Source: Pandoraea fibrosis
Lineage (GTDB): Bacteria > Pseudomonadota > Gammaproteobacteria > Burkholderiales > Burkholderiaceae
Length of the DNA: 64,000 nucleotides
NCBI RefSeq assembly: GCF_000807775.2
Contig: NZ_CP047385.1
Coordinates: 5,022,001 to 5,086,000 of the forward strand
Reading direction: 5' to 3'
In this document: piece by piece, positions 1-64,000 of the stretch
Position numbering within the stretch: the stretch's first letter is position 1
How the letters are laid out: each line of letters begins with the position of its first letter
Notes under the pieces: model-generated
Seen by the model: the letters and a program-made list of their open reading frames with translations, nothing else
Told to the model about the DNA's origin: nothing
The model's database searches: none
Program-made: the position numbers and the translations under genes

Positions 1-816
1 GCTTGCCACCGGGCATGTGCAACTGATGTCGCCGACCGTGCGAAAGCGCACCGATGCCGTCTCGCTCGACTCGCCGTCCTGCTTGGGGGTGAGCGGCGTC
101 ACCGGTACGAGCAACCCGTTGCGGCGCACGATTTCGCGCTCGTGGGCGTAGTAGATCGACGGCAGATCGAGGTTCTCGCGTGCGATGTACTGCCACACGT
201 CCAGTTCGGTCCAGTTCGAGATCGGGAACACGCGCAGGTGTTCGTCGCCGTGCAGACGCGCATTGAACAGGTGCCACAGTTCAGGGCGCTGCGCCTTCGG
301 GTCCCACTGACCGAACTCGTCACGGAACGAGAAGATGCGCTCCTTGGCACGCGCCTTCTCCTCGTCGCGACGCGCACCGCCAATCATGGCGTCGAAGCCG
401 TGCTCGGCAATCGTTTCGAGCAGCGTGACTGCCTGCGCGGCGTTGCGCGAATCGGTTTCGCGACGCAGACGGACCGTGCCGCGACGAATCGAGTCTTCCA
501 CATGCCCCACGACCAGTTCGGCGCCGAGCGCCTTGGCGTGACGGTCGCGGAACTCGATCACTTCGGGATAGTTGTGGCCGGTGTCGATGTGCACCAGCGG
601 GAACGGCAGCACCGTCTTGCGGTTCGGCCCGAGGCCGAAGGCCTTGAGCGCGAGATGCAGCACCACAACCGAGTCCTTGCCGCCCGAGAACAGCAGCGCG
701 GGCTTGCGGCACTCCGCCACGACCTCACGCAGGATGTACATCGATTCGGCTTCGAGCCAGTCCAGATGATCCATTCGCGAGCCATTGGCCTGCGCGACTT
801 CGTGCATCGCACCCAT
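1..816 (-). CDS. cysD: Sulfate adenylyltransferase subunit 2 (partial, C-terminus beyond window)
   Basis: Small catalytic subunit of ATP sulfurylase, which with the GTPase CysN makes adenosine 5'-phosphosulfate from ATP and sulfate in the cytoplasm. The frame reads off the left edge after 272 codons; the family is usually about 300 residues, so only a short C-terminal piece is missing. The ATP-pyrophosphatase P-loop SGGKDS is at residues 44-49, followed by the typical HIDTGHNYPEVIEFRD segment. The ATG at 816 follows an AAGGAAGGG ribosome site. It lies 125 bp downstream of cysH on the same strand, so co-transcription is likely; cysN would be expected just outside the window. Identification is secure. 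Confidence 0.97.
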   Translation of the reverse strand, partial: MGAMHEVAQANGSRMDHLDWLEAESMYILREVVAECRKPALLFSGGKDSVVVLHLALKAFGLGPNRKTVLPFPLVHIDTGHNYPEVIEFRDRHAKALGAELVVGHVEDSIRRGTVRLRRETDSRNAAQAVTLLETIAEHGFDAMIGGARRDEEKARAKERIFSFRDEFGQWDPKAQRPELWHLFNARLHGDEHLRVFPISNWTELDVWQYIARENLDLPSIYYAHEREIVRRNGLLVPVTPLTPKQDGESSETASVRFRTVGDISCTCPVAS

Positions 817-941
817 AGTGTTCCCTTCCTTAACGATTCCGAGATTTCCGAGATTCGATTTGCCACGATGTACCGCCACTCAGGGGCGCCGCATCGCCAT
901 ATGTCTTGTTTGGCTGATCCTCAGCCGCTTTGCCCGGTGCC

Positions 942-1733
942 TCAGTTCGACTGCACCGAGACGGGGATCTTGCTCAGGTTGCCGGCGTGCAGCCCGCATT
1001 CCTTGCTGTCGCGCGACTCCCACCACCAGCGTCCGGCCCGGCTGTCTTCGCCGGGGCGGATGGCGCGGGTACACGGCTCGCAGCCGATGCTCGGGTAACC
1101 GCGCGCGTGCAGCGGGTTCACCGGTACGTCGCGCGCCGTCAGGTAGGCCCAGACCTGCGCTTCCGTCCAGTCGAAGAGCGGGTTGTACTTGGCGATGCCG
1201 CGGGCGTCGTCCTGCTCGGCGAACGCCAGTTCACCGCGTGTCACCGACTGCTCGCGACGTTGGCCGGTGAGCCATGCGTCGGCGTCGGCGAGTGCGCGGC
1301 CAAGCGGCTCGACCTTGCGAATCTGGCAACATGCCTTGCGCAGATCCACGCTCTCGTAGAAGGCGTTCGCACCATGTTCGGTCACGTATTGCTCAACGGC
1401 GTCGGCCTGCGGAGCGTACTGCACAACGTCGTAGCCGTACCGGGATTTGATCCGATCGATCATGCCCAGCGTCTCGGCGTGCAGACGCCCGGTATTGAGC
1501 GTGAAGACCGTAATCGGCAGTTGCTGGCGCAGAATCACGTGCGTGATAAGCATGTCTTCGGCGGCCAGGCTGCTGGCAAATTTCACGTTGCGATGCGACC
1601 CCGCAATGCGTGCGAGGCGCTCGGCCAGCACGGCTTCCATCTCGTCGAGCAGCGCCATGTCCTGATGCTCGGCATCGGTCGCATTCGACGGCACGGCGGC
1701 CGGGGTGGGTTCCCAGCGGGATTCGTTTCGCAT
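942..1733 (-). CDS. cysH: Assimilatory adenylyl-sulfate / phosphoadenylyl-sulfate reductase
   Basis: A 263-residue thioredoxin-dependent reductase that turns activated sulfate into sulfite. It carries a CC pair at 135-136, a CxxC at 218 and 221, and the C-terminal ECGLH catalytic cysteine motif at 245-249. The CC/CxxC set binds a [4Fe-4S] cluster in the family and marks APS-type (plant/Pseudomonas-like) reductases rather than the E. coli PAPS type; substrate choice is therefore an inference. The start at 1733 has AAGGAG eight bases upstream. It sits 29 bp after the TauE/SafE gene and before cysD, in a sulfur-assimilation operon probably activated by CysB. Confidence 0.95.
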   Translation of the reverse strand: MRNESRWEPTPAAVPSNATDAEHQDMALLDEMEAVLAERLARIAGSHRNVKFASSLAAEDMLITHVILRQQLPITVFTLNTGRLHAETLGMIDRIKSRYGYDVVQYAPQADAVEQYVTEHGANAFYESVDLRKACCQIRKVEPLGRALADADAWLTGQRREQSVTRGELAFAEQDDARGIAKYNPLFDWTEAQVWAYLTARDVPVNPLHARGYPSIGCEPCTRAIRPGEDSRAGRWWWESRDSKECGLHAGNLSKIPVSVQSN

Positions 1734-1762
1734 GTCGCGAACTCCTTATGATCTGTGGGGTG

Positions 1763-2539
1763 TCAGCCGACCAGCTTCACTGCTGCAAGCGTGAGCGTCG
1801 CCGCCAGCGCCCCGCGCACGATGCGCTCGGGCAGGTGACGGGTGAGCTTCGCGCCCAGCCAGATCCCGGGCAGCGAGCCGATCAACAGACTGCCGAGCAG
1901 TGCCCAGTGCACCGTATCGAGCCAGATATGACCCAGCGCGGCAATCGCGGTCAGCGGCACGGCATAAGCAATATCGGTACCGGCGACTTCGGCCGGTTCC
2001 AACTGCGGGTACAACATCAGGATCAGCGTTGCGCCAACCGCGCCGGCGCCAATCGAAGAAATCGTCACGAGCCCACCGATCAGCGCGCCGACCAACACGG
2101 TGGCGACAGCCTGGCTGCGGCCCGTCAACTGCCAGTTCGGGTGAGCGCGCAGCGTCGCCAGCAGCTTCGCGCGGAACAGCAGGGAGAGCACCGTGAGCAG
2201 GACCGAGGCGGCAATCGTCAGCTTGATGACATGCAACGCCGCGTCGTCGATGCCGCCCAGACGCTTCAGCAAGAGAATCGTCACCAGCGCCGCCGGCAGC
2301 GCGCCGAGCGTGAGGCGGCGCACGATGTGCCACTTCACGTGGCCGTGCGAGCGGTGCGCCACCGTGCCGAAGCTCTTGGTAATGGCCGCAAACGCCAGAT
2401 CCGTCCCAACCGCGACCGGCGCGGCATAGCCAAGCAACAGCGTGAGCACCGGCGTCATCAGCGAGCCCCCGCCTACACCGGTCATGCCGACCAGCAGGCC
2501 GACGCCAAATCCGGAAAGGGGTTCGAGCCACAGCGACAT
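1763..2539 (-). CDS. TauE/SafE-family sulfite/sulfate-type permease
   Basis: A 258-residue inner-membrane protein with about eight hydrophobic helices. The glycine-rich GMTGVGGGS near the N-terminus and the second-half counterpart ISSIGAGAVG are the paired signatures of the TauE/SafE family (sulfite, sulfonate or sulfur-compound transport). I chose the ATG at 2539 because AGGAAC lies eight bases upstream; an in-frame ATG at 2605 lacks support. It is first in the minus-strand operon with cysH and cysD and divergent from cysB, so a role in sulfate or sulfite movement for cysteine synthesis is likely, but the exact substrate and direction are not shown. Confidence 0.88.
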   Translation of the reverse strand: MSLWLEPLSGFGVGLLVGMTGVGGGSLMTPVLTLLLGYAAPVAVGTDLAFAAITKSFGTVAHRSHGHVKWHIVRRLTLGALPAALVTILLLKRLGGIDDAALHVIKLTIAASVLLTVLSLLFRAKLLATLRAHPNWQLTGRSQAVATVLVGALIGGLVTISSIGAGAVGATLILMLYPQLEPAEVAGTDIAYAVPLTAIAALGHIWLDTVHWALLGSLLIGSLPGIWLGAKLTRHLPERIVRGALAATLTLAAVKLVG

Positions 2540-2672
2540 GTATGACGTTCCTGTTGGGTGCTTAATGCCTGGCGGGAATAACGTTATCGAAACAGTGGCA
2601 CCCACTGTAATGAAAACCCTATATACTTCAAACGAATTAAAAATTGTTTGTATATTTTCTAAAGTTATACAA
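2540..2672. promoter_or_regulatory. Divergent cys operon / cysB control region
   Basis: This 133-bp gap separates the start of the TauE/SafE-cysH-cysD operon from cysB. Its cysB-proximal part (about 2600-2672) is much richer in A+T than the coding DNA around it, including a TATATACT run near 2620, as expected for promoters and LysR-family binding. A CysB site is likely by position, but I cannot delimit one by eye. Confidence 0.5.
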
Positions 2673-3614
2673 ATGAACCTGCACCAGTTCCGTTTTGTGC
2701 GCGAGGCCGTTCGTCAGAATTTCAACCTGACGGAGGCCGCCAAGGCGCTATTTACCTCCCAACCGGGGGTTTCCAAGGCCATCATCGAGCTTGAAGAAGA
2801 GCTTGGGGTCGACATCTTTGCCCGGCATGGCAAGCGCATCCGTAATCTGACGGAGCCCGGGCGCATCATCTTCGAGTCCGTCGAGCGGATCCTTCTAGAG
2901 GTGGAAAGCCTCAAGCGGATCGGCAAGGACTATGCCGCCCAGGATCAGGGCAGCCTGACGATTGCCACGACGCACACGCAGGCGCGCTATTCGCTGCCGC
3001 ATGCGGTGGCCGAATTCAAGAAGCGCTTTCCGAAGGTGCGTCTGTCGATCCTGCAGGGCAGTCCGACCCAGATCGCCGAGATGGTTTTGCACGATCAGGC
3101 CGATCTGGCCATCGCGACCGAGGCGATCGCCGGCTACAAGGATCTGGTGTCGCTGCCTTGTTATCAGTGGCAGCACGTGGCGGTGGTGCCGCCGGATCAT
3201 CCGTTGTTGCAATTGCCGTCCGTGGGCATCGAGGATCTGGCGAAATACCCGCTGATTACTTATGACCCGCAGTTCGCCGGACGCGCCAAGATCGATCAGG
3301 CGTTCGCGTTGCGCCATGTCCAGCCGGACATCGTGCTCGAAGCCATCGATGCAGACGTCATCAAGACGTATGTGGAGCTGGGGCTCGGGGTAGGGATTCT
3401 GGCGGGTGTGGCATTCGACCCGGAGCGCGATCGTAATCTCCGGGCCATCCACGTCGGGCACTTGTTCGGCACGAACGTGACACGCGTTGCGCTGAAGCAG
3501 GGTGCCTATCTGCGTGGATACGTCTTCACGATGGTCGAACTACTGTCGCCGATTCTGACGCGCAAGCTGGTCGAGCAGGCATTGCGCGGCGAACACGAAA
3601 GTTACGAACTTTGA
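2673..3614 (+). CDS. cysB: LysR-type regulator CysB
   Basis: A 313-residue LysR-family activator. The N-terminal winged helix-turn-helix covers about residues 1-60, with the phrase FTSQPGVSKAIIELEEELG that is typical of CysB/Cbl proteins rather than LysR proteins in general. The C-terminal effector domain (about 90-310) would bind N-acetylserine or sulfate-type ligands. The ATG at 2673 aligns with the usual CysB N-terminus (MNLHQFRFV); a longer frame reaches back into the divergent gene and is rejected. Its position beside cysH and cysD supports the call. It should activate the operon in response to sulfur limitation. Confidence 0.95.
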   Translation: MNLHQFRFVREAVRQNFNLTEAAKALFTSQPGVSKAIIELEEELGVDIFARHGKRIRNLTEPGRIIFESVERILLEVESLKRIGKDYAAQDQGSLTIATTHTQARYSLPHAVAEFKKRFPKVRLSILQGSPTQIAEMVLHDQADLAIATEAIAGYKDLVSLPCYQWQHVAVVPPDHPLLQLPSVGIEDLAKYPLITYDPQFAGRAKIDQAFALRHVQPDIVLEAIDADVIKTYVELGLGVGILAGVAFDPERDRNLRAIHVGHLFGTNVTRVALKQGAYLRGYVFTMVELLSPILTRKLVEQALRGEHESYEL

Positions 3615-4093
3615 AGTCGTGACGCGCCGGAAAGCGCCCGCCCAGGCTGGCGAACCCTTTCGGCGCGGCAAACACCATCGAATTCCGCAGCGAAATTGAT
3701 GCGTGCCTCCTCTCTGAGTCCTCTCAAATAGTGTGTCACCGGCGCGCCCGCGCGTTTTGCGGGGCGTTTTGCCGGATGGCCACACATCGCCTCGTTGAAT
3801 GCCTGCTGGACTTTCTCCACCTTCTTCAGTTTCTGCGGATGGTGAAGGTGCGTCGCCCTGAGGTCGTGAAGCGACGAACAAATGTAGGCGTATCGAAACT
3901 GCGTTTCCGGCGTGTTATCGGATGCCGAGAACGAACGCATATTCAGGTTCTTGATCGCTTTGAACAGGTGCCGGAATGAACCCATCGTGACACGGCCTTG
4001 ATCGTTTCGAGCGCTCTGGCTGCAACGCGCCGCCACGGTCTCACTCAAACTCACGAGCTGGGATGAGACGGGGATTCGGGTAAAGAACGTCAT
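3602..4093 (-). CDS. Hypothetical protein convergent with cysB
   Basis: A 163-residue reading frame of unknown function. I chose the ATG at 4093 because GGAG stands nine bases before it. The product is basic, with a lysine-rich stretch near residue 95 and no clear signal peptide or membrane helix. Its last 13 bp overlap the end of cysB on the other strand. Codon use is less GC3-biased than in the neighbours, so it may be a lineage-specific gene; it could also be a chance frame. I recognise no family. Confidence 0.45.
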   Translation of the reverse strand: MTFFTRIPVSSQLVSLSETVAARCSQSARNDQGRVTMGSFRHLFKAIKNLNMRSFSASDNTPETQFRYAYICSSLHDLRATHLHHPQKLKKVEKVQQAFNEAMCGHPAKRPAKRAGAPVTHYLRGLREEARINFAAEFDGVCRAERVRQPGRALSGASRLQSS

Positions 4094-4375
4094 ACTGATT
4101 AGCTCCATCGAATTACCAGGGGGATGCGCCACCGCGAGACGCCGCCCCTCAGCACAGGTTCGCTGACGACGCGCGCCGCACGGCGACACGCAGGCAAAGA
4201 CCCCGGCCTGTGCCGACGCGTTCCCGGCCCGACGTCGCCACGCCCGAATCGGGAAATCCCCTGCGCCCCCCGCCCTGCTGTACCGCCCGACGCGGTGAGT
4301 CCGGCACTATTTTTCTTCGGTGGTCGAACGTAACCTGTGCGGTATGCTTACGCGATTCGACCAAAAGGAGACCCC

Positions 4376-5545
4376 ATGCGCTCACCTGTTCGCGGCATCC
4401 GTCTGTCGGGCGTGCTGCTTGCCATGACCCTGACCGGCGTTGTGACGGCGGCTCGCGCCGACATCACCGTCGGCATCGATCTGTCGTCGACCGGCCCCGC
4501 GGCCGCTATCGGCATTGCCAGCAAGAACGCCATGCAACTTTGGCCCGACCAGATCGGCGGACAGAAGGCGCATTACGTCTTTCTCGACGACGGCTCCGAC
4601 CCCGGCACGGCCGTGAAGAACGCGCGCAAGCTCATCAGCGAAAACAAGGTCGACGTGATCGTCGGCCCGAACATCACGCCGAGCGCGCTGGCCATGCTCG
4701 ATCCGATTTCCGAGGCAGAAACGCCGATGATCACGTTGATCGGCTCGGCCGTAGCCGTGGAACCGCAGGATGCCAAGCGTCGCTGGGCGTTCAAGATGGC
4801 GGCGAACGATTCGGCCATGGCCGACGTGATGACGCGCTACATGGCGAACCACGGCATCAAGACGGTAGGCTTTATCGGCTTCGCGGATGCCTACGGCGAG
4901 AGTTGGTGGAAAGAATTTTCGAAGTTTGCCGAACTGCGCAAATTGAAGATCGTGGCGCAAGAGCGTTTCAACCGGACGGACACGAGCGTGACCGGTCAGG
5001 TTTTGAAACTGATGGCGAGCAAGCCGGACGCCATTCTGGTGGCCGGATCGGGCACCCCGGCCGCGCTGCCGCAACGCACGCTGCAGGAGCGGGGCTACGC
5101 CGGGAAGATCTATCAGACACACGGTATCGCCACCTACGACTTCGTTCGCGTGGGCGGTAAGGACGTGGAAGGCACCCTGTTCCCGACGCAACCGGGGGTC
5201 GTGGCCAAGACGTTGCCGGCGGGGCATCCGGCGCGCACGGCGGCCCTGGCCTTCACCAAGAAGTACGAGACCAAGTACGGCGCCGACACCGTCACGCAGT
5301 TCGCTGCCGATGCCTATGGCGTGTGGGATTTGCTCAACGATGCCGTGCCGCGTGCTGCGAAGGTCGCGGCGCCGGGCACGCCGGCATTCCGCACGGCGCT
5401 TCGCGAAGCGCTCGAGTCCACGCACAATCTCGCGATCCCGAACGGCATCATGAATCTGAGCCCGCAGGATCACGTCGGGCTGGATCAACGCGCCGGCGTG
5501 ATGGGTCAGATCAGGAATGGCAAGTTTGTTTACGTCTCGGACTGA
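4376..5545 (+). CDS. ABC transporter periplasmic binding protein, Leu/Ile/Val (LivK) type
   Basis: A 389-residue secreted protein with a signal peptide cleaved after about residue 28 (VTAARA). The mature part opens with ITVGIDLSSTGPAAAIG, the start of type I periplasmic binding proteins of the branched-chain amino-acid family, and covers both lobes. AAAAGGAGACCCC precedes the ATG. No permease or ATPase genes are adjacent, so it is an orphan binding protein whose partner lies elsewhere. Members of this family in Burkholderiales often bind aromatic acids or other small carboxylates, so the ligand is open. It is seven bases upstream of the next gene, suggesting co-transcription. Confidence 0.9.
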   Translation: MRSPVRGIRLSGVLLAMTLTGVVTAARADITVGIDLSSTGPAAAIGIASKNAMQLWPDQIGGQKAHYVFLDDGSDPGTAVKNARKLISENKVDVIVGPNITPSALAMLDPISEAETPMITLIGSAVAVEPQDAKRRWAFKMAANDSAMADVMTRYMANHGIKTVGFIGFADAYGESWWKEFSKFAELRKLKIVAQERFNRTDTSVTGQVLKLMASKPDAILVAGSGTPAALPQRTLQERGYAGKIYQTHGIATYDFVRVGGKDVEGTLFPTQPGVVAKTLPAGHPARTAALAFTKKYETKYGADTVTQFAADAYGVWDLLNDAVPRAAKVAAPGTPAFRTALREALESTHNLAIPNGIMNLSPQDHVGLDQRAGVMGQIRNGKFVYVSD

Positions 5546-5552
5546 TCGCGGC

Positions 5553-6437
5553 ATGACGACACACACCATAGCGTTTATCGGGCTGGGGGCCATGGGTGGC
5601 CAGATGGTTCGGCATCTGATGGCGGCGGGACACCGGTTGCACTTGTATGCGCGCCGGCCCGAGGCCGCCGCGCCTTTCATCGAGCAAGGCGCGAAGGGAT
5701 TTGCCACGCCCGCAGAGGCGGCAGCGGAGGCGGATTTCGTCATCACCAACGTCACCACGACGCAGGACGTGGAAGACGTGTTGCTTGGCCCCGAGGGCGT
5801 CGTCCATCGGGCGCGGGCGGGCACGATCTGCATCGATCACAGCACCATTTCGGCGGAGGCGACGCGGCGCATGGCCGAACGTCTGGCGCGCCACGACATC
5901 GCGTTCGTGGATGCGCCCGTGTCTGGCGGTCCGTCACGCGCAGCGGATGCTTCGCTGTCGATCATGGTCGGGGCGTCGCCCGATGCCTTCGATAAAGTCA
6001 GGCCGCTGCTGTCGGTCCTGGGCACGACGATCACCCATGTGGGGGACGTTGGGGCTGGACAGGTGGCCAAAGCCTGCAACCAGATCGTTCAGGTGATCAA
6101 CATTCAGGGCATCGCGGAGGCAATGCTGTTTGCCGCGCGCAACGGCGTGGATCAGGACAAGGTCATCGAAGCCATTTCCCAGGGTCTGGCGGGCAGTCGA
6201 ATGCTCGACATGATGGGGCCCAAGATGGCGCATCGGGATTTTTCCGCGGGCATTGAAGCTCGCCTGCACGACAAGGATTTCTCGATGATTCTGGACGCGG
6301 TGGCTGACGCGGGGCTATCGCTGCCTGCGCTGACGCTGGTGAAGGGGCAGTTGTCCGCGTTGATGGAAAACGGCTGGGGCCGCGACGACACCTCGTCACT
6401 GCTGCGCGTTCTGGAAGGGCAGCAGAAACTTCACTGA
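5553..6437 (+). CDS. 3-hydroxyisobutyrate dehydrogenase family oxidoreductase
   Basis: A 294-residue beta-hydroxyacid dehydrogenase. The N-terminal Rossmann motif is FIGLGAMGGQM, the substrate loop is DAPVSGGPSRA, and the catalytic lysine lies in GAGQVAKACNQI. These fit 3-hydroxyisobutyrate dehydrogenase, tartronate semialdehyde reductase (GarR/GlxR) and similar NAD(P)H enzymes; the sequence alone does not separate them. The ATG at 5553 is seven bases after the stop of the binding-protein gene, so both are probably one transcript and the enzyme may act on the imported compound or its product. Confidence 0.9.
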   Translation: MTTHTIAFIGLGAMGGQMVRHLMAAGHRLHLYARRPEAAAPFIEQGAKGFATPAEAAAEADFVITNVTTTQDVEDVLLGPEGVVHRARAGTICIDHSTISAEATRRMAERLARHDIAFVDAPVSGGPSRAADASLSIMVGASPDAFDKVRPLLSVLGTTITHVGDVGAGQVAKACNQIVQVINIQGIAEAMLFAARNGVDQDKVIEAISQGLAGSRMLDMMGPKMAHRDFSAGIEARLHDKDFSMILDAVADAGLSLPALTLVKGQLSALMENGWGRDDTSSLLRVLEGQQKLH

Positions 6438-6559
6438 ATGACGACGAGACGGGCTTGTGGCCGACAGAAATTTCGGTCATAATCTCGCCTTCGTCCGGTG
6501 AGTCCTCCGAGATTTATCGCACGAATCACGCTGCGACACCGTTCGGTGAACGCACACCC

Positions 6560-6644
6560 GCCCAGGTGGTGAAATTGGTAGACGCAGGGGACTCAAAATC
6601 CCCCGCCGCAAGGCGTGCCGGTTCGATTCCGGCCCTGGGCACCA
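6560..6644 (+). tRNA. tRNA-Leu (anticodon CAA)
   Basis: The 85-nt sequence folds as a class II tRNA: acceptor arms GCCCAGG and CCTGGGC, an anticodon stem closed around the loop CTCAAAA (anticodon CAA), a long variable arm (CGCCGCAAGGCG) and the T arm GGTTCGATTCC. CCA is encoded. It is intact and serves as the integration site of the mini-island that follows. Confidence 0.97.
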
Positions 6645-6645
6645 C
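6592..6645 (+). repeat. attL: left copy of 54-bp direct repeat (3' end of tRNA-Leu)
   Basis: These 54 bp, from the anticodon loop to one base past CCA, recur exactly at 9418-9471. An identical copy of a tRNA 3' end on the far side of foreign genes is the hallmark of tyrosine-recombinase integration that rebuilds the tRNA. Read by eye, base by base. Confidence 0.93.
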
Positions 6646-6720
6646 CGACATTCCAAGGCATTCGGCGATTCCGCCCCTTTCTGCCCTGCTCCGCAATTCG
6701 TATTTTGCTCCGCAAACCGG

Positions 6721-6858
6721 TTATTTAGTCGGTTTAACCTTGTCGCCTAGTCGGTCACGCACGTAGTGTTCCGTCATCGCTAGCGACCTGTGCCCTAACT
6801 GCTTTTGCGCTTTGCGAATGTCCCCGGTCGCCGCCTCGCCGAACCTGTGTACGCATGC
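6721..6858 (-). pseudogene. Tyrosine recombinase (integrase) C-terminal remnant
   Basis: Reading the minus strand from 6858 to the TAA at 6721 gives a 45-residue tail containing KQLGHRSLAMTEHYVRDRLG. This is the end of a phage/island integrase: the LGHRS box with its catalytic histidine and the nucleophile tyrosine in MTEHYVR. In-frame stops lie immediately upstream (TAG and TAA within about 15 codons), so the N-terminal and most of the catalytic domain are gone. Its position 76 bp from attL is where the island's integrase would be expected. It is too short for routine gene calls. Confidence 0.8.
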
Positions 6859-6977
6859 CTAGCGGCAGATTTAAATTCTTCGCAGGTTAGCGAATAAACA
6901 CTTTTCGGAGGTACTTCCATTCGTCGGGGATTCGACACTTCGGATATGTGACGAACAGCACGAAGCACTGTGGAGGG

Positions 6978-7012
6978 AAGACGACGAGGCCGAGGCAAAA
7001 CCTCGTCGTCTT
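6978..7012 (-). terminator. Strong hairpin after the PLD-like gene
   Basis: A perfect 12-bp inverted repeat (AAGACGACGAGG and its complement, 11-nt loop) begins 15 bp beyond the stop codon of the PLD-like gene. The T-tract on the minus strand is weak, so it may end transcription only in part. Confidence 0.65.
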
Positions 7013-7026
7013 TTGCTGTCAGGTTG

Positions 7027-7734
7027 TCAGAGTGAGACATCCTCAGGCCACAGATAATAAGCGCCATGCCGGGACTTCGAGATAAACTCGATCCCCGCAC
7101 TTGCCCCCTGAGGTGAGAGGACATGCTCGCCGTGTTGCAACTCGAGATACCCGGCAGCGACAGCACGTTCCAGAAGTTCGCTCGTGCGCAAGCCAAGACG
7201 TCTGCCAAGCTTTGAGGACGTAAGCTTTTCAATTGTTACGCTAACAGCGCGATCCTCTTTCACCACTGAATTCGTACAACTTCCGACGGGACGTTCCAAC
7301 GAAATGCGGACTTCTTCGCTGATACGAATAATGCGTTGGGCTTCTTCGTAGACATCTCGGTACAACTCCGCATCTTCAGATCTTCGGACGAGCATCCCCA
7401 TCTCATTGTTATTAACCTGACTAAACTCATAAAGATTCAGACTTGTAACAACGCACAGCTCCTCGTTCATATAACACTTGGCGTGCAAGTTCTTGCAGTA
7501 GCTGGTACGAACATAGGTCAGACCTCGGAGCCATTCGATTTCCTGAGGTTGCAACTCACTCTTTCCGTATATCAGCCTGACGTCAATTTTCAGACGATTC
7601 TTGTCCGATAGAAGCTCCTTGATACGGTCATTCAGCTTCAGGAATGGACTTATCAAAATGAGCCGATCAACCGCGCCCTTGATCAACTCCTCTAGAAAGT
7701 AGTTTGTCGCACTAGTATTTAAGAATTTCGCCAC
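7027..7734 (-). CDS. Phospholipase-D-like (single HKD motif) protein
   Basis: A 235-residue protein. One HKD-type motif is visible: H84, K86 and E91 (HxKxxxxE in place of D), followed by TSLN at 97-100 where GSxN is usual. Single-motif PLD proteins such as Nuc and BfiI act as dimers on phosphodiesters, so this is probably a nuclease or lipase of that fold. About residues 165-200 look like a winged-helix DNA-binding segment (KLGRRLGLRTSELLERA). The start is GTG at 7734 with AAGGAGGG six bases upstream. Carriage on a tRNA island beside vapBC makes a defence or DNA-processing role plausible, but this is inference. Base composition is clearly more AT-rich than the chromosome. Confidence 0.82.
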   Translation of the reverse strand: MAKFLNTSATNYFLEELIKGAVDRLILISPFLKLNDRIKELLSDKNRLKIDVRLIYGKSELQPQEIEWLRGLTYVRTSYCKNLHAKCYMNEELCVVTSLNLYEFSQVNNNEMGMLVRRSEDAELYRDVYEEAQRIIRISEEVRISLERPVGSCTNSVVKEDRAVSVTIEKLTSSKLGRRLGLRTSELLERAVAAGYLELQHGEHVLSPQGASAGIEFISKSRHGAYYLWPEDVSL

Positions 7735-8085
7735 GTTGTGCCCTCCTTGCTGTGGGTAACCGGGGGGCTCTGAGGTAGAGAATACGCGTTAGGGCGGCGC
7801 GTAAAACCTTTGATGGCAGAGTTTGAACTTTTCCGTGATAGCAGCCAACACCAACGCCGGCTTCGTCCGAGCAAGCATTGCGCGGTAAGAGGAATGCGGT
7901 GATGACGGCCAACGGCGTGCGTCTCATCCGTTTTGTCTCTAATCGCTGTCTATCCGAATTTGATGTGCAAGCAACTGCCGAAAACGAACATACGAAATAT
8001 TCGTCGGTAGCGGCTTCACGAAATGCGCCTTGGGGCCGGAGGTAGCGAATAACGGCCCACCGCATCGGACGGGCAGCAACAGCAG
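7735..8085. other. Island spacer without a supported gene
   Basis: 351 bp between the PLD-like gene and the next island gene. It should hold the promoter of the PLD-like gene. A minus-strand open frame crosses it, but it has no ribosome site, runs into the PLD-like gene and resembles no protein I know, so I call no gene. Confidence 0.4.
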
Positions 8086-8394
8086 TTACCGGACTAATCG
8101 CGGTTTCTCCCCACGCTTCGACGCGTGAAGAATAACGTGAGGCCCCATCAACATATCTGTCGCTACCATCGCTTGTGCGAAGGTCTCGAAATAAATCGCG
8201 TGCTCGGGGTCAGACACATGCGCTCGCCTGATTTCTCCCGCTGCCTCGTCCCAGGCGTAGCCGAGGTACTTCTTGTACTCGTGAAACCAGACCACATGCC
8301 CTTCACGCGCCAGCGACTTAGGGAGGGCGAGCCCGTCATCGGCCCGACCGCCATTTCCTCCATCCTTTCCGTCGCTTTGGGTTGAATCATTCAT
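8086..8394 (-). CDS. Small island-borne hypothetical protein
   Basis: A 102-residue soluble protein with a well-placed start (AGGAG nine bases before the ATG at 8394). The first 25 residues are polar, rich in G, D and S and probably disordered; the rest looks folded, with the phrase VVWFHEYKKYLGYAWDEA. No motif I can assign. It lies between the PLD-like gene and vapBC inside the tRNA-Leu island; it has its own upstream gap and is probably transcribed alone. Confidence 0.6.
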   Translation of the reverse strand: MNDSTQSDGKDGGNGGRADDGLALPKSLAREGHVVWFHEYKKYLGYAWDEAAGEIRRAHVSDPEHAIYFETFAQAMVATDMLMGPHVILHASKRGEKPRLVR

Positions 8395-8642
8395 CCAAGT
8401 CTCCTGAAATGTGAGTGGATTGAGCCGACCTAACGGCTAAATCCATCATCGCAGGAGTGCCGCCCCCTGAGTTTCAGTAACTTCCGAATGTCCCCGCTTA
8501 TGCGTCGACACTCGAAACGTTTCGATGCACTGCGAAAACGTTCGCGACGTATAACGGGCGAAAAGATGACGGGCGGAAAGTTTGTCGACGGCGGCTTAAC
8601 GAACCGCCCGGTGAACCAACGAACCTCAGGCACAAATAAAAA

Positions 8643-8661
8643 CATCATTTGATGCTATAAT
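8643..8661 (+). promoter_or_regulatory. vapB: vapBC promoter: extended -10 with overlapping inverted repeat
   Basis: TGCTATAAT (8653-8661) is a perfect extended -10 box about 30 bp before the vapB start. CATCA-TT-TGATG (8643-8654) overlaps it. VapB antitoxins of this type usually repress their own operon by binding a palindrome at the promoter, so this repeat is the best operator candidate. No good -35 box is visible. Confidence 0.6.
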
Positions 8662-8690
8662 CGTGCCACCCACATCAATGGAGCTGGCAT

Positions 8691-8888
8691 ATGCGCACTA
8701 CTTTGGCACTGGACGACGAGCTTCTCGCGAAAGCGCAGGCATTCACGGGCTTGCAGGAGAAGTCAGCATTGATCCGTGAAGCTCTCAAGGCTTTGATCGA
8801 GCGCGAAAGCGCCCGCCGTTTGGCTCGTCTGGGCGGAACAGAGGCAGATCTCTCCGACATCCCGCGCCGCCAAACGGAGCCCGCATGA
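8691..8888 (+). CDS. vapB: VapB-type antitoxin
   Basis: A 65-residue protein with the ribbon-helix-helix pattern of type II VapB antitoxins: the strand MRTTLALDDELLAKA, then a helix-turn-helix rich in E and R. The C-terminal tail would bind and block the VapC active site. GGAG stands seven bases before the ATG. Its stop overlaps the vapC start by four bases (ATGA), typical of translationally coupled toxin-antitoxin pairs. It should also repress its own promoter. Confidence 0.88.
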   Translation: MRTTLALDDELLAKAQAFTGLQEKSALIREALKALIERESARRLARLGGTEADLSDIPRRQTEPA

Positions 8889-9256
8889 TTCTGGTCGACA
8901 CCTCGGTTTGGATTGACCATCTAAGGGCCGGTGACGCCACACTTGTCCAGTTGCTGGAGACTGGGCGAGTGTTGGCTCATCCCTACGTGATTGGCGAACT
9001 TGCGCTCGGTAGCCTGAAGAATCGAGATGTCGTCATTTCAACGCTACGCGATCTTCCACGCGTTGCCGTTGCAACGGATGACGAGGTCTTGCGTTTCATT
9101 GGGGAGCAAACGCTTTTCGGGTTGGGCATCGGCTACGTTGATGCCCATCTACTTGCGGCAACACGCCTCACGCCGGGGGCCGCCATTTGGACACGAGATA
9201 AGCGTCTAGCCGCGACGGCCGAGCGACTATCTCTCGCTGCAAAGATTCTTCACTAA
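8885..9256 (+). CDS. vapC: VapC PIN-domain ribonuclease toxin
   Basis: A 123-residue PIN-domain protein. The four acidic residues of the Mg2+-dependent RNase site are in place: D5 (VDTSVWIDH), E38 (GELALG), D86 (YVDAHLLA) and D105 (TRDKRL). Full length for the family, so probably active. VapC toxins cut specific tRNAs or rRNA; the target here cannot be told from sequence. It is coupled to vapB and is the last intact gene of the tRNA-Leu island, where it may help keep the element in the chromosome. Confidence 0.92.
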   Translation: MILVDTSVWIDHLRAGDATLVQLLETGRVLAHPYVIGELALGSLKNRDVVISTLRDLPRVAVATDDEVLRFIGEQTLFGLGIGYVDAHLLAATRLTPGAAIWTRDKRLAATAERLSLAAKILH

Positions 9257-9264
9257 GAGAAACC

Positions 9265-9290
9265 GGTGTTCGTTGAAACTCACGAACACC
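9265..9290 (+). terminator. Hairpin downstream of vapC
   Basis: A perfect 9-bp stem (GGTGTTCGT/ACGAACACC, 8-nt loop) begins eight bases after the vapC stop. There is no T-tract, so it may stabilise the transcript rather than terminate it. Confidence 0.45.
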
Positions 9291-9417
9291 AGCCCTCACA
9301 CGCTCCGCAACGCACGCTACCACCTCGGTAATCATGCAATTTTCCACGATTGCCGTTTTTGCTTTGCGGAGCGCGGCCGAACCCTAAGTATTTGATTTCA
9401 TCGTCTACAACCGCCCC

Positions 9418-9471
9418 CTCAAAATCCCCCGCCGCAAGGCGTGCCGGTTCGATTCCGGCCCTGGGCACCAC
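9418..9471 (+). repeat. attR: right copy of 54-bp tRNA-Leu repeat
   Basis: Identical to 6592-6645. It is only the 3' part of the tRNA (no acceptor 5' strand, D arm or 5' half of the anticodon stem), so it cannot make a tRNA and marks the right boundary of the island. Confidence 0.93.
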
Positions 9472-9619
9472 AAGACCTATATCCCGTAAGACTTTCCCTG
9501 TTGTTTGGCGTAATTTCGGCTGAGGCGAAGGAAGGCCCATACCGATTCTTCTATCTTGTTGCGTACAGTCCGTTACCGGGAAACGGTCCGCGAACGACCA
9601 GACACACGTCAGCGAACGA

Positions 9620-10702
9620 TCACTCCCCCGCGCCAAGAAACGCGACGACCTCCTGAGCTGTGGCTCGGGCACTGCGCATGACGCCAATCAGCGTCGCCGA
9701 GGCATATCCCGTCCACTCTCCATAGCCGACGAGCCACAACCGGGGCTCCTCGATGGCGCGTGTCCCGGACACACGAATCCGTCCATCGTCATCCGCAATC
9801 GGCAACGCCTGCAAATGCGCCAGCGCCGGACGAAACCCCGTACACCAGATGACGAGATCGACCTGCGTATGCGTGCCGTCCGGCCACACCACGCCGTCCT
9901 CGACGAATCGCTCGAACGCCCGCACCGCGTGCAAATCGCCCCGGTCTCGCGCTGCGAGCACAGAGGGCACCATCACTATGCGTCCCAGCCCGTTATCCGG
10001 ATAAGGATCAGGCAAGCCTCGCTGGACCGCTTGCCAACGTGCCGTGGCTCGCTCGAAAAGTACGCGACCGTCCACATCGTCCGGCAGGAAGGACGGCGGC
10101 GTGAGCGTGACCCATGTGGCCTCGCTCACGCGTGAAACCTCTGCGTAAATCTGCGCCCCCGAATTGCCGCCCCCCACCACCAACACGCGCAGCCCATGCA
10201 GATCGTTCGCGCCGCGGTAGTCCGCCGAATGCATCTGACGGCCACGAAACGAGGCCTGTCCCGCATAGGTCGGCACATACGGCGAACGCCACGATCCCGT
10301 GGCGCTGATCACAGTGCGCGCCAGCCACTCGCCGCTGTCGGTCTGCACACGCAGCCCGTCGCTTTGCGCAAGCACCGTCTTCACCTTCACGGGGCGTTCC
10401 ACCGGCACCCCATAGCGCGCTTCGTATGCCCGCAAATACGCCACCACCTCGTCGCGCGACGGGTAATGCCGCTCGCCACCCGGCATCGGCCATCCCGGCA
10501 GCGAACTCCATTGCGCGGGAGAAAAGAGTTGCAGTGACGGCCATGCACACTGCCACGCCCCACCCGCCGACGTCTGATCGTCCAGCACGGCATACTCCAC
10601 CTGCCAACGACGCAGGAAATACGCCGTGGCCAATGCCGATTGCCCACCGCCGATGATCAACGTGTCAACGCGTCGCGGCGAAGCCGTATCCCGCCGGCTC
10701 AT
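9620..10702 (-). CDS. FAD/NAD(P)-dependent flavin monooxygenase (ArsO-like)
   Basis: A 360-residue two-dinucleotide-domain flavoprotein. The FAD motif GGGQSALAT is near residue 18 and the NAD(P) motif [11 protein letters not shown] near 175, with the late WCTGFRP segment. This arrangement matches the group annotated as ArsO-like monooxygenases and lysine/ornithine-monooxygenase relatives. No arsenic genes lie nearby, so the arsenic link is doubtful. Its start overlaps the stop of the AraC-type gene by four bases, so they form one operon and the regulator probably controls it. Confidence 0.85.
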
Positions 10703-11595
10703 GACCTCCCCTCCTCGTCTTCCCCATGCAGATTCGCGAGCGGCCCGACCTGCCGGAAATAGCGTCCCGGCGACTCGCCGAACGCGCGACGGAACATCGC
10801 GATGAAATTGCTCGGCGTGGAGTACCCAAGCGTATCGGCAATGGTGCCGACAGGCTCGCCGTTGGCCAGCCGCTCAAGCGCGCTCACCAGTCGTGCTTGC
10901 TGCCGCCACTGCGTGAACCCCATCCCGGTTTCTGCGACGAAGAGCCGTCGGGCGGTACGCGACGATACCCCCGCGCGTTGCGCCAGTGTTTCCAGCGACG
11001 CATGTCCGCCCAGATCGTCGAGCACCGCGCGGGCCACGCGCAACACTCGAGCATCGACGGGCATCGGCAGACCGAGCGGTTCTGCCGGCGCGCGTTGAAT
11101 CTCGTCCACCAGCACTTGCGCAAGTCGCATCTCGTCGTCGGTGAGCACGTCGCGCGACGCCCACGACACGGCCCGCTTGACGAGCGCCGCCAGCAACTCC
11201 GAAACGCCCACCACGCACGGCGCCGACGGGAGCCCGGTCGCCGCATACGGTGCGACGAGCACGATCCATCCGCTAACCACACCGGTGAACGCCACGCGGT
11301 GCGTCACGCCTGACGGAATCCACCCTGCGCGGTACGGAGGCAGCACCCACGCGCCAAACGGCGTATGGACATGCACCAATCCCGAGTGGATGCAAAACAA
11401 CTGGCCGCGCACATGCGCATGCCAGTTCAACTCGCGCGTGCCGACCCGGAAAAGGCTGCGCTCTCGATCGCGCCCGCCGAATGCCCATATCGGTGGCCCG
11501 TCGGGCCGGTCGTTCGGCTGATATTGGGCGAACGGCGAGTCGGAGAGCGATACCAGGCCGGTATCGGGCGCGGCATCCGGCGTATCAAGGCTCAT
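10699..11595 (-). CDS. AraC-family transcriptional regulator
   Basis: A 298-residue regulator: an N-terminal cupin-like sensor ([15 protein letters not shown], about residues 55-75) and two C-terminal helix-turn-helices, the first at [18 protein letters not shown] and the second at [19 protein letters not shown]. The sensor's histidine pattern is that of AraC regulators with a cupin fold binding small ligands. I use the ATG at 11595 (MSLDTPD), the likelier start; a longer frame begins at 11628. It is translationally coupled to the flavin monooxygenase and divergent from the FAD monooxygenase at 11713, so it could control both. Confidence 0.9.
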
Positions 11596-11712
11596 CGTTT
11601 TGTCCGATCTGCATTGTTTTATGACCAAACGATGTTATCAGGTCAGCAATCAACCCGCAGACAATGAGCGAAGTGCCACTGCCGGCCGCCTCCGGGCGGC
11701 TCATTCAACATC

Positions 11713-13041
11713 ATGTCTGCCTTGCATGTCACCATCATCGGCGCGGGTCTGGGCGGCCTGTGCCTTGCCCAAGGGCTGCGTCGCGCGGGAATTTCGTTCG
11801 ACGTCTACGAACGCGACGACGCCCCCGCCGCCCGGTTTCAGGGCTATCGCCTGCGCATCGACGCCGACGGCCTCGACGCCCTCACCCAGTGCCTGCCCGG
11901 CGCCCAGGTCGAGCGGATACGCGAGCGCGCCGCCGTGACGCGCACCGGCGGGCGCTTCGTGACCCCGCAGCTCCACGACGCCGATGTCGTCCTGCCGCCA
12001 AGCTGGCACAACGCACACACGGATAACGAAATTGTCGTGCAGCGCCGCTGCGCACCGCGCTCCACAGCACGCCGAACGTCACCCGAGAGCATTCCCGGCG
12101 ACCTCAGCCTGCACCGTCAGACGCTTCGCGAGATTCTGCTCGACGGCATTCTCGATCGCGTGCACTTCGGCAAATCCTTCTCGCGCACGACAACGACGGA
12201 TGACGGCCGTCGCATCGCTCACTTCGACGACGGAACGTGCAGTGCGCCGGGACTCGTCGTGGCCGCCGACGGCAGTCACTCCCGCGTGCGCGAATACGTG
12301 CTGCCGGGCATGGCGCCTCGAGACACCGGCAATGTCTGCTGCTATGGCCTCACACCGCTGTCTACCGCGCTGCTCGTGCTCATGGACGCTCACGGCGAAG
12401 CCACGGTAATGGAAGGCAGCACCGTGGTGTTCGCCAACGGCTTCGCCGTCGTGATCGAAGCCATGCTGTTTCGCCGGCAGCCCGGCGGCAGCGCCCCGTC
12501 AACCCCCATCGCCGCGGACCGCATGCCGCTCTCCTCGGTCTCCGACTACCTTTACTGGGCATTCATCGGTCCGTCGAAAACGCTATTGGGCTCCCCTTGC
12601 GCGAACGCCGAATCCTCGGGCCCGGCACCCCTTGCCCGCATCGAGACGCTCACCGAAACCTGGCATCCCCACCTGCGCTCACTGTTCGCGCACGCGGTTC
12701 CTGACACCATCCGGACAATGCCGGTGCGCAGCACGACCAGCCCGCTGCCGTGGCAGGTCGACGGGGTCACCGGTCTGGGAGACGCCGTCCACACGATGAG
12801 CCCCGCAGGCGGACTCGGCGCCAACACGGCCTTGCGAGACGCCGCACAACTGACCGAGCATCTGCAAGCCGTGGCGAAGGGCCATCACACATTGCCCCAG
12901 GCCATCGCCGCTTACGAACGCGATATGTGCGAACGGGCTCGCGAGGCAGTGCGCCTCGCCGACGCAGGCGCCGCACTGCTCAACGCCCGTCGCCACCCAC
13001 CGCAGGCCGCCGCAACACCTGCCGCCGACACCATCCAATGA
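11713..13041 (+). CDS. FAD-dependent aromatic-ring-type monooxygenase
   Basis: A 442-residue class A flavoprotein monooxygenase. It has the FAD motif GAGLGGLCLAQGL near residue 11, the ADGSHSRVR loop, and the late GLGDAVHTMSPAGGLG motif that contacts FAD. These are the signatures of p-hydroxybenzoate-hydroxylase-like enzymes and related tailoring monooxygenases; the substrate is unknown. It is divergent from the AraC regulator (117 bp between starts) and 60 bp before an NmrA-like gene, so the two are probably one transcript. Confidence 0.86.
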   Translation: MSALHVTIIGAGLGGLCLAQGLRRAGISFDVYERDDAPAARFQGYRLRIDADGLDALTQCLPGAQVERIRERAAVTRTGGRFVTPQLHDADVVLPPSWHNAHTDNEIVVQRRCAPRSTARRTSPESIPGDLSLHRQTLREILLDGILDRVHFGKSFSRTTTTDDGRRIAHFDDGTCSAPGLVVAADGSHSRVREYVLPGMAPRDTGNVCCYGLTPLSTALLVLMDAHGEATVMEGSTVVFANGFAVVIEAMLFRRQPGGSAPSTPIAADRMPLSSVSDYLYWAFIGPSKTLLGSPCANAESSGPAPLARIETLTETWHPHLRSLFAHAVPDTIRTMPVRSTTSPLPWQVDGVTGLGDAVHTMSPAGGLGANTALRDAAQLTEHLQAVAKGHHTLPQAIAAYERDMCERAREAVRLADAGAALLNARRHPPQAAATPAADTIQ

Positions 13042-13101
13042 TGAGCCGACGTCGCTCTCGTGTTACTTTTACGGCAACGTTACTGCGCGCAAGGAGTGAC
13101 C

Positions 13102-13965
13102 ATGTACACCGTAATGGGCATCACGGGACGAGTTGGCGGCGTCATCGGGCACGACCTGCTCACTGCAGGTCTGCCCCTGCGGGCGGTCGTTCAGGACCCG
13201 GTCAAATCCAGCCGATGGGCAACGCTCGGCGGTGAAATCGCCGTCGCCGAAAATGGCGATGTCGGCGCGCTCACGAACGCCTTTCGCAATAGCGAAGCGG
13301 TGTTCGTGATGCTTCCGCCCAACGCCGACCCCGAACCGGACTTCTCGCATGCGCGGCATCTGATCGACGCCATTCGGCAAGCACTCGCCGCCACACGTCC
13401 GAAGCGGGTGGTGTGCCTTTCCAGCATCGGCGCCGATTGCGAATCTCCCAGCCTGCTTACTGCGCTGCACATGTTCGAGACGGCGATGGTGTCACTCTCG
13501 TTGCCGGTGACATTCCTGCGCCCTGCGTGGTTGATGGAGAACTTCGCGTGGGACATTGCCCCCGCACGCGAGCGCGGCGAACTGCCGAGCTATCTGCAAC
13601 CGGTGGACCGGGCGATTCCGATGGTCTCGACGAGCGACGTCGGTCACTTTGCCGCGCGCGCCATGCAGACGGACTTCACCGACGAACGCATCTGGGAAAT
13701 CGAAGGCCCGGATCGCTACTCGCCCGACGACATTGCGGCGGCACTCGCGCGTGCGCTGGTACGCGATGTCCGTGCCGAGGCCGTGCCGCGCGCTGGCTGG
13801 GATCCGCTGTTCCGGGCGCAGGGCATGCGCAATCCGTTGCCCCGCATTCAGATGCTCGATGGCTTCAACAATGATGGATTCCGGTTCCGCGATGGGGGCC
13901 AACATACGCTGCGCGGCGACGTCACCCTCGTGGAGGCGATTGCCGCGTTAGTGCGCGAAAGCTGA
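13102..13965 (+). CDS. NmrA-like NAD(P)-binding protein
   Basis: A 287-residue atypical short-chain dehydrogenase. The N-terminal nucleotide-binding stretch is VMGITGRVGGVIG, followed by VVCLSSIGAD and LRPAWLMENF, hallmarks of the NmrA/SDR-a5 group (redox sensors, quinone-type oxidoreductases). AAGGAG lies five bases before the ATG at 13102; an earlier in-frame ATG at 13060 has no such site. It follows the FAD monooxygenase in the same direction and may act on its product or sense NADPH status. Confidence 0.85.
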   Translation: MYTVMGITGRVGGVIGHDLLTAGLPLRAVVQDPVKSSRWATLGGEIAVAENGDVGALTNAFRNSEAVFVMLPPNADPEPDFSHARHLIDAIRQALAATRPKRVVCLSSIGADCESPSLLTALHMFETAMVSLSLPVTFLRPAWLMENFAWDIAPARERGELPSYLQPVDRAIPMVSTSDVGHFAARAMQTDFTDERIWEIEGPDRYSPDDIAAALARALVRDVRAEAVPRAGWDPLFRAQGMRNPLPRIQMLDGFNNDGFRFRDGGQHTLRGDVTLVEAIAALVRES

Positions 13966-14009
13966 CGCGCCCCGCTGACGTCGCGTCCCAAGACTCCCGC
14001 TTCCGCCCA

Positions 14010-14894
14010 TTACGGGCGAGCGTCGCAAACCGGCGTTTGCGCGAGCAGGTCTCGCCAACGTTGTGCCCAGTCGCCATCGTGGGTCATGCCGTTCACAACG
14101 CGTGTCTTCACGCACGCCCCGCCCGCGGCCGATGCGAAGCGGCGTGCTACCTCTGGCGGCACGACCGTATCCTGTGCGCCGCTGAAATGCACTTGCGCAA
14201 TGCCGGCCACCTGTCTTGCCACATCGATGGGATTACGCGACGCGGGCATTGGCGAGACCCGATGCACCTGATTGACGTACTCAACGTCGAGATTGCCTGC
14301 CACGGTACGCAGGGTAACGACATCATGCCGACGAGCCGCCACCAGCACCGCAATGGCACCGCCGCCTGAATAGCCGACAATCTCCACGGCCTGCCCCGGC
14401 ACCCGCTTTGCCAACTGTCCGACGGCGGCGTCCATCGCATCGACGACTTCGGGCGCGAAACGCTTGCCCGTCCAGTAAGCGACCTGACAGCGGGGGTTGT
14501 CCTGCATCGGGGTGAACTGGCAGGGTCGCGCCAGATAGGCGACATTCGCCGACGGATCCACGGCGGCAAGCGCCAGCCCGGTCGCGGCAACCGGCGTCGG
14601 ATCGAGCGATGGCTCCGTGCGCGAGATCCACGCGAGACCATCGCCTTCGATGTAGATGCGCAGCGGTGCATCGGGTCGGGTGATCCGCGAGAACGTGGTC
14701 AAGCGGAAGTCGCCCGCCGCCAGCACTTCGCGTCGCAGTCCGGCAGGTTGGGCGAGCGCATCGGCGTGCGCGTTGCGATCCAGGCTCGCGCAGCCGGACA
14801 TCACCGAGACGACGCCCAGCAGGCTCACGCCCAGCCACCCGAGACCACGTCGATCAAACCACGCCTTGCGCCACGAATCAAGCCGTGCCATCAC
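14010..14894 (-). CDS. Alpha/beta-hydrolase lipoprotein
   Basis: A 294-residue protein. The N-terminal hydrophobic stretch ends in a lipobox (MSGCASL), so it is probably lipid-anchored, in the outer or inner membrane facing the periplasm. The hydrolase nucleophile elbow is GYSGGG near residue 170; the acid is probably in SGAQDTVVPP and the histidine in GMTHDGDW. It overlaps the end of the TPR-glycosyltransferase gene by 17 bp and is the third gene of the autotransporter operon. Its substrate is unknown; an esterase or deacylase acting in the envelope is reasonable. Confidence 0.82.
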   Translation of the reverse strand: MMARLDSWRKAWFDRRGLGWLGVSLLGVVSVMSGCASLDRNAHADALAQPAGLRREVLAAGDFRLTTFSRITRPDAPLRIYIEGDGLAWISRTEPSLDPTPVAATGLALAAVDPSANVAYLARPCQFTPMQDNPRCQVAYWTGKRFAPEVVDAMDAAVGQLAKRVPGQAVEIVGYSGGGAIAVLVAARRHDVVTLRTVAGNLDVEYVNQVHRVSPMPASRNPIDVARQVAGIAQVHFSGAQDTVVPPEVARRFASAAGGACVKTRVVNGMTHDGDWAQRWRDLLAQTPVCDARP

Positions 14895-17010
14895 GCCGTT
14901 GCGCCACGAATTGCTTCAACGCTTGCGCCATGCGCTCGACGACCGGCGCCCATTGTGCGCGGGCCTGTTGACGGAACAAACGCATGCCGGGGTACCACGG
15001 CGTGTCGTCCCGGTCGAGCAACCAGCGCCAGTCGGGCACGAACGGCAGCAGCACCCACGCCGGACGTCCCATGCCCCCCGCCAGATGCACTGGCGAAGAG
15101 TCGACGGAAATCAGCAAATCGGTCAGATGCAAAATGGCTGCCGTGTCTTCGAAATCGCGAATCTCGTCGCTCAACGACACCATCGACATGCCCTCGGGTG
15201 GCGTATTCGCCTGCGATGCCGCGGGCCCCTTCTGAATCGACAGGAACGTTGCGCCGCTCGCGCCCAGCGGCCCAAGCTGGTCAAGGTGCATCGACCGGTT
15301 GCCGTCGTTCACATGTTCTGGCCTGCCGGCCCATACCAGCGCGACCCAGGGTTTGGGCAATGCCGCGAGACGCGCTTGCCAATGCGCGACGCGGGCGGGG
15401 TCGGCGCTGAGGTATGGCATCGGCCCCGGCAGGTCGCCGAGCTTGAGTCCCATCGCCATGGGCAGACTCATCAGCTCGCAGTGCTGATCGAATGTGACCG
15501 GCAGCGTGCCACGCGCAACGATATCGTCATCGCCCCACATGCGCTTCGCAATGGAAAACGTTTCCTGATTCACCTCGAAGATCACACGCGCCTGACTACG
15601 CTCTCTAGCCCAACGAGCCATGCGCATGAACTGGAACGTATCGCCGTATCCCTGCTCGTCATGAATCAAGAGCGTCTGGCCGGGAATGGGCCGACCGTCC
15701 CATCGCGGACGTTGCACCTTGCGCTCGATGGATTGGGTGTGCTCAAGACTGTAGCGATAGCGATACTCGCGCCACCCGCGCTCGAAGTCGCCGAGCAAGA
15801 GCAACGCTTCGGCAAGATCGAAGCGATTCGACAAATCGCCCGGCACCTGACGGGCGAGCATATCCAGCAGGTCCCTGCCTTCCTGTGCCTTTCCCTGAGC
15901 ACGCACAACGTGTGCCAGCAGTCGCCACAAGGCCATGGGCGCCACGCCGGTTGCCACGACTTCGCGAAGCATCGCTTCCGCGCCCGCGTAGTCGTGTGCG
16001 TGTGCACGTGCCACGATGGCTTTGTGAATAGCGGCAAGATCCGGCGACACGGGAACGTCGTTTCGCTGAATCGGCGCGATGGCGACGGGCGCCGTACCCG
16101 TCGCCTCCCGCGCGGCAATATCCGCCTCGACATCCGCTAGCGCCGCCTGCGCATCGGCGCTCTCCGGCAGCAGGACCAACGCTTCACGGGCATTCGTCAG
16201 TGCTTCGTCCAGCCGCCCGACGAGCCGCAGAATCCGCGCACGCGTCACGAGGGTCGACGGGTGCTTCGGCGCGAACGCCGACATGACCTCGACGATCTGC
16301 AATGCCTCCGCCACCTTGCCGCGCGCGAGGTGGATGTCGGCGAGATTCCGGTAGGCATCAACAAACTGCGGGGCCAGCTCGATGGCTCGACACGCGAGCG
16401 TCTCCGCCTCGGCAAAGCGCTGTTGCGCGCTCAGTAGCGACGCCAGATTGCTATGCGTATCGGCGCGCTCCGGATCTCGCTCAAGGGCGGCGCGATAGTG
16501 TCTCTCGGCAGCCTCCAGACGTCCAAGCAGACGCGCCGTGTTACCCAGATTGTTCTGCGCATCGGCCGAGGCCGGCAGCAATTCGCTCACCCGGGTCAGA
16601 CATGACAGGCTCTCGTCAAGCTGCCCTGTCTCCTGCAACACAATGCCCAGATTGTTCCATCCCGCAGCAAACGCCGGATCGATGGCGACGGCCCGTCGCG
16701 CCGCTGTCAGCGCCTCGTCGAGACGTCCCGCCTGCCGGCACATTTCGGCAAGATCGGACCAAGCGGACGCGGGAGCATTCGGTGCGCGGCACGTCACCCG
16801 AAGATGATCGATGGCCATGTCCCGCTTGCCGTAGGCATGCGCCATCAAGCCCAACAGATAGTGCGCATCGGGATGTTCGGGCGACACGTCGAGCACGCGC
16901 CGGCACAGCAGTTCCGCCTGTGGCGCTTGCCCTGCCTGCCAATGCGAATGCGCCAGCGCAATGGCTTGCGTGAAAGTCAGCGTGCCGGGGGGCGTCGAAG
17001 GGGAAGACAT
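14878..17010 (-). CDS. TPR-repeat glycosyltransferase-like protein
   Basis: A 710-residue cytoplasmic protein. About residues 10-270 hold seven or more tetratricopeptide repeats (for example AAGWNNLGIVLQETGQLDES); residues about 430-700 resemble the heptosyltransferase/GT41-like GT-B fold, with the late SVDSSPVHLAGGMGRPAWV motif where GT9-type enzymes bind the nucleotide sugar. TPR-GT proteins of this layout glycosylate other proteins in several bacteria. It starts 109 bp after the stop of a 1493-residue autotransporter on the same strand, so that protein's Ser/Thr/Asn-rich passenger is the obvious substrate candidate. The modification itself is inference. Confidence 0.83.
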   Translation of the reverse strand: MSSPSTPPGTLTFTQAIALAHSHWQAGQAPQAELLCRRVLDVSPEHPDAHYLLGLMAHAYGKRDMAIDHLRVTCRAPNAPASAWSDLAEMCRQAGRLDEALTAARRAVAIDPAFAAGWNNLGIVLQETGQLDESLSCLTRVSELLPASADAQNNLGNTARLLGRLEAAERHYRAALERDPERADTHSNLASLLSAQQRFAEAETLACRAIELAPQFVDAYRNLADIHLARGKVAEALQIVEVMSAFAPKHPSTLVTRARILRLVGRLDEALTNAREALVLLPESADAQAALADVEADIAAREATGTAPVAIAPIQRNDVPVSPDLAAIHKAIVARAHAHDYAGAEAMLREVVATGVAPMALWRLLAHVVRAQGKAQEGRDLLDMLARQVPGDLSNRFDLAEALLLLGDFERGWREYRYRYSLEHTQSIERKVQRPRWDGRPIPGQTLLIHDEQGYGDTFQFMRMARWARERSQARVIFEVNQETFSIAKRMWGDDDIVARGTLPVTFDQHCELMSLPMAMGLKLGDLPGPMPYLSADPARVAHWQARLAALPKPWVALVWAGRPEHVNDGNRSMHLDQLGPLGASGATFLSIQKGPAASQANTPPEGMSMVSLSDEIRDFEDTAAILHLTDLLISVDSSPVHLAGGMGRPAWVLLPFVPDWRWLLDRDDTPWYPGMRLFRQQARAQWAPVVERMAQALKQFVAQRRDGTA

Positions 17011-17119
17011 CGGAAGGGAATGGGGCGGTGGGAAAGTTCGTGACTGCGCGATACTTTCACGGCGGATGCAGCCATGTCAATGACTGCGTCCGCCGGCATT
17101 GTCCGAGCGCGTCGGACGA

Positions 17120-20100
17120 TCAGAAGCGCTGTTGCACGCGCACGATCCCCGTGTGCGACACGAAGCCGGAGCCCGCCTGCAGGTCGTAGCGAATCGAAGC
17201 GCTCAGATTGTTCGCCTTCATCAGCGTGAGACCCAGCGACATCTCGGCCAGATCCGACACCGGCGTGGCGCCCACGGTCGTGAACCCCGTCTGTCCGATC
17301 GGATCGGCAGCGAAGCTCGCCCCCGTCGTCTGGCGCGTGCGGTTGTACTCGTGAACCCAACGCACGCTCAGCTCGGGTACCCATGTGCCCGTCGAGGTCT
17401 CGAACGGCAACGCGAACTTGGCCCCCAACGCGCTACGCACCGAACTGCTGCCCGCACTGCCCACCGACAATGCCGTGCCGTTACCGCCCGTTTCCGTATA
17501 GCTGTTCTGATTCAGATAGCTATACGTAATGCTTGCGAGTGGCGTGACGACGGCGCGACCAACCGCCAGAGGCCAGCCGAACTCGGCACTGGTCACGTAC
17601 TGCTGACCGTTGAAGTTGCCGTTGGCCATGCCGTTGAAACCCTGCATCGTGACGAAGCGCTTCGAGTCGTAGCGTTGCAGCACCACCGAACCGGTCAGGT
17701 TCACATACCACGGCTCGCCCGTATAGGCCGCGTAACCGATCAAGCCGTACCCGTTCACGCTGGTCGAATTGCCTGACGTGCTGCCGTCATTATTGATGAC
17801 GGTGCGCGAGAACTGGAACGCCCCCCCCGCCCGCACACGGTCGCCAAATGCCCGGTCGGCACCGACAAGCAGCCCTCCATAGTTCGCACTGTAGCCATCG
17901 ACGCCGTCACGCGCAGACTGACTGGCGTGACCACCAAACGCCTGTCCCCAGACACCCCAGTTGGCTGCACTGTCGCCCGTCGCAACCCCGGTGCCGCCAG
18001 CTTGCGCAACGCGCAGACCATTGACGTGCGAGTTCACCACACCCAGCGAATCGAACGTGGCCGCCCCTGCGGCGCGCGCGTTCTGTGCGGGCGCCAGTTG
18101 CTTGCCAATGCGGTTGGCCGAGTCGGCCGACCGGTCGCTGAGTGCACCGAGCGTGGCGTTGAACAGGTTCAGCAACTGCGGATCGCTCACGCCGGTATAG
18201 CCCAGCAATCCGCGCAGCGAAGATGCCGCGTTGGGTGTCGATGCGATAGTGGCGTTGGTTCGCGGATCGAACGCAGGCAGACCACCGCCATTGTTGCCGT
18301 TGCCCGCCACCGGATCGCTGCCTGCGCCGCTGCCCCCCGTACCACCCGTGGTTTCACCGGTGTTAATGCCGCCATTGCCGCTGGGGTTGTTCGCCCCGGT
18401 GCCGTTGGCCAGCGTAACCACCAGATTCTTGTGCGTGCCACTCGCCACTTCGGCGCCGCTCGCGTCGAGCGTCTTGGATCCGTTCACTCGGTAGACGAGC
18501 GAGTTGGCGTTGTAGTTGGCGATACCTGCCGTATCGATCACCACAAAGCGCTGGCCGGCGGCAAAGCTGTAGCCGAGCGATTGCAGGCCGATGCTCGAGC
18601 CTGCGGCCAGGGTGGTGTTGCCGCTGACGACAAGGCGACCGTAGCCACTGTCTGTCGCCACATCGCCCGTCGTGACTGCATTGGCGGCGACACCGAACTG
18701 AACCGTTGCACCCGCCGCCTGCGCGTAATTGCCCGAGACCTGTACAGCCTTGTCGACCTGCAGCACCGAGGCATCGTTGTTGACTGTGCGCACGCCGGCC
18801 AGATCGAAGTTGTTGCCGACCACGAGGTTGCCGCCGTTAAAGCGAACATCGGCTTGGGTGCTGACGATCGTGCCGCTGTAGTTCGGACCGAAGCTGGTAA
18901 TCGTGCCGAACGTGCCATCCGACGGGCCACTGATACGTAAATCGTTTGGCGAGCGGTTGATGATCCAGCCGGCAATCACGCCCGCATTGTTGATCTGACC
19001 GATGGACGAGGTGGTACTTTGATTCGAAATGGCCCCCCCCAGGCCAGTGATGACGCCACTGGCCTGGTTATTGATGGTCCCAATGCTCGCCTCGTTGTAG
19101 ATCCCGTAGTAGCCGCCAGAGATCGTACCTGCGTTATTGATCGCGCCGATCGTTCCGGCGTAAGCAATACCATTGGCCGTCGTCCAGCCGTTGTTGATGC
19201 CCGACGAGTAAGTCGCGTCGGTGCCTGTGAACCGGCCATTGGCAAGATTGTCGACGCTCGAAATCGTACCGCCATAGTTCGACAGCCCGGCGAACGTTCC
19301 GACCACACGGCCGCTGTTAGTCAAATTGCCCAGCGTCGAGCGCGGCGAAATGTTGCCCGACGGGACGAGCATCACGCCCGTGTAACCCGAGATCAGCCCA
19401 CTGTTGTTGATCGAACCGACCTGCCCCGTGCTCCATATCCCCACCGCTGTCGACTGCGCCGAGGTGGCCGAGATCGTGCCCGTGTTGACTGCCGTGGTCA
19501 GCACCCCGGTATTGGCTACGCCAAACCGATCGCCCGTGATCTGAGCGTTGTTTTCGAGCCGCGTCAGCACATTCACCGTGTTCACGCCGGCCATGTTGTC
19601 CGAGAGCAGCGTTCCCTGATTAACGAGCGTGCCAACTACACCGCCGTTGTAAATCGCCGAGTCGGTCGCGCCGGTCGCGTGCATCTGACCGTTGTTTTGG
19701 ATGCGTCCGATGCCGCCGCCGTTGCCCCCGACGGACAGGGCAGACGTGCCGGTCAACGTACCGTTGTTCGTCAGCGTACCGAGCGAACCGTTGATCGAGC
19801 CGAACGTCGTTCCCGAGATAGTGAGGTTCGTGCCATCGAACGCCCAGTCGGGCGAGGCGTTGACAGGACTGCCGGGCACGAGCGCCGTAGTCCCGCCAAT
19901 TGTGCCTAGGAACTGCGGCGCGAAGATCGTCACCACCAGATCCAGGTTATTGCCGTTACCGACCTTGGCGCCGCTGGCGGACAACGCAGGATTGCCATTT
20001 ACGACATAGCGCAGCGAGCCTTCGTTGTAGATTGCCGAGCCCACGGTGTCGATCACCACGTAGCGCTGCCCCGCCGCAAAGTTATAGCCCAGCGATTGCA

Positions 20101-21601
20101 GCGCGATGGTCGAGCCCGCCGCGATGTAGCTGTTACCCGCGACAAGCAGGCGACCGTAGCCGGCATCGGTAGCGACGTTTCCCGTAGCGATCGCACCGCT
20201 GGCCACACCGATTTGCAACGTAGCGGCGGCACCTTGCGAGTAATTGCCCGCGACGCGCAGCGCATTATTGATCTGCAATACCGACGAATCGTTATAGGCC
20301 GTGCGGGTATTGGCCAGATCGAAGTGATCGTCGAGCAGCAGATTGCCGCCATTGAAGTGCACGTCGGCTTGCGTACTCACGATGGTGCTGGAGTAGTTAG
20401 GTCCGTAGCCGGTGAGCGTGCCGAAGGTGCCGTCCGTAGCGCCGCTGATGTTCAGATTATTCGGCGAGCGGTTGATGATCCAGCCGGCAATCGTGCCCGC
20501 ATTCACGATTTGCCCGATAGACGACGTGATCGCCTGATTCGAGATTGCACCGCCCAGCCCTGTAATCAGTCCGCCGCCAAGGTTGTTGATCGTGCCGATA
20601 CCGGCTTCGTTGTAGATACCGTAGTACCCACCTGAGATCACCCCTGCGTTCCTGATAACGCCGATGGTTCCCTGATAGGGAGTACCGCTGATAGTCGAGT
20701 TGAAGTTCGTGATGGCGGAAGTTGCCACAGATGTCTTGTCGCCGGTCGCGAGAATCTGGCCAATCGCCTGATTGTCGATCGTCCCGATGCTGGAACCAAC
20801 GTTCGATACGCCTCGCTCTCCCCCCGATATCGTGCCCCTGTTCGTCAAGACGTCCATTTGCGGGTTCGCCGCGCCTGTCTTGACAGACCCCACACCATAG
20901 TAAACGCCGGTGATCAGCCCCGTATTGGTCAACTGGCCGAATTGCGCCACATTGAGCGCACCGTAACCCGATGGCGCACGAATCGCCCCTGCGTTCAGGG
21001 CTGAGCTCAGCGTGCCGCTGTTGTACAGCCCTTGCGACGCCCCCGTAATGTCGCCGTAATTCTCGAAGCGGGTCATCGATCCGCCGTTGCTGATACCACT
21101 GTAGGCCACCGTCGTCACCCAACCACGGTTGACCAGCGTGCCAACAGTGCCACCATTGAACAGAGCCGAGCTGTTCGCCCCGGAGGCAGCGATCAAACCG
21201 TTGTTCTCGATCACCCCGATGTTGGCAGCCGTCGAGGCCGACAGCGCGTAAGCGCCGCTCAGCGTGCCCGTATTGACGATGGATCCGAGGCTACCTGTAA
21301 TCGTTGCGAACGTCGTACCTGTGATCGAGAGATCGGCGTTGGTGTAACTCCAGTCAGACGAAGATGTGTCCTGTACCCCCTCGGAAAGCATCGTCGTGCC
21401 ACCTATCGTCGCGACAGGCAAAGGCACTGCGTACGCCGTTGCGGCATTGAGCGACATCACGGCAATCGCCGTCATTGCGGCATTACGCGCGCAACGGCGA
21501 TCGACCGAGCGCGACTTCGCGCCGCGACCACTCGCCACCTCCGACGCCACCTGATACATGCCAAGACTGGCGCTCCACACCACTCGATAGACGTGATTCA
21601 T
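17120..21601 (-). CDS. Giant autotransporter (type Va secretion) with duplicated passenger
   Basis: A 1493-residue outer-membrane autotransporter. It opens with the extended signal peptide region found in large autotransporters (MNHVYRVVWSASLGMYQVA), then a signal sequence ending NAATAYA. The passenger (about 60-1090) is built of short beta-helix turns with GTI-NN-G patterns and is duplicated: two units of about 505 residues. A Gly/Asn-rich linker follows (about 1095-1130). The last 280 residues are a beta-barrel (from WGVWGQAFGG) ending VQQRF with the usual terminal phenylalanine. It is likely an adhesin or surface-structure protein. Lowered codon bias relative to neighbours is not obvious. 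It heads an operon with the TPR-glycosyltransferase and lipoprotein hydrolase. Confidence 0.94.
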   Translation of the reverse strand: MNHVYRVVWSASLGMYQVASEVASGRGAKSRSVDRRCARNAAMTAIAVMSLNAATAYAVPLPVATIGGTTMLSEGVQDTSSSDWSYTNADLSITGTTFATITGSLGSIVNTGTLSGAYALSASTAANIGVIENNGLIAASGANSSALFNGGTVGTLVNRGWVTTVAYSGISNGGSMTRFENYGDITGASQGLYNSGTLSSALNAGAIRAPSGYGALNVAQFGQLTNTGLITGVYYGVGSVKTGAANPQMDVLTNRGTISGGERGVSNVGSSIGTIDNQAIGQILATGDKTSVATSAITNFNSTISGTPYQGTIGVIRNAGVISGGYYGIYNEAGIGTINNLGGGLITGLGGAISNQAITSSIGQIVNAGTIAGWIINRSPNNLNISGATDGTFGTLTGYGPNYSSTIVSTQADVHFNGGNLLLDDHFDLANTRTAYNDSSVLQINNALRVAGNYSQGAAATLQIGVASGAIATGNVATDAGYGRLLVAGNSYIAAGSTIALQSLGYNFAAGQRYVVIDTVGSAIYNEGSLRYVVNGNPALSASGAKVGNGNNLDLVVTIFAPQFLGTIGGTTALVPGSPVNASPDWAFDGTNLTISGTTFGSINGSLGTLTNNGTLTGTSALSVGGNGGGIGRIQNNGQMHATGATDSAIYNGGVVGTLVNQGTLLSDNMAGVNTVNVLTRLENNAQITGDRFGVANTGVLTTAVNTGTISATSAQSTAVGIWSTGQVGSINNSGLISGYTGVMLVPSGNISPRSTLGNLTNSGRVVGTFAGLSNYGGTISSVDNLANGRFTGTDATYSSGINNGWTTANGIAYAGTIGAINNAGTISGGYYGIYNEASIGTINNQASGVITGLGGAISNQSTTSSIGQINNAGVIAGWIINRSPNDLRISGPSDGTFGTITSFGPNYSGTIVSTQADVRFNGGNLVVGNNFDLAGVRTVNNDASVLQVDKAVQVSGNYAQAAGATVQFGVAANAVTTGDVATDSGYGRLVVSGNTTLAAGSSIGLQSLGYSFAAGQRFVVIDTAGIANYNANSLVYRVNGSKTLDASGAEVASGTHKNLVVTLANGTGANNPSGNGGINTGETTGGTGGSGAGSDPVAGNGNNGGGLPAFDPRTNATIASTPNAASSLRGLLGYTGVSDPQLLNLFNATLGALSDRSADSANRIGKQLAPAQNARAAGAATFDSLGVVNSHVNGLRVAQAGGTGVATGDSAANWGVWGQAFGGHASQSARDGVDGYSANYGGLLVGADRAFGDRVRAGGAFQFSRTVINNDGSTSGNSTSVNGYGLIGYAAYTGEPWYVNLTGSVVLQRYDSKRFVTMQGFNGMANGNFNGQQYVTSAEFGWPLAVGRAVVTPLASITYSYLNQNSYTETGGNGTALSVGSAGSSSVRSALGAKFALPFETSTGTWVPELSVRWVHEYNRTRQTTGASFAADPIGQTGFTTVGATPVSDLAEMSLGLTLMKANNLSASIRYDLQAGSGFVSHTGIVRVQQRF
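18400..21410 (-). repeat. Intragenic tandem duplication in autotransporter passenger
   Basis: Two consecutive units of about 1.5 kb: roughly 19910-21410 and 18400-19909. Matching landmarks (for example the codons for GWIINRSPN at about 20475 and 18960) are exactly 1515 bp apart, i.e. 505 codons. Both units start with GTIGGTT/ATIGGTT and end with GxNLDLVVT/HKNLVVT. Divergence is moderate over the first half and low over the second half. Edges are estimated by eye. Confidence 0.85.
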
Positions 21602-22371
21602 TCAATTCCCCTGATGAGTATTCTGTTTCTAATTCGACGGTTTCTGAATTCGGTGCGACCCCGCTCGAACGCCCGTGATGCCAACGCAAAGACTCCGCCG
21701 CGCGGGCAAAGTCCGTTGATGAGGCGCATATGAAGCGGGAGGTGGCGCAGACGCTAGTGCGTCATGACGCGAGATATTGCGATGCGGGGGACAAGTAAGA
21801 CAGGGACGGTCGGAAAGGCGTCGCTTTGCTGTGCAGCAAAGGAAGTTTGCGTTCGCACAAACGCGCGAGACGTCTGAAAAGCAATACGAAGCATCTGGAC
21901 AACCCCGTTTTATTGACTCACGCCGTCGATCAGCGCTGTGTACTTGTTATATGCGGTAACTATTTTTAATTCCGCGAATACTTTCACAAGCTTTCCCGAC
22001 TGTCAATCGGGAATCGAGGATTCCGAAATAATCATTGATTTTATTGATAATTTTCTGATCATCACATACAACACGTCGCCTAGAAAATTCCACAAAATAT
22101 GTAATATCGAGATAACGAACAGGGCGATCCAGGAAAATTTGTTCGCCCCGTTTTATCTCTCTCTACGCCAGGGCATTCAAGGCAACGCTCAGCTTACATA
22201 TTGCTTACATTCACTCCAGGGCAACCCGATTTTCATAAAACGATACCGCCAAGTGAAGCGATGTCTCCCTGGGCGCATGCAAACCCCGTCAGCGAGGTTT
22301 CCAGGGTTCCGATACACTCGGCTTCGTTCACCGCAGCCACTCTCGGATCATTTTCGGAAAGGAATTTACGT
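21602..22371. promoter_or_regulatory. 770-bp AT-rich intergenic region between autotransporter and gpx
   Basis: No supported gene. The stretch about 21940-22150 is markedly AT-rich, unlike its surroundings, and should hold the autotransporter promoter and perhaps nucleoid-protein binding. Near the gpx side, GCTTACAT occurs twice at an 11-bp period (22192-22199 and 22203-22210), the spacing of OmpR/PhoB-type response-regulator sites. Short open frames in the region have no ribosome sites. Confidence 0.5.
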
Positions 22372-22917
22372 ATGAGCACGAACATCGAAACCATTGCCGT
22401 CAATCGCAACGACGGCACCGCGGCAACGCTGGGCGATTACGCCGGCAAAGTACGTCTGGTCGTCAACGTTGCGTCGAAGTGTGGCCTTACGCCGCAGTAC
22501 GAAGGACTGGAGCGTCTGTACGAAGACAAGCGCGCCGCCGGTCTCGAAGTGCTGGCCTTCCCCGCCAACAACTTCAAGGGTCAGGAACCCGGCACCGATG
22601 CCGAAATCCTCGACTTCTGCACCACGCAGTACAACGTCACGTTCCCGCTGTTCGCGAAGCTCTCCGCGCTGGGCGAGGACCGCCACCCGCTCTACACGGC
22701 GCTTGTCGAAGCGCAGCCTGCGGCGATCGGCGAAGGCCCGTTCCGTGAGCGTCTGAAAGGATTTGGGGTCGAGCGGGAGAACCCCGCCGACGTGCTGTGG
22801 AACTTCGAGAAGTTCCTGATCGGTCGCAACGGACAAGTCGTGGCCCGCTTCTCGCCGGATGTGAAGGCCGACGATCCGCGTCTCGTTGCCGCCATCGACG
22901 CAGAACTGGCCAAGTAA
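22372..22917 (+). CDS. Glutathione peroxidase family protein
   Basis: A 181-residue peroxidase that reduces hydroperoxides with glutathione or thioredoxin. The peroxidatic cysteine is C37 (VASKCGLTPQY), replacing the selenocysteine of animal enzymes; the glutamine is in FPANNFKGQEPG and the tryptophan in LWNFEKFLI, completing the catalytic set. GGAAAGGAA precedes the ATG at 22372. Cytoplasmic, no signal peptide. It is a lone gene; oxidative-stress control is plausible but not shown. Confidence 0.93.
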   Translation: MSTNIETIAVNRNDGTAATLGDYAGKVRLVVNVASKCGLTPQYEGLERLYEDKRAAGLEVLAFPANNFKGQEPGTDAEILDFCTTQYNVTFPLFAKLSALGEDRHPLYTALVEAQPAAIGEGPFRERLKGFGVERENPADVLWNFEKFLIGRNGQVVARFSPDVKADDPRLVAAIDAELAK

Positions 22918-23132
22918 GTCGCTTCAAAGGGGACTCATCATCCCCTGTGTCGCAGCGCCGGCAAGACGGTCGCCGGCGCGCAACGTGCCCCTCGGGCAAC
23001 CCCTCACGTCTGGGCAAGTCGCTGCCCGGGCCTCATGGGGCAACGTCACGCGCCGGTTTCCGCTTCTCGCGACAACTCGCGAAAAACGGGCGCGCCGTTC
23101 CCCCCGGATCGACGCGCCCGCGATGACCCGAC

Positions 23133-24104
23133 TCAGCGCTTGGCCGTGTCGGTCATGAACTTGCCGGTCGGCGCTTCGGCGCCCTTCTTCTGGCGACGCG
23201 TGTTGCCATCCAACCCACCGTCCACCGCCCATTCCGCAAACACCGTCGGCCCCGGCTCGAAATCGCGCGGCTGCCATTCCGGCGTGAGAATGTCTTCGTC
23301 GGCGTAGTACTCGATGAGCGCGCCGCAAGGATTCTTGAAGTACCAGAAATACGCCGACGAGATCGGATGACGGCCCGGCCCCAACTGCGTTTCCCAGCCG
23401 CAGCGGTCGATATGCATGCCGCCACCGAACACCTCGTGAATATCGCGCACCGTGAACGCCACGTGATTGAGCCCTCGCTTGCCGTTGGGCAACGCCAGCA
23501 GGAACAGATCGTGATGGCCTCCGTGCGGCGCACAACGCATGAACGCGCCTCGCTCCGGGTAGCGATCGGACAACTCGAAGCCCAGCTTGTCCTCGTAGAA
23601 CGCCTGCGTCGCTGCCAGCGCATTCGTGAAGAACACCACATGCCCCACCTCGATGGGCTGTGCACGCTCGTACACCGGGCTGGGCGTATTCACGCGCTGC
23701 GCCGGCACACCCCACGGGTTGGTCGGCGCGCCCTGCACGTCGAGCGTGCGTTTGCCTGTCACCTCGACGCGCATCGCCAGACCGTTCGGGTCGATGCAGC
23801 CGGTCGCACCGTCCTTGAAGTAATAGCCCGGTTGATCGGCGAGCCGCTCGGCAATGGCCGCCACCTCATCGGCCGTGGTCACGCCCCACGTCACCTCGCG
23901 CAGCGTCGGCCCCTCTTCCATGGCCGGCGGCAACGACGGATCGTCGTGACGTACCGCCAGCACGCGGCAACCGTTCAGCGTTTCAAAGCGCAGGCCGTTG
24001 GCGTCGCCCGACACTTCCGTCAGTCCCCAATCGCCCAGAAAGCGGCGGCAGGTGTCGAGGTCGGTGACCCCGTAGGTAATTTGTTCGATGCCCAGAATCG
24101 TCAT
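23133..24104 (-). CDS. VOC-family extradiol-type dioxygenase
   Basis: A 323-residue two-domain vicinal-oxygen-chelate protein. The second domain carries the Fe(II)-binding pattern of type I extradiol dioxygenases: His in IEVGHVVFF, His in GLNHVAFTV and Glu in ALIEYYADE. Family members cleave catechol-type rings next to the hydroxyls. It is the last gene of the long minus-strand catabolic operon, 34 bp after the VanB-type reductase, and would open the ring after the Rieske oxygenase prepares it. Substrate unknown. Confidence 0.88.
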   Translation of the reverse strand: MTILGIEQITYGVTDLDTCRRFLGDWGLTEVSGDANGLRFETLNGCRVLAVRHDDPSLPPAMEEGPTLREVTWGVTTADEVAAIAERLADQPGYYFKDGATGCIDPNGLAMRVEVTGKRTLDVQGAPTNPWGVPAQRVNTPSPVYERAQPIEVGHVVFFTNALAATQAFYEDKLGFELSDRYPERGAFMRCAPHGGHHDLFLLALPNGKRGLNHVAFTVRDIHEVFGGGMHIDRCGWETQLGPGRHPISSAYFWYFKNPCGALIEYYADEDILTPEWQPRDFEPGPTVFAEWAVDGGLDGNTRRQKKGAEAPTGKFMTDTAKR

Positions 24105-24138
24105 GACAGTCTCGGGTAAAAGTTCGGAGTCGGAGCGA

Positions 24139-25104
24139 TCACAGATCCAGCGTCAGACGGTCGCCCTTGCAACCGGATACGCAAATCATCATGACCTTGT
24201 TCCCCGCGCGCTCGGATGCACTCAGCACCGAGTCGCGATGGTCGGGGCAACCGTCGAGCACGCGCGTCTCGCACGCGCCGCACACGCCTTCCATGCAGCT
24301 ATGTTCGGCGTCGATGCCCGCAGCCAGCAAGGTGTCGAGCAGCGTCGCACCGGCCGGCACAGCGACCTCCTTGCCAGACTTGGCGAGCGTCACGACATAG
24401 CCTTCGGACGTGGCGGGCGGCGGCGCGTCGGGTGCCGCCGCGAAGCGTTCGATATGAACGTTGGCGATGCCCGCGTCGGCGCATGCTGCCTCGAAAGCAT
24501 CGAGCATGACACCAGGGCCGCAGCAATACGCATGCGTGCCTGCCGGTTGCCCCGACAGGAACGCCGCGAGCGACGCAGGCTTGCCGTCGTGCTGATCGTC
24601 GAAGTGATAGGTGATGTCGCCGCCCAGCGCGTTCAGTTCGTCGACGAACGCCGCTTGCGGCGCCGTGCGCGCGCAATACATCAGCTTGACCCGACGGCCA
24701 AGCGCACGCAGACGCCGGTACATGCAAAGAATCGGTGTGACGCCAATACCGCCCGCCACGAGCACGGTGTGTTCGGCAGCTTCGTCGAGCACGAAGTGAT
24801 TGCGCGGCTCGGAAATGTCCAGCGTCATCCCTACGCGGAAATTGTCGTGAATGAAACGGGAGCCACCGCGGCTCTTCGGGTCAGCCAGAATGCCCAGGAC
24901 ATAACGATTCACCTCGCCCGGCGCGTTCACGAGCGAATAGCTGCGCACCAGTCCGCTGGGCAGATGCAGATCGATGTGTGCGCCCGGGGTGAAGTCGGGA
25001 AACGGCGCACTGCTGCCCGCCGCTGGCACGAGTTCGATGCTCATGATGCCGGCCGCTTCGTAACGAAGCGTGCGCACCATCGCCGACAGGTTTGACTTGC
25101 TCAT
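24139..25104 (-). CDS. PDR/VanB-type ferredoxin reductase (oxygenase electron donor)
   Basis: A 321-residue phthalate-dioxygenase-reductase type protein: an N-terminal FMN domain (RSYSLVNAPGE), a central NAD-binding domain (VLVAGGIGVTPILCM) and a C-terminal plant-type [2Fe-2S] ferredoxin with CMEGVCGAC plus a later cysteine (MMICVSG). It passes electrons from NADH to a Rieske oxygenase; the partner is almost certainly the oxygenase at 25622, two genes upstream in the same operon. The start at 25104 (MSKSNLSAMV) fits family length. Confidence 0.93.
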   Translation of the reverse strand: MSKSNLSAMVRTLRYEAAGIMSIELVPAAGSSAPFPDFTPGAHIDLHLPSGLVRSYSLVNAPGEVNRYVLGILADPKSRGGSRFIHDNFRVGMTLDISEPRNHFVLDEAAEHTVLVAGGIGVTPILCMYRRLRALGRRVKLMYCARTAPQAAFVDELNALGGDITYHFDDQHDGKPASLAAFLSGQPAGTHAYCCGPGVMLDAFEAACADAGIANVHIERFAAAPDAPPPATSEGYVVTLAKSGKEVAVPAGATLLDTLLAAGIDAEHSCMEGVCGACETRVLDGCPDHRDSVLSASERAGNKVMMICVSGCKGDRLTLDL

Positions 25105-25157
25105 AACGCCGCTCTCTGATGTTTCTGATGTTGCTTGTTCTGATGAGGTCCGCCGCG

Positions 25158-25604
25158 TCAGCCCGCAGCGGATAAATCGATATCGAGCCGGGCGAACGCC
25201 TCGATCTCCACGCGCAGTTCCGGGAATACCAGAGCGCCGACCTGCACGAGCGTCGAGCACGGATACGCGCCGCCGTTCGCTGCCACCTCCGCGAAGACCT
25301 CGCGGCGCGCACGCCCGACCTCGTCCTTGTCGGCGATGTTGGTTACGTACACCACCAGCTTGTAGACGTTGGCCAGCGTGCCGCCGCCCGCCTCGACCAG
25401 CGCGCGAATCTTGCCGAGCACCACGAGCGTTTGCTCGTAGGCGCTGAGCGGCTTGTCCGAATCGCGCGTGGCCGGGTGGGCGGTCATGCCCGACATCAGG
25501 ATCTCGTTGCCGAAACGAATGCCGTTGCTCCACGTTGCCGTGCCCAGATCGGGCACGGCCGGTGCGCGGATTCGCTCGGCCTTGAGGGGGTGATCGATTG
25601 ACAT
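25158..25604 (-). CDS. RidA-family enamine/imine deaminase
   Basis: A 148-residue Rid-superfamily protein, with the core GNEILMSGMTAHPATRD and GALVFPELRVEIEAFA where the substrate-binding arginine of RidA lies (R in LRVEIEA). Rid proteins hydrolyse reactive enamine/imine intermediates to keto acids and ammonia. In this operon it lies between the Rieske oxygenase and its reductase, and with an aspartate-dehydrogenase-like enzyme further upstream, which would make imines. That suggests the pathway substrate carries nitrogen (inference). Confidence 0.88.
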   Translation of the reverse strand: MSIDHPLKAERIRAPAVPDLGTATWSNGIRFGNEILMSGMTAHPATRDSDKPLSAYEQTLVVLGKIRALVEAGGGTLANVYKLVVYVTNIADKDEVGRARREVFAEVAANGGAYPCSTLVQVGALVFPELRVEIEAFARLDIDLSAAG

Positions 25605-25621
25605 GACCTGTCTTGCGCGGC

Positions 25622-26653
25622 TTACGCCTTGCCCTGTTGCATGCGCTCGAGTTCCGCCTTCGCCAGATTCTTCAGATGACGGCGCAGACGCACGATGCCC
25701 ATGTCGTGCTGATACAGATGCTCGTTCTGGTTGGCGTCCGGCTCCATGTCTTCGAGCATCACGCGATCCTGCTCCAGCACCGCCCAGTGACGCGCTTCGA
25801 GACGATTACGGTACAGGAAGCGCCACGTATCGCGTTGCCAGCCTTGCAGCTTGCGGCAGCGCCAGTGGAACACGGCAGCGAGCGTCGGCGAGATCGGCGT
25901 ATAGCTGCCCACGATCACGAAGTTGCCGCCGGGGCCGCCCGTCTTCGGGTACGGAATTTCGAGACGCATCCAGTGCGTGCCGGTATCGGCCCACTCGGTC
26001 CAGTCGAAGTTCACGTCGCGCTGGCCTTCCTTCTCGAAGACAAAACCACGGTCGGTGTCGCGAATGCGGAAGGCCGCCGAATTGTCCCCCTCGGCCATGG
26101 AGTGAGATTGCTTGTGCAGATACGTGCCGTGCATCGGGTCCATCACGTTATCGAGCACGTAACGGTAGTCGCCCTTCCACTCCGTGTAGCACAGGAACGA
26201 CGAGTATTCGCCGTCGGCATCGAGTTCTTCCGGCAACACGAGCGGCGGCGGCGTATCGATGTTCTCGGTCGCGTTGTAGAGCCAGATCGCATCGTTGCGC
26301 TCGACAATGTGATACGACTGCGTCGGACGCGAGCCCTCGAGCTTGCAGCCGGGGCTGCCCGGCACACGCATGACGGTACCGTCGCAACGCACTTGCACGC
26401 CGTGATAGCCGCACGCGATCCGGTCGCCCATCACAATGCCCTTCGAGAGCGGGGCGCCACGGTGCGGACAATGATCGTCGAGCGCATGCACCTGATTGTC
26501 CTGATCGCGCCAGAACACCAGCTTCTTGCCCAGACGGCGCAGCGAGACCGGCTCGCGGCCGATCATGTGCGACGGGCAAATCGGATACCACAGTTGCTTC
26601 AGGCCGCGCTCGAGAATGGCGTCGGCGGTGAGAATAGGCTGTTGCGTAGTCAT
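25622..26653 (-). CDS. Rieske [2Fe-2S] aromatic oxygenase, terminal subunit (VanA-like)
   Basis: A 343-residue terminal oxygenase. The Rieske cluster motif CPHRGAPL...CGYHG lies at about residues 62-84, and the mononuclear iron site in DNVMDPMHGTYLHKQSH near 165-180 (D, H, H). The size and single-subunit layout match VanA-type demethylases and mono/dioxygenases for aromatic acids. The electron donor is the VanB-type protein two genes downstream. It hydroxylates or demethylates the pathway substrate at the membrane-free cytoplasmic stage. Substrate not deducible. Confidence 0.92.
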   Translation of the reverse strand: MTTQQPILTADAILERGLKQLWYPICPSHMIGREPVSLRRLGKKLVFWRDQDNQVHALDDHCPHRGAPLSKGIVMGDRIACGYHGVQVRCDGTVMRVPGSPGCKLEGSRPTQSYHIVERNDAIWLYNATENIDTPPPLVLPEELDADGEYSSFLCYTEWKGDYRYVLDNVMDPMHGTYLHKQSHSMAEGDNSAAFRIRDTDRGFVFEKEGQRDVNFDWTEWADTGTHWMRLEIPYPKTGGPGGNFVIVGSYTPISPTLAAVFHWRCRKLQGWQRDTWRFLYRNRLEARHWAVLEQDRVMLEDMEPDANQNEHLYQHDMGIVRLRRHLKNLAKAELERMQQGKA

Positions 26654-26717
26654 GGGGGACCTCCGTCGCGGTCGCCGCGCACTGGGCAGCGGGCAGCGAC
26701 TGCGTTATGTGATGTAT

Positions 26718-26939
26718 TTACTCTTCGGCCAGTCGGGCGATCTGCGCGGTGTAGTTCGCCTCGGTCCACACGTCGCCGTCCTGCGGACCGGGACCGGTGC
26801 GATTCAGATAGGCCACGAGACCCGCCAGGTCATGCGTACCGGCGGCGTAGGCGCGCTCGATGGCGTCGCCCAGCAGGCTTTCGTATTGCGTCGGCTCATG
26901 ACGACGCGCTTGATGCGGTTCGAGATAACGGTCCATCAT
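26718..26939 (-). CDS. Small conserved hypothetical protein in catabolic operon
   Basis: A 73-residue acidic protein (MMDRYLEPHQARRHEPTQY...). The sequence is mostly helical, with no membrane segment, no cysteine and no metal motif. The ATG at 26939 overlaps the stop of the preceding gene (ATGA), so it is translationally coupled and surely a real gene. Proteins of this kind are sometimes annotated as recombinase-like helix-turn-helix, but I see no DNA-binding evidence. It sits directly before the Rieske oxygenase, so it may be an accessory factor of the oxygenase. Confidence 0.72.
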   Translation of the reverse strand: MMDRYLEPHQARRHEPTQYESLLGDAIERAYAAGTHDLAGLVAYLNRTGPGPQDGDVWTEANYTAQIARLAEE

Positions 26940-27277
26940 TTCCCTCCATTGCGAACCCGTTCGCGAATGCGCGCGTGTACGGGTACGAAGTCGTAAGTCG
27001 GATAGCATTCGGTGCGAAACACGCCCCAGGCCGAGCGTTCGAGTTCCACGTTGACGACAGGCAGCAGATGCGGTGGCAGTTCGAGCGTGACGATCTGGCC
27101 GAAGCCCATTGCCACCGTCCACGACACCACCTTCACGCCTGCCGGCGGAAAACGCTCCCACCATTCGGCCGCCTTCAGGCGGTCCTGAAATGCATCGAGA
27201 TTGTTCGACTGGTCGTGTCGCAGGAACACCGTCAACAACATCGTCTCGGGCTGAACGGCGGTTGCGTTCTCGCTCAT
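26936..27277 (-). CDS. Conserved hypothetical protein in catabolic operon
   Basis: A 113-residue soluble protein (TMLLTVFLRHDQSNN, WERFPPAGVKVVSWTVAMGFGQIVTLELP) with alternating hydrophobic strands, suggesting a small alpha/beta ferredoxin-like fold. No catalytic motif recognised. It is 13 bp downstream of the substrate-binding protein gene and coupled by four bases to the next small gene. Its conserved place between importer and oxygenase hints at a role in the same pathway, such as a muconolactone-isomerase-like or monooxygenase-like ABM fold, but this is a guess from shape only. Confidence 0.78.
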   Translation of the reverse strand: MSENATAVQPETMLLTVFLRHDQSNNLDAFQDRLKAAEWWERFPPAGVKVVSWTVAMGFGQIVTLELPPHLLPVVNVELERSAWGVFRTECYPTYDFVPVHARIRERVRNGGK

Positions 27278-27290
27278 GGATAGCCTCGCC

Positions 27291-28301
27291 TTATTGCACG
27301 AACTGGTTGGTGAAGAGGTCAGCCGGATTCGACTTCTCGCGGATGACCTTTTCCTGCGCATAGAAGTCCTGCAGCTTCGTCACGCGCGCCGGATCGAACG
27401 CACCCAGTCGTTGCTGGCCCGGATAGACATTGCGGGCGTAGTACGTGAGGATCTTCTCGATCTCGGCTTCCTTGCCCTTGTAGGCAGGGACTGCGGCGCA
27501 GTAATCCTTCGCCGCACCGGCCGGGTCGCGCATGATCTCCGCCACCGACTTGATCGTCGCGCGAACGAACTTGCGGATCATCTCCGGCTTCTCGGCGATG
27601 GTCTTGTCCGACGCCAGAATCGCCTGCGCCATGCCCGGGAAATACTTGTCGGTCGACGTCATGGTGATCTTCACCCCGGCGTCTTCGATGTTCTGCGCCC
27701 ACTCCGGCGTGCCCACCATCACTTCGGCCTTGCCCGTGGCCACTTGCTGCCACACACCGGCCGGGCCTGCGCCCTGAATGCGGGCATCGTTGCGCGTAAG
27801 ACCGGCGGACGCCAGCAAACCGAGCGTGGCGTAGAAGCCGGTGTCCTGATAGGCGAGCACGGTGATCGTCTTGCCCTTCAGATCGGCGGGCGACTTGATG
27901 TTCGCATCGTCACGCACGACCAACTGGTGCAGCGTGCGCCCGCCCAGCAGCGCCACGCCCTTGATGGGGATACCGTTCGGGCGCAGCACGATCGGCGTGT
28001 CGCCAAGACCGCCGCCCAGATCCCCGTTGCCGGACGCGAGTTGCTTGCCGACGTCGGCACCGCCCTGCACGGTCAGCCAACGCACCGACAGCCCTTCCGC
28101 AGCGTAGTAGCCCTTCTTCTCTGCCAGCATCAGCGGCGCAAAGGCCGGCAGGTTCGCCGGTGCCGGCAGCAGATAGGTAATCTGCTGGGTCGCTGGCTGG
28201 GCCATGACCGGCGCCGCCAGACTCGTGAGTGCTGCCACGGCACACAGGCCGGCGGCTTGACGCGCGCGGCGCGCCAACGATGCACGGAAAATCGACAACA
28301 T
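27291..28301 (-). CDS. NitT/TauT-type ABC transporter substrate-binding protein
   Basis: A 336-residue periplasmic protein with a signal peptide (SLAAPVMAQP, cleaved near residue 35). The mature protein has the SsuA/THI5-like fold: EKKGYYAAEGLSVRWLTVQGG near the N-terminus and TPEWAQNIEDAG in the middle. It feeds the permease (36506) and ATPase (37327) at the operon head. Systems of this kind import sulfonates, nitrate, pyrimidines or aromatic acids. The cognate ATPase and permease are nine genes upstream on the same transcript, an unusual split. Confidence 0.9.
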   Translation of the reverse strand: MLSIFRASLARRARQAAGLCAVAALTSLAAPVMAQPATQQITYLLPAPANLPAFAPLMLAEKKGYYAAEGLSVRWLTVQGGADVGKQLASGNGDLGGGLGDTPIVLRPNGIPIKGVALLGGRTLHQLVVRDDANIKSPADLKGKTITVLAYQDTGFYATLGLLASAGLTRNDARIQGAGPAGVWQQVATGKAEVMVGTPEWAQNIEDAGVKITMTSTDKYFPGMAQAILASDKTIAEKPEMIRKFVRATIKSVAEIMRDPAGAAKDYCAAVPAYKGKEAEIEKILTYYARNVYPGQQRLGAFDPARVTKLQDFYAQEKVIREKSNPADLFTNQFVQ

Positions 28302-28375
28302 ATCTTTGCCTCGCTCAAGTATCGGATTACCGCGATGCCCCGTGCATCGCGGCTTGCTTTGGCACTACCTGTCGT

Positions 28376-29872
28376 TCACACCCGGCCCGCCCAGGCGAGC
28401 GGGTTGTCGTTCATGCCCCAATAGAGGCTCTTCTGATTCGTGTATTCCAGCAAACCCAGACGGCCCTTCTCACGCCCCATGCCACTCTCTTTCCAGCCAC
28501 CGAACGGCGTCGAAATCGAGAACTGCTTGTAGGTATTGATCCAGACGGTGCCCGTCTCCAGCGCACGGCCGATGCGCCAGGCACGCTTGTAGTCGCGCGT
28601 CCAGATACCCGCCGCCAGCCCGTAGACGCTATCGTTCGCCTCGGCCATCAGGTCGTCTTCGTTCTCGAACGGCAGTACCGCCAGCACCGGTCCGAAGATT
28701 TCCTCCTGCACCATGCGCGCCTGATTCGTCAGGCCCGCAATGATGGTCGGCGCATAGAAGTAGCCCTTCTCGCGGCCATCGCCCGCCGGACGCTCGCCGC
28801 CGCACAGCAGGCGGCCACCCTCTTCGAGTCCGATGGCAACGTAACGCTCGATGGACTCGCGATGCGCAGACGTGACAAGCGGCCCCATCTGCGTGTCTTC
28901 GCGCAACGGATCGCCCACGCGCAACTGCTTCGCCCCCGCCACAAGGCGCTCGACGAACGTGTCGAAGATCGCTTTGTGAACGAACAGACGCGAACCCGCG
29001 ATACACGACTCGCCCGACGAACTGAAGATGCCGTAGAGCACACCGGCGACGGCGTGATCGATGTCGGCGTCTTCGAAGACAATGGTCGGCGACTTGCCAC
29101 CGAGTTCGAGCGAGACCGGCATGAGCTTGTCCGCCGCCAGACGCGCGATGCCACGGCCGACTTCGGTGCCCCCGGTGAAGGCGACCTTCTTGACCTTGGG
29201 ATGGCGCACGAGAATGTCGCCGATGACCGAGCCTTTGCCCGGCAACACCGACAGCACGCCGCGCGGGACTCCGGCGGCTTCGCAGATGCGGCCCAGTTCC
29301 AGCGAGGCGAGCGGCGTGACTTCCGCAGGCTTGAGCACCACGGCGTTACCCGCCGCCAGTGCAGGCGCAAGCTTCTGCGCATCCGAGGCAATCGGCGAGT
29401 TCCATGGCGTGATGGCGGCCACGACACCGAGCGGCTCGTGCACGCTCATCGTCAGGTAATCGCCACGCGACGGCGTGAGCGTTTCCTCAAGCGTCTCCAG
29501 ACACGACGCGAAGTAGCGGAACGTGCCCGCCGCGCTCGCTACCAGTGCGCGCGTCTCGCTGATCGGCTTGCCGTTGTCGCGGCGTTGCAGATGCGCAAGC
29601 GCCTCGGCACGTTGCGTAATGCCGTCGGCCACGCGGTGCAGCACGGCGGCGCGCTGATGCGGCTTCAGTCCGGCCCAGTCGGCACGACGCCAGGCGGCAT
29701 CGGCCACTTCCACCGCTTCGACGGCATCCTCGGCGCCGGCCGCCGCAATCTCGGCGTTCACACTCTCGTCGGCCGGGTACAGGCTCTGATAGCGCTTGCC
29801 TGTCCCGGGGCGCCACTCGCCGCCGACCAGAATGTCGCTCGAAAACCCTTGCAGCAAATCTTGATGGCTCAT
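28376..29872 (-). CDS. NAD(P)-dependent aldehyde dehydrogenase
   Basis: A 498-residue ALDH. N-terminal cofactor region with ITPWNSPIASDAQKLAPAL, the glutamate in LELGGKSPTIVF, and the nucleophile cysteine in SSGESCIAGSR. Full length. It would oxidise an aldehyde released by the TPP-dependent decarboxylase or by ring cleavage. It follows the aspartate-dehydrogenase gene by 13 bp. The substrate class (betaine aldehyde/hydroxymuconic semialdehyde type) cannot be fixed from motifs. Confidence 0.93.
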   Translation of the reverse strand: MSHQDLLQGFSSDILVGGEWRPGTGKRYQSLYPADESVNAEIAAAGAEDAVEAVEVADAAWRRADWAGLKPHQRAAVLHRVADGITQRAEALAHLQRRDNGKPISETRALVASAAGTFRYFASCLETLEETLTPSRGDYLTMSVHEPLGVVAAITPWNSPIASDAQKLAPALAAGNAVVLKPAEVTPLASLELGRICEAAGVPRGVLSVLPGKGSVIGDILVRHPKVKKVAFTGGTEVGRGIARLAADKLMPVSLELGGKSPTIVFEDADIDHAVAGVLYGIFSSSGESCIAGSRLFVHKAIFDTFVERLVAGAKQLRVGDPLREDTQMGPLVTSAHRESIERYVAIGLEEGGRLLCGGERPAGDGREKGYFYAPTIIAGLTNQARMVQEEIFGPVLAVLPFENEDDLMAEANDSVYGLAAGIWTRDYKRAWRIGRALETGTVWINTYKQFSISTPFGGWKESGMGREKGRLGLLEYTNQKSLYWGMNDNPLAWAGRV

Positions 29873-29885
29873 GATGCGCTTCCTG

Positions 29886-30704
29886 CTAGATCACACAGTT
29901 CGCAACGCGATTGCGCAGCGCACGAATGGCGGAATAGGCGGTCAGTGCCGACGTCTTGGGGTTGTCAGGCAAGGGCTTGCCGCACATCTCCAGCGACATT
30001 TCGCCGAACGCGCCACGCGCAGCGATGTGGTGCACATTGCGTGTGGTCGCCGGATCGGCGATCAAACGCACGCGCGTCGCGTCGAGGCCAAGACCGGCGA
30101 TCGCCACGGTGGCCGCAACATTCGCATTCTTCGGATACAGACGCGCCGCGTCGCGGGCGCTGCCTTCGAAAATCACGGTCGCGGTGCTCAGCGTGGCCAG
30201 ATCGCAGACCTGTTCGGCCGGCGTACCCTGCCACCCCAACGGCGGCTTGCGTCCGGTGTAAAGCACTTCGTCCAGACCGCCTTCGCGCGCAGCGGAAATC
30301 GCGTCGATGCCACCGATGGCGCCGGAGAGCAGCGTGACGGTGGACGCGCCATCCTTGGCGGCTTGTTCCAATGCGGCGAGCAGCTCGGTGTCGGACAGCG
30401 CGCCGATCGAGGCCACCGCGCAGTCGATACCGGACCTGAGCAGCGCAACGACGTGGCCCGACAGCGCGCTGTGACCCGCGCACTCGAGCACGAAGTCAGG
30501 ACGGGTGGAAAGCGCTTGCGCCGACGACACGACCTCGGTATCGGCGCGCACGCTGCCGCGAACGCGCTCGGCAGCGTCTTCCGGCACGATCACATGGCCC
30601 ACGCGAAGGTACGGGTCGCTGGCACAGGCTTCGTAGACTTTCGAGCCGATAGCACCGAAACCAATCAGTGCGACATCAACGCGACGGTGATTCACTTCAT
30701 GCAT
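29886..30704 (-). CDS. L-aspartate dehydrogenase-like protein
   Basis: A 272-residue protein with an N-terminal Rossmann motif ([12 protein letters not shown]) and the C-terminal aspartate dehydrogenase domain, with the phrases [10 protein letters not shown] and [12 protein letters not shown] and a histidine in VHHIAARG. The family converts aspartate to iminoaspartate with NAD(P), or the reverse. It starts within the end of the TPP-enzyme gene (8-bp overlap). From memory, a Pseudomonas aeruginosa homologue sits in a similar IclR/SDR/TPP-enzyme/ALDH group. In a catabolic operon it may deaminate an amino acid-like intermediate, helped by RidA. Confidence 0.87.
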
Positions 30705-32349
30705 TCACGGGCTCCCGGACCGGCGGGCCGGCAAAGTGCGAGGCGAAGCTGCCGACCGACAGCATGTCGACTTCGAGCAGCACCGGGCCGTCGTGCGCGA
30801 AGGCGCGAGCCACGGCGCCTTCCGCCTGATCGATGGCCGTAATACGCTCGTGCTTGAGTTGCAGGCTCGCGCAGAACGCGGCGAAATCCGGTTGGTGCAG
30901 TTGCACGTAGTGACGGCGGCCGCCGTACTGCGCGTCCTGAATGTTGCGAATCACGCCATAGCATTGGTCGTTCATCAGCAGAATCACGACCGGTGCCTTT
31001 TCCTGCACGGCGGTCGCGAGTTCGCCCACGTTGACCATCAGGCCACCATCGCCGCACAGGGCCACGGTCTTCTTCGCGTTGCCTGCAAGCGCCGCGCCGA
31101 TGCCCATCTGCATGCCTTGACCGATGCCGCCGCCCAACGCGTGCACGCCTGCGCGCGGCGAGAAGATCTTCAGCAGTCGGTTGCCCCACGTGCTGTTCGA
31201 GATCGTGACGTCGCGCACCCAGTTGAAGTCGCGGCCCAGCGCGCCTTGCAGCGCTGCGACCAGTTGACGGTAAGGCCCAAGACCTTCTGCCACCTGTTTC
31301 ACGGCTGCATCGCGTGCGGCGGCAAGGTCGGCGTGGAACGCCGGATCGACCGAGAGACGGCCTTGCAAGCGATCGGCCAGCGCGTTCAGCACGCGTGCGG
31401 CGTCGCCTTGCACGAACAGGTCGTTGCGATAGCCCCGGCCGTCCGCCAGACCATCGGCGTCGACACGATACAGCGGGCGCGGAAGCCCCAGCTTGTACTT
31501 GAGCGTCTCGTTACCGCGCAGACGAGAGCCGACCACGAGCACGGCGTCGCACGTCTTGTAGAACTTCTCGACCGTGGGGTGAATATTGAACGCGCCGAGG
31601 GTGGCCGCATGATCCTCCGGCACGATGCCGCGACCTTGCACGCTGGTCACAACGCCAAAGCCCATGTCGACCAGACGCTTGACGGCAGCCTCGGCGCCAC
31701 GCGCACCGCCGCCCAGCCACAGCAGCGGGCGATGGGCCGCAGCCAGCTTGTCGGCCAGTTCGGCCACGCGGGCGTCGTCGTGCGTCGGCACCGAAATGTG
31801 CGGTGCCGCCAGATCGGTCGGCCATTCGATTTCCGCCGCCTGAATGTCGATCGGAATCTCCACGCTCACCGGGCCGGTCGGCGCCGTGAGCGCCGCACGC
31901 ACCGCTTCGCGCACGGTCGAGAGTGCCGTGTCGACGCAGCGCACGCGGTACGCGGCCTTCGAGATCGAGTTCAGCATGCTGAGCTGATCCGGCGCTTCGT
32001 GGATATACGCGAGATCGCGGTCGAGGAATTCGGTCTCGATCTGCCCGGTGATGTGCAGCACAGGCGTGCCCGCGGTGAGCGCTTCGACCATCGCACCGGC
32101 CGCATTACCGGCGGCGGTGCCCGTGCTCGTGAACGCCACGCCGAGACCGCCCGACACGCGAGCGAGGCCGTCGGCCATGTTCAGTGCGCCGGCTTCGCCG
32201 CGTGCGCCGACATAGCGGATCTTTTCGCGGCGCGCGATGGCGTCGAGAATCGGCATGTTGTGAATCGAGATCACGCCGAATGCGGTCTGCACACCGCACT
32301 GTTCGAGAAACGCCGCGATGACTTCGCCGACGGTGGTTTTGTTAGACAT
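30697..32349 (-). CDS. Thiamine-diphosphate-dependent enzyme (acetolactate synthase-like decarboxylase)
   Basis: A 550-residue TPP enzyme with the three usual domains. The activating glutamate is in [14 protein letters not shown] near residue 45; the TPP/Mg binding motif [15 protein letters not shown] with downstream MNDQCYG lies near 425-455. It resembles acetolactate synthase, benzoylformate decarboxylase and sulfoacetaldehyde acetyltransferase relatives. I start at 32349 (MSNKTTVGE), with GGAGG upstream; it overlaps the SDR stop by eight bases. It would decarboxylate or cleave a 2-keto acid in the pathway. No ilvN-type regulatory subunit is near, so biosynthetic acetolactate synthase is unlikely. 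Confidence 0.88.
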
Positions 32350-33148
32350 GTCTTGCCAAGCCTCCGGAAACATCGATATGGCTGCCCGTCGTGTAGGACG
32401 ATTGCGGGCTCGCCAGGAAAAAGATCGCTGCGGCCGCCTCTTCAGGCTTGCCCAGACGTTGCAACTGGATTTGCTTCTTCTGCGCGAGAGCGCCGGTCCA
32501 TTCCTCCCACGTCTTGCCTTCGCCCTGCTCGGCGAAGCGTCGACGCCACTGGCCCGACTCGACCAGCCCGATCAGAATGGAATTGACACGCACGCCGTCG
32601 GGCGCGAATTCGCCGGCCATCGAGCGCACGAGGTTCTGAATCCCCGCGCGCGCCGAAGAAGTCGCCACCATGTGCGGCTCGGGCTGGAGCGCAAGCAACG
32701 AGTTGACGCAGACGATAGCGGCGTCGCCCGTCTCGCGCGCCGCCTCGCGCAGCATCGGCAGGCAGGCACGCGTGGTGCGAATCACGCTGAAGTACTTCAG
32801 CTCCAACTCTTCGCGCCACGCCTCGTCGGTCGTGTCGGCGAACGTCGAGACGCGGCCCTGCCCGGCGTTGTTCACCAGCATGTCGAGACGGCCGAACTCG
32901 CGGCGAATGCGCTCGGCCAGCGCACTTACCTCGTTCGCGTCGAGCACGTCGCATTGCGCGGCAATGAGGCGCGCTTCGGGATGACGCTCGCGCAAAGTCG
33001 CCTCGGCCTGCGCGAGACGCTCCGGGTTGCGGCCGCAAATCGCGACAGCGGCGCCCGCTTCGAGCAGACGTTCGGCAGTGGCAAGGCCGATGCCGGACGT
33101 ACCGCCAGTGACCAGCGCTGCGCGCCGGGTGAGGTCGATCTTGATCAT
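32342..33148 (-). CDS. Short-chain dehydrogenase/reductase lacking canonical Tyr/Lys
   Basis: A 268-residue SDR with a sound cofactor site (TGGTSGIGLA, NNAG at about residue 91-94) and the serine in CVNSLLAL. The YxxxK motif expected near residue 160 reads TSSAR (in HMVATSSARAG): the catalytic tyrosine is threonine and the lysine arginine. This subgroup may use a different mechanism or not be a dehydrogenase. The end ASPQSSYTTGSHIDVSGG is normal. The start overlaps the IclR stop by four bases. It is part of the catabolic operon. Confidence 0.88.
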   Translation of the reverse strand: MIKIDLTRRAALVTGGTSGIGLATAERLLEAGAAVAICGRNPERLAQAEATLRERHPEARLIAAQCDVLDANEVSALAERIRREFGRLDMLVNNAGQGRVSTFADTTDEAWREELELKYFSVIRTTRACLPMLREAARETGDAAIVCVNSLLALQPEPHMVATSSARAGIQNLVRSMAGEFAPDGVRVNSILIGLVESGQWRRRFAEQGEGKTWEEWTGALAQKKQIQLQRLGKPEEAAAAIFFLASPQSSYTTGSHIDVSGGLARHV

Positions 33149-34086
33149 TTCAATCCCAGTGACTTCATGTAGGGGGTAGGTTGGCTGTCGCTGCCGGGTC
33201 GGTAATTCAGACGGTGCGACAGCGCGTCGGCCGCCTCGCGTACCTGGCCGATCAGCCCCGCATCGAGCATTGACGAATCGATGTTGGCGCGCGGAATGGT
33301 GACGGTGATCGCCGCGCAGATGCGGCCCGCGTCGTTGCGCACCGGCGCGCTCACGACACTGATGCCGCGCTCGAACGAGGATGCCGACACCGCATAGCCG
33401 CGCTCGGCGTCTTCGCGCACACGTTCGAACAATTCCGCAAGCGTCTCGGGCGTCTGCGGCGTGTATTTCTCGAGCGTCTTTTCCGGATACAGCGCGCGCA
33501 GCTCGGTCAGCGTCAGGTCACCCATCAACACGTGACCGTGCACCGTGGCATGGGCTGGCAAACGCGTACCCACGTTGACCTTGATCGAGTTGAACACGCC
33601 GGCGACGCTTTGCGCCTTGGCCACGAACACGATGTCGCGTCCGTCGCGGATCACGATGTGCGAGGTCAGTTGGGTGGCGTCGCGCAACCGTTCGATGATC
33701 GGAATCCCCAGATCGGTCAGCTCCAGCGAACTGAGGTATTCGAAGCCCAGACGCAGCACCGCCACGCCCAGACGGAAATTCTTCTCGCTACCTGCACGCT
33801 CAAGAAAGCCCATCGCTTCGAGCGTCTGCAACAAGCGGAAAACGGTCGTGCGCGGAATGCCGAGGCGTTGCGACAACTCCGGTGCACTGAATACGGCCTC
33901 ACGCGGGGAGAACTGCGTGAGAATGCGCAAACCACGCTCCAGACCCGGCACGAGATAGCGAGTCTCGGACGTCGAACCTTCGGCGAGATCCTCGCCCTCG
34001 GTCTGGGCGCCCTGAAGGCTCGGCGAGTCGTCTTCGATCTGCGCGTCGGCCACTGCCATTGCGCGCTTCGGGGTTGCCGGTGCCAT
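33145..34086 (-). CDS. IclR-family regulator of the catabolic operon
   Basis: A 313-residue regulator. An N-terminal extension rich in D, E and S (about 1-45) precedes the winged helix-turn-helix (ELSQRLGIPRTTVFRLLQTLEA) and the C-terminal IclR ligand domain (ends RANIDSSMLDAGLIG). GGAGAG stands seven bases before the ATG at 34086, two bases after the hydrolase stop. It is embedded in the operon, so it is autoregulated; the inverted repeats at 38296 and 39715 are its most likely targets. The ligand should be a pathway intermediate. Confidence 0.93.
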   Translation of the reverse strand: MAPATPKRAMAVADAQIEDDSPSLQGAQTEGEDLAEGSTSETRYLVPGLERGLRILTQFSPREAVFSAPELSQRLGIPRTTVFRLLQTLEAMGFLERAGSEKNFRLGVAVLRLGFEYLSSLELTDLGIPIIERLRDATQLTSHIVIRDGRDIVFVAKAQSVAGVFNSIKVNVGTRLPAHATVHGHVLMGDLTLTELRALYPEKTLEKYTPQTPETLAELFERVREDAERGYAVSASSFERGISVVSAPVRNDAGRICAAITVTIPRANIDSSMLDAGLIGQVREAADALSHRLNYRPGSDSQPTPYMKSLGLK

Positions 34087-34087
34087 G

Positions 34088-35062
34088 TCAACGCTCTCCT
34101 GCCGCGATGCGTTCGAGCCACGCGGCAAGCGCGGCATTCAGAACGTCGGGGGTTTCGATATACGACGCGTGTCCCGCGCCTTCTATGATTTGCAGCGGCA
34201 CGCCGGCCACGTCGGCAATCGTCTGGCAGGCCGCAGGCGGCGTGATCGCATCCTGCGCCCCCACTGCCACGGCGACCGGCCCCGCGTTCGCCGCCACGTA
34301 TTGCGTCAACTCGCCGGCCACGTCGCCGTTCGAGAGCAGATGCGTGGCCTGACGGTAACCGGCCGGTTGCACGCGCGCCATGTTCCACTTCACCCACGCA
34401 CGCGCCAGGTCTGCGGCGCCCGGTGCGACGAGGTTGTCGCTACGTTCGCGGGCCATGCCTGCGGGGCCAAGCTTGTCGAGCATCGCCAGACGGCTATCGC
34501 GTTTGCTCACCCGCACGTCAGGGTCGGCCTTGCCGTAACCGCCGGCCGGCGAGCATAGAAAGAGTCCGCGCACGCGTTGCGGTGCGCGGCTCGCGAACGT
34601 CGTCGCCATGATCGCGCCCAGCGAGTGGCCCACGAGCGCCACGCGCTCAAGCCCGAGGGCATCGAGCCAGGCTTCGAGGGCGTTGGCGTAGACGTCGGCA
34701 TGCGGTTCGGCGTCGGCGACATTCGACGTCTGTCCATAGCCGGGGGCGTCCCACGCATACAGCGAGGCGTCGAGCCCGGTGGCTTCGAACTGCGCCAGCC
34801 ATGAAGCGGCCCCCGATCCAATCCCGTGCAACATCACGACCGGCATGCCGCCCGCTGTGCGTGCGCCCGAGCAGCGATAGCCGACAGTGCCCGTGCGCGT
34901 GGCGAGGGTGTGGTACGGGAAGGCATTCAGACGCTCGCACAACGGGGCGACGGTGGCATCGTCTGGCACTTCGGACGGAAAGGCTTCGGCTTGCATGGTC
35001 TGGACTGAACGTCTGGCTTCGTGAATTCCTGCCGGTGCCGCACTTGCCAAAGACAAGCCCAT
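34088..35062 (-). CDS. Alpha/beta-fold hydrolase (meta-cleavage-product-hydrolase-like)
   Basis: A 324-residue hydrolase. Oxyanion region MLHGIGSGAASW, nucleophile elbow GHSLGA near residue 150, acid in VGAQDAI and histidine in GAGHASYIE, a complete triad. The layout matches C-C bond hydrolases of ring-cleavage pathways, and the VOC dioxygenase in the operon fits such a role. Start choice is uncertain: GGAAAG precedes GTG/ATG at 35065/35062, while a later ATG at 34996 has no ribosome site. The gap to the cupin is 33 bp. Confidence 0.88.
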   Translation of the reverse strand: MGLSLASAAPAGIHEARRSVQTMQAEAFPSEVPDDATVAPLCERLNAFPYHTLATRTGTVGYRCSGARTAGGMPVVMLHGIGSGAASWLAQFEATGLDASLYAWDAPGYGQTSNVADAEPHADVYANALEAWLDALGLERVALVGHSLGAIMATTFASRAPQRVRGLFLCSPAGGYGKADPDVRVSKRDSRLAMLDKLGPAGMARERSDNLVAPGAADLARAWVKWNMARVQPAGYRQATHLLSNGDVAGELTQYVAANAGPVAVAVGAQDAITPPAACQTIADVAGVPLQIIEGAGHASYIETPDVLNAALAAWLERIAAGER

Positions 35063-35095
35063 CACCGGACTTTCCGGGGCGGATCCCCCGGAGGC

Positions 35096-35653
35096 TTACT
35101 TCTGTTCGCGCTTGATCTTCGCGAGCGGCGAATCGGGCGGATACGTCGGCGTGACCGGCTTTTGCGAGCCAAGCATCACGCACATGAGCGCGTCTTCGTC
35201 GCCAATGTTGATTTCCGTGCGATACACGCCCGGCGGCACCGAGATCAGGTCGCGCTCACCGAGAATGGCTTCCCACGTCTCGCCATCGCGCTCGCAGATC
35301 ACCTTCATCTTTCCGCGCATCACGAAGAAGATTTCTTCGACGTCCATGTGGATGTGGCTCGGGCCGATGTTGCCGGCCGGAATCACCATCGTGGAGAACG
35401 TGAAGTGACCGGCGGGCACGGTATTGACGTCTTTGGCCACGCCGGTGCCGCCCGTGCCGACATAGCGCATTTGCGCACGGCGGTACTTCGGGTCGTAATC
35501 GGCCTGGAACTTGAGCGCGTCCCAGTCGTACTTGCGCGTGGAGAAACGCGCCACGCGCGTGTCCAGCCAGTCGCCGAATGTCTGGCCTTCGGCCTGCGTC
35601 CAGCTTTCGACGGCCTGCGGCGTCGCGGTGTTTTTAGCTTCGGCTTGCGCCAT
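35096..35653 (-). CDS. Cupin-domain protein
   Basis: A 185-residue single-cupin protein. Motif 1 is GPSHIHMDVEEIFFVMRG, with two histidines and a glutamate for a metal. Motif 2 reads VPPGVYRTEIN: the usual metal-binding histidine is replaced by arginine. It may therefore bind the metal with three ligands, or have a non-redox role such as isomerase or sensor. AAGGAG lies eight bases before the ATG at 35653. It is 42 bp after the SDR gene in the operon. Confidence 0.88.
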   Translation of the reverse strand: MAQAEAKNTATPQAVESWTQAEGQTFGDWLDTRVARFSTRKYDWDALKFQADYDPKYRRAQMRYVGTGGTGVAKDVNTVPAGHFTFSTMVIPAGNIGPSHIHMDVEEIFFVMRGKMKVICERDGETWEAILGERDLISVPPGVYRTEINIGDEDALMCVMLGSQKPVTPTYPPDSPLAKIKREQK

Positions 35654-35695
35654 GTTTGTCACTCCTTGAAGGCGTTGCGAATGAGGGGTGGCTCG

Positions 35696-36487
35696 TCAGG
35701 GCATGACGAAACCGCCGTTGACCGGCAGCACTTGCCCGGTCACGAAACGGGATGCATCGGAGAGCAGGAACAGCACCGGCCCGATCACGTCGTCGGGCAC
35801 CTGAGCGCGCGGCAATGCACGCCCCTCCAGATAGTGGCGATGACGCTCAGCCGGCACGTAGGCCGTGGCCTCGACCTCGACGAGCCCCGGCGCGATGGCG
35901 TTCACGGTGATGCCGTCGGGACCGAGTTCGCGCGCAAGCGAGCGGGTCATCGACATCACCGCGCCCTTGCTGGCGGTGTAGGCGAGCAGGCGCGGGGCAC
36001 CCCACAGCGCCGTGTCCGACGCGATGTTCACGACGCGCCCCTGACCGGAAGCGCGCAGGAAAGGCAGCGCGGCCATCGTCATGAGCCAGGTGCCGCGCAC
36101 GTTCACGTTCATGACCGCGTCCCACGTCTCGATGCTCAGTTCGGCGGCGAGCTTGCCGCCCGAGTTGGTGATCGCACCGTTGTTGACCAGTCCGTCGATG
36201 CCGCCCATCCGGTCGGCGGCGGCTTTCGCTGCCGCGTCCACCGACGCGGGGTCGCAAAGATCGAGACGCACAAACGACACGGCGTGTCCGGCCCCTTGCA
36301 ATTCGGCCGCGAGCCCCTCGCCCGCCGGAGCGGCGATGTCGGCAATCGTCACCTGCGCGCCGCGTGCGACAGCGGCACGCACGAACCCTTCGCCCAGACC
36401 ACGTGCACCGCCCGTGATCAGCAGCTTCTTGCCGTCGAGCGGCGCCAGCGAGTTGGCGTCGAGCGGGAGGATAGGCAATTCGTTCAC
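35696..36487 (-). CDS. Short-chain dehydrogenase/reductase
   Basis: A 263-residue classical SDR with all catalytic residues: TGGARGLGEG cofactor loop, NNGAITNS, serine in VVNIASDTALW and YTASK at about residue 167 (tyrosine/lysine). The end FVTGQVLPVNGGFVMP is typical. It probably oxidises a dihydrodiol or alcohol intermediate. It is third in the operon, 18 bp after the permease. It differs from the SDR at 32342, which lacks the tyrosine, so the two are not redundant copies. Confidence 0.93.
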   Translation of the reverse strand: MNELPILPLDANSLAPLDGKKLLITGGARGLGEGFVRAAVARGAQVTIADIAAPAGEGLAAELQGAGHAVSFVRLDLCDPASVDAAAKAAADRMGGIDGLVNNGAITNSGGKLAAELSIETWDAVMNVNVRGTWLMTMAALPFLRASGQGRVVNIASDTALWGAPRLLAYTASKGAVMSMTRSLARELGPDGITVNAIAPGLVEVEATAYVPAERHRHYLEGRALPRAQVPDDVIGPVLFLLSDASRFVTGQVLPVNGGFVMP

Positions 36488-36505
36488 GATGGACGTCCCC
36501 GGCGC

Positions 36506-37288
36506 TCAGGCAATGTTCATGGAAGCGCGCGGCACGTAATGCAGTGCGCGGCGCTCTAACCAGACCACGGCGGCGTAAGCCGCGATACCGATGACGGTGA
36601 GCCCGGCGATGGCGACGAACACCATCGCGGTATTGCCCTGGCCTTCGCCGTACACCAGCAGATAGCCCAGCCCCCGGTCGCCGCCGACCAGTTCGCCCAC
36701 GGTCACGCCGATCACGGCCAGCGTCGACGCAATGCGCAAACCGGCGAAGAGCGCCTGCATGGCCGAAGGAAATTCAACGAAGCGGAAGATCTGCCAGCGA
36801 CGGCCGCACAGGGCGCGCACCAGATTGACCATGTCGGGATCGACGGAGCGCACGGCGCCGAGCACGTTGATCATCACGGGGAAGAAGACGATCAGCACGG
36901 CAACCAGAATCTTCGGGTAGATGGTGTAGCCCATCCACATCACGAACAGCGGCGCGAATGCGACTTTCGGCGCGATCTGCAAGGCGAGGATGTACGGCGA
37001 GAGCATCGCTTCGGTCGACGGCGACAAGCCGAGGATCACGCCGATCAACACGCCCAGCGCCGAACCGATCACGAAGCCTGCGATCACTTCGAGCGCCGTC
37101 ACGCCGATGTGCAGCCAGAGGTTCTCGACTTGGAACATGCGCACGCCTTCGATCAGGGTCGACGACAGCTTGGGCAACACGAATTCGGGCACGCCAAACG
37201 CCGTCGGGCCCCATTGCCACACGGCCGCGAAGATCAGCAGCAACACGAAGCTGCCGGCGGTCAGTTGCGTTTTGGAAAGGGATTTCAT
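36506..37288 (-). CDS. NitT/TauT-type ABC transporter permease
   Basis: A 260-residue inner-membrane permease of the SsuC/TauC type, with about six helices and the ATPase-contact EAA loop at about residue 160-180 (VDPDMVNLVRALCGRRWQIF). It pairs with the ATPase upstream and the binding protein at 27291. The ATG at 37288 starts at the first hydrophobic helix; longer in-frame upstream starts fall in the ATPase gene. It imports the operon's substrate. Confidence 0.92.
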   Translation of the reverse strand: MKSLSKTQLTAGSFVLLLIFAAVWQWGPTAFGVPEFVLPKLSSTLIEGVRMFQVENLWLHIGVTALEVIAGFVIGSALGVLIGVILGLSPSTEAMLSPYILALQIAPKVAFAPLFVMWMGYTIYPKILVAVLIVFFPVMINVLGAVRSVDPDMVNLVRALCGRRWQIFRFVEFPSAMQALFAGLRIASTLAVIGVTVGELVGGDRGLGYLLVYGEGQGNTAMVFVAIAGLTVIGIAAYAAVVWLERRALHYVPRASMNIA

Positions 37289-37326
37289 AGCGGGATTCCA
37301 GTGTCTTGCAGTGTCGGGAGCCGGGA

Positions 37327-38196
37327 TCAGCCCAGGTGGTCGTCGCGGCCGACCTTGAGCAGTTCCATCAGATGGGCCACGTATTCGTTCATGCCCGCCT
37401 GCTTGCGACGCTCGATGGGGTTGTCGCGATGCGGCAGATCGACCGTAATTTCTTCGATGATCGTGCCCGGGCGTTCGCTCATCACGAACACGCGATCCGA
37501 CAGCGCGATCGCTTCTGCGAGATCGTGGGTAATCATCAGCGCGGTTTTGCCTTCGGCGGCGAGCATCTGCGCGAGGTCTTGCTGGAGCACCATCTTGGTC
37601 TGCGCATCGAGCGCCGAGAATGGCTCGTCCATGAGCAGCACGTCCGGCTCGACGGCGAGCGTGCGCGCGAGCGCGGCTCGCTGGCGCATGCCGCCCGACA
37701 GTTGGTGCGGGTAGTGGTTTTCGAAGCCCTTCAGATGACAACGCGCAAGCAGCGTCTTCGCGACTTCCGCACGCTCAGCCTTGCTGCGCCCACGAATCTG
37801 CATGCCGAGCTCGACGTTCTTCTGGATCGAGCGCCACGGCATGAGCAAGTCTTTCTGCAGCATGAAGGCGACTTGCTGAGACGGACCGCGCACTGGCTTG
37901 CCGGTGAGCGTGACCTGACCCTCGCTGGGCGCGTACAGACCGGCGCCCATGTTGAGCAATGTGCTCTTGCCGCAGCCGCTCGGGCCGATCAGCGAAACGA
38001 ACTCACCGGCCTTGATGCCGATGGACACGTTCGAGACGGCCGTCATTTCGCCCTTGCCCTGGCGATTTTTGAACCGACGCGTGACGCCGCGGTATTCGAT
38101 GGCGAACGGCAGGGGTGCCGCCACCGGCTGCGCCTGACGCGCGTCGGCATACGCCTCGGCGACGTTCGCGTCCTTCAATTGAATCGACCTGAGCAT
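37327..38196 (-). CDS. NitT/TauT-type ABC transporter ATPase
   Basis: A 289-residue ATPase, first gene of the operon. Walker A GPSGCGKST near residue 73, Q-loop FMLQKDLL, signature LSGGMRQR, Walker B LLMDEPFSALD and the H-loop MITHD are all intact. An N-terminal extension of about 30 residues precedes the domain. The start at 38196 is about 100 bp downstream of the inverted repeat at 38296-38313 and the TATAAT at 38333-38338. Confidence 0.93.
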   Translation of the reverse strand: MLRSIQLKDANVAEAYADARQAQPVAAPLPFAIEYRGVTRRFKNRQGKGEMTAVSNVSIGIKAGEFVSLIGPSGCGKSTLLNMGAGLYAPSEGQVTLTGKPVRGPSQQVAFMLQKDLLMPWRSIQKNVELGMQIRGRSKAERAEVAKTLLARCHLKGFENHYPHQLSGGMRQRAALARTLAVEPDVLLMDEPFSALDAQTKMVLQQDLAQMLAAEGKTALMITHDLAEAIALSDRVFVMSERPGTIIEEITVDLPHRDNPIERRKQAGMNEYVAHLMELLKVGRDDHLG

Positions 38197-38295
38197 GGGA
38201 AACCACCGTGTTTCTGGATGTTCAACTTGCCTCGGGCAGCCTGCCGCTTCACTTCGCCTGCATGGCCTGCCAGCCTGTCCTTCGCTTGCGTCTTT

Positions 38296-38313
38296 CGTTT
38301 CATATGTGAAACG
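38296..38313 (-). promoter_or_regulatory. Inverted-repeat operator upstream of the catabolic operon
   Basis: CGTTTCA-TATG-TGAAACG: perfect 7-bp arms with a 4-bp spacer, about 100 bp before the operon's first start codon and just downstream of the -10 box. The same element (one mismatch) stands at 39715-39732, equally far from the porin start, and the bases beyond it (GATTTACTTATG / GGATTACTTATG) are also shared. Likely an IclR-family binding site; the IclR protein encoded in the operon is the first candidate. Confidence 0.75.
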
Positions 38314-38332
38314 TTGATTTACTTATGGATCA

Positions 38333-38359
38333 ATTATAGGGAGTGACGCGCGTAGTCAA
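38333..38359 (-). promoter_or_regulatory. Catabolic operon promoter (TTGACT-15-TATAAT)
   Basis: On the minus strand, TTGACT (38354-38359) and a perfect TATAAT (38333-38338) are separated by 15 bp, a bit short of the usual 17. The operator at 38296-38313 lies downstream of the -10 box, where a bound repressor would block initiation or elongation. Confidence 0.6.
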
Positions 38360-38427
38360 AATTGTTTTTTGACTAGGGGAAACCCGAATTCATGCGGAAG
38401 CCGGCCGACGAGCGCCGTTTCCGGACG

Positions 38428-38461
38428 AAAAAAACGCCGGCAAGCGGGAGCCGGCCGGCGT
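38428..38461 (-). terminator. Rho-independent terminator of the porin gene
   Basis: On the minus strand ACGCCGGC and GCCGGCGT (perfect 8-bp arms, 12-nt loop) are followed by seven T. It starts 41 bp after the porin stop and separates the porin from the catabolic operon. Confidence 0.88.
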
Positions 38462-38501
38462 GTGAAGTGAGACCACTGGGTGAATCTCGAAATGCGCGAC
38501 G

Positions 38502-39611
38502 TCAGAACGAGTGATGCACGCCCGACATGATGACGACCTGGTTGGCGGTCGACGACGCGCCGATGGTGTTGATCGCCGTCACGGCACCATTGCCGCTCGC
38601 ATGTTGGTAGACCCCGCTCACGTACACCTGCGTGCGCTTGGAGAACGCATAGACGTCGCCCAGGCTCACCTGCGTCCAGCGTTTGCCGGACATGTTGGTC
38701 GTGGCCGCGCCGAAGGTGATCGTGTTCGCCACGCTCGTGGCATAGTTCGCGCCGCCGTCGAACGACTGGTAGGTGTCGCTGAAGCCGGGCGACTGGAGTT
38801 TTACGCGCGTGTACAGGGCGTGCAGCAGCCACGGCCCGAAGCCATACGACACACCGGCGCCCATGTTCTCGACATTCGAAGCCGCATAGGTACCGACCGG
38901 CTGGCCCTGGAACGTGGCGCCGCCGAGCACGGCGACGTTCGGCGTGCGGTTGTTTTCGTTCGAGTACACCGCCGACGCCTTGAAGCCGCCGTTGGTGTAA
39001 TTGGCCGCCACGCTCCACTTGCGCCCATTGGCGAAGTTCGTGTTGTTGCCCAGGGAAATCATGGCGCCCGCCTTGAAACCGGCGAAGTCAGGCGTGACGT
39101 AGCGCACCGAGTTGTCGACCTGCACGACGGACGTGTTGGCGAGTTCGTCGAGATTGCCCGGGTGGAACATGTACCAGTTCATGCCCAGATAGGCCGTGCT
39201 CATCGGGCCCAGCCAGTCGAAGTTGAACGTGGTCATGTGGCCGATGGTGAGCGTGCCCATCTTGTCCGACTGGAGACCCAGCCACGACTGACGGTTAAAC
39301 ATCGCGCCCGCTTTGATCGTGTTGCCCGTCAGCGTGGAGAAGCCGTTTTCCAACAGGAAGATGGCGCGATTGCCGCCGCCGAGATCTTCCACACCGCGCA
39401 GGCCCCAGCGATCCGGCTGCGTGCCGCCCTGCTGCGCGATCCAGTTCGCGCTGCCGCTCTGGTTGTTCACGTATGCCACGCCCGCATCCATGCTGCCGTA
39501 GATCGTGACGTTGCTCTGCGCCTGCGCTGCGACCGGCACGCCAGCCGCCAACAGCGTTGCCGCCGCCAGCACCGTCATGCCCGGGATCCGCCCCATCGGA
39601 AACCGCTTCAT
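38502..39611 (-). CDS. Gram-negative porin (general trimeric, Burkholderia type)
   Basis: A 369-residue outer-membrane porin with a signal peptide (PVAAQAQSNVTIYG; cleavage after AQA) and the starting strand SNVTIYGSMDAGVAYVNN typical of Burkholderiales porins. It ends with the barrel's terminal phenylalanine (GVHHSF). AGGAG lies seven bases before the ATG at 39611. It shares the operator-like element with the catabolic operon, so it is probably a substrate-specific porin of that pathway. Confidence 0.93.
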   Translation of the reverse strand: MKRFPMGRIPGMTVLAAATLLAAGVPVAAQAQSNVTIYGSMDAGVAYVNNQSGSANWIAQQGGTQPDRWGLRGVEDLGGGNRAIFLLENGFSTLTGNTIKAGAMFNRQSWLGLQSDKMGTLTIGHMTTFNFDWLGPMSTAYLGMNWYMFHPGNLDELANTSVVQVDNSVRYVTPDFAGFKAGAMISLGNNTNFANGRKWSVAANYTNGGFKASAVYSNENNRTPNVAVLGGATFQGQPVGTYAASNVENMGAGVSYGFGPWLLHALYTRVKLQSPGFSDTYQSFDGGANYATSVANTITFGAATTNMSGKRWTQVSLGDVYAFSKRTQVYVSGVYQHASGNGAVTAINTIGASSTANQVVIMSGVHHSF

Positions 39612-39714
39612 CTGTGTACTCCTGTCGTTCGATGATTCGAGAACGGTGAAGACGCCGCCTCCGGTGCACGGCGACCCAAACCGGTCACACCCCTCGCGCA
39701 CCTGTCTTTTTCGA

Positions 39715-39732
39715 CGTTCCACCTGTGAAACG
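39715..39732 (-). promoter_or_regulatory. Inverted-repeat operator upstream of the porin
   Basis: CGTTCCA-CCTG-TGAAACG, a near-perfect copy of the element at 38296-38313 (one arm mismatch), centred about 112 bp before the porin start. See that entry for the shared flank. Confidence 0.72.
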
Positions 39733-40002
39733 TTGGATTACTTATGAAACCAACAGAGCAGAGCTTAGGCCAGGTGACGTGCGAGTCCCGCAGCGGAGAT
39801 GCACGAATTGATGAAGAGAAATTGGCGTGCTATCGCGCGCATGTTGGGTCGTCATTCCACTGTGTGCATGGAGTTCTTTCGGCACCGTTCGTCCCGTGCG
39901 CGTTGCCGGAAGTCCACGGCGCTCGCCGCTTTGCGCGATACCGTCTGCTCCGGATTTACCCGATGACCTCTTGCGATCGAACGAATCAAAAACAATAATA
40001 TT

Positions 40003-40026
40003 TGAACATCATGTTCATATTTGAAC
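40003..40026 (+). promoter_or_regulatory. Palindromic operator upstream of FAD monooxygenase / IclR operon
   Basis: TGAACAT-C-ATGTTCA (40003-40017) is a perfect 7+1+7 palindrome, and GTTCA-TATT-TGAAC (40013-40026) overlaps it, with the same 4-bp spacer as the elements at 38296 and 39715. It lies about 50 bp before the start at 40074, in an AT-rich stretch. An IclR-type regulator (product of 41287) probably binds here. Confidence 0.65.
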
Positions 40027-40073
40027 GTTTTATTTTTTCTGATTCGTCGTCTCTTTTGTCAAAGGATGTCCCC

Positions 40074-41231
40074 ATGCAAGCTCCTCTCATCGGCATCAAC
40101 GGTGCCGGCATCGGCGGTCTGGCCGCTGCCATCGGTCTGATTCGCGCAGGGTTTCGTGTGCGTGTGTATGAGCAGGCCTCGCAGTTCGCCCGCGTCGGCG
40201 CAGACATCAATCTGACGCCCAACGCCGTGCGCGCGCTCGACGGCCTCGGTGTCGGCGACGCGTTGCGCAAGACCGCTGCACAACCGAGCCATCGCATCAG
40301 CCGCACATGGGATTCGGGAGAGGAGACCTCGCGCCTCGAGATGGCGCAAACCGCACAGACGAAATACGGGGCGCCGCAACTCACGATGCATCGCGCCGAT
40401 CTGCTGCAAGCGCTGGAGCAAGCCGTGCCCGCCGACGCAATTTCGCTGGGCAAGAAGCTCGTGTCGTTCGACGCGCCGCAGGACACGCAGACCGGGCCTA
40501 TTCGCCTGACGTTCGCGGACGGCTCGCATGACGAGGTTGACGTGCTGATTGGCGCAGACGGCATTCACTCCGTGGTGCGTACCGGCCTGTTCGGGCCGGA
40601 GTCGCCCGAGTTCACGGGAGTGGTGGCTTATCGGGCGGTCGTGCCGGCGCACAAGCTCGAGGGCGTGTCGAATCTCGGTGCGTTCACGAAATGGTGGGGG
40701 CCGAATCCGTCAAGCCAGATCGTGACATTCCCGCTCAATCTCGGTCGCGACATTTTCGTCTTCGCCACCACACCCCAGGATAGCTGGACGCTCGAATCGT
40801 GGACCGCGCCGGGCGACGTGCATGAGTTGCGCGCCATGTATGCCGACTATCACCCCGAGGCGCGCGCCCTCCTCGACGCTTGCGACAGCGTGCTCAAGTC
40901 CGCCCTTTATGTGCGAGATCCGTTGCCGCAATGGTCTCGCGATCGTGTCTCGTTGCTCGGCGACGCGAGCCATCCGATGATGCCGTTCATGGCGCAAGGC
41001 GCCGGCATGGCGATCGAAGATGCTGTGGTACTGTCTCGCCACCTGGGCGCTGTGGGTCCGAACGCCGATGCCGCTGCCCTGTGCGCAGCGCTGACGCGCT
41101 ACGAAGCCTCGCGGCGCGAGCGCACGGCGCGTGTGCAAATCGGCTCGCGCGGCAATCAGTGGCTCAAGGAAGGCGGCAATGCCGATTGGGTCTACGAATA
41201 CGACGCATGGCAAGTCCCGCTCGCGGCCTGA
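40074..41231 (+). CDS. FAD-dependent monooxygenase (6-hydroxynicotinate 3-monooxygenase/salicylate hydroxylase-like)
   Basis: A 385-residue class A flavin monooxygenase. FAD motif GINGAGIGGLAAAIGL near residue 8, IGADGIHSVVR near 165 and LLGDASHPMMPFMAQGAGM near 300. The combination of the long MAQGAGMAIEDA motif, HRADLL and KWW resembles NicC-type 6-hydroxynicotinate 3-monooxygenase and salicylate hydroxylases. RBS AAAGGA precedes the ATG at 40074. The operator at 40003 and the IclR regulator downstream suggest ligand-induced expression together with the neighbouring catabolic regulon. Confidence 0.88.
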   Translation: MQAPLIGINGAGIGGLAAAIGLIRAGFRVRVYEQASQFARVGADINLTPNAVRALDGLGVGDALRKTAAQPSHRISRTWDSGEETSRLEMAQTAQTKYGAPQLTMHRADLLQALEQAVPADAISLGKKLVSFDAPQDTQTGPIRLTFADGSHDEVDVLIGADGIHSVVRTGLFGPESPEFTGVVAYRAVVPAHKLEGVSNLGAFTKWWGPNPSSQIVTFPLNLGRDIFVFATTPQDSWTLESWTAPGDVHELRAMYADYHPEARALLDACDSVLKSALYVRDPLPQWSRDRVSLLGDASHPMMPFMAQGAGMAIEDAVVLSRHLGAVGPNADAAALCAALTRYEASRRERTARVQIGSRGNQWLKEGGNADWVYEYDAWQVPLAA

Positions 41232-41286
41232 TGCTCGCCTCCGGGCAGCGCGCCGCCGCCTTTGCCCGACGAATGGAATCGAACGC

Positions 41287-42150
41287 ATGACCAAAGCCTC
41301 GCAACGCGCCGAAATCGCTACCGACAAGACCGACATTCACGAGTCCCCCGACGCTACGCAAGCCGGCCTTGTCACGCCGGTCATGCGCGCGCTCAAACTA
41401 CTGCGCTTCGTGGCAGACGGCGGATCGACGGCCAACATGAGCGAAGTCGGTCGCCGTATCGGCGTGAATCGTGTGACGGTCATGCGTCTGATCGAGACGC
41501 TGCAATTCGAGGGGGTACTGGAACCGTTGCCGCACGGCGGGCATCGCCTCGGGCTGGGTTTTCTGACGCTCGCGGCCAGCGCACTCGCCGGCGAGGATCA
41601 CCTCGCCACAGCACGACGCGTGCTGACACGTGTGACAAGCGAGACCGGTTTGTCGAGCTATCTGACGGTGCTCGACGGTGCGCAAGTTCGCTATTTACTG
41701 TGCGAGACCCCGGCGTTGCCGCTCGTCAGCAATATTCGCGCGGGCAGCCGTGTCACCGCGCATCTGACGGCGCCGGGCCGCTCGTTGCTGGCCCATCTGA
41801 GTCCCGAGCGTCGCCGTGTGCTGCTCGGCCCGGAACCGCTCGCCGCTGCCACGGCACAAAGCGCACGCACGTATGCGGCGCTCGATGCCCAACTGGCGCG
41901 CGACCGCGAAGCCGGATGCGCCTGGAGTCAGGACGGCTTCGAAGCGGGCATCGATGCCTGCGCGGCCGCCGCGCTCGATGCGCGTGGCAGGCCGCTGGCC
42001 GCACTCAGTGTGGCAGGTCCGCGCTCGCTGGTCGGCACCGATGCGGTAGCGCGCGAGCGAACCGCCGCTGCGGTCAAATCCGGTGCCGCCGATCTCGCCG
42101 TATTACTGGCAGATGCGCCAGCTTTCCTCGCGGCGGCCGGACGTCTGTAA
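41287..42150 (+). CDS. IclR-family regulator
   Basis: A 287-residue regulator with an N-terminal polar tail (about 1-25), the winged helix-turn-helix (MSEVGRRIGVNRVTVMRLIETL at about 50-71, a standard IclR reading) and a ligand domain ending ARERTAAAVKSGAADL. It follows the FAD monooxygenase by 55 bp, in the same direction, so likely autoregulated with it. It differs in sequence from the IclR protein at 33145. Confidence 0.92.
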   Translation: MTKASQRAEIATDKTDIHESPDATQAGLVTPVMRALKLLRFVADGGSTANMSEVGRRIGVNRVTVMRLIETLQFEGVLEPLPHGGHRLGLGFLTLAASALAGEDHLATARRVLTRVTSETGLSSYLTVLDGAQVRYLLCETPALPLVSNIRAGSRVTAHLTAPGRSLLAHLSPERRRVLLGPEPLAAATAQSARTYAALDAQLARDREAGCAWSQDGFEAGIDACAAAALDARGRPLAALSVAGPRSLVGTDAVARERTAAAVKSGAADLAVLLADAPAFLAAAGRL

Positions 42151-42462
42151 ACACACAGAGAATGCCCGCCGGCCGTGCACGACGAGCGGTGTTTCGCTCG
42201 CTTGTCGCTAGCCCCGCCTTTCGAAGACTTTCACGAGCCTCGCCCTGCCGTCTCGGTTGACCCGGCGTTTCGGTGTCCCATACGATACGCGTTACCGAGA
42301 CCGTAATCTTCGGTAATGCGCCCGCGCAAGACACAACGCCTCGCGGCAAAAAACGGACTGCTACGATAGCATCTGCTCAAGCGCGTCTGCGCGCGACATC
42401 GTGGCGTAGGACATGTGTGTGGTCTGCGACAACGAACCCACTCACTCACGGCAACGGCCCGA
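42151..42462. promoter_or_regulatory. 312-bp region with inverted repeat upstream of OM barrel gene
   Basis: No gene. One inverted repeat stands out: TTACCGA (42292-42298) and TCGGTAA (42310-42316) separated by 11 bp, about 150 bp before the barrel gene. No T-tract follows, so it is more likely an operator or mRNA leader hairpin than a terminator. Confidence 0.4.
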
Positions 42463-43455
42463 ATGAAAATCAATCCATGGTGGTTACGCACGGCAGCAGC
42501 CGGCATTCTTTTTGGCATCTCAGCCTTTGCCCAAGCACAGGAGGCCACCGTCTTCGCAGGCGGCATGAACGCACGCAACGATGACAATGCGCACACTTAC
42601 GCCTGGGGTTTCGAATACAAGCAGGCGATCACGGAACATTTCTCCACCAGCTTCACATGGCTGAACGAAGGGCATGTACCCGATCATCACCGTGACGGCT
42701 TTGCCGTGCAGTTCTGGGCCCATCAGCCCTTCTTCGACCGGCGCCTGGATGTCGCGGCGGGCGTGGGCCCTTACCGCTACTACGACACCGTCGCCGCCAG
42801 TCGCGGCAAACTTTACCAGGACGATCACGGCTGGGGCGCGATGTTCTCGGTCGCGGCAACGTGGTACTTCCAAAGCCGCTGGTATGTTCAGGCGCGCGCG
42901 AATTATGTCCAGTCGCCGTCGAGCATCAACTCCGTGACCTATCTGCTTGGCGTGGGCTATCAACTCGACAAACCGGCGTCGGCCGGTCCGCTCACCGGCG
43001 CCAATTCGCAAGCGATGCCGACCGGCGACGTGCTCTCCGTGATGGCCGGCCTGTCCGTCGTCAACAGCCTGGACTCACAGAATGCCGCCGCCGAGGCCAT
43101 CGAATACCGGCACGGCTTCGGCCGCTTCTTCGACGGCACGGTCTCGCTCATCAACGAAGGTCACAGCAATCTCGGCAACCGTCAGGGCATTGCCGCGCAG
43201 GCGTGGATCAAGAACGACTTCTTCGACAGTCGCTTCAGCCTTGGCCTCGGCTTTGGGCCCTACGTCACATGGAACAAGTACAAGGAGAATCGCCTGGCGG
43301 ATGGCGCGCAAAACATCGTGGCCGGCTTGCTTACGATGAGCGCCGCCTATCGGTTTTCCGATCACTGGGTCGCCCGCCTGTCATGGAACCGCGTGGTGAC
43401 CGGTTACGACCGCGACAGCGATATCTTTCTCGGTGGTATCGGCTACAGGTTCTGA
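42463..43455 (+). CDS. Outer-membrane beta-barrel protein with internal duplication
   Basis: A 330-residue exported protein: signal peptide ISAFAQAQ (cleaved near residue 26), then beta-barrel-like alternation and a terminal aromatic strand GGIGYRF. The two halves are homologous: TSFTWLNEGHVPDHHRDGFA in the first and TVSLINEGHSNLGNRQGIA in the second, each followed by FFDxR and a GPY motif. The product is thus a tandem of two units of about 150 residues. I do not recognise a named family. Monocistronic, with a strong terminator at 43476. Confidence 0.82.
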   Translation: MKINPWWLRTAAAGILFGISAFAQAQEATVFAGGMNARNDDNAHTYAWGFEYKQAITEHFSTSFTWLNEGHVPDHHRDGFAVQFWAHQPFFDRRLDVAAGVGPYRYYDTVAASRGKLYQDDHGWGAMFSVAATWYFQSRWYVQARANYVQSPSSINSVTYLLGVGYQLDKPASAGPLTGANSQAMPTGDVLSVMAGLSVVNSLDSQNAAAEAIEYRHGFGRFFDGTVSLINEGHSNLGNRQGIAAQAWIKNDFFDSRFSLGLGFGPYVTWNKYKENRLADGAQNIVAGLLTMSAAYRFSDHWVARLSWNRVVTGYDRDSDIFLGGIGYRF

Positions 43456-43475
43456 ACATCCACGCACGACAATCG

Positions 43476-43508
43476 AGGACTGCGGCATCCTGTCGCAGTC
43501 CTTTTTAT
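43476..43508 (+). terminator. Rho-independent terminator of the OM barrel gene
   Basis: AGGACTGCG and CGCAGTCCT (perfect 9-bp arms, 9-nt loop), followed by TTTTTATT, 20 bp after the stop. Confidence 0.92.
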
Positions 43509-43731
43509 TAACATCTTCATTAGAGTCAGGATTCAACATCCAACGAAGTATTCGGATGCCTTGAAACCCTTATTTCATGAGGCTTTCGAGGCCATTCGAT
43601 ATTCGCAATTGATTGTTTCGCCGCATGCGGTTTCTCCTGCGACGTGGTCGTCCTACCTTAGAGGCGTAGGCGGTGCCGGGCACTCAAGTGAGCCGGCCGA
43701 CCACCAGAAAAGCAATGACAGGAGAATCAAC

Positions 43732-44034
43732 ATGACCCGCACACTTTCCCATCTGATGATCGCCGCGACCCTGGCTGTGGCAGCGGCCCCGGCAGCATTC
43801 GCCGGCACGGGCGGCAACGGTTACCCTGACGAAAACCTGTTCTGGCAATCGAGCGTGTATAGCGAAAAACTCGCCGTACCGCGTGCCGAGGTTCGTCAGC
43901 AACTGATCGACGCGCAAGGCACGCTCACGCAAACCGATAGCCAGTACCCCGCGTTGAAGACCTACGGCAAGCCAATCGCCGAACGTGTGCAAGGCTCGAC
44001 CGCGTTGATCAATTCGACTTACGCAGGCAGTTAA
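43732..44034 (+). CDS. DUF4148 exported protein
   Basis: A 100-residue secreted protein: signal peptide ending AAPAAFA, then the short DUF4148-type region SGKLAVPRAEVRQ-like (here YSEKLAVPRAEVRQQL). DUF4148 proteins are small, of unknown function and abundant in Burkholderia and Pandoraea. GGAGA lies seven bases before the ATG at 43732. It has a strong terminator 29 bp after its stop and is monocistronic. Confidence 0.88.
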   Translation: MTRTLSHLMIAATLAVAAAPAAFAGTGGNGYPDENLFWQSSVYSEKLAVPRAEVRQQLIDAQGTLTQTDSQYPALKTYGKPIAERVQGSTALINSTYAGS

Positions 44035-44062
44035 GCGCCTGATCGCTCGCAACTGCTGCGCC

Positions 44063-44095
44063 ACACCCCGCGTATTTCCGCGGGGTGTTTCTTTT
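44063..44095 (+). terminator. Rho-independent terminator after DUF4148 gene
   Basis: ACACCCCGCG and CGCGGGGTGT (perfect 10-bp arms, 6-nt loop), followed by TTCTTTTT. It also separates the convergent ArsR-type gene. Confidence 0.95.
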
Positions 44096-44124
44096 TGGGC
44101 GACGAAAATACTCGCCGCCCAAGT

Positions 44125-44826
44125 TCAGACCGCGATGGCGGAGAACTGGCGCTCGCCCAACGGCGTGACACGTAAGGCACGGGGCTCGCGCGTGGGTTCG
44201 AGCCACTTGGCGTGCAGGCATGTGCTGAGCAGCGCCGCCCCCAGTGCACCGCCAAGATGAGGTTTGCGCTCGCTCCAGTCGGGGCAGGTGCAGGCGAAGC
44301 GCCTGCGGCGGGCGCGGGCGGAACTCAGATCGACGCCGAGGGCCGTGAGGCCGCTCACCCCGGCATCCGTGAGCGCCACGTCGCTGCCGTCGATCCGAAG
44401 CCAGCGATGTGCGCGCATCCGCTCAAACAGGTCGACGGCGATCTCGCCGGCCAGATGGTCGTAACAGGTGCGCGCATGGCGCAGTGGGACAGGCGTGGTT
44501 CGGCTGACCGGCACGGGACGCGGGCGCAACTCTCGGGTCGCCAGCACGGCGCTGGCCAGCGCTTCGATGGCCGCTGCCGTCTCGGGCGTGGCAATGCGGA
44601 AATAGCGATGACGCCCGCGCGCTTCCTGCGCCAGCACACCGCCATCGACGAGACGCGCCAGATGCCCGCTGGCGCTCGACGGCGAAAGCCCGGCCACCAG
44701 CGCCAGTTCGCCGGCCGGCCGCGCCGAGCCGTCCATCAACGCCCACAGCATGGTCATACGGCTGGCATCGGCGAGCAGCGCCGCCAGCGAGCTGACACTG
44801 GGGGCATGATCTCTTGCGATGTCCAC
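44125..44826 (-). CDS. ArsR-type winged-helix regulator with C-terminal domain
   Basis: A 233-residue regulator. The N-terminal winged helix (DASRMTMLWALMDG, AGLSPSSASGHLARLVDGGV) is ArsR-like, but the protein is twice the usual ArsR length, with an extra C-terminal domain containing CTCPDWSERKPHLGG, as in a group of ArsR-type regulators with cysteines. The start is GTG at 44826, with GGGAG seven bases upstream; earlier in-frame starts have no such site. It is divergent from the P450 gene, which it probably controls. Confidence 0.85.
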   Translation of the reverse strand: MDIARDHAPSVSSLAALLADASRMTMLWALMDGSARPAGELALVAGLSPSSASGHLARLVDGGVLAQEARGRHRYFRIATPETAAAIEALASAVLATRELRPRPVPVSRTTPVPLRHARTCYDHLAGEIAVDLFERMRAHRWLRIDGSDVALTDAGVSGLTALGVDLSSARARRRRFACTCPDWSERKPHLGGALGAALLSTCLHAKWLEPTREPRALRVTPLGERQFSAIAV

Positions 44827-44962
44827 AGATAGACTCCCGTGAAGAATATGAGCGCAGTATAGGCGTCGGAATGCGATCAACACTTCATCGCGTCATGAAA
44901 CATGCCGGTCAGGGAATGCGTGAAGATGGGCACCATTGAGTCCTTCACGAAAACACGCCGCC

Positions 44963-46192
44963 ATGCTCGCTGCCAACGTCGCCCTCCATACCGTCGCGCC
45001 TCCAGCCAACCCTTTGGCTGCCGTCGTTCACCCGAATCCGTATCCGTACTACGCATCGCTCGCCGAACGGCGTCCGTTCGACTTCGACGCCTCTCTCGGC
45101 ATGTGGGTCGCCGCCGGGCCGGAAGCGTTGGCGGCTGTCCTGCGCCACCCGACATGTGGCGTTCGTCCCGCCGGGGCGACGGTGCCCCACGCCCTGACCG
45201 ACGGCGCCGCCGGTGACTGGTTCGGCGCGCTCGTCCGCATGAACGACGGGGCGGCGCACGCCGCGATGAAGCCGTGGCTCAAGACACGCCTCGCCGCATT
45301 ACGCACCGAACGCGCCACCCTCGCGAAACTGCACGAAGCCAGTCAGGCCGCGTTTGCGGACGCCTACCTCGCGTGCGGCGAAGGCCTCACCGCACGCCTG
45401 GACGACTTCGTTTTCCGTCAACCGATTTACGCCCTCGCCGCATGGCTAGGTGTCCCCTCGTCGCAGTGGACGGACGTTTATGACAACGTGCGAAAGCTGG
45501 TCGCTGCGATGGCGGAGTCGGCCAAACCCTCGCCCCGCGCCGACGTGCTGACATGCGGGCACAACTCAGCAGCCGCACTGCGCCGCCGCGCGACACATTG
45601 GCTCGACGGGGAAGTCGGCTCGGATACCTGGCTGCACGGCACCGCCCGAAGCGCCCTATCCGACGACGCCATCGACTACGACGCACTGACGGCTAACGTC
45701 GTCGGCCTCTTTACGCAAGCGCATGACGCCTGTGCAGGGCTCGTCGCCAACAGCCTGCGCAGGCTTGCGCGCCACGCCTCACCGTCACCCTCGTGCGCGG
45801 CTACCGGGCGGACGGCGGTTCCGGCCAACCTGAGCGTCGCCATCGCCGCTGTCGGCGAGGTGATCCGCCTCGATCCGCCGGTGCAAAACACACGACGATT
45901 CGTCCACGCCCCCGTCGTCATCTGCGAGCGAACGCTGGCGCGCGGCGATCAGATCCTTGTCGTGCTTGCCGCAGGTCCTGCGGGCGCCTCATCCGACGAC
46001 ACGGCATGGACCTTCGGACGCCACGCACACGCCTGCCCGGGACAGACACCTGCCAGCACGATAGCGGCCGTCGGCGTGCAGACGATTCTCGACAATACCG
46101 TCGATCTGGTGTCGACGGCCAATGGCACCGCCTATCATCCGCTCGGCAATGTGCGTATCGCCCGATTCCATGCCGACGCGGCACACCTCTGA
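44963..46192 (+). CDS. Cytochrome P450 (atypical I-helix)
   Basis: A 409-residue P450. The heme cysteine motif is FGRHAHACPGQ near residue 357 and the ExxR motif is EVIRLDPP near 296. The I-helix reads FTQAHDACAGLV: the conserved acid-Thr pair needed for O2 activation is D-A instead, as in peroxygenase-like or otherwise unusual P450s. The start is uncertain (ATG 44963 used; an upstream TTG frame exists). It is divergent from the ArsR-type regulator. Confidence 0.83.
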   Translation: MLAANVALHTVAPPANPLAAVVHPNPYPYYASLAERRPFDFDASLGMWVAAGPEALAAVLRHPTCGVRPAGATVPHALTDGAAGDWFGALVRMNDGAAHAAMKPWLKTRLAALRTERATLAKLHEASQAAFADAYLACGEGLTARLDDFVFRQPIYALAAWLGVPSSQWTDVYDNVRKLVAAMAESAKPSPRADVLTCGHNSAAALRRRATHWLDGEVGSDTWLHGTARSALSDDAIDYDALTANVVGLFTQAHDACAGLVANSLRRLARHASPSPSCAATGRTAVPANLSVAIAAVGEVIRLDPPVQNTRRFVHAPVVICERTLARGDQILVVLAAGPAGASSDDTAWTFGRHAHACPGQTPASTIAAVGVQTILDNTVDLVSTANGTAYHPLGNVRIARFHADAAHL

Positions 46193-46420
46193 CCATGTAT
46201 CGCTCGTCTTTGCTGCCATTGTTTTACCTAAAAGAACAACAATTCCATCAGGCGAAACAACCCATGGCAACCCAGAACCCAATAAGCACAAGGCTTTGCG
46301 GGCCATGACGTCCGACGCCGGGGATTTCGGGCACGATAGCGGTTTCCTTTCGCGCATCTGAGTAACAACGTTTGACGCCCGACGTTCTCGCGCGCGACCG
46401 CTTCGCCTTGCACTGCTCTC

Positions 46421-47809
46421 ATGTCCGACATACACACTGACGGCATGCCCATGCCCGCCCGGGTCTGGGCCGTTGCGACCGTCATGCTCGCCATTTCGCT
46501 CTCAGTCCTCGATGGCGCCATTGCCAACGTTGCGCTGCCCACGATCGCGCGCGATCTGAACGCCAGCCCGGCCACGTCGATCTGGATCGTCAACGCTTAC
46601 CAACTGGCCATCACGATTTCCTTGCTGCCGCTGGCTGCGCTGGGCGAGATCGTCGGCTATCGCCGCGTCTACAGCGTCGGCCTCGCGCTCTTCACGCTCG
46701 CGTCGCTGGCCTGCGCCCTCTCGGACTCGCTCGTCACCCTGACCCTCGCACGCGTGGCCCAGGGCTTTGGCGCGGCCGGCATCATGAGCGTGAATACCGC
46801 ACTGGTGAAGGCGATCTACCCGTCACGCTGGCTCGGCCGCGGCGTCGCGCTCAACTCGCTCATCGTTGCCGTCTCCTCCGCCGCCGGTCCGACGATTGCC
46901 GCCGGGGTGTTGTCCATCGCGCACTGGCCATGGCTCTTCGCCATCAACGTGCCGCTCGGCATCATTGCCTTTGCCATCGCCGTGCGCTCACTCCCCGATA
47001 CCGCGCGTGCCTCGCATCCGTTCGACTGGGTCGGCGCCGTGCTGAGTGCGCTCACCTTCGGCCTGCTCATCTCCGGGATCGACTCGTTCGGGCACGGGCA
47101 AGATCGCTGGCTCGTGGCCGTCGAACTCGTGGCTGCCGTCGTCATCGGCACGGTCTTCGTGCGGCGCCAACGTACCCAGCCCGTCCCGTTGCTGCCTGTC
47201 GACTTGCTGCGCATTCCGATTTTCGGATTGTCGATCTGCACCTCGATGGCGTCGTTCTGCGCGCAAATGCTCGCCTTCGTCTCGCTGCCCTTCTTCCTTC
47301 AGGACACGCTCGGCTTCGACCATGTTCAGACCGGGTTGCTGATGACAGCGTGGCCGCTCACCATCGTTGTCGTCGCGCCGCTGGCCGGACGCCTGCTCGA
47401 GCATTACAAGCCGGGACTGCTGGGCGCGATCGGTCTGGCCGCCTTCGCTCTCGGGCTGCTCGCGCTCGGCCTGCTGCCGGCCCACCCGAATCAGATCGAT
47501 ATCGTCTGGCGCATGGCGCTGTGCGGATTCGGCTTCGGTCTGTTCCAGTCGCCCAACAACTACGCGATGCTCATGTCCGCCCCGGCACATCGCAGTGGCG
47601 GCGCCAGCGGCATGCTGGGCACCGCACGCCTGACCGGACAGACAACCGGCGCCGCGCTCGTCGCGCTGGTTTTCAGCGTCTCGCCGGAAGGCTTCGGCAC
47701 GCGGGCGTCGCTCTATGTCGCCGCTGCGTTCGCCGCGGTGGCCGCCGTGGTGAGCAGTCTGCGCACGTTGCCGTCCGCGCAGCCGGGCGCGAAATCGTCG
47801 CACGGATGA
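46421..47809 (+). CDS. MFS drug/metabolite exporter (DHA2 family, 14 helices)
   Basis: A 462-residue major facilitator with 14 predicted helices. The N-terminal motif VLDGAIANVALPTIARDL is DHA2 motif D1, and motif A/B-like segments follow (GEIVGYRRVYSVG; TLARVAQGFGAAGIM). It exports drugs or metabolites using the proton gradient. It has a 228-bp upstream gap and no dedicated regulator next to it. Confidence 0.92.
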   Translation: MSDIHTDGMPMPARVWAVATVMLAISLSVLDGAIANVALPTIARDLNASPATSIWIVNAYQLAITISLLPLAALGEIVGYRRVYSVGLALFTLASLACALSDSLVTLTLARVAQGFGAAGIMSVNTALVKAIYPSRWLGRGVALNSLIVAVSSAAGPTIAAGVLSIAHWPWLFAINVPLGIIAFAIAVRSLPDTARASHPFDWVGAVLSALTFGLLISGIDSFGHGQDRWLVAVELVAAVVIGTVFVRRQRTQPVPLLPVDLLRIPIFGLSICTSMASFCAQMLAFVSLPFFLQDTLGFDHVQTGLLMTAWPLTIVVVAPLAGRLLEHYKPGLLGAIGLAAFALGLLALGLLPAHPNQIDIVWRMALCGFGFGLFQSPNNYAMLMSAPAHRSGGASGMLGTARLTGQTTGAALVALVFSVSPEGFGTRASLYVAAAFAAVAAVVSSLRTLPSAQPGAKSSHG

Positions 47810-47909
47810 GAATCGCGCGCAGGCGATTCCAACGGGTTCACCCGGCCGCCCGCCCGGCCGTGCTACACTGCCGACCTTTTACGGCTCGCCTGCGCGGGCC
47901 GCAAACGCC

Positions 47910-49163
47910 ATGAGTTTTTGCGCTATCGATTTCGGCACTTCGAATTCTGCCGTCGCCGTGCAAGACGGCGCGGCCATGCGTCTGGTCGAACTGGAATCCG
48001 GCTACGGCACGCTGCCGACCGCCGTATTTTTCAATGCTGACGAAGGCGGCCGTGCCTCATTTGGCCGCCAAGCCGTCTCCGATTACATCGATGGCTACGA
48101 CGGGCGCCTGATGCGCTCGCTCAAAAGTCTGCTCGGCTCCTCCCTGATCGAAAGCACCACCGACCTCGGCAACGGCTCGGCGATGCGCTACATCGACATC
48201 ATCGCCACCTTCCTGCGACATCTGCGCACACACGCGCTCAAGGCCGATGGCGGCGATCTGCGTCAGGTGGTCATGGGCCGCCCGGTGTTTTTCGTCGACG
48301 ACGATCCGCGCGCCGACGCCGCTGCGCAACGCTCGCTCGAACAAAGCGCGCGCGACGTGGGTTTTCAGGACGTCCACTTCCAGTTCGAACCGATCGCCGC
48401 CGCTTTCGATTACGAGTCGCGCCTCACCAGCGAGCAGCAGGTGCTGGTCGTCGACATCGGCGGCGGCACCTCGGACTTCTCGCTCGTGCGCGTCGGCCCC
48501 GAACGCGCCCGCCATCTGGAGCGCAAGGGCGACGTGCTCGCTCACCATGGCGTGCATATCGCCGGCACGGACTTCGACCGGCGCATCGAGCTGGCCACGA
48601 TCCTGCGCGAACTCGGCTACAAGGCGCTCGGTCCGGACGGCAAGGAAGTGCCCAACCGGATCTATTTCGATCTCGCGACGTGGCATCTGATCAACACCGT
48701 CTATACGCCGAAGCGCGTCGGTGAACTGGCCCTCACCGCACATCTGTACGCCGATCCGGCGCATCATCGTCGCCTCATGCGCACCGTCGAGCAACGCCTC
48801 GGCCACGCACTCGTCGGTCTTGCGGAAGACGCCAAGATCGAAGTGTCGGCGGGCGGCGAGACAAGCATCGATCTGTCCGTCATCGAACGCGAGCTGGCCG
48901 TTGCGTTCTCGGAAGCAGGACTGGTCGAAGCGGTCAGCGATGAAATCGCCAGCATCACGGCAGGCGCCGTGCACACGGCGGCACTGGCAGGACTGCGCGC
49001 CGAAGACGTCGATGCGCTCTATTTTACCGGTGGCTCGACCGGACTGCGCTGCCTGTCCGACGCGATGTGTGCCGCCTTCCCGAAAGCCACGCCGGTCTAT
49101 GGCGATCGCCTGGCCAGCGTGGCACTGGGTCTGGGCATTCACGCCAAACGCGTGTTTTCCTGA
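47910..49163 (+). CDS. Hsp70-family protein (YegD-like)
   Basis: A 417-residue actin-fold ATPase. Phosphate-1 motif DFGTSNSAVAV at residue 7, connecting loop VVMGRPVFF, and phosphate-2 VVDIGGGTSDFSLVR near 190. It covers only the nucleotide-binding domain and lacks a peptide-binding domain, as in E. coli YegD. Role unknown, probably chaperone-related. It stands alone, followed by a strong terminator at 49235. Confidence 0.92.
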   Translation: MSFCAIDFGTSNSAVAVQDGAAMRLVELESGYGTLPTAVFFNADEGGRASFGRQAVSDYIDGYDGRLMRSLKSLLGSSLIESTTDLGNGSAMRYIDIIATFLRHLRTHALKADGGDLRQVVMGRPVFFVDDDPRADAAAQRSLEQSARDVGFQDVHFQFEPIAAAFDYESRLTSEQQVLVVDIGGGTSDFSLVRVGPERARHLERKGDVLAHHGVHIAGTDFDRRIELATILRELGYKALGPDGKEVPNRIYFDLATWHLINTVYTPKRVGELALTAHLYADPAHHRRLMRTVEQRLGHALVGLAEDAKIEVSAGGETSIDLSVIERELAVAFSEAGLVEAVSDEIASITAGAVHTAALAGLRAEDVDALYFTGGSTGLRCLSDAMCAAFPKATPVYGDRLASVALGLGIHAKRVFS

Positions 49164-49234
49164 GCCTTCGCCGCCGAAGCCAATGCCTGACCGGCAACGT
49201 CCGGCCATTCCGGCCATTCCGGCCATGACGAAAC

Positions 49235-49268
49235 AAGCGCGCAACCGAAAGGTCTGCGCGCTTTTTTC
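49235..49268 (+). terminator. Rho-independent terminator after yegD-like gene
   Basis: AAGCGCGCA and TGCGCGCTT (perfect 9-bp arms, 11-nt loop) followed by TTTTTC. A triple CCATTCCGG repeat precedes it at about 49200-49225. Confidence 0.9.
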
Positions 49269-49287
49269 TTGCTGCCCGGAGGGCAGG

Positions 49288-50664
49288 TCAGACGAGTAGC
49301 TGCCAAAGCAGCAGCGTCATCGCCAACCCCACCACGGACACGATGGTCTGCAAGACCGACCAGACCCACAGCGTCTCCTTGAGCTTGAGTCCGAAGTACT
49401 CGCGCACCATCCAGAAACCTGCGTCGTTGACGTGGCAGAAGAACACCGAACCTGCGCCAATCGCCAACGCGATCAGCGATCCCTGCACCGGCGGCAGGTG
49501 CATCACCAGCGGCGCGACGATGCCCGCCGTTGTGGTCGTGGCGACCGTTGCCGACCCTGTCGCCTGACGCAGCGCCACCGCAATCAGCCACGCCAGCAGG
49601 ATGAGCGGCATATGCGTGCCGACGGCCACCTTGCCGATGGTCGTGGCAATGCCCGCCGTCACCAGCGCCTGCTTCAGACCGCCACCTGCACCGATGGTGA
49701 GCAGCAGCCCGGCAATCGGCGGCAAGGCACGACGCAGCGTCTCGCCCACTCGTGCACGCGGCAGGCCACGGCTCCAGCCCAGCACGACGATGGCGACGAC
49801 GACCGTGAGCGCCAGCGCGATGATCGGCTCGCCCAGAAAGTTAAGGGCGTCGAACAGCGGCGTCTCAGGCGTGAGTGCGATCTTTGCCAGCGTGCGGCCC
49901 AACATCAGCACGACGGGGAGCAAAATCACGAGCAACGCAGCGGCGAACGGGGGCGGCGCCACATCGTCGTCGCGCTTGGTGAACAGGTCGCCAAGTTGTT
50001 GCGGTGCTTCGACATGCAGACGGGGGGCCAGCCACATGCCGTACAACGGCCCGGCCAGAATCACCGCCGGAATGGCGATCAGCAGGCCAAGGCCCATCGT
50101 CATGCCCAGATCCGCGTGCAACGCAGACACGGCGATCAGCGGCCCCGGGTGCGGCGGCACCAGGGCGTGCAGCGTGGTCATGCCGGCAAGCGCGGGTATC
50201 GCCACGCGCAGAATCGGCGTGTTGGCCCGGCGCGCCATCACGAAAATGATCGGGACCATCATGACCAGTCCCACTTCGAAAAACAGCGGCAGGCCGATGA
50301 TCATGGCGACGAGCGCCATCATCCACGGCAACGCCGAACCTTTGGCAAACGTGAGCAGAACGGTCACGATCCGGTCGGCCGCGCCTGTGTCGGCCATCAA
50401 TGCCCCGAGCATGGCGCCCAGCGCGATGATCATGCCGGCGTCGCCCAGCAGGCCGCCTGCCCCTTTGCTGAACGCGCTGGCCACCGCATCGAGCGGCAGG
50501 CCCGCACCAAGACCGGCGATGAACGTGCCGATCAGGATCGACAAAAACGGCGATAGCTTGAGGGCGCTGATGAAAACGATGATGGCCACGAGGCCGACGA
50601 GACAGGACAGCAGAAGGCGAGTGTCGTGCGCTGCCCAAGGCACGACGTGGTTGACTAGCTCCAC
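49288..50664 (-). CDS. Gluconate:H+ symporter family permease (GntP)
   Basis: A 458-residue inner-membrane permease with about 12-14 helices. The phrases FLSILIGTFIAGLGAGL, GLPLFFEVGLVMMVPI, VPPHPGPLIAV and GSATVATTTTAGIVAPL match the GntP family (gluconate and related acids). It is convergent with the Hsp70-like gene and would supply gluconate to the Entner-Doudoroff genes located 3-10 kb away. It is not in their operon. Confidence 0.92.
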   Translation of the reverse strand: MELVNHVVPWAAHDTRLLLSCLVGLVAIIVFISALKLSPFLSILIGTFIAGLGAGLPLDAVASAFSKGAGGLLGDAGMIIALGAMLGALMADTGAADRIVTVLLTFAKGSALPWMMALVAMIIGLPLFFEVGLVMMVPIIFVMARRANTPILRVAIPALAGMTTLHALVPPHPGPLIAVSALHADLGMTMGLGLLIAIPAVILAGPLYGMWLAPRLHVEAPQQLGDLFTKRDDDVAPPPFAAALLVILLPVVLMLGRTLAKIALTPETPLFDALNFLGEPIIALALTVVVAIVVLGWSRGLPRARVGETLRRALPPIAGLLLTIGAGGGLKQALVTAGIATTIGKVAVGTHMPLILLAWLIAVALRQATGSATVATTTTAGIVAPLVMHLPPVQGSLIALAIGAGSVFFCHVNDAGFWMVREYFGLKLKETLWVWSVLQTIVSVVGLAMTLLLWQLLV

Positions 50665-50843
50665 GATGATCCTTGATGACGAGAAACGAGAACACCGGCG
50701 CGCAGCGTGCGGCCGGTGTGTGCGGGGATTGTGCTACTGGTGTCGGCCGCGTGCACGCACGGGCTGCGAGGCCCCGTGACACGGGGCGCGAGGGGGACGG
50801 CAGCGAGTTTCAGTCGTCGAAACATCGCGGCCGCCAGCGCGCG

Positions 50844-52343
50844 TTACTGGAACGCGACTTCGTTGAAACTGCGCAGCTTGCGACTGTGCAGGCGATCCAG
50901 ACCGTTATCGCGCAATAGCTCCATCGCCTTCACACCGATCTTCAGATGCTGGTCGACCCGCTCGCGATAGAACCGGTCCGCCATGCCGGGCAACTTCAGT
51001 TCGCCATGCAGCGGCTTGTCGCTCACGCACAGCAATGTGCCGTAGGGCACGCGGAAGCGGAAACCGTTCGCTGCAATGGTCGCGCTTTCCATGTCGAGCG
51101 CAATCGCCCGGCTCTGGCTCATGCGCTGCACGGGCTCGCGGTGATCGCGCAACTCCCAGTTGCGGTTGTCCACCGTGACGACCGTGCCGGTGCGCATCAC
51201 GCGCTTGAGTTCGAAATCGTCGAGTTGCGTGACGTCGGCCACCGCGCGCTCGAGCGCAACCTGCACTTCCGCCAGCGGCGGCACGGGCACCCACAGCGGC
51301 AGATCGTCGTCGAGCACGTGATCCTCACGCACATAGCCATGTGCCAGACAGTAGTCGCCCAGTCGCTGCGAGTTGCGCAGGCCGGCGCAGTGCCCCAGCA
51401 TGATCCACGCATGCGGGCGCAGCACGGCGATGTGATCGGTGATGGTCTTCGCGTTGGACGGCCCCACGCCGATGTTCACCATCGTGATGCCCGTGTTGTC
51501 CGGACGCACGAGGTGATAAGCCGGCATCTGCGGCAAACGCGGCGGCGGCGTGCCATGCGCTTCGCGCGCACCGATGTTCTGATTCCAGTGCGTGACGTTG
51601 CCCGGTTCCACGAACGCGGTGTACTGACTGCGGTACTCGCGCGTTGCGGGGTCGTCGCTTGCACTCATCAGTTCGCGGCCCAGTTCGACGAACTCGTCGA
51701 TATAGAACTGGTAGTTCGTGAAGAGCACGTAGTTCTGGAAGTTCTCGGGCGAGGTCGCCGTGTAGTGGCGCAGACGATGCAAGGAGTAGTCGACGCGCGG
51801 CGCCGTGAACAACGCGAGCGGGAGAATCTCGTCGGGCAGCGGATCGCGCGTGCCGTTCACGATGCTGTCGTCCATCGTGGCGAGATCGGGCACGTCGAAC
51901 ACCGTGCGCATGGCGCGCAGGTGCGTCTGATCGAGATCGCCTTCGAGATACACGCCGTCCTGATAAGCGAAATGCACGGGAATCGGCTCGTCGGAGACAC
52001 CGACTTCGAAAGCGACGCCATGATTGTGCGCCAGACGCCGAAGCTGCTCGATGTAGTAACTCTCGAACAGATCCGGTCGCGTGACTGTCGTCTGATAGCT
52101 GCCCGGCCCCGACACAAAGCCGTATGACAGGCGTTTGTCGAGTTGGGTAATGTCTTCGGTGGTGATGCGAATGAACGGGTAATGCGCGCTCACCCGCCGC
52201 GCCTGATCTTTCTGTGTGGAAAAACGTTCGAAAGCGGCGCGGAGATACGCTGTGTTGGCGTCGTAAATCGTCTTCAGATAAGCGACGGCTTCCACCGGAT
52301 CCGTGATCGATCGGGTGGCATGGACCGGTTCTTGTTCTGACAT
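50844..52343 (-). CDS. amn: AMP nucleosidase
   Basis: A 499-residue enzyme that splits AMP into adenine and ribose 5-phosphate. The N-terminal half is the AMP-nucleosidase-specific domain (LPDEILPLALFTAPRVDYSLHRL), the C-terminal half the nucleoside phosphorylase fold (VNIGVGPSNAKTITDHIAVL, ALDMESATIAANGFRFRVPYGTLLCVSDKPLHGE). The ATG at 52343 is the first plausible start; the upstream codon is TTG. Full length. Confidence 0.96.
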   Translation of the reverse strand: MSEQEPVHATRSITDPVEAVAYLKTIYDANTAYLRAAFERFSTQKDQARRVSAHYPFIRITTEDITQLDKRLSYGFVSGPGSYQTTVTRPDLFESYYIEQLRRLAHNHGVAFEVGVSDEPIPVHFAYQDGVYLEGDLDQTHLRAMRTVFDVPDLATMDDSIVNGTRDPLPDEILPLALFTAPRVDYSLHRLRHYTATSPENFQNYVLFTNYQFYIDEFVELGRELMSASDDPATREYRSQYTAFVEPGNVTHWNQNIGAREAHGTPPPRLPQMPAYHLVRPDNTGITMVNIGVGPSNAKTITDHIAVLRPHAWIMLGHCAGLRNSQRLGDYCLAHGYVREDHVLDDDLPLWVPVPPLAEVQVALERAVADVTQLDDFELKRVMRTGTVVTVDNRNWELRDHREPVQRMSQSRAIALDMESATIAANGFRFRVPYGTLLCVSDKPLHGELKLPGMADRFYRERVDQHLKIGVKAMELLRDNGLDRLHSRKLRSFNEVAFQ

Positions 52344-52509
52344 GCGCAAACCTCTTCAGTCTTTTTCATGATCTTGAGTATGCGCCTATTGTGACACGAC
52401 TGTATGACGCCCGCGGTGTCCTTGCGTCACGCGAATTCCCGGTGGCTGAGGCGCCGGGTAGCGTCGACAGCGCGGGACGTCGACCGCCGCAGGCGACGGT
52501 CTGCCGGCA

Positions 52510-52719
52510 TCAGTCCTCCAAACGCACGCCGACCTTGAGCGTGACCTGCCAGTGGGCAACCTTGCCGTTCTCGATATGGCCGCGTGTCTCGATGATCTCG
52601 AACCAGTTCAGATTGCGCAGCGTCTTGCTCGCGCGCTCGATGGCGCATTTGACGGCATCGTCGATGGACTTGGTCGACGAGCCGGTCAGCTCGATCTGCT
52701 TGTACACGTGATTCGTCAT
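52510..52719 (-). CDS. Dodecin (flavin-storage protein)
   Basis: A 69-residue dodecin, which forms a hollow dodecamer that binds flavins. [28 protein letters not shown] and [10 protein letters not shown] match the family, including the flavin-stacking tryptophan. GGAG lies six bases before the ATG at 52719. It precedes the amn gene on the same strand with a 166-bp gap, and the MarR regulator lies immediately upstream. Confidence 0.93.
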
Positions 52720-52765
52720 GACAGTCTCCGGGGTTGGTTTGGAGACTTCCCATGCTAGGCGTGTA

Positions 52766-53347
52766 CTACTGCGGCCGCAAGTCGGCGCATTCCGACAGGT
52801 CGTCGTCGGGGCCGGCAATGGGGTGGGGTGCGCCGTGGGTGTCGTCGGGCTCGCCAGCCACCGGGTCGCGGCGCAGCATGGCCGGCACCACAGTATCGAG
52901 CGGCGTCGGCACGACGTTCGAAAGGTTGCGGCGCACCTTTTGCAGCAACTGCATGAGTTGCACCGTCTCGAAGGCGGTCAGCCCGTGCAGCGCCTCGTTG
53001 CGCACTTCGTCGGAAAGCGTGCGCGCGACCTGCAACTGCGCAACAGCAGCGCGCGTAACGAACAGACGTTCGATGCGCGGATCGCGAGCGTCCGGGCGGC
53101 GGCGCACCCACCCGGCCTCTTCCATGCGTTCGAGCATGCGGGCGAGCGTTTGCGGCGGGGTTTCGAGAATGTCGGCCAGCACGGTCTGACTCACACCGCG
53201 ATTGACGGTGAGATAGACGAGCACACGGCATTGCGCACGCGTCATCGGCAACGTGCGTTGGGCAAACTGCTCGAAGCGGCGCCCGAACAGACGTTGAACG
53301 TCTGCCACGAGAAAGCCGAAACGTTGGGCGGAATCGGACACTTTCAT
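52766..53347 (-). CDS. MarR-family transcriptional regulator
   Basis: A 193-residue MarR protein. Winged helix: [39 protein letters not shown] segment (DNA-contacting helix and wing). The start is uncertain. ATGs at 53368, 53356 and 53347 are in frame; I take 53347 because the perfect palindrome CTAAACATGTTTAG at 53361-53374 covers the first one. It is 47 bp before dodecin, on the same strand; it may control dodecin and itself. Confidence 0.9.
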
Positions 53348-53360
53348 ATGCCGCATTATG

Positions 53361-53374
53361 CTAAACATGTTTAG
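53361..53374 (-). promoter_or_regulatory. Palindromic MarR operator (autoregulation)
   Basis: CTAAACATGTTTAG, a perfect 14-bp palindrome, lies just upstream of the marR start and beside a TAGCATAAT -10-like stretch. MarR proteins bind such palindromes at their own promoter. Confidence 0.68.
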
Positions 53375-53427
53375 GGATATCAAGCCGCGCTTCGCCCCGG
53401 TGCGGCAATTCTCGTCCTTGTCATGGG

Positions 53428-53459
53428 CGAAAGGCCACGGCATGCACCGTGGCCTTTCG
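53428..53459 (-). terminator. Long hairpin after glk-hexR
   Basis: A perfect 13-bp inverted repeat (CGAAAGGCCACGG and its complement, 6-nt loop) 45 bp after the glk-hexR stop. The T-tract is short (CTTT). It also lies before the convergent-facing marR promoter, so it may insulate both. Confidence 0.65.
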
Positions 53460-53504
53460 ATTTGCCGCTTGCCGATCGAGCGGATTCCGAACGGACATCA
53501 GGCA

Positions 53505-55376
53505 TCAAGCCGCAGCGGGTGTGCCCGAGCCCTGCCCGCTGCCATGCCCCAGCCAGTCGAGCGCGCCCTCGCCTGCCGCCTCCCCGCCCGGCCCGGCGCG
53601 GCGTATCGCAACGCCGACGGCCAGCACATCGATGGCCGCGAGATGCAGAATGCGCGCAATCATCGTCACGTGAGCCCCCATCGTCTCGACGTGATCGTTC
53701 GGCAACACCAGCGTCGCCTTGCGCGCCAGCGGGGAGTTGCGGGCCGTAAGCGCGATGACCTTCGCGCCGCGCACCACCGCAATGTCGACAGCCTGGTTCA
53801 GGTCTGCCGAGCGTCCCGACGCGGAAATCGCGACCACGACATCGCCATCGCCCAGCAGCCCTGCCGACGCCTGCAACAGATATGGGTCGCCGTAGGCGAT
53901 CGTCGGCATGCCGAAACGGAAAAACTTGTAGTGGGCATCCTGCGCAATCACGCCGGAATTGCCCAGCCCGTAGAACTCGATGCGATGCGCGCCGTCGAGC
54001 AACGTGACGGCCGCCTCGACCGTTCGTGCGTCGAGATGCTCGCGCATCTGGAGAATCGACGACACGGTGTTGTCGAGCACCTTGGCGCTGAACTCCGCCG
54101 CCGAGTCGCCCACATGCACCTGCCCGTGACGCACCGGAAGCGTGCCGGTCAACGCACTCGCGAGCTTGAGTTTGAAGTCCGAAAGCCCCTGGCAACCGAG
54201 CTTGCGGCAAAAGCGAATGACCGTGGGCTGGCTCACCCGGGCCAGACGCGCGATCTCCGACACCGGCTCCGCGAGCAAAGCGCGTGGTTGCTTGAGCGTG
54301 AGTTCCGCCACACGTTGTTCGGCCGGACTGAGCCGGTCGCGCTGACGATGCAAACGATCGATCAACGCCCCCGCGCCCGCCGCATGCGTGCCGAGTTGTT
54401 CGGCAAGAATGGCGGACGTGCCGAGAAACGCCGGGTGATCCGCCGTGATGACATACGTCGGGATCTTCTTCAGATAGGCTTCGAACCGGCCCTTTGCCTC
54501 GAAGCGCTGTCGGAATGGCGAGTCTTCGAACAACTTGCCCAGCTTCGGGATCACACCACCGCCCAGATACACGCCGCCAACAGCGCCCAGCGACACGGCA
54601 ATATTGCCGGCCAGTGTGCCGAGCATCGCGCAAAAGCAATCGACCGTTTCGCGCGCGAGTGCGTCGCCCCCTTGCGCGAGCTTCACGATGGCGGGCGTCT
54701 CAAGTGGCTTCACCTCACGCCCCTCTCGCTGCGCCAGCGCTTGGTAGACGAGCGCCATGCCCGGCCCCGCCACAAGCCGTTCGAACGACACATGCGGGAA
54801 GTGCTTCCATGCGTAGCGCAATACGTCGATTTCGCGCTCGTCCGCCGGAGCGAACGTCGTATGGCCGCCCTCGCTGCCAAGCGCGATCCAGCGATCGCCC
54901 GCCGGGATCAGGCCCGACACGCCCACGCCCGTGCCCGGGCCGAGCAAACCGATCACGCCGTTGGGCTGCGGCTCGCCTTCGCCAACCTGCCGCTTCTGCG
55001 CATCGGAGAGGTAAGGCAGCGCCATCGCGAGCGCCGTGAAGTCGTTGACAACCAGCAAGGTCTCGAAGCCCAGCGCGCGCCGCGTCGCTTCGATGGAGAA
55101 GTGCCAGTCGCGATTCGTCATGCGAATCTCGTCGCCCTCGATCGGATTGGCTATCGCGATGGCGGCGTGCTGCACCGGCTCGGCGTGATCGGCCTCGTCG
55201 AGATAAGCACGGATGACGTCGAGAACGCCGGAATAATCGTCGCAGGCATAGTCACGGATCTCGGCCAGATCGCCGGGCGCCATTTCCAACGCGAACCGGG
55301 CGTTGGTACCCCCGATATCGGCCAGCAGTCGCGGGCCGCTCATGTGCGGCGGATTATTCCTCACTCCAGAAGACAT
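53505..55376 (-). CDS. Bifunctional glucokinase / HexR-type regulator
   Basis: A 623-residue fusion. Residues about 1-330 are a ROK-unlike bacterial glucokinase (Glk type): [12 protein letters not shown] phosphate motif near 20, [24 protein letters not shown] and [10 protein letters not shown]. Residues about 340-600 are HexR: an RpiR-type HTH ([21 protein letters not shown]) and a SIS sugar-phosphate domain ([25 protein letters not shown]). It phosphorylates glucose and, with KDPG as ligand in known HexR proteins, represses zwf/edd genes. Start at 55376 has AAGGAG. It overlaps pgl by 23 bp. Confidence 0.95.
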
Positions 55377-56031
55377 CGATCTTTACTCCTTCATGGTGGA
55401 TCAGCCGGGAGATGGCGTTGTCCTGTTCCTCGGTTTGCGCAGCTTCGAGCACTTCGCGTTTGGCCGGGCCCTGAATCTGCAAAATGAGACGCTCGCACGC
55501 CGCCAGTGCCGTGAGCGACCACGACACGCGCAGATGCGGTGCGTGCTGCGGCTGTACGAGCACGAACTTGCGGCGCGTGGTGATGGCGTCGTGCCATTGC
55601 GGCGCGTCGGCAAATAGCGATGCGGTATGGCCGTCTTCGCCCATGCCGAGCACGCACACTTGCGGCACGCCGTGCGTCCAGGTGTCGTTGAGCGTTTGCA
55701 CTTGCAGCGCGGCATCCGTCGTGGTGTCGACGAGCGGCAACCATTGCGCGCCCGTGGCGCCCGGCAGCAGCGTCTCCGAGACCAGCCGGGCGTTGCTCTC
55801 GGCATGCGTGGGCGGCAACCACCGGTCGTCGACGAGCGTGACGGCAATGTCTCGCCATGCCACCGGCAGACGCGCCAGTTGCGAGAGAAATGCCTTGGGA
55901 CTTGTGCCCCCCGACACGGCGAGCAACGCGCGCGGGCGAATGGTCAGGGCCTCATCGAGCCCGGCAACGACAGCGTTGGCGAGCGCCTGCGCCTGTGCTT
56001 CGCGCGTGGGGAAAATGCGCCAGTGAATCAT
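55354..56031 (-). CDS. pgl: 6-phosphogluconolactonase
   Basis: A 225-residue enzyme that hydrolyses 6-phosphogluconolactone to 6-phosphogluconate. It has the [29 protein letters not shown] and [12 protein letters not shown] motifs of the family. GGAGG precedes the ATG at 56031; an earlier in-frame start would overlap zwf and has no ribosome site. It lies between zwf and glk-hexR in one operon with 74 bp to zwf. Confidence 0.95.
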
Positions 56032-56105
56032 GCGTGTCTGCCTCCGTTTCCTTGGCTGCGGACTGGCTGCGCCGGACGGATCGATCCCTCGCCCGGCGCG
56101 CCGTC

Positions 56106-57581
56106 TCAATTGTCTTCTTCGACCCAGCTCGTGCCGTACTGCGCCAGCAATGCGCTGGCGGCGGGCGGCCCCCAGGTGCCGGCGGCGTAGCGCTTCGGCC
56201 CCTTGTGCTGACGCGACCAATACGCCTGGATCGGCGCGACCCAACGCCACGCCTGCTCCTGCTCGTCGCGGCGAACGAAGAGCGCGAGACGTCCGTTGAT
56301 GACGTCGAGCAGCAACCGCTCATACGCATCCATCCTGTGCCCCTTGAAGAACTGATCGAACGCCAGATCAAGGTGGACCGATTGCAGGGTCATGCCCTCG
56401 CCCGGCAGCTTCGCCAGACAGTAGAGACGGATGGATTCATTCGGCTGAAGGCGAATGACCAGACGATTGGCGCCGGGGTGTGCCGTGGCTTCGCCCAACA
56501 GCGGATAAGGGGTTGCACGATAGTTGACGACGATCTCCGCCACACGCTCGCCGAGGCGCTTGCCCGTGCGCAGAAAGAACGGCACGCCCGCCCAGCGCCA
56601 GTTGTCGATTTCGGCCTTGAGGGCGACGAACGTTTCGGTCTGACTGTCAGGCGGCACGCCCGGTTCGTCCACATAGGCCGGCACCGCCGACTTGTCGATG
56701 GCACCGCCGCCGTACTGACCTCGCACCACGTTGCGGGCCACCGTTTCGTCATCGAGCGGGCGCAGCGAGCGCAATACGCGCAGCTTCTCGTCGCGCACCG
56801 CGTCGGCGTCCATCGACAGCGGCGGCTCCATTGCCACGATGGCCAGCAGTTGCAGCAAATGGTTCTGCACCATATCGCGCAACGCACCGGTCTGCTCGTA
56901 GAACTCGCCGCGTCCCTCCACACCGATGGCCTCGGCGATCGTGATCTGAATGCTCTCGATCAACTCGCGCCGCCACAACGGCTCGAAGATCGCGTTCCCG
57001 AAGCGCAGTGCCAGCAGGTTCTGCACCGCCTCTTTCCCGAGGTAGTGATCGATGCGATAGATCTGATCCTCCCGGAAGCTCGCGCCCACCGCATCGTTGA
57101 TGGCCACCGAGGACGCCAGATCGTGCCCGAGTGGCTTTTCCAGCACGATGCGGCTGTTGTCGTTGAGCTTGGCGCTGCGCAGCCCTTCGCAAATCGGGAT
57201 GAACAGCGAGGGGCCCGTCGCCAGATAGAAGATGCGCACGCCCTTGCGCTGGGACAGACGCTCGGCCAGCGCGTCGAATTCCTCCGTGCGGCCGAGGTCG
57301 AGCGGCATGTAGTCGATGGTGGCGAGAAAACGCTTCCAGGCATCCTCGTCCCAGACGTCGGGCTTGATGTGCACCCGCGCATGTTCCTCGCACCACGCAC
57401 GGTACGACGCAGCATCCATCGGCTTGCGGGAGATGGCCAGAATGTGGCCGGTATCGGTGGCGGCGTCCGAGCCCAACTGGCCCGTGCGGAACGCCCGGAA
57501 CAGCGCTGGCAGCACTTTACGCAGCGACAAATCGCCGGTAGCGCCGAACAACACAAAGGTATAGGGTGAAGGCGTGTTCAT
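56106..57581 (-). CDS. zwf: Glucose-6-phosphate 1-dehydrogenase
   Basis: A 491-residue enzyme, the first oxidative step from glucose 6-phosphate, using NADP+ (or NAD+). N-terminal dinucleotide motif VLFGATGDLSLRKVLPAL; catalytic motif IDHYLGKEAVQN near residue 185. Start at 57581 (MNTPSPYTF) gives the normal family length; longer in-frame starts would add 35 residues. The HexR operator at 57692-57706 lies about 110 bp upstream. It heads the zwf-pgl-glk/hexR operon. Confidence 0.96.
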   Translation of the reverse strand: MNTPSPYTFVLFGATGDLSLRKVLPALFRAFRTGQLGSDAATDTGHILAISRKPMDAASYRAWCEEHARVHIKPDVWDEDAWKRFLATIDYMPLDLGRTEEFDALAERLSQRKGVRIFYLATGPSLFIPICEGLRSAKLNDNSRIVLEKPLGHDLASSVAINDAVGASFREDQIYRIDHYLGKEAVQNLLALRFGNAIFEPLWRRELIESIQITIAEAIGVEGRGEFYEQTGALRDMVQNHLLQLLAIVAMEPPLSMDADAVRDEKLRVLRSLRPLDDETVARNVVRGQYGGGAIDKSAVPAYVDEPGVPPDSQTETFVALKAEIDNWRWAGVPFFLRTGKRLGERVAEIVVNYRATPYPLLGEATAHPGANRLVIRLQPNESIRLYCLAKLPGEGMTLQSVHLDLAFDQFFKGHRMDAYERLLLDVINGRLALFVRRDEQEQAWRWVAPIQAYWSRQHKGPKRYAAGTWGPPAASALLAQYGTSWVEEDN

Positions 57582-57691
57582 AGAGAGCGTGGACTCCGTG
57601 CGACCGGCGCTCTTCATCGACACCACCTGACGACGACCGAACTTGGCAGGCATTCGGATGTCACTGAAGAAGCGCAACTTTGACACTGCAT

Positions 57692-57706
57692 TGTAGTTTA
57701 ACTACA
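57692..57706. promoter_or_regulatory. HexR operator between zwf and edd
   Basis: TGTAGTTTAACTACA: perfect 7-bp arms around one base. It matches the published proteobacterial HexR consensus TGTARTWWWAYTACA at every position. It lies in the 280-bp gap between the divergent zwf operon and edd, so HexR (the C-terminal part of the glucokinase fusion) can control both directions. Confidence 0.88.
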
Positions 57707-57861
57707 CTTCGAATCAACAAAATCTCGTGCTTTGACTACATCATCCGTCGATGATTTAGGACAGGGCAGCTTGTCACGCCAGCATGCGAACGGTGCCGCA
57801 GGCCGCACACGTGTCAGTCGCGTCATCCGCATCGGGCAACCCACAACGTCCCGGAATCACC

Positions 57862-59709
57862 ATGACCCAGTCTTCGCAAAACGTGTCGCTGCATCCGGTG
57901 GTACAACGCGTGACCGAGCGCCTCATCGAGCGCAGCCGGTCGTCCCGTCAGGCGTATCTGGAAGGGGTCGCCCGCGCCACGCAAGGGCAGCCGGGGCGCG
58001 AGAAGCTGGGCTGCGCCAATCTCGCCCACGCGCTGGCCGCCGCTCCCGCCGACGATCGGCTCAAGATCCGCTCCGAGCGCACGCCCAATATCGGCATCGT
58101 GACCGCCTACAACGATATGCTTTCGGCGCACGCACCGTTCGTCGAGTTCCCCGACATCATCAAATCCGCGGCCCGCGCCCACGGGGCAAGCGCGCAGGTC
58201 GCAGGCGGCGTGCCCGCGATGTGCGATGGCGTAACGCAGGGCTACGCGGGGATGGAACTGTCGCTGTTCTCGCGCGACGTGATCGCCATGGCCTCGATCG
58301 TGGCGCTCTCGCATCAGATGTTCGACGCCGCCATGTTCCTCGGCGTGTGTGACAAGATCGTGCCGGGACTCGTGATCGCCGCACAAGCGTTCGGTCACCT
58401 GCCTGCCGTGTTCGCGCCGGCCGGGCCGATGCCCTCGGGGCTGCCCAACGACGAGAAGTCGCGCATCCGGCAGGAATATGCCGCCGGACGTATCACGCGT
58501 GCCGCACTGCTCGACGCGGAACTCGCCGCGTATCACACGGAAGGCACCTGCACGTTCTACGGCACGGCCAACAGCAATCAAATGCTCATGGAGTTCATGG
58601 GGTTGCATCTGCCGGGCGCGTCGTTCATCAATCCGCATACGCCGTTGCGTCACGCGCTGACGCAGGCCGCGACCGCACGCGCCGTGGCGTTGGCGAAGTC
58701 CGGCATCAATACGTCTCACATTCTCGATGAGCGGGCGTTCGTCAACGGCGTTGTCGGTTTGCTCGCCACGGGCGGGTCGACCAACCATACGCTGCACCTT
58801 GTCGCCATGGCGCATGCGGGCGGCATTCTGCTCGACTGGCAGGACTTTTCCGATCTGTCCGACGTCACACCGATGCTCGCGCACGTCTATCCGAGCGGCA
58901 AGGCCGATGTGAATCAGTTCCATGCGGCGGGTGGCCTGAATTTCCTGATCCGCGAACTGCTCGACGCCGGCTTCCTGCACAACGACGTCACTACCGTCAT
59001 GGGTCGCGGTCTGCGCGCGTACACGCAGGAAGCCTTCCTGCGCGACGACGTGCTCTCCTGGCAAGACGCGCCCAAGGACAGCCTCGACGAGAACATCGTG
59101 CGGCCAGCGTCCCGGCCATTCGCTCGCGAAGGCGGCTTGCGCATGCTGGAGGGCAATCTCGGACGCGCAGTCATCAAGTCGTCTGCCGTCAAACCGGAAC
59201 ATCAGACGGTACGCGCCCCGGCGCGCGTGTTCTCCGATCAGGAGTCGGCACAAGCCGCGTTCCAGGCCGGAGAATTGACGCGCGATGTCGTCGTCGTGGT
59301 GCGTTTCCAGGGACCGCGCGCCAATGGCATGCCCGAGTTGCACAAGCTCATGCCGATGCTCGGCCTGCTTCAGGACGAAGGTCACCATGTGGCGCTCGTG
59401 ACCGACGGGCGAATGTCCGGGGCGTCGGGTAAGGTGCCGGCGGCCATTCATCTGTCGCCGGAAGCCGAGCAAGGCGGCATGCTCGCGCGGGTGCAGGATG
59501 GCGACATCATCGTCATCGACTGCGAGAAGAATCTGCTGCATTGCGAGGTCGACGACACCACGCTCGCCGCGCGTACCCCGGAGCCGATGCCCCAACGGCC
59601 GTTCGATCCGTGGCGCAACGTATTCCGGCTCTTCCGCGACAATGTCGGCGCCGCGCCACACGGCGCTTGCGTGCTGTTCAACGACGCGGAATATCCCCCG
59701 TCGCGCTGA
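57862..59709 (+). CDS. edd: Phosphogluconate dehydratase
   Basis: A 615-residue IlvD/Edd-family dehydratase: 6-phosphogluconate to 2-keto-3-deoxy-6-phosphogluconate. The cysteines in AMCDGVTQG, GTCTFYGTANSNQM and VIDCEKNLL are those used for the Fe-S cluster and active site. ATG at 57862 gives family length (about 605-615). Divergent from zwf. The partner KDPG aldolase gene eda is not found within this window. Confidence 0.95.
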   Translation: MTQSSQNVSLHPVVQRVTERLIERSRSSRQAYLEGVARATQGQPGREKLGCANLAHALAAAPADDRLKIRSERTPNIGIVTAYNDMLSAHAPFVEFPDIIKSAARAHGASAQVAGGVPAMCDGVTQGYAGMELSLFSRDVIAMASIVALSHQMFDAAMFLGVCDKIVPGLVIAAQAFGHLPAVFAPAGPMPSGLPNDEKSRIRQEYAAGRITRAALLDAELAAYHTEGTCTFYGTANSNQMLMEFMGLHLPGASFINPHTPLRHALTQAATARAVALAKSGINTSHILDERAFVNGVVGLLATGGSTNHTLHLVAMAHAGGILLDWQDFSDLSDVTPMLAHVYPSGKADVNQFHAAGGLNFLIRELLDAGFLHNDVTTVMGRGLRAYTQEAFLRDDVLSWQDAPKDSLDENIVRPASRPFAREGGLRMLEGNLGRAVIKSSAVKPEHQTVRAPARVFSDQESAQAAFQAGELTRDVVVVVRFQGPRANGMPELHKLMPMLGLLQDEGHHVALVTDGRMSGASGKVPAAIHLSPEAEQGGMLARVQDGDIIVIDCEKNLLHCEVDDTTLAARTPEPMPQRPFDPWRNVFRLFRDNVGAAPHGACVLFNDAEYPPSR

Positions 59710-59750
59710 CAGGCAGCGCCGCCATTCTGCCGCTTCCCCGTCGGGCATCG

Positions 59751-59776
59751 GGCGTCAAAATCTTGACGCCTTTTTT
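59751..59776 (+). terminator. Rho-independent terminator after edd
   Basis: GGCGTCAA and TTGACGCC (perfect 8-bp arms, 4-nt loop AATC) followed by six T, 42 bp after the edd stop. Confidence 0.93.
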
Positions 59777-59834
59777 ATCTGCGCGTCCCTAGACTGGCCT
59801 CGTTGTCACTCCTGTCGTCAATCGACACGTTGCC

Positions 59835-60299
59835 ATGCCTACCCTCGCTCAGCGCGCCAGCCTTGAACCTCCCGATGTCAGCGGGGCTTCGGCCGACGCG
59901 CTCCATGCCCACGGCACAGCGCCCGCCCCTGCGGCGCGCGCTTCGGTCACCGCGACCGGCACCACCATCGCCGCCACGCCGGCGAGTACGCAGACCTTTC
60001 CCCCGCCCGACGCGTTCGCGACACCGCGGCAACGCAATCGACATATGCCTCGCGTTCGACTCGACGCGACGCTCGACATCACGCTCAGCCGCGCTGCCGT
60101 CTCTACGCTCGCCGTCACCCTCGCGATGAGCCTGCCGCTGCCATGGCGCGTCGAGACGATCCGCCCGATCCGGCGCGATACGGCGGCGGTGGTGTCGATC
60201 GCGCTGCCGCGTATCGAAGCCTCGCGGGCCATGCACGTCGTCATGCAATCGTTGCCGGAAGCCGAGTTCGGCGCGTTGCGTCTGCGCCCGGCCGTCTGA
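59835..60299 (+). CDS. Hypothetical protein
   Basis: A 154-residue frame. The first 65 residues are rich in A, P, T and low complexity; residues about 70-154 look folded (LDATLDITLSRAAVS, VVSIALPRIEASRAMHVVM), with GC3-rich codons. No recognised family; the C-terminal part has the alternation of a small alpha/beta domain. No ribosome site is visible at either the 59835 or the 60045 start. It may be real; call is tentative. Confidence 0.42.
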   Translation: MPTLAQRASLEPPDVSGASADALHAHGTAPAPAARASVTATGTTIAATPASTQTFPPPDAFATPRQRNRHMPRVRLDATLDITLSRAAVSTLAVTLAMSLPLPWRVETIRPIRRDTAAVVSIALPRIEASRAMHVVMQSLPEAEFGALRLRPAV

Positions 60300-60385
60300 G
60301 CGACCGACGTGTCGTGCGTGTCCGACGCTCGCCCGATGCCTCCGATGCTTGTTGCGTCCCCCAGTCAACTTTGCTCCGCCCCGTT

Positions 60386-61267
60386 ATGAACACAGCCATC
60401 TTCGAAGGCGTGTGGATTCCACTCGTCACGCCCATGACCGGCGCCAATGGCGCGCAGATCGATCGCAACGCCTTCGCGCGCCTGGTCGACTACTACCTCG
60501 CTGCGGGCGTGAACGGCCTCGTCGTGGCCGGCACCACCGGTGAAGGCACACTGCTGGACGACGACGAACGTCGCTGGCTCGTCGAGACTGCGTGCCATCT
60601 CGCCCATGGGCACGCTCCGGTAATGGCCGGTGTCGGTGCCGCCGATACGGCCAATGCCGCCCATCAGATCCGCAGCCTCGAGGATCTGCCGCTGGCCGGA
60701 TATCTCGTGCCGCCGCCCTACTATCTGCGTCCGTCGCAGGAGGGCATTCTCTGGCATTACCGAACGCTGGCGGCCGGCACACGTAAGCCGCTCGTGCTCT
60801 ACAACGTGCCGCTGCGCACGGGCGTAACGCTGGGCGTGGAGACGATCCGCGAATTGGCGTCGCACGACGCGTTCGCAGCGATCAAGGAATGCGACGCGCA
60901 CCCGCTTCTGCACCTGCCGTCGCAGGTCACGATGCGCGTGCTGTGCGGCGACGACATGCAGTTGCTGGCGGCTCTGCAAGCGGGGGCAGCGGGGTGCATT
61001 TCGGCCGCCGCTCACGTGCGGCCGGACCTCTACCTGAAGCTGTTCCGCTACGTGCGCGACGGCGACATGTCGCACGCGACGACGCTCTTCAACGGCATGA
61101 AGCCGCTCATTCGCCGATTGTTCTCGGAGCCGAATCCGGTGGCGATCAAAGCCGCACTGGCGTCGCTGGGGTTGTGTGCGGAGACGGTTCGCCGCCCGCT
61201 CATGCCTTGCTCACCGATGCTTCGCAAAGAGCTCGACGCCCAACTCGAAGTGACGATGGCGTTCTGA
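60386..61267 (+). CDS. DapA/NAL-family aldolase (dihydrodipicolinate-synthase-like)
   Basis: A 293-residue TIM-barrel class I aldolase. The Schiff-base lysine is in AAIKECDA, near residue 162; the YNVPLRTG tyrosine/arginine site and the AGTTGEG threonines are conserved. The family covers dihydrodipicolinate synthase, N-acetylneuraminate lyase and KDG aldolases, and this sequence is consistent with dihydrodipicolinate synthase (dapA) by the R in YNVPLRTG. It lies 676 bp after edd, so a keto-deoxy-sugar aldolase role cannot be excluded. Confidence 0.85.
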   Translation: MNTAIFEGVWIPLVTPMTGANGAQIDRNAFARLVDYYLAAGVNGLVVAGTTGEGTLLDDDERRWLVETACHLAHGHAPVMAGVGAADTANAAHQIRSLEDLPLAGYLVPPPYYLRPSQEGILWHYRTLAAGTRKPLVLYNVPLRTGVTLGVETIRELASHDAFAAIKECDAHPLLHLPSQVTMRVLCGDDMQLLAALQAGAAGCISAAAHVRPDLYLKLFRYVRDGDMSHATTLFNGMKPLIRRLFSEPNPVAIKAALASLGLCAETVRRPLMPCSPMLRKELDAQLEVTMAF

Positions 61268-61332
61268 ATTCGGTCTGTGCATCAAAACGTGCATGGCCTC
61301 CCCCCGCCAGCCTTCACGACAGGACACCCGTT

Positions 61333-61860
61333 ATGGATGACATCGAACAGCGTCACCGCACCGTCGCCCGCCTGCTCATCAAGCTCTCGGGCACCACACT
61401 GGCCCGGCTTGCCTATGCCACCGGCATCACCGGCAATACGATTTCGCGCTGGGTGCACGGCGATCACTGCGCGTTGGGGCCACAAGGCCGCGAGAAGCTT
61501 TTCGCGGCGCTCGGGGCCTACAGCGACGGCACCCACGTGCGATTCGCACCGCGTGCGACCGGTGCCGCACAGCCGGTGTTTCAGATCAACGGACTGGTGC
61601 AGGCGGAGCGCTTCGCCACGCTCGCGGCGCTGACGTTGACGCAGTTCGTTGCCGCGAGAGAGACGTGCCAGGGAAAAACGCTCGTGAGTCTCGTCACCGA
61701 TATCACCGGGCAGACCACGGCATTGCTCGTCGGCACGCGCGAGGCGCTCGACGAGTTGTATGCGGAACTGGGCATTGCCGTCTCGCCGAAACGCCGTTTG
61801 GAGGCGGGACTCCGCGCTCGCGCTTCAGGCAATGACGCGGCGCGTCTACACTCGAACTGA
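61333..61860 (+). CDS. Helix-turn-helix protein
   Basis: A 175-residue protein. About residues 20-60 form a helix-turn-helix (TLARLAYATGITGNTISRWVHG), like that of lambda/XRE-type repressors. The second half has no motif. The ATG at 61333 begins the sequence MDDIEQRH. It follows the DapA-like gene by 65 bp in the same direction and may control nearby genes. Confidence 0.75.
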   Translation: MDDIEQRHRTVARLLIKLSGTTLARLAYATGITGNTISRWVHGDHCALGPQGREKLFAALGAYSDGTHVRFAPRATGAAQPVFQINGLVQAERFATLAALTLTQFVAARETCQGKTLVSLVTDITGQTTALLVGTREALDELYAELGIAVSPKRRLEAGLRARASGNDAARLHSN

Positions 61861-61932
61861 ACGAAATTCGCGTAGCGAAGCGCCGCTATCCGGCGATCCA
61901 TTTTTGGCCCCCCGTCAACGATGGAGCGTGTC

Positions 61933-62436
61933 ATGACGACAGATCGCATCAACAAACGCATGAAGGTATATGCCGCGCAAGGCTGGCAGGACACGGGGTA
62001 CAGGATCGGCGCGCAGTCTGCACCGAAGGTGATCCTGCGCGCCTCGGGCGAATGGTGCACCAACACGGACGACCGCAGGTTCGGACGCCGCGATGCCGAC
62101 GGCCGCACGCCGAACTCCGGCGCCACGTATCTGCACAAAGTTTCGGGCGACGATGAGTATCCGTATCACGGATCGGATGCGCTGATGGGGCAATTGGTCG
62201 GGCGCTTCGGCAAGGACGGACAGCCGTTCCTTATCGGGAAGCACAAGTCGTTCCGTGTGGAAGGGATGCCCTCGGACGTGTCGTTATGGCTGTGCTGCAA
62301 CGATCCACTGGATAGCGCGAAACGTAACAACGACGGCGCGCTGGACGTCACACTCGAACTCGACGACGCCCGCGACGTCTTCGCGCCCAGAAGCCAGCAC
62401 TTCGACCGGCCGTCGGGGACTTGGGTGGACGATTGA
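61933..62436 (+). CDS. LecA/PA-I-like lectin-domain protein
   Basis: A 167-residue single-domain protein with no signal peptide. It has the features of the PA-I galactophilic lectin (LecA) fold: WQDTGYRI, RASGEWCTN, GRFGKDGQPFLIGKH, and a late NNDGALDVTLEL segment where LecA uses asparagines for Ca2+ and galactose. GGAG lies six bases before the ATG at 61933. Overall similarity is limited, so carbohydrate binding is an inference. It stands alone with 72 bp to the gene upstream. Confidence 0.68.
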   Translation: MTTDRINKRMKVYAAQGWQDTGYRIGAQSAPKVILRASGEWCTNTDDRRFGRRDADGRTPNSGATYLHKVSGDDEYPYHGSDALMGQLVGRFGKDGQPFLIGKHKSFRVEGMPSDVSLWLCCNDPLDSAKRNNDGALDVTLELDDARDVFAPRSQHFDRPSGTWVDD

Positions 62437-62891
62437 GGAAGTGCCCCGCAAGTAACGTTCCACCTATCGGCGGCGCCCGGCGCGCCGCCGGGCTTCGCGG
62501 GACTGCATGCCGTGCCGCGTGGAATGACCTAAGTCATGCGAAGTTGCTCGATCCAAACGGGTGTCGGTCCTTCCTCGGTGCCGCATCTAACACCGCAAAC
62601 CAGATCAAAACCCGGATCTCCAGGCCATCACTCATGTAGACGGACCTGCCAGAGTTTGGACTGTGACCTACGAGCAAAGCGCTTGCTACATCGGGTTCTT
62701 TCCGAATTTCACGGTCTCCGCCGGGGTGGCGTGCTCTGCGACACTCCATTGAATTTTAACGGTGCAGGCTTCATCGACCGAACTCCCGATCTAGCCAACA
62801 ACGCGCGCGAGGTCCATCTAAATGGATTTGTCGTTGAGGATAGGCGCTACATGCGTAAATGTAGCGCTGCCGCTACGCAAAGCGAGCCGTC
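62437..62891. other. 455-bp spacer without a supported gene
   Basis: Several short open frames on both strands lack ribosome sites and resemble nothing. Near its left end a GC-rich stem (GCCCGGCG with partial complement around 62475-62495) may end transcription of the lectin gene. Base composition drops toward the MFS gene, suggesting a boundary of older transferred DNA. Confidence 0.35.
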
Positions 62892-64000
62892 GTGAGCCTA
62901 CCCTCCAGTTTCGGAAACTATCCCCGCCTTCTCGCCTCTCGTTCGCTGGGAGCCGCCATCTTATGGATCGACTTCACGTTGATCTTCGAAAGTCTGGCGT
63001 TCCGATGGGATGCAGATGCCGTTTCGGTCGGCTTCGCCATGACGCTGTACGGCTTACCAGGCGTTCTGCTCGGGCCGTGGGTGGGTGCATATGCAGATAA
63101 GGTCTGTCCGTGGCGTCTACTGCGCTGGAGTTATGCGGCGAGGGCACTCACCGCCATCGCGCTCTGGCAAGCACCGACGTTAGGAATGTTCCTGGCATGC
63201 GTCGCGCTCAAGGGACTCTCCAACATGGTGCCAGCGCCCGCCGAACAGCAGCTATTCCGTCGCATTCTTGATGACAACGCACTGCCCGCGAATGCGGGAC
63301 GGGTAACGCTCATTGATCAAATCACCAAGGTCGTCGCGCCTCTCGTTGCCGCCTTCACCGCTTATGTAGGTTTTTCCGGCTTCGCTATTTCCGCCGCTTT
63401 TGGGGGAGCAGGCTTCTTCCTCGTGTCAGGATCAAGAACACCGATCAACACCGGTGCCCATCCCCCCACCCAACGAGCACGCCCACTTTGGGCAGTATTC
63501 CATTCGGTACTGCGTGACCACGCCATGCTCAAACGGGTGTTTATCATCACGCTTTGCCAAGCGTTCATTCTCGGTTTTTACGACGCACTGCTATCTCTGT
63601 TTTTGAAGGCGCGCGGCTATCCGGACGGTACCTATGGCAGCCTTGTAGGCTGCACGGCCGCGGGAGCAATGATCGGGGCAGTTGTTTTCCGACATGCCGT
63701 CGGGCGGTTCGAATCGTCAGCGCTACTCGCAATATCCTGTCCATTGTTCGGACTGACGATTCTGACACCAGCTGTCATGGTGTACGCGAATGTCGCCATG
63801 CCTCTTCCCTTCATGCTTGGCCTTTGGGTCTGCAACGGGCTCGGCTATGGACTCGGCGTGATGTTGATGATGGTGACATTTCAGCGAGAGTGTCCCCCCG
63901 AAACCCTGGGCACCGTGACCTCGACCGGCAGAAGTCTTCAACTGCTGCTTTTGATCGTTGCGCCACTAGCCGGCGGAGCGCTCTCAAGCGTCACCAGCAT
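62892..64000 (+). CDS. MFS transporter (partial, C-terminus beyond window)
   Basis: A GTG-initiated frame of 369 codons running off the right edge. It has several hydrophobic helices, with the motif GVLLGPWVGAYADK (motif A-like) near residue 58, fitting a major facilitator. About 400 residues would be usual, so only the last helix or two are missing. The GTG start lacks a clear ribosome site and the true start may differ. The codons are less GC-biased than in most of the window, which hints at transfer. Substrate unknown. Confidence 0.82.
   Translation, partial: MSLPSSFGNYPRLLASRSLGAAILWIDFTLIFESLAFRWDADAVSVGFAMTLYGLPGVLLGPWVGAYADKVCPWRLLRWSYAARALTAIALWQAPTLGMFLACVALKGLSNMVPAPAEQQLFRRILDDNALPANAGRVTLIDQITKVVAPLVAAFTAYVGFSGFAISAAFGGAGFFLVSGSRTPINTGAHPPTQRARPLWAVFHSVLRDHAMLKRVFIITLCQAFILGFYDALLSLFLKARGYPDGTYGSLVGCTAAGAMIGAVVFRHAVGRFESSALLAISCPLFGLTILTPAVMVYANVAMPLPFMLGLWVCNGLGYGLGVMLMMVTFQRECPPETLGTVTSTGRSLQLLLLIVAPLAGGALSSVTS

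Follow-up and report, generated by a model that had tools for sequence, protein, structure and literature searches.

A run of 17 genes at positions 23133–38196 of the window (the whole 64,000-nucleotide stretch of Pandoraea fibrosis DNA that was analysed) is well supported, by its gene content and conserved gene neighbourhood, as an operon that serves the catabolism of an aromatic compound, as the first-pass annotation of this DNA had proposed. We suggest, with a probability of about 0.45, that the cluster serves to import and fully degrade an N-heteroaromatic acid that is anionic and has fused rings, likeliest kynurenate (4-hydroxyquinoline-2-carboxylate) or a near relative, for example xanthurenate or quinaldate. 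N-heteroaromatic acids in general deserve more confidence as the substrate class. The kynurenate route, described in Pseudomonas in the 1960s, proceeds through dihydroxylation, extradiol cleavage, side-chain reduction, decarboxylation and aldehyde oxidation, and a kynurenate-type substrate is favoured because the enzyme classes of the cluster fit this route.

Operon layout, conservation and control

All 17 genes share the minus strand; the ATPase gene begins the run with its start at 38196, and the VOC gene closes it with its stop at 23133. With the chosen starts, neighbouring genes overlap or are at most 99 bases apart. The order is ABC ATPase, permease, SDR1, cupin, alpha/beta hydrolase, IclR, SDR2, ThDP enzyme, aspartate dehydrogenase, aldehyde dehydrogenase, binding protein, u1, u2, Rieske oxygenase, RidA-like protein, VanB-type reductase and VOC enzyme. 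Strand, coordinates and family matches agreed with the single run described before, and the gene order confirmed that the importer is split, with its binding protein in the middle and ATPase and permease at the head. The enzymes named in the earlier gene list were all present, but the two SDRs, the cupin and the internal IclR gene had been left out. Of the two small proteins listed as unknown, u1 indeed had no family match, whereas u2 belongs to Pfam family HTH_62 (PF20552).

Neighbours were counted around the 80 best Rieske-protein relatives retained from named genomes; the counts are lower bounds, since each locus spans 10 kb each way or stops at a contig end. The most frequent neighbours were u2 (78/80), the VOC enzyme (77/80), aldehyde dehydrogenase and VanB reductase (73/80 each), the ThDP enzyme (72/80), aspartate dehydrogenase (71/80) and IclR (69/80), followed by SDR2 and the hydrolase (64/80 each), cupin (48/80), SDR1 (39/80), RidA (38/80) and u1 (37/80). 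Because these neighbours recur around the 80 relatives, their association is more than chance. Transporter genes were rarer (permease 18/80, binding protein 7/80, ATPase 2/80), and some other clusters carry different transporter genes. ATPase, binding protein and permease adjoin one another in other loci (L109, L110, L115, L073, L076).

Nine core enzymes (Rieske oxygenase, SDR1, VOC extradiol dioxygenase, cupin, alpha/beta hydrolase, SDR2, ThDP enzyme, aspartate dehydrogenase and aldehyde dehydrogenase) co-occur in alpha-, beta- and gammaproteobacteria, Acinetobacter and Klebsiella among them. The complete set was found in 20 of 26 loci from these classes; among the remaining six, two are truncated where the record or contig stops, one is an incomplete second copy and three lack one enzyme at threshold. 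In a second form of the cluster, SDR1 adjoins the Rieske gene, and a ferredoxin and a reductase are present.

The unit extends past the 17 genes: a porin shares the operon's palindrome, and a gene for a NicC-like hydroxylase follows, accompanied by a separate IclR gene. The outer-membrane porin gene lies upstream on the same strand (38502..39611, minus; start chosen, named by eye and from annotated relatives). The palindrome GTTTCACATATGAAAC precedes the operon (38297..38312, minus) and GTTTCACAGGTGGAAC precedes the porin (39716..39731, minus); their reading as operators draws on sequence and conservation, and a porin gene with the operon's palindrome was found in 21/21 genomes examined. Two IclR-family genes are at hand: the internal one (33145..34086, minus) is PcaR/PcaU/PobR-like (TIGR02431, 174.5 bits, below the cut-off of 284.75), and the second (41287..42150, plus) lies directly behind the monooxygenase. 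We infer that an IclR protein controls both operon and porin through the palindrome. The porin with its shared operator and the hydroxylase both lie beyond the limits drawn by the first-pass annotation.

The substrate would enter through the porin and the ABC importer. The importer comprises an ATPase of taurine/sulfonate/nitrate type (37327..38196, minus; NCBIfam SaoA/TauB/NtrCD-type matches below equivalog cut-offs), an SsuC/TauC-type permease (36506..37288, minus; NCBIfam, start chosen) and an SsuA-like binding protein (27291..28301, minus; TIGR01728, 86 bits, below cut-off).

A candidate route from ring attack to aspartate

The Rieske oxygenase (25622..26653, minus; PF00355, PF19112) is DdmC/VanA/KshA-like, and C62, H64, C81, H84, H175, H180 and D296 were kept in 28/28 aligned rows. 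It resembles the dicamba O-demethylase and 3-ketosteroid hydroxylase types in its Rieske and iron ligands and in having an alpha subunit only, but differs from them in being accompanied by the HTH_62 partner, extradiol and SDR genes. Its matches to solved chains reach only residue ~234 of 343. A VanB-type flavin/ferredoxin reductase (24139..25104, minus; Fer2 and NAD-binding domains, start chosen) would supply it with electrons. The HTH_62 protein u2 (26718..26936, minus) scored 105.9 bits against a cut-off of 27; its family is named after a recombinase-like DNA-binding fold. HTH_62 and this Rieske type occurred in identical genome sets in two samples (17/397 and 13/399), always nearby, which makes HTH_62 look like its dedicated partner. 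Together, these three proteins may convert the substrate to the 7,8-dihydrodiol.

SDR1 (35696..36487, minus; NCBIfam) is a canonical short-chain dehydrogenase with Y170, K174 and the cofactor-loop D50 in 30/30 rows (26/26 in a wider set), and it would oxidize the dihydrodiol to 7,8-dihydroxykynurenate. The VOC enzyme (23133..24104, minus; HpaD/catechol 2,3-dioxygenase-like) carries H155, H198, H214, H246 and Y255 in 84/84 rows and E265 in 83/84, the remaining row being unread; in the wider set, from which short matches were excluded, the site was kept in 19/19 rows. With residue roles which we take from homoprotocatechuate dioxygenase, the alignment indicates that the 2-His-1-Glu iron site and the catalytic His and Tyr are intact. 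This enzyme is proposed to cleave C8-C8a, giving 5-(3-carboxy-3-oxopropenyl)-4,6-dihydroxypicolinate.

SDR2 (32342..33148, minus; PRK07062 family, NF005468, 439.7 bits against a cut-off of 266) lacks the classical Tyr-x3-Lys pair. At the positions aligned with Y170/K174 of SDR1, it has T163 and R167 in 75/75 aligned rows each, with R40 near the cofactor loop in 74/75; the wider set gave 26/27, 27/27 and 27/27 for T163, R167 and R40, one row having Ser for Thr. By the usual rules for cofactor choice (Asp for NAD type, Arg for NADPH type) and for C=C reduction by SDRs, a canonical site with NAD-type Asp in SDR1 and a Thr/Arg site with NADPH-type Arg in SDR2 fit one oxidizing and one C=C-reducing step. 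SDR2 would use NADPH to reduce the double bond of the side chain.

The ThDP-dependent enzyme (30697..32349, minus; PRK07064 family, NF005470, 935 bits against 495; E52, H30 and H117 in 27/27 rows) may then decarboxylate the 2-oxo acid, and the aldehyde dehydrogenase (28376..29872, minus; NCBIfam, BADH/HpaE-like below cut-offs; N158, E256 and C290 in 24/24 rows) would oxidize the resulting aldehyde to 5-(2-carboxyethyl)-4,6-dihydroxypicolinate. The alpha/beta hydrolase (34088..34996, minus; PF00561/PF12697), a putative C-C (retro-Claisen) hydrolase with S125, D249 and H276 in 26/26 rows, may open the remaining ring by two hydrolyses with the aid of the cupin (35096..35653, minus; PF07883, 39.9 bits), whose H100, H102 and E106 were kept in 27/27 rows with Arg (18) or His (9) at the fourth ligand position. 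The products would be glutarate and iminosuccinate. The atoms balance when counted by hand: 5-(2-carboxyethyl)-4,6-dihydroxypicolinate (C9H9NO6) plus 2 H2O equals glutarate plus iminosuccinate.

Iminosuccinate would be reduced to aspartate by the aspartate dehydrogenase (29886..30704, minus; NF009827, 359 bits against 226; PF01958, 121 bits). The protein also exceeded the NF009828 cut-off and fell just below that of NF009826 (460 versus 479), and its catalytic His, H225, was found in 26/26 rows. The counterpart encoded by the cluster of K. pneumoniae agrees with KpnAspDH (PMC5554190) in both ends, in its length of 254 and in the GxGxxA motif. It thus appears, from these sequence features, to be this already purified enzyme, which acts specifically on oxaloacetate/aspartate with a preference for NADPH (PMC5554190). 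The nitrogen genes had been called unusual for an aromatic pathway. This view did not hold for aspartate dehydrogenase, which is no odd addition because it is a core member at 71/80 loci, while the RidA-like gene is optional (38/80).

Evidence for and against kynurenate

Genes for an oxygenase, a dihydrodiol dehydrogenase, an extradiol enzyme, a reductase, a decarboxylase and an aldehyde dehydrogenase all stand together in the cluster, with SDR2 as the proposed reductase and the ThDP enzyme as the proposed decarboxylase. The active sites of these enzyme classes are intact except for the non-classical SDR2. The likeness to kynurenate degradation in Pseudomonas, the quinoline branch of tryptophan degradation, lies in the order and kind of enzymes from dioxygenase to aldehyde dehydrogenase; the ending through iminosuccinate and aspartate dehydrogenase is a new proposal. 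In favour of kynurenate, the same Pandoraea genome has a glutaryl-CoA dehydrogenase gene (1.3e-224 to 3d6b) 1.4 kb from its tryptophan dioxygenase gene. Against it, no relative of this genome's tryptophan dioxygenase or kynureninase-like protein (named by eye) was found in the 110 cluster loci searched; linkage to kynurenine-forming genes would be helpful to the kynurenate assignment without being needed for it.

The first-pass annotation had left the substrate undefined. This stands in so far as no paper among the matches listed in our literature search ties the cluster, or a homologous operon, to a known compound, but the enzyme series does point to an N-heteroaromatic acid, with kynurenate as the best fit. 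Genes for kynurenate degradation were likewise absent among the matches listed; three intermediates of the route are named in metabolite lists that do not contain the route itself.

Several observations count against kynurenate. The title of Horibata et al. 1961, as given in the reference list of PMC11354673, names the synthesis of glutamic acid, not aspartate. Kynurenic acid builds up to 100 μM in rich medium in a P. aeruginosa kynU mutant, according to the available part of PMC4938989; this would weigh against kynurenate if that strain, of the species that has PA3499, carries the cluster. An acyl-CoA dehydrogenase encoded close to the Pseudosulfitobacter cluster is no clear glutaryl-CoA enzyme, and the scheme assigns no firm step to the hydroxylase, the RidA-like protein or u1.

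It is unlikely, in our estimate, that all of the following hold: that the cluster is the missing bacterial gene set for kynurenate degradation (in soil bacteria and also Klebsiella and Acinetobacter), that its pathway ends in a new way, with the pyridine nitrogen released as iminosuccinate and captured by aspartate dehydrogenase, and that the Rieske oxygenase acting on kynurenate depends on HTH_62 as an obligatory accessory protein. If the proposed pathway is right, genes would be assigned to steps, 7,8-dihydroxykynurenate cleavage included, for which we know of no source but old biochemistry. It would also give a reason for aspartate dehydrogenase inside an aromatic operon in some bacteria, a first role for family PF20552, and a marker for bacteria removing kynurenic acid, which derives from tryptophan and has signalling roles in animals.

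Neighbouring hydroxylase and other substrates

The NicC-like FAD monooxygenase (40074..41231, plus; start chosen by eye), a possible side-entry or late hydroxylase, is closest to 6-hydroxynicotinate 3-monooxygenase (PDB 5eow; E 6.1e-77, 262.7 bits). Its gene was found in 20/21 genus stretches and in at least 35/80 loci with their reach of 10 kb. This likeness to nicotinate degradation concerns only a gene outside the core, not found in 45/80 stretches (reach only 10 kb), and family profile searches reported no NicX-, NicE- or NicF-type families among the 17 operon genes; NicD is an alpha/beta hydrolase. A Caballeronia plasmid copy of the cluster adjoins a gene for a molybdenum hydroxylase, a type acting on N-heterocycles among other substrates, which speaks for a kynurenate-type substrate; this one is closest to 4-hydroxybenzoyl-CoA reductase and not to a quinoline enzyme, which counts against it. 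Both neighbours would suit a less probable reading, in which the same logic serves another N-heteroaromatic acid (indole-2-carboxylate, isoquinoline-3-carboxylate or a hydroxypyridine carboxylate) whose N-C(COOH)-C-C fragment ends as iminosuccinate or aspartate. The enzyme assignments and the aspartate dehydrogenase logic hold for any ring releasing this fragment, but such a substrate does not by itself need the series of reductase, ThDP decarboxylase and aldehyde dehydrogenase that the kynurenate route calls for.

The lumichrome (riboflavin) operon of Nocardioides simplex is likewise large and combines Rieske and extradiol dioxygenases with ThDP-dependent decarboxylation of an N-heterocycle, as far as the available text of PMC12746152 goes. 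It differs in having alpha and beta Rieske subunits, a P450 and amidases, and in substrate and phylum; aspartate is not mentioned in the available text (PMC12746152). Auxin degradation of the iac/iad kind is marked by an IacA-like monooxygenase together with a two-subunit Rieske enzyme.

An improbable reading is a lignin or methoxyaromatic pathway, in which the VanA-like Rieske enzyme removes an O- or N-methyl group, the VOC enzyme cleaves a catechol and aspartate dehydrogenase balances nitrogen or NAD supply. Dicamba O-demethylase is the Rieske protein's nearest by sequence among solved structures, and the VanA_C domain, the ferredoxin-type reductase and the PcaR/PobR type of regulator would all fit. 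Aspartate dehydrogenase, though, is about as conserved (71/80) as the ring enzymes, SDR1 adjoining the Rieske gene with ferredoxin and reductase in the second cluster form resembles a dihydroxylating system, and profile searches of the 17 genes reported neither a hydratase nor an aldolase that would process a simple catechol.

The RidA-like protein (25158..25604, minus; PF01042), to which P. aeruginosa PA3499 (PDB 2ig8, E 1.8e-46) is closest among solved structures, has no Arg at the Arg105/Arg107 position: Ser117 stands opposite the E. coli RidA Arg in 40/40 rows. The arginine is required for imine hydrolysis by RidA deaminases, according to the available part of PMC4433059, so it would be wrong to take this protein for a deaminase. 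Benzenoid amino-aromatic meta-cleavage (of 2-aminophenol or an aminobenzoate), with RidA as the 2-aminomuconate deaminase, is therefore very improbable even with Rieske, extradiol, ALDH and RidA-like genes in one run and a RidA-family 2-aminomuconate deaminase on record (PMC4433059, available part): besides the Ser, the RidA-like gene was not found in 42/80 loci of limited reach, profile searches of the 17 genes gave no 2-hydroxypentadienoate hydratase or aldolase family, and no role would remain for the ThDP enzyme and the two SDRs.

The RidA-like gene was present in 36 of the 37 loci carrying u1 (26936..27277, minus), a small protein with no NCBIfam match and none above a Pfam cut-off. AlphaFold2 predicted for u1 a ferredoxin-like alpha+beta fold (mean pLDDT 81.7) with beta-alpha-beta-beta-alpha-beta topology plus extra helices.

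Organization and conservation of the operon

The operon at 23133-38196 consists of 17 genes, all on the minus strand and either overlapping or separated by gaps of at most 99 bases. Family searches gave the order ATPase, permease, SDR1, cupin, alpha/beta hydrolase, IclR, SDR2, ThDP enzyme, aspartate dehydrogenase, ALDH, binding protein, u1, u2, Rieske oxygenase, RidA-like protein, VanB-type reductase and VOC enzyme, where SDR1 and SDR2 are short-chain dehydrogenase-family proteins and u1 and u2 are small proteins. The first-pass annotation had described a 17-gene run, and its number, position and order were all confirmed by gene reading and family matches. Its picture was right in outline, and the substrate that it left undefined can be sharpened to a testable one. 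No homologous operon already tied to a compound was found among the papers listed from open PMC text. The cluster is a real and conserved catabolic system, and no substrate described for it came to light.

Of the 32 Pandoraea genomes searched, own genome included, 27 carry a Rieske gene with at least 80% identity, and the nearest named genome among the matches listed was Pandoraea bronchicola, whose Rieske protein is 99% identical. Neighbours were counted with hand-set identity thresholds at the best 80 of at least 580 confirmed Rieske relatives in named genomes, where near relatives dominate. All counts are lower bounds. At least 78 of the 80 loci carried u2, 77 VOC, 73 ALDH, 73 VanB, 72 ThDP, 71 aspartate dehydrogenase, 69 IclR, 64 SDR2, 64 hydrolase, 48 cupin, 39 SDR1, 38 RidA and 37 u1. 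The importer genes were found at no fewer than 18 (permease), 7 (binding protein) and 2 (ATPase) loci. RidA and u1 co-occurred, with both present in 36 of these loci and one alone in 3.

In a second form of the cluster, carried by Acinetobacter, Klebsiella, Caballeronia and Novosphingobium, the Rieske protein is about 53% identical and a ferredoxin reductase of another type replaces VanB, mostly together with a small ferredoxin. No RidA or NicC-like match was present in the second-form stretches read, and no ferredoxin was found in that of Novosphingobium. The forms in Pseudosulfitobacter, Paracoccus and Nitratireductor rely on different electron-transfer genes, and their cupin is longer and gives two matches; the NicC-like monooxygenase lies near the Nitratireductor locus. 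At these three loci (L109, L110 and L115) the cluster closes with genes for an FAD-dependent oxidoreductase and a flavodoxin-domain protein and with a small gene whose annotation reads pentapeptide-repeat or hypothetical. A flavodoxin may thus be the electron source of the oxygenase there.

All nine core enzymes (Rieske, SDR1, VOC, cupin, alpha/beta hydrolase, SDR2, ThDP, aspartate dehydrogenase and ALDH) were present in 20 of 26 loci spanning every form. Two of the six incomplete loci (G064 and L016) are cut at a contig or record end, and the ALDH and VOC genes of L016 lie at the record's opposite end. Another (L106) is a partial second copy adjoining a full one, and the other three each have one core enzyme below threshold (VOC in G257, ALDH in G119, SDR1 in L108).

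Several features were observed at particular loci. Plasmid pNK84 of Caballeronia sp. NK8 (L106 and L185) carries a second-form cluster in full, plus a partial copy, beside a three-subunit molybdenum hydroxylase; the partial copy comprises ferredoxin, HTH_62, Rieske, ThDP and VOC genes, and the ferredoxin and HTH_62 accessions are identical in both copies. In Klebsiella aerogenes (L018), the ALDH and ferredoxin reductase genes are each annotated as two pieces. Methyl-accepting chemotaxis genes are annotated near the cluster in L016 and L106 and were named by eye at 8 loci (representative L037).

HTH_62 protein and the Rieske oxygenase

The small protein u2 belongs to Pfam family HTH_62 (PF20552; 105.9 bits against a cut-off of 27). 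Among 397 Pseudomonadota genomes, the Rieske profile (E ≤1e-60) and PF20552 (E ≤1e-8) each matched 17 genomes, and these were the identical 17, with a single copy of each; in one of the genomes (G397) the HTH_62 match is interrupted by a stop codon. The two genes were at most 2.8 kb apart in 17 of 17 and at most 100 bases apart in 14 of 17. The 17 genomes are mutually related (13 of the 231 genera in the sample) and do not represent 17 independent events. Among 399 genomes of the order, 13 had the Rieske match and the same 13 had HTH_62. The samples overlap in 7 genomes, giving 23 distinct genomes with both and none with one alone. Pairing at the level of copies is imperfect, with three Rieske matches and a single HTH_62 in G576 and two of each in G046. 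At one locus (L023), two Rieske forms are adjacent and each has an HTH_62 of its own. PF20552 gave no match in 14 control genomes.

The family name suggests DNA binding. The pairing with one oxygenase persists while transporters, regulators and reductases vary, which suggests from gene content that HTH_62 may be a protein partner of one Rieske oxygenase type. The link between PF20552 and this oxygenase type is new and clean. No paper with the terms PF20552, HTH62 or recombinase-like helix-turn-helix was found in open PMC text. The predicted model of u2 has three helices (pLDDT 87.9), and its fold search returned no informative match. For u1, the model (pLDDT 81.7) shows a ferredoxin-like alpha+beta fold. 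A function for u1 could not be taken from it, as the best rows share just a common fold and include many unrelated proteins besides muconolactone-isomerase-like chains.

Active sites and the predicted substrate

Catalytic residues were compared in a wide set (rows with a match over more than 60% of protein length, window row included) and in a nearer set. In the wide set, the Rieske and iron ligands were intact in 28/28 rows, the VOC iron site and catalytic His/Tyr in 19/19, SDR1 D50, N129, Y170 and K174 in 26/26, ThDP E52 in 27/27, ALDH C290/E256/N158 in 24/24, hydrolase S125/D249/H276 in 26/26 and aspartate dehydrogenase H225 in 26/26. Cupin H100/H102/E106 were kept in 27/27, with Arg (18 rows) or His (9 rows) as the fourth ligand. 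The nearer set retained the SDR1 residues in 30/30 rows, five VOC residues in 84/84 and VOC E265 in 83/84. SDR2 kept R40 (27/27), Thr163 (26/27) and Arg167 (27/27) in the wide set, and in the nearer set Thr163 and Arg167 (75/75) stood opposite Tyr170 and Lys174 of SDR1. Because they occupy the Tyr/Lys positions, SDR2 is, as judged from its residues, not a classical SDR. Loss of this Tyr occurs in C=C-reducing SDRs, and a role of SDR2 as a putative side-chain reductase would fit.

The bacterial kynurenate route runs from kynurenate through the 7,8-dihydrodiol, 7,8-dihydroxykynurenate and 5-(3-carboxy-3-oxopropenyl)-4,6-dihydroxypicolinate to the propyl form, the formylethyl and finally the carboxyethyl compound. 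One core enzyme could be placed at each step, in the order Rieske, SDR1, VOC, SDR2, ThDP and ALDH. The hydrolase, cupin and aspartate dehydrogenase would then remain. Two hydrolyses of 5-(2-carboxyethyl)-4,6-dihydroxypicolinate would give glutarate and iminosuccinate (the atoms balance), and the latter would be reduced by aspartate dehydrogenase. We put the probability of a kynurenate-type substrate at 0.45 and consider an N-heteroaromatic acid in general likely. Metabolite lists in two sources (PMC12649833, PMC11364965) contain three intermediate names of the route, the route itself not being given in them.

The aspartate dehydrogenase of the K. pneumoniae cluster agrees with KpnAspDH as described in PMC5554190, an identity judged from primer-derived ends, length and motif and not from the full sequence. 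The purified enzyme was reported there to prefer NADPH and to act on oxaloacetate, pyruvate and 2-ketoglutarate at 100, 3.9 and 3.5 percent. An NADPH-preferring aspartate dehydrogenase in a catabolic cluster would make sense if the pathway supplies it with iminosuccinate. In the P. fibrosis genome a gene for glutaryl-CoA dehydrogenase (3d6b, 748 bits) lies 1.4 kb from the tryptophan dioxygenase gene, which is consistent with the kynurenate reading but not specific. A match at 463-464 kb was rejected as glutaryl-CoA dehydrogenase, its nearest relative being isovaleryl-CoA dehydrogenase and the glutaryl-CoA enzyme lying elsewhere; the CsiD route had no match in this genome. Glutarate genes near the Pseudosulfitobacter cluster were not accepted as proof of a glutarate product, since short-chain enzymes are the nearer relatives of the acyl-CoA dehydrogenase there and the CoA transferase gave an ambiguous picture. 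The molybdenum hydroxylase was likewise dropped as quinaldate oxidase, its nearest relatives giving no support.

Several points count against kynurenate. Other N-heteroaromatic acids could feed identical chemistry. No kynurenine-forming genes were found in the 110 cluster loci searched, and linkage to them was discarded. As stated in PMC4938989, kynurenic acid builds up in a kynU mutant of P. aeruginosa. The monooxygenase near the operon, u1 and the RidA-like protein have no firm role in the kynurenate scheme. No paper assigning the cluster or kynurenate-degrading genes was found among those listed from open PMC text, and this is no proof of absence.

In the RidA-like protein, Ser117 aligns to the E. 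coli RidA arginine in 40/40 rows of the nearer set. Changing this arginine in other RidA proteins abolished imine hydrolysis almost completely, according to PMC4433059. Judged by this residue, which takes the place of the arginine needed for imine hydrolysis, the protein is no deaminase. An imine or aminomuconate deaminase was rejected on this Ser and on the gene being optional. The RidA-like protein matched PA3499 of P. aeruginosa in the PDB, part of what we take to be a PA3499-PA3513 layout in that species. No paper naming two of six locus tags from PA3502-PA3513 was found in open PMC text. A Tn-seq table in PMC9732424 lists PA3505 as essential in three of four host-like conditions, which has no bearing on the substrate.

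Palindrome, porin and adjoining monooxygenase

A 16-base palindrome, GTTTCACATATGAAAC, precedes the operon on the minus strand, and another, GTTTCACAGGTGGAAC, precedes the porin gene upstream of it (38502-39611, same strand). Both are embedded in a longer stretch similar between the two sites. Mismatch-free copies of the pattern GTTTCACANRTGRAAC occur at just these two places in the genome (one 5.59 Mb contig); with up to 2 mismatches it gave 9 forward and 7 reverse matches, where the reversed control gave 4 and 2. The palindrome, with at most 2 mismatches, was kept before both operon and porin in 21/21 Pandoraea genomes (own and 20 of the 26 gene-bearing genus relatives), which makes one regulon of the two probable. 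We infer that the in-operon IclR protein acts as regulator through the palindrome. A promoter scan gave 1 site versus 2.5 in shuffles, and Rfam at gathering scores had no match within 22000-42000. On the minus strand at 17120-21601, an autotransporter-like protein of 1493 residues shows two long similar halves by eye.

Divergent from the porin, a NicC-like monooxygenase gene lies on the plus strand at 40074-41231 (PDB 5eow, E 6.1e-77), and sequence comparison placed a second IclR gene directly after it at 41287-42150 (plus strand). The monooxygenase was present in 20/21 genus stretches and in at least 35 of the 80 named loci (best 80 of at least 580), a lower bound because these loci extend 10 kb each way and the window's own arrangement would escape. 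The monooxygenase and IclR genes accompany the cluster in many relatives and were not found in the Klebsiella and Acinetobacter stretches read.
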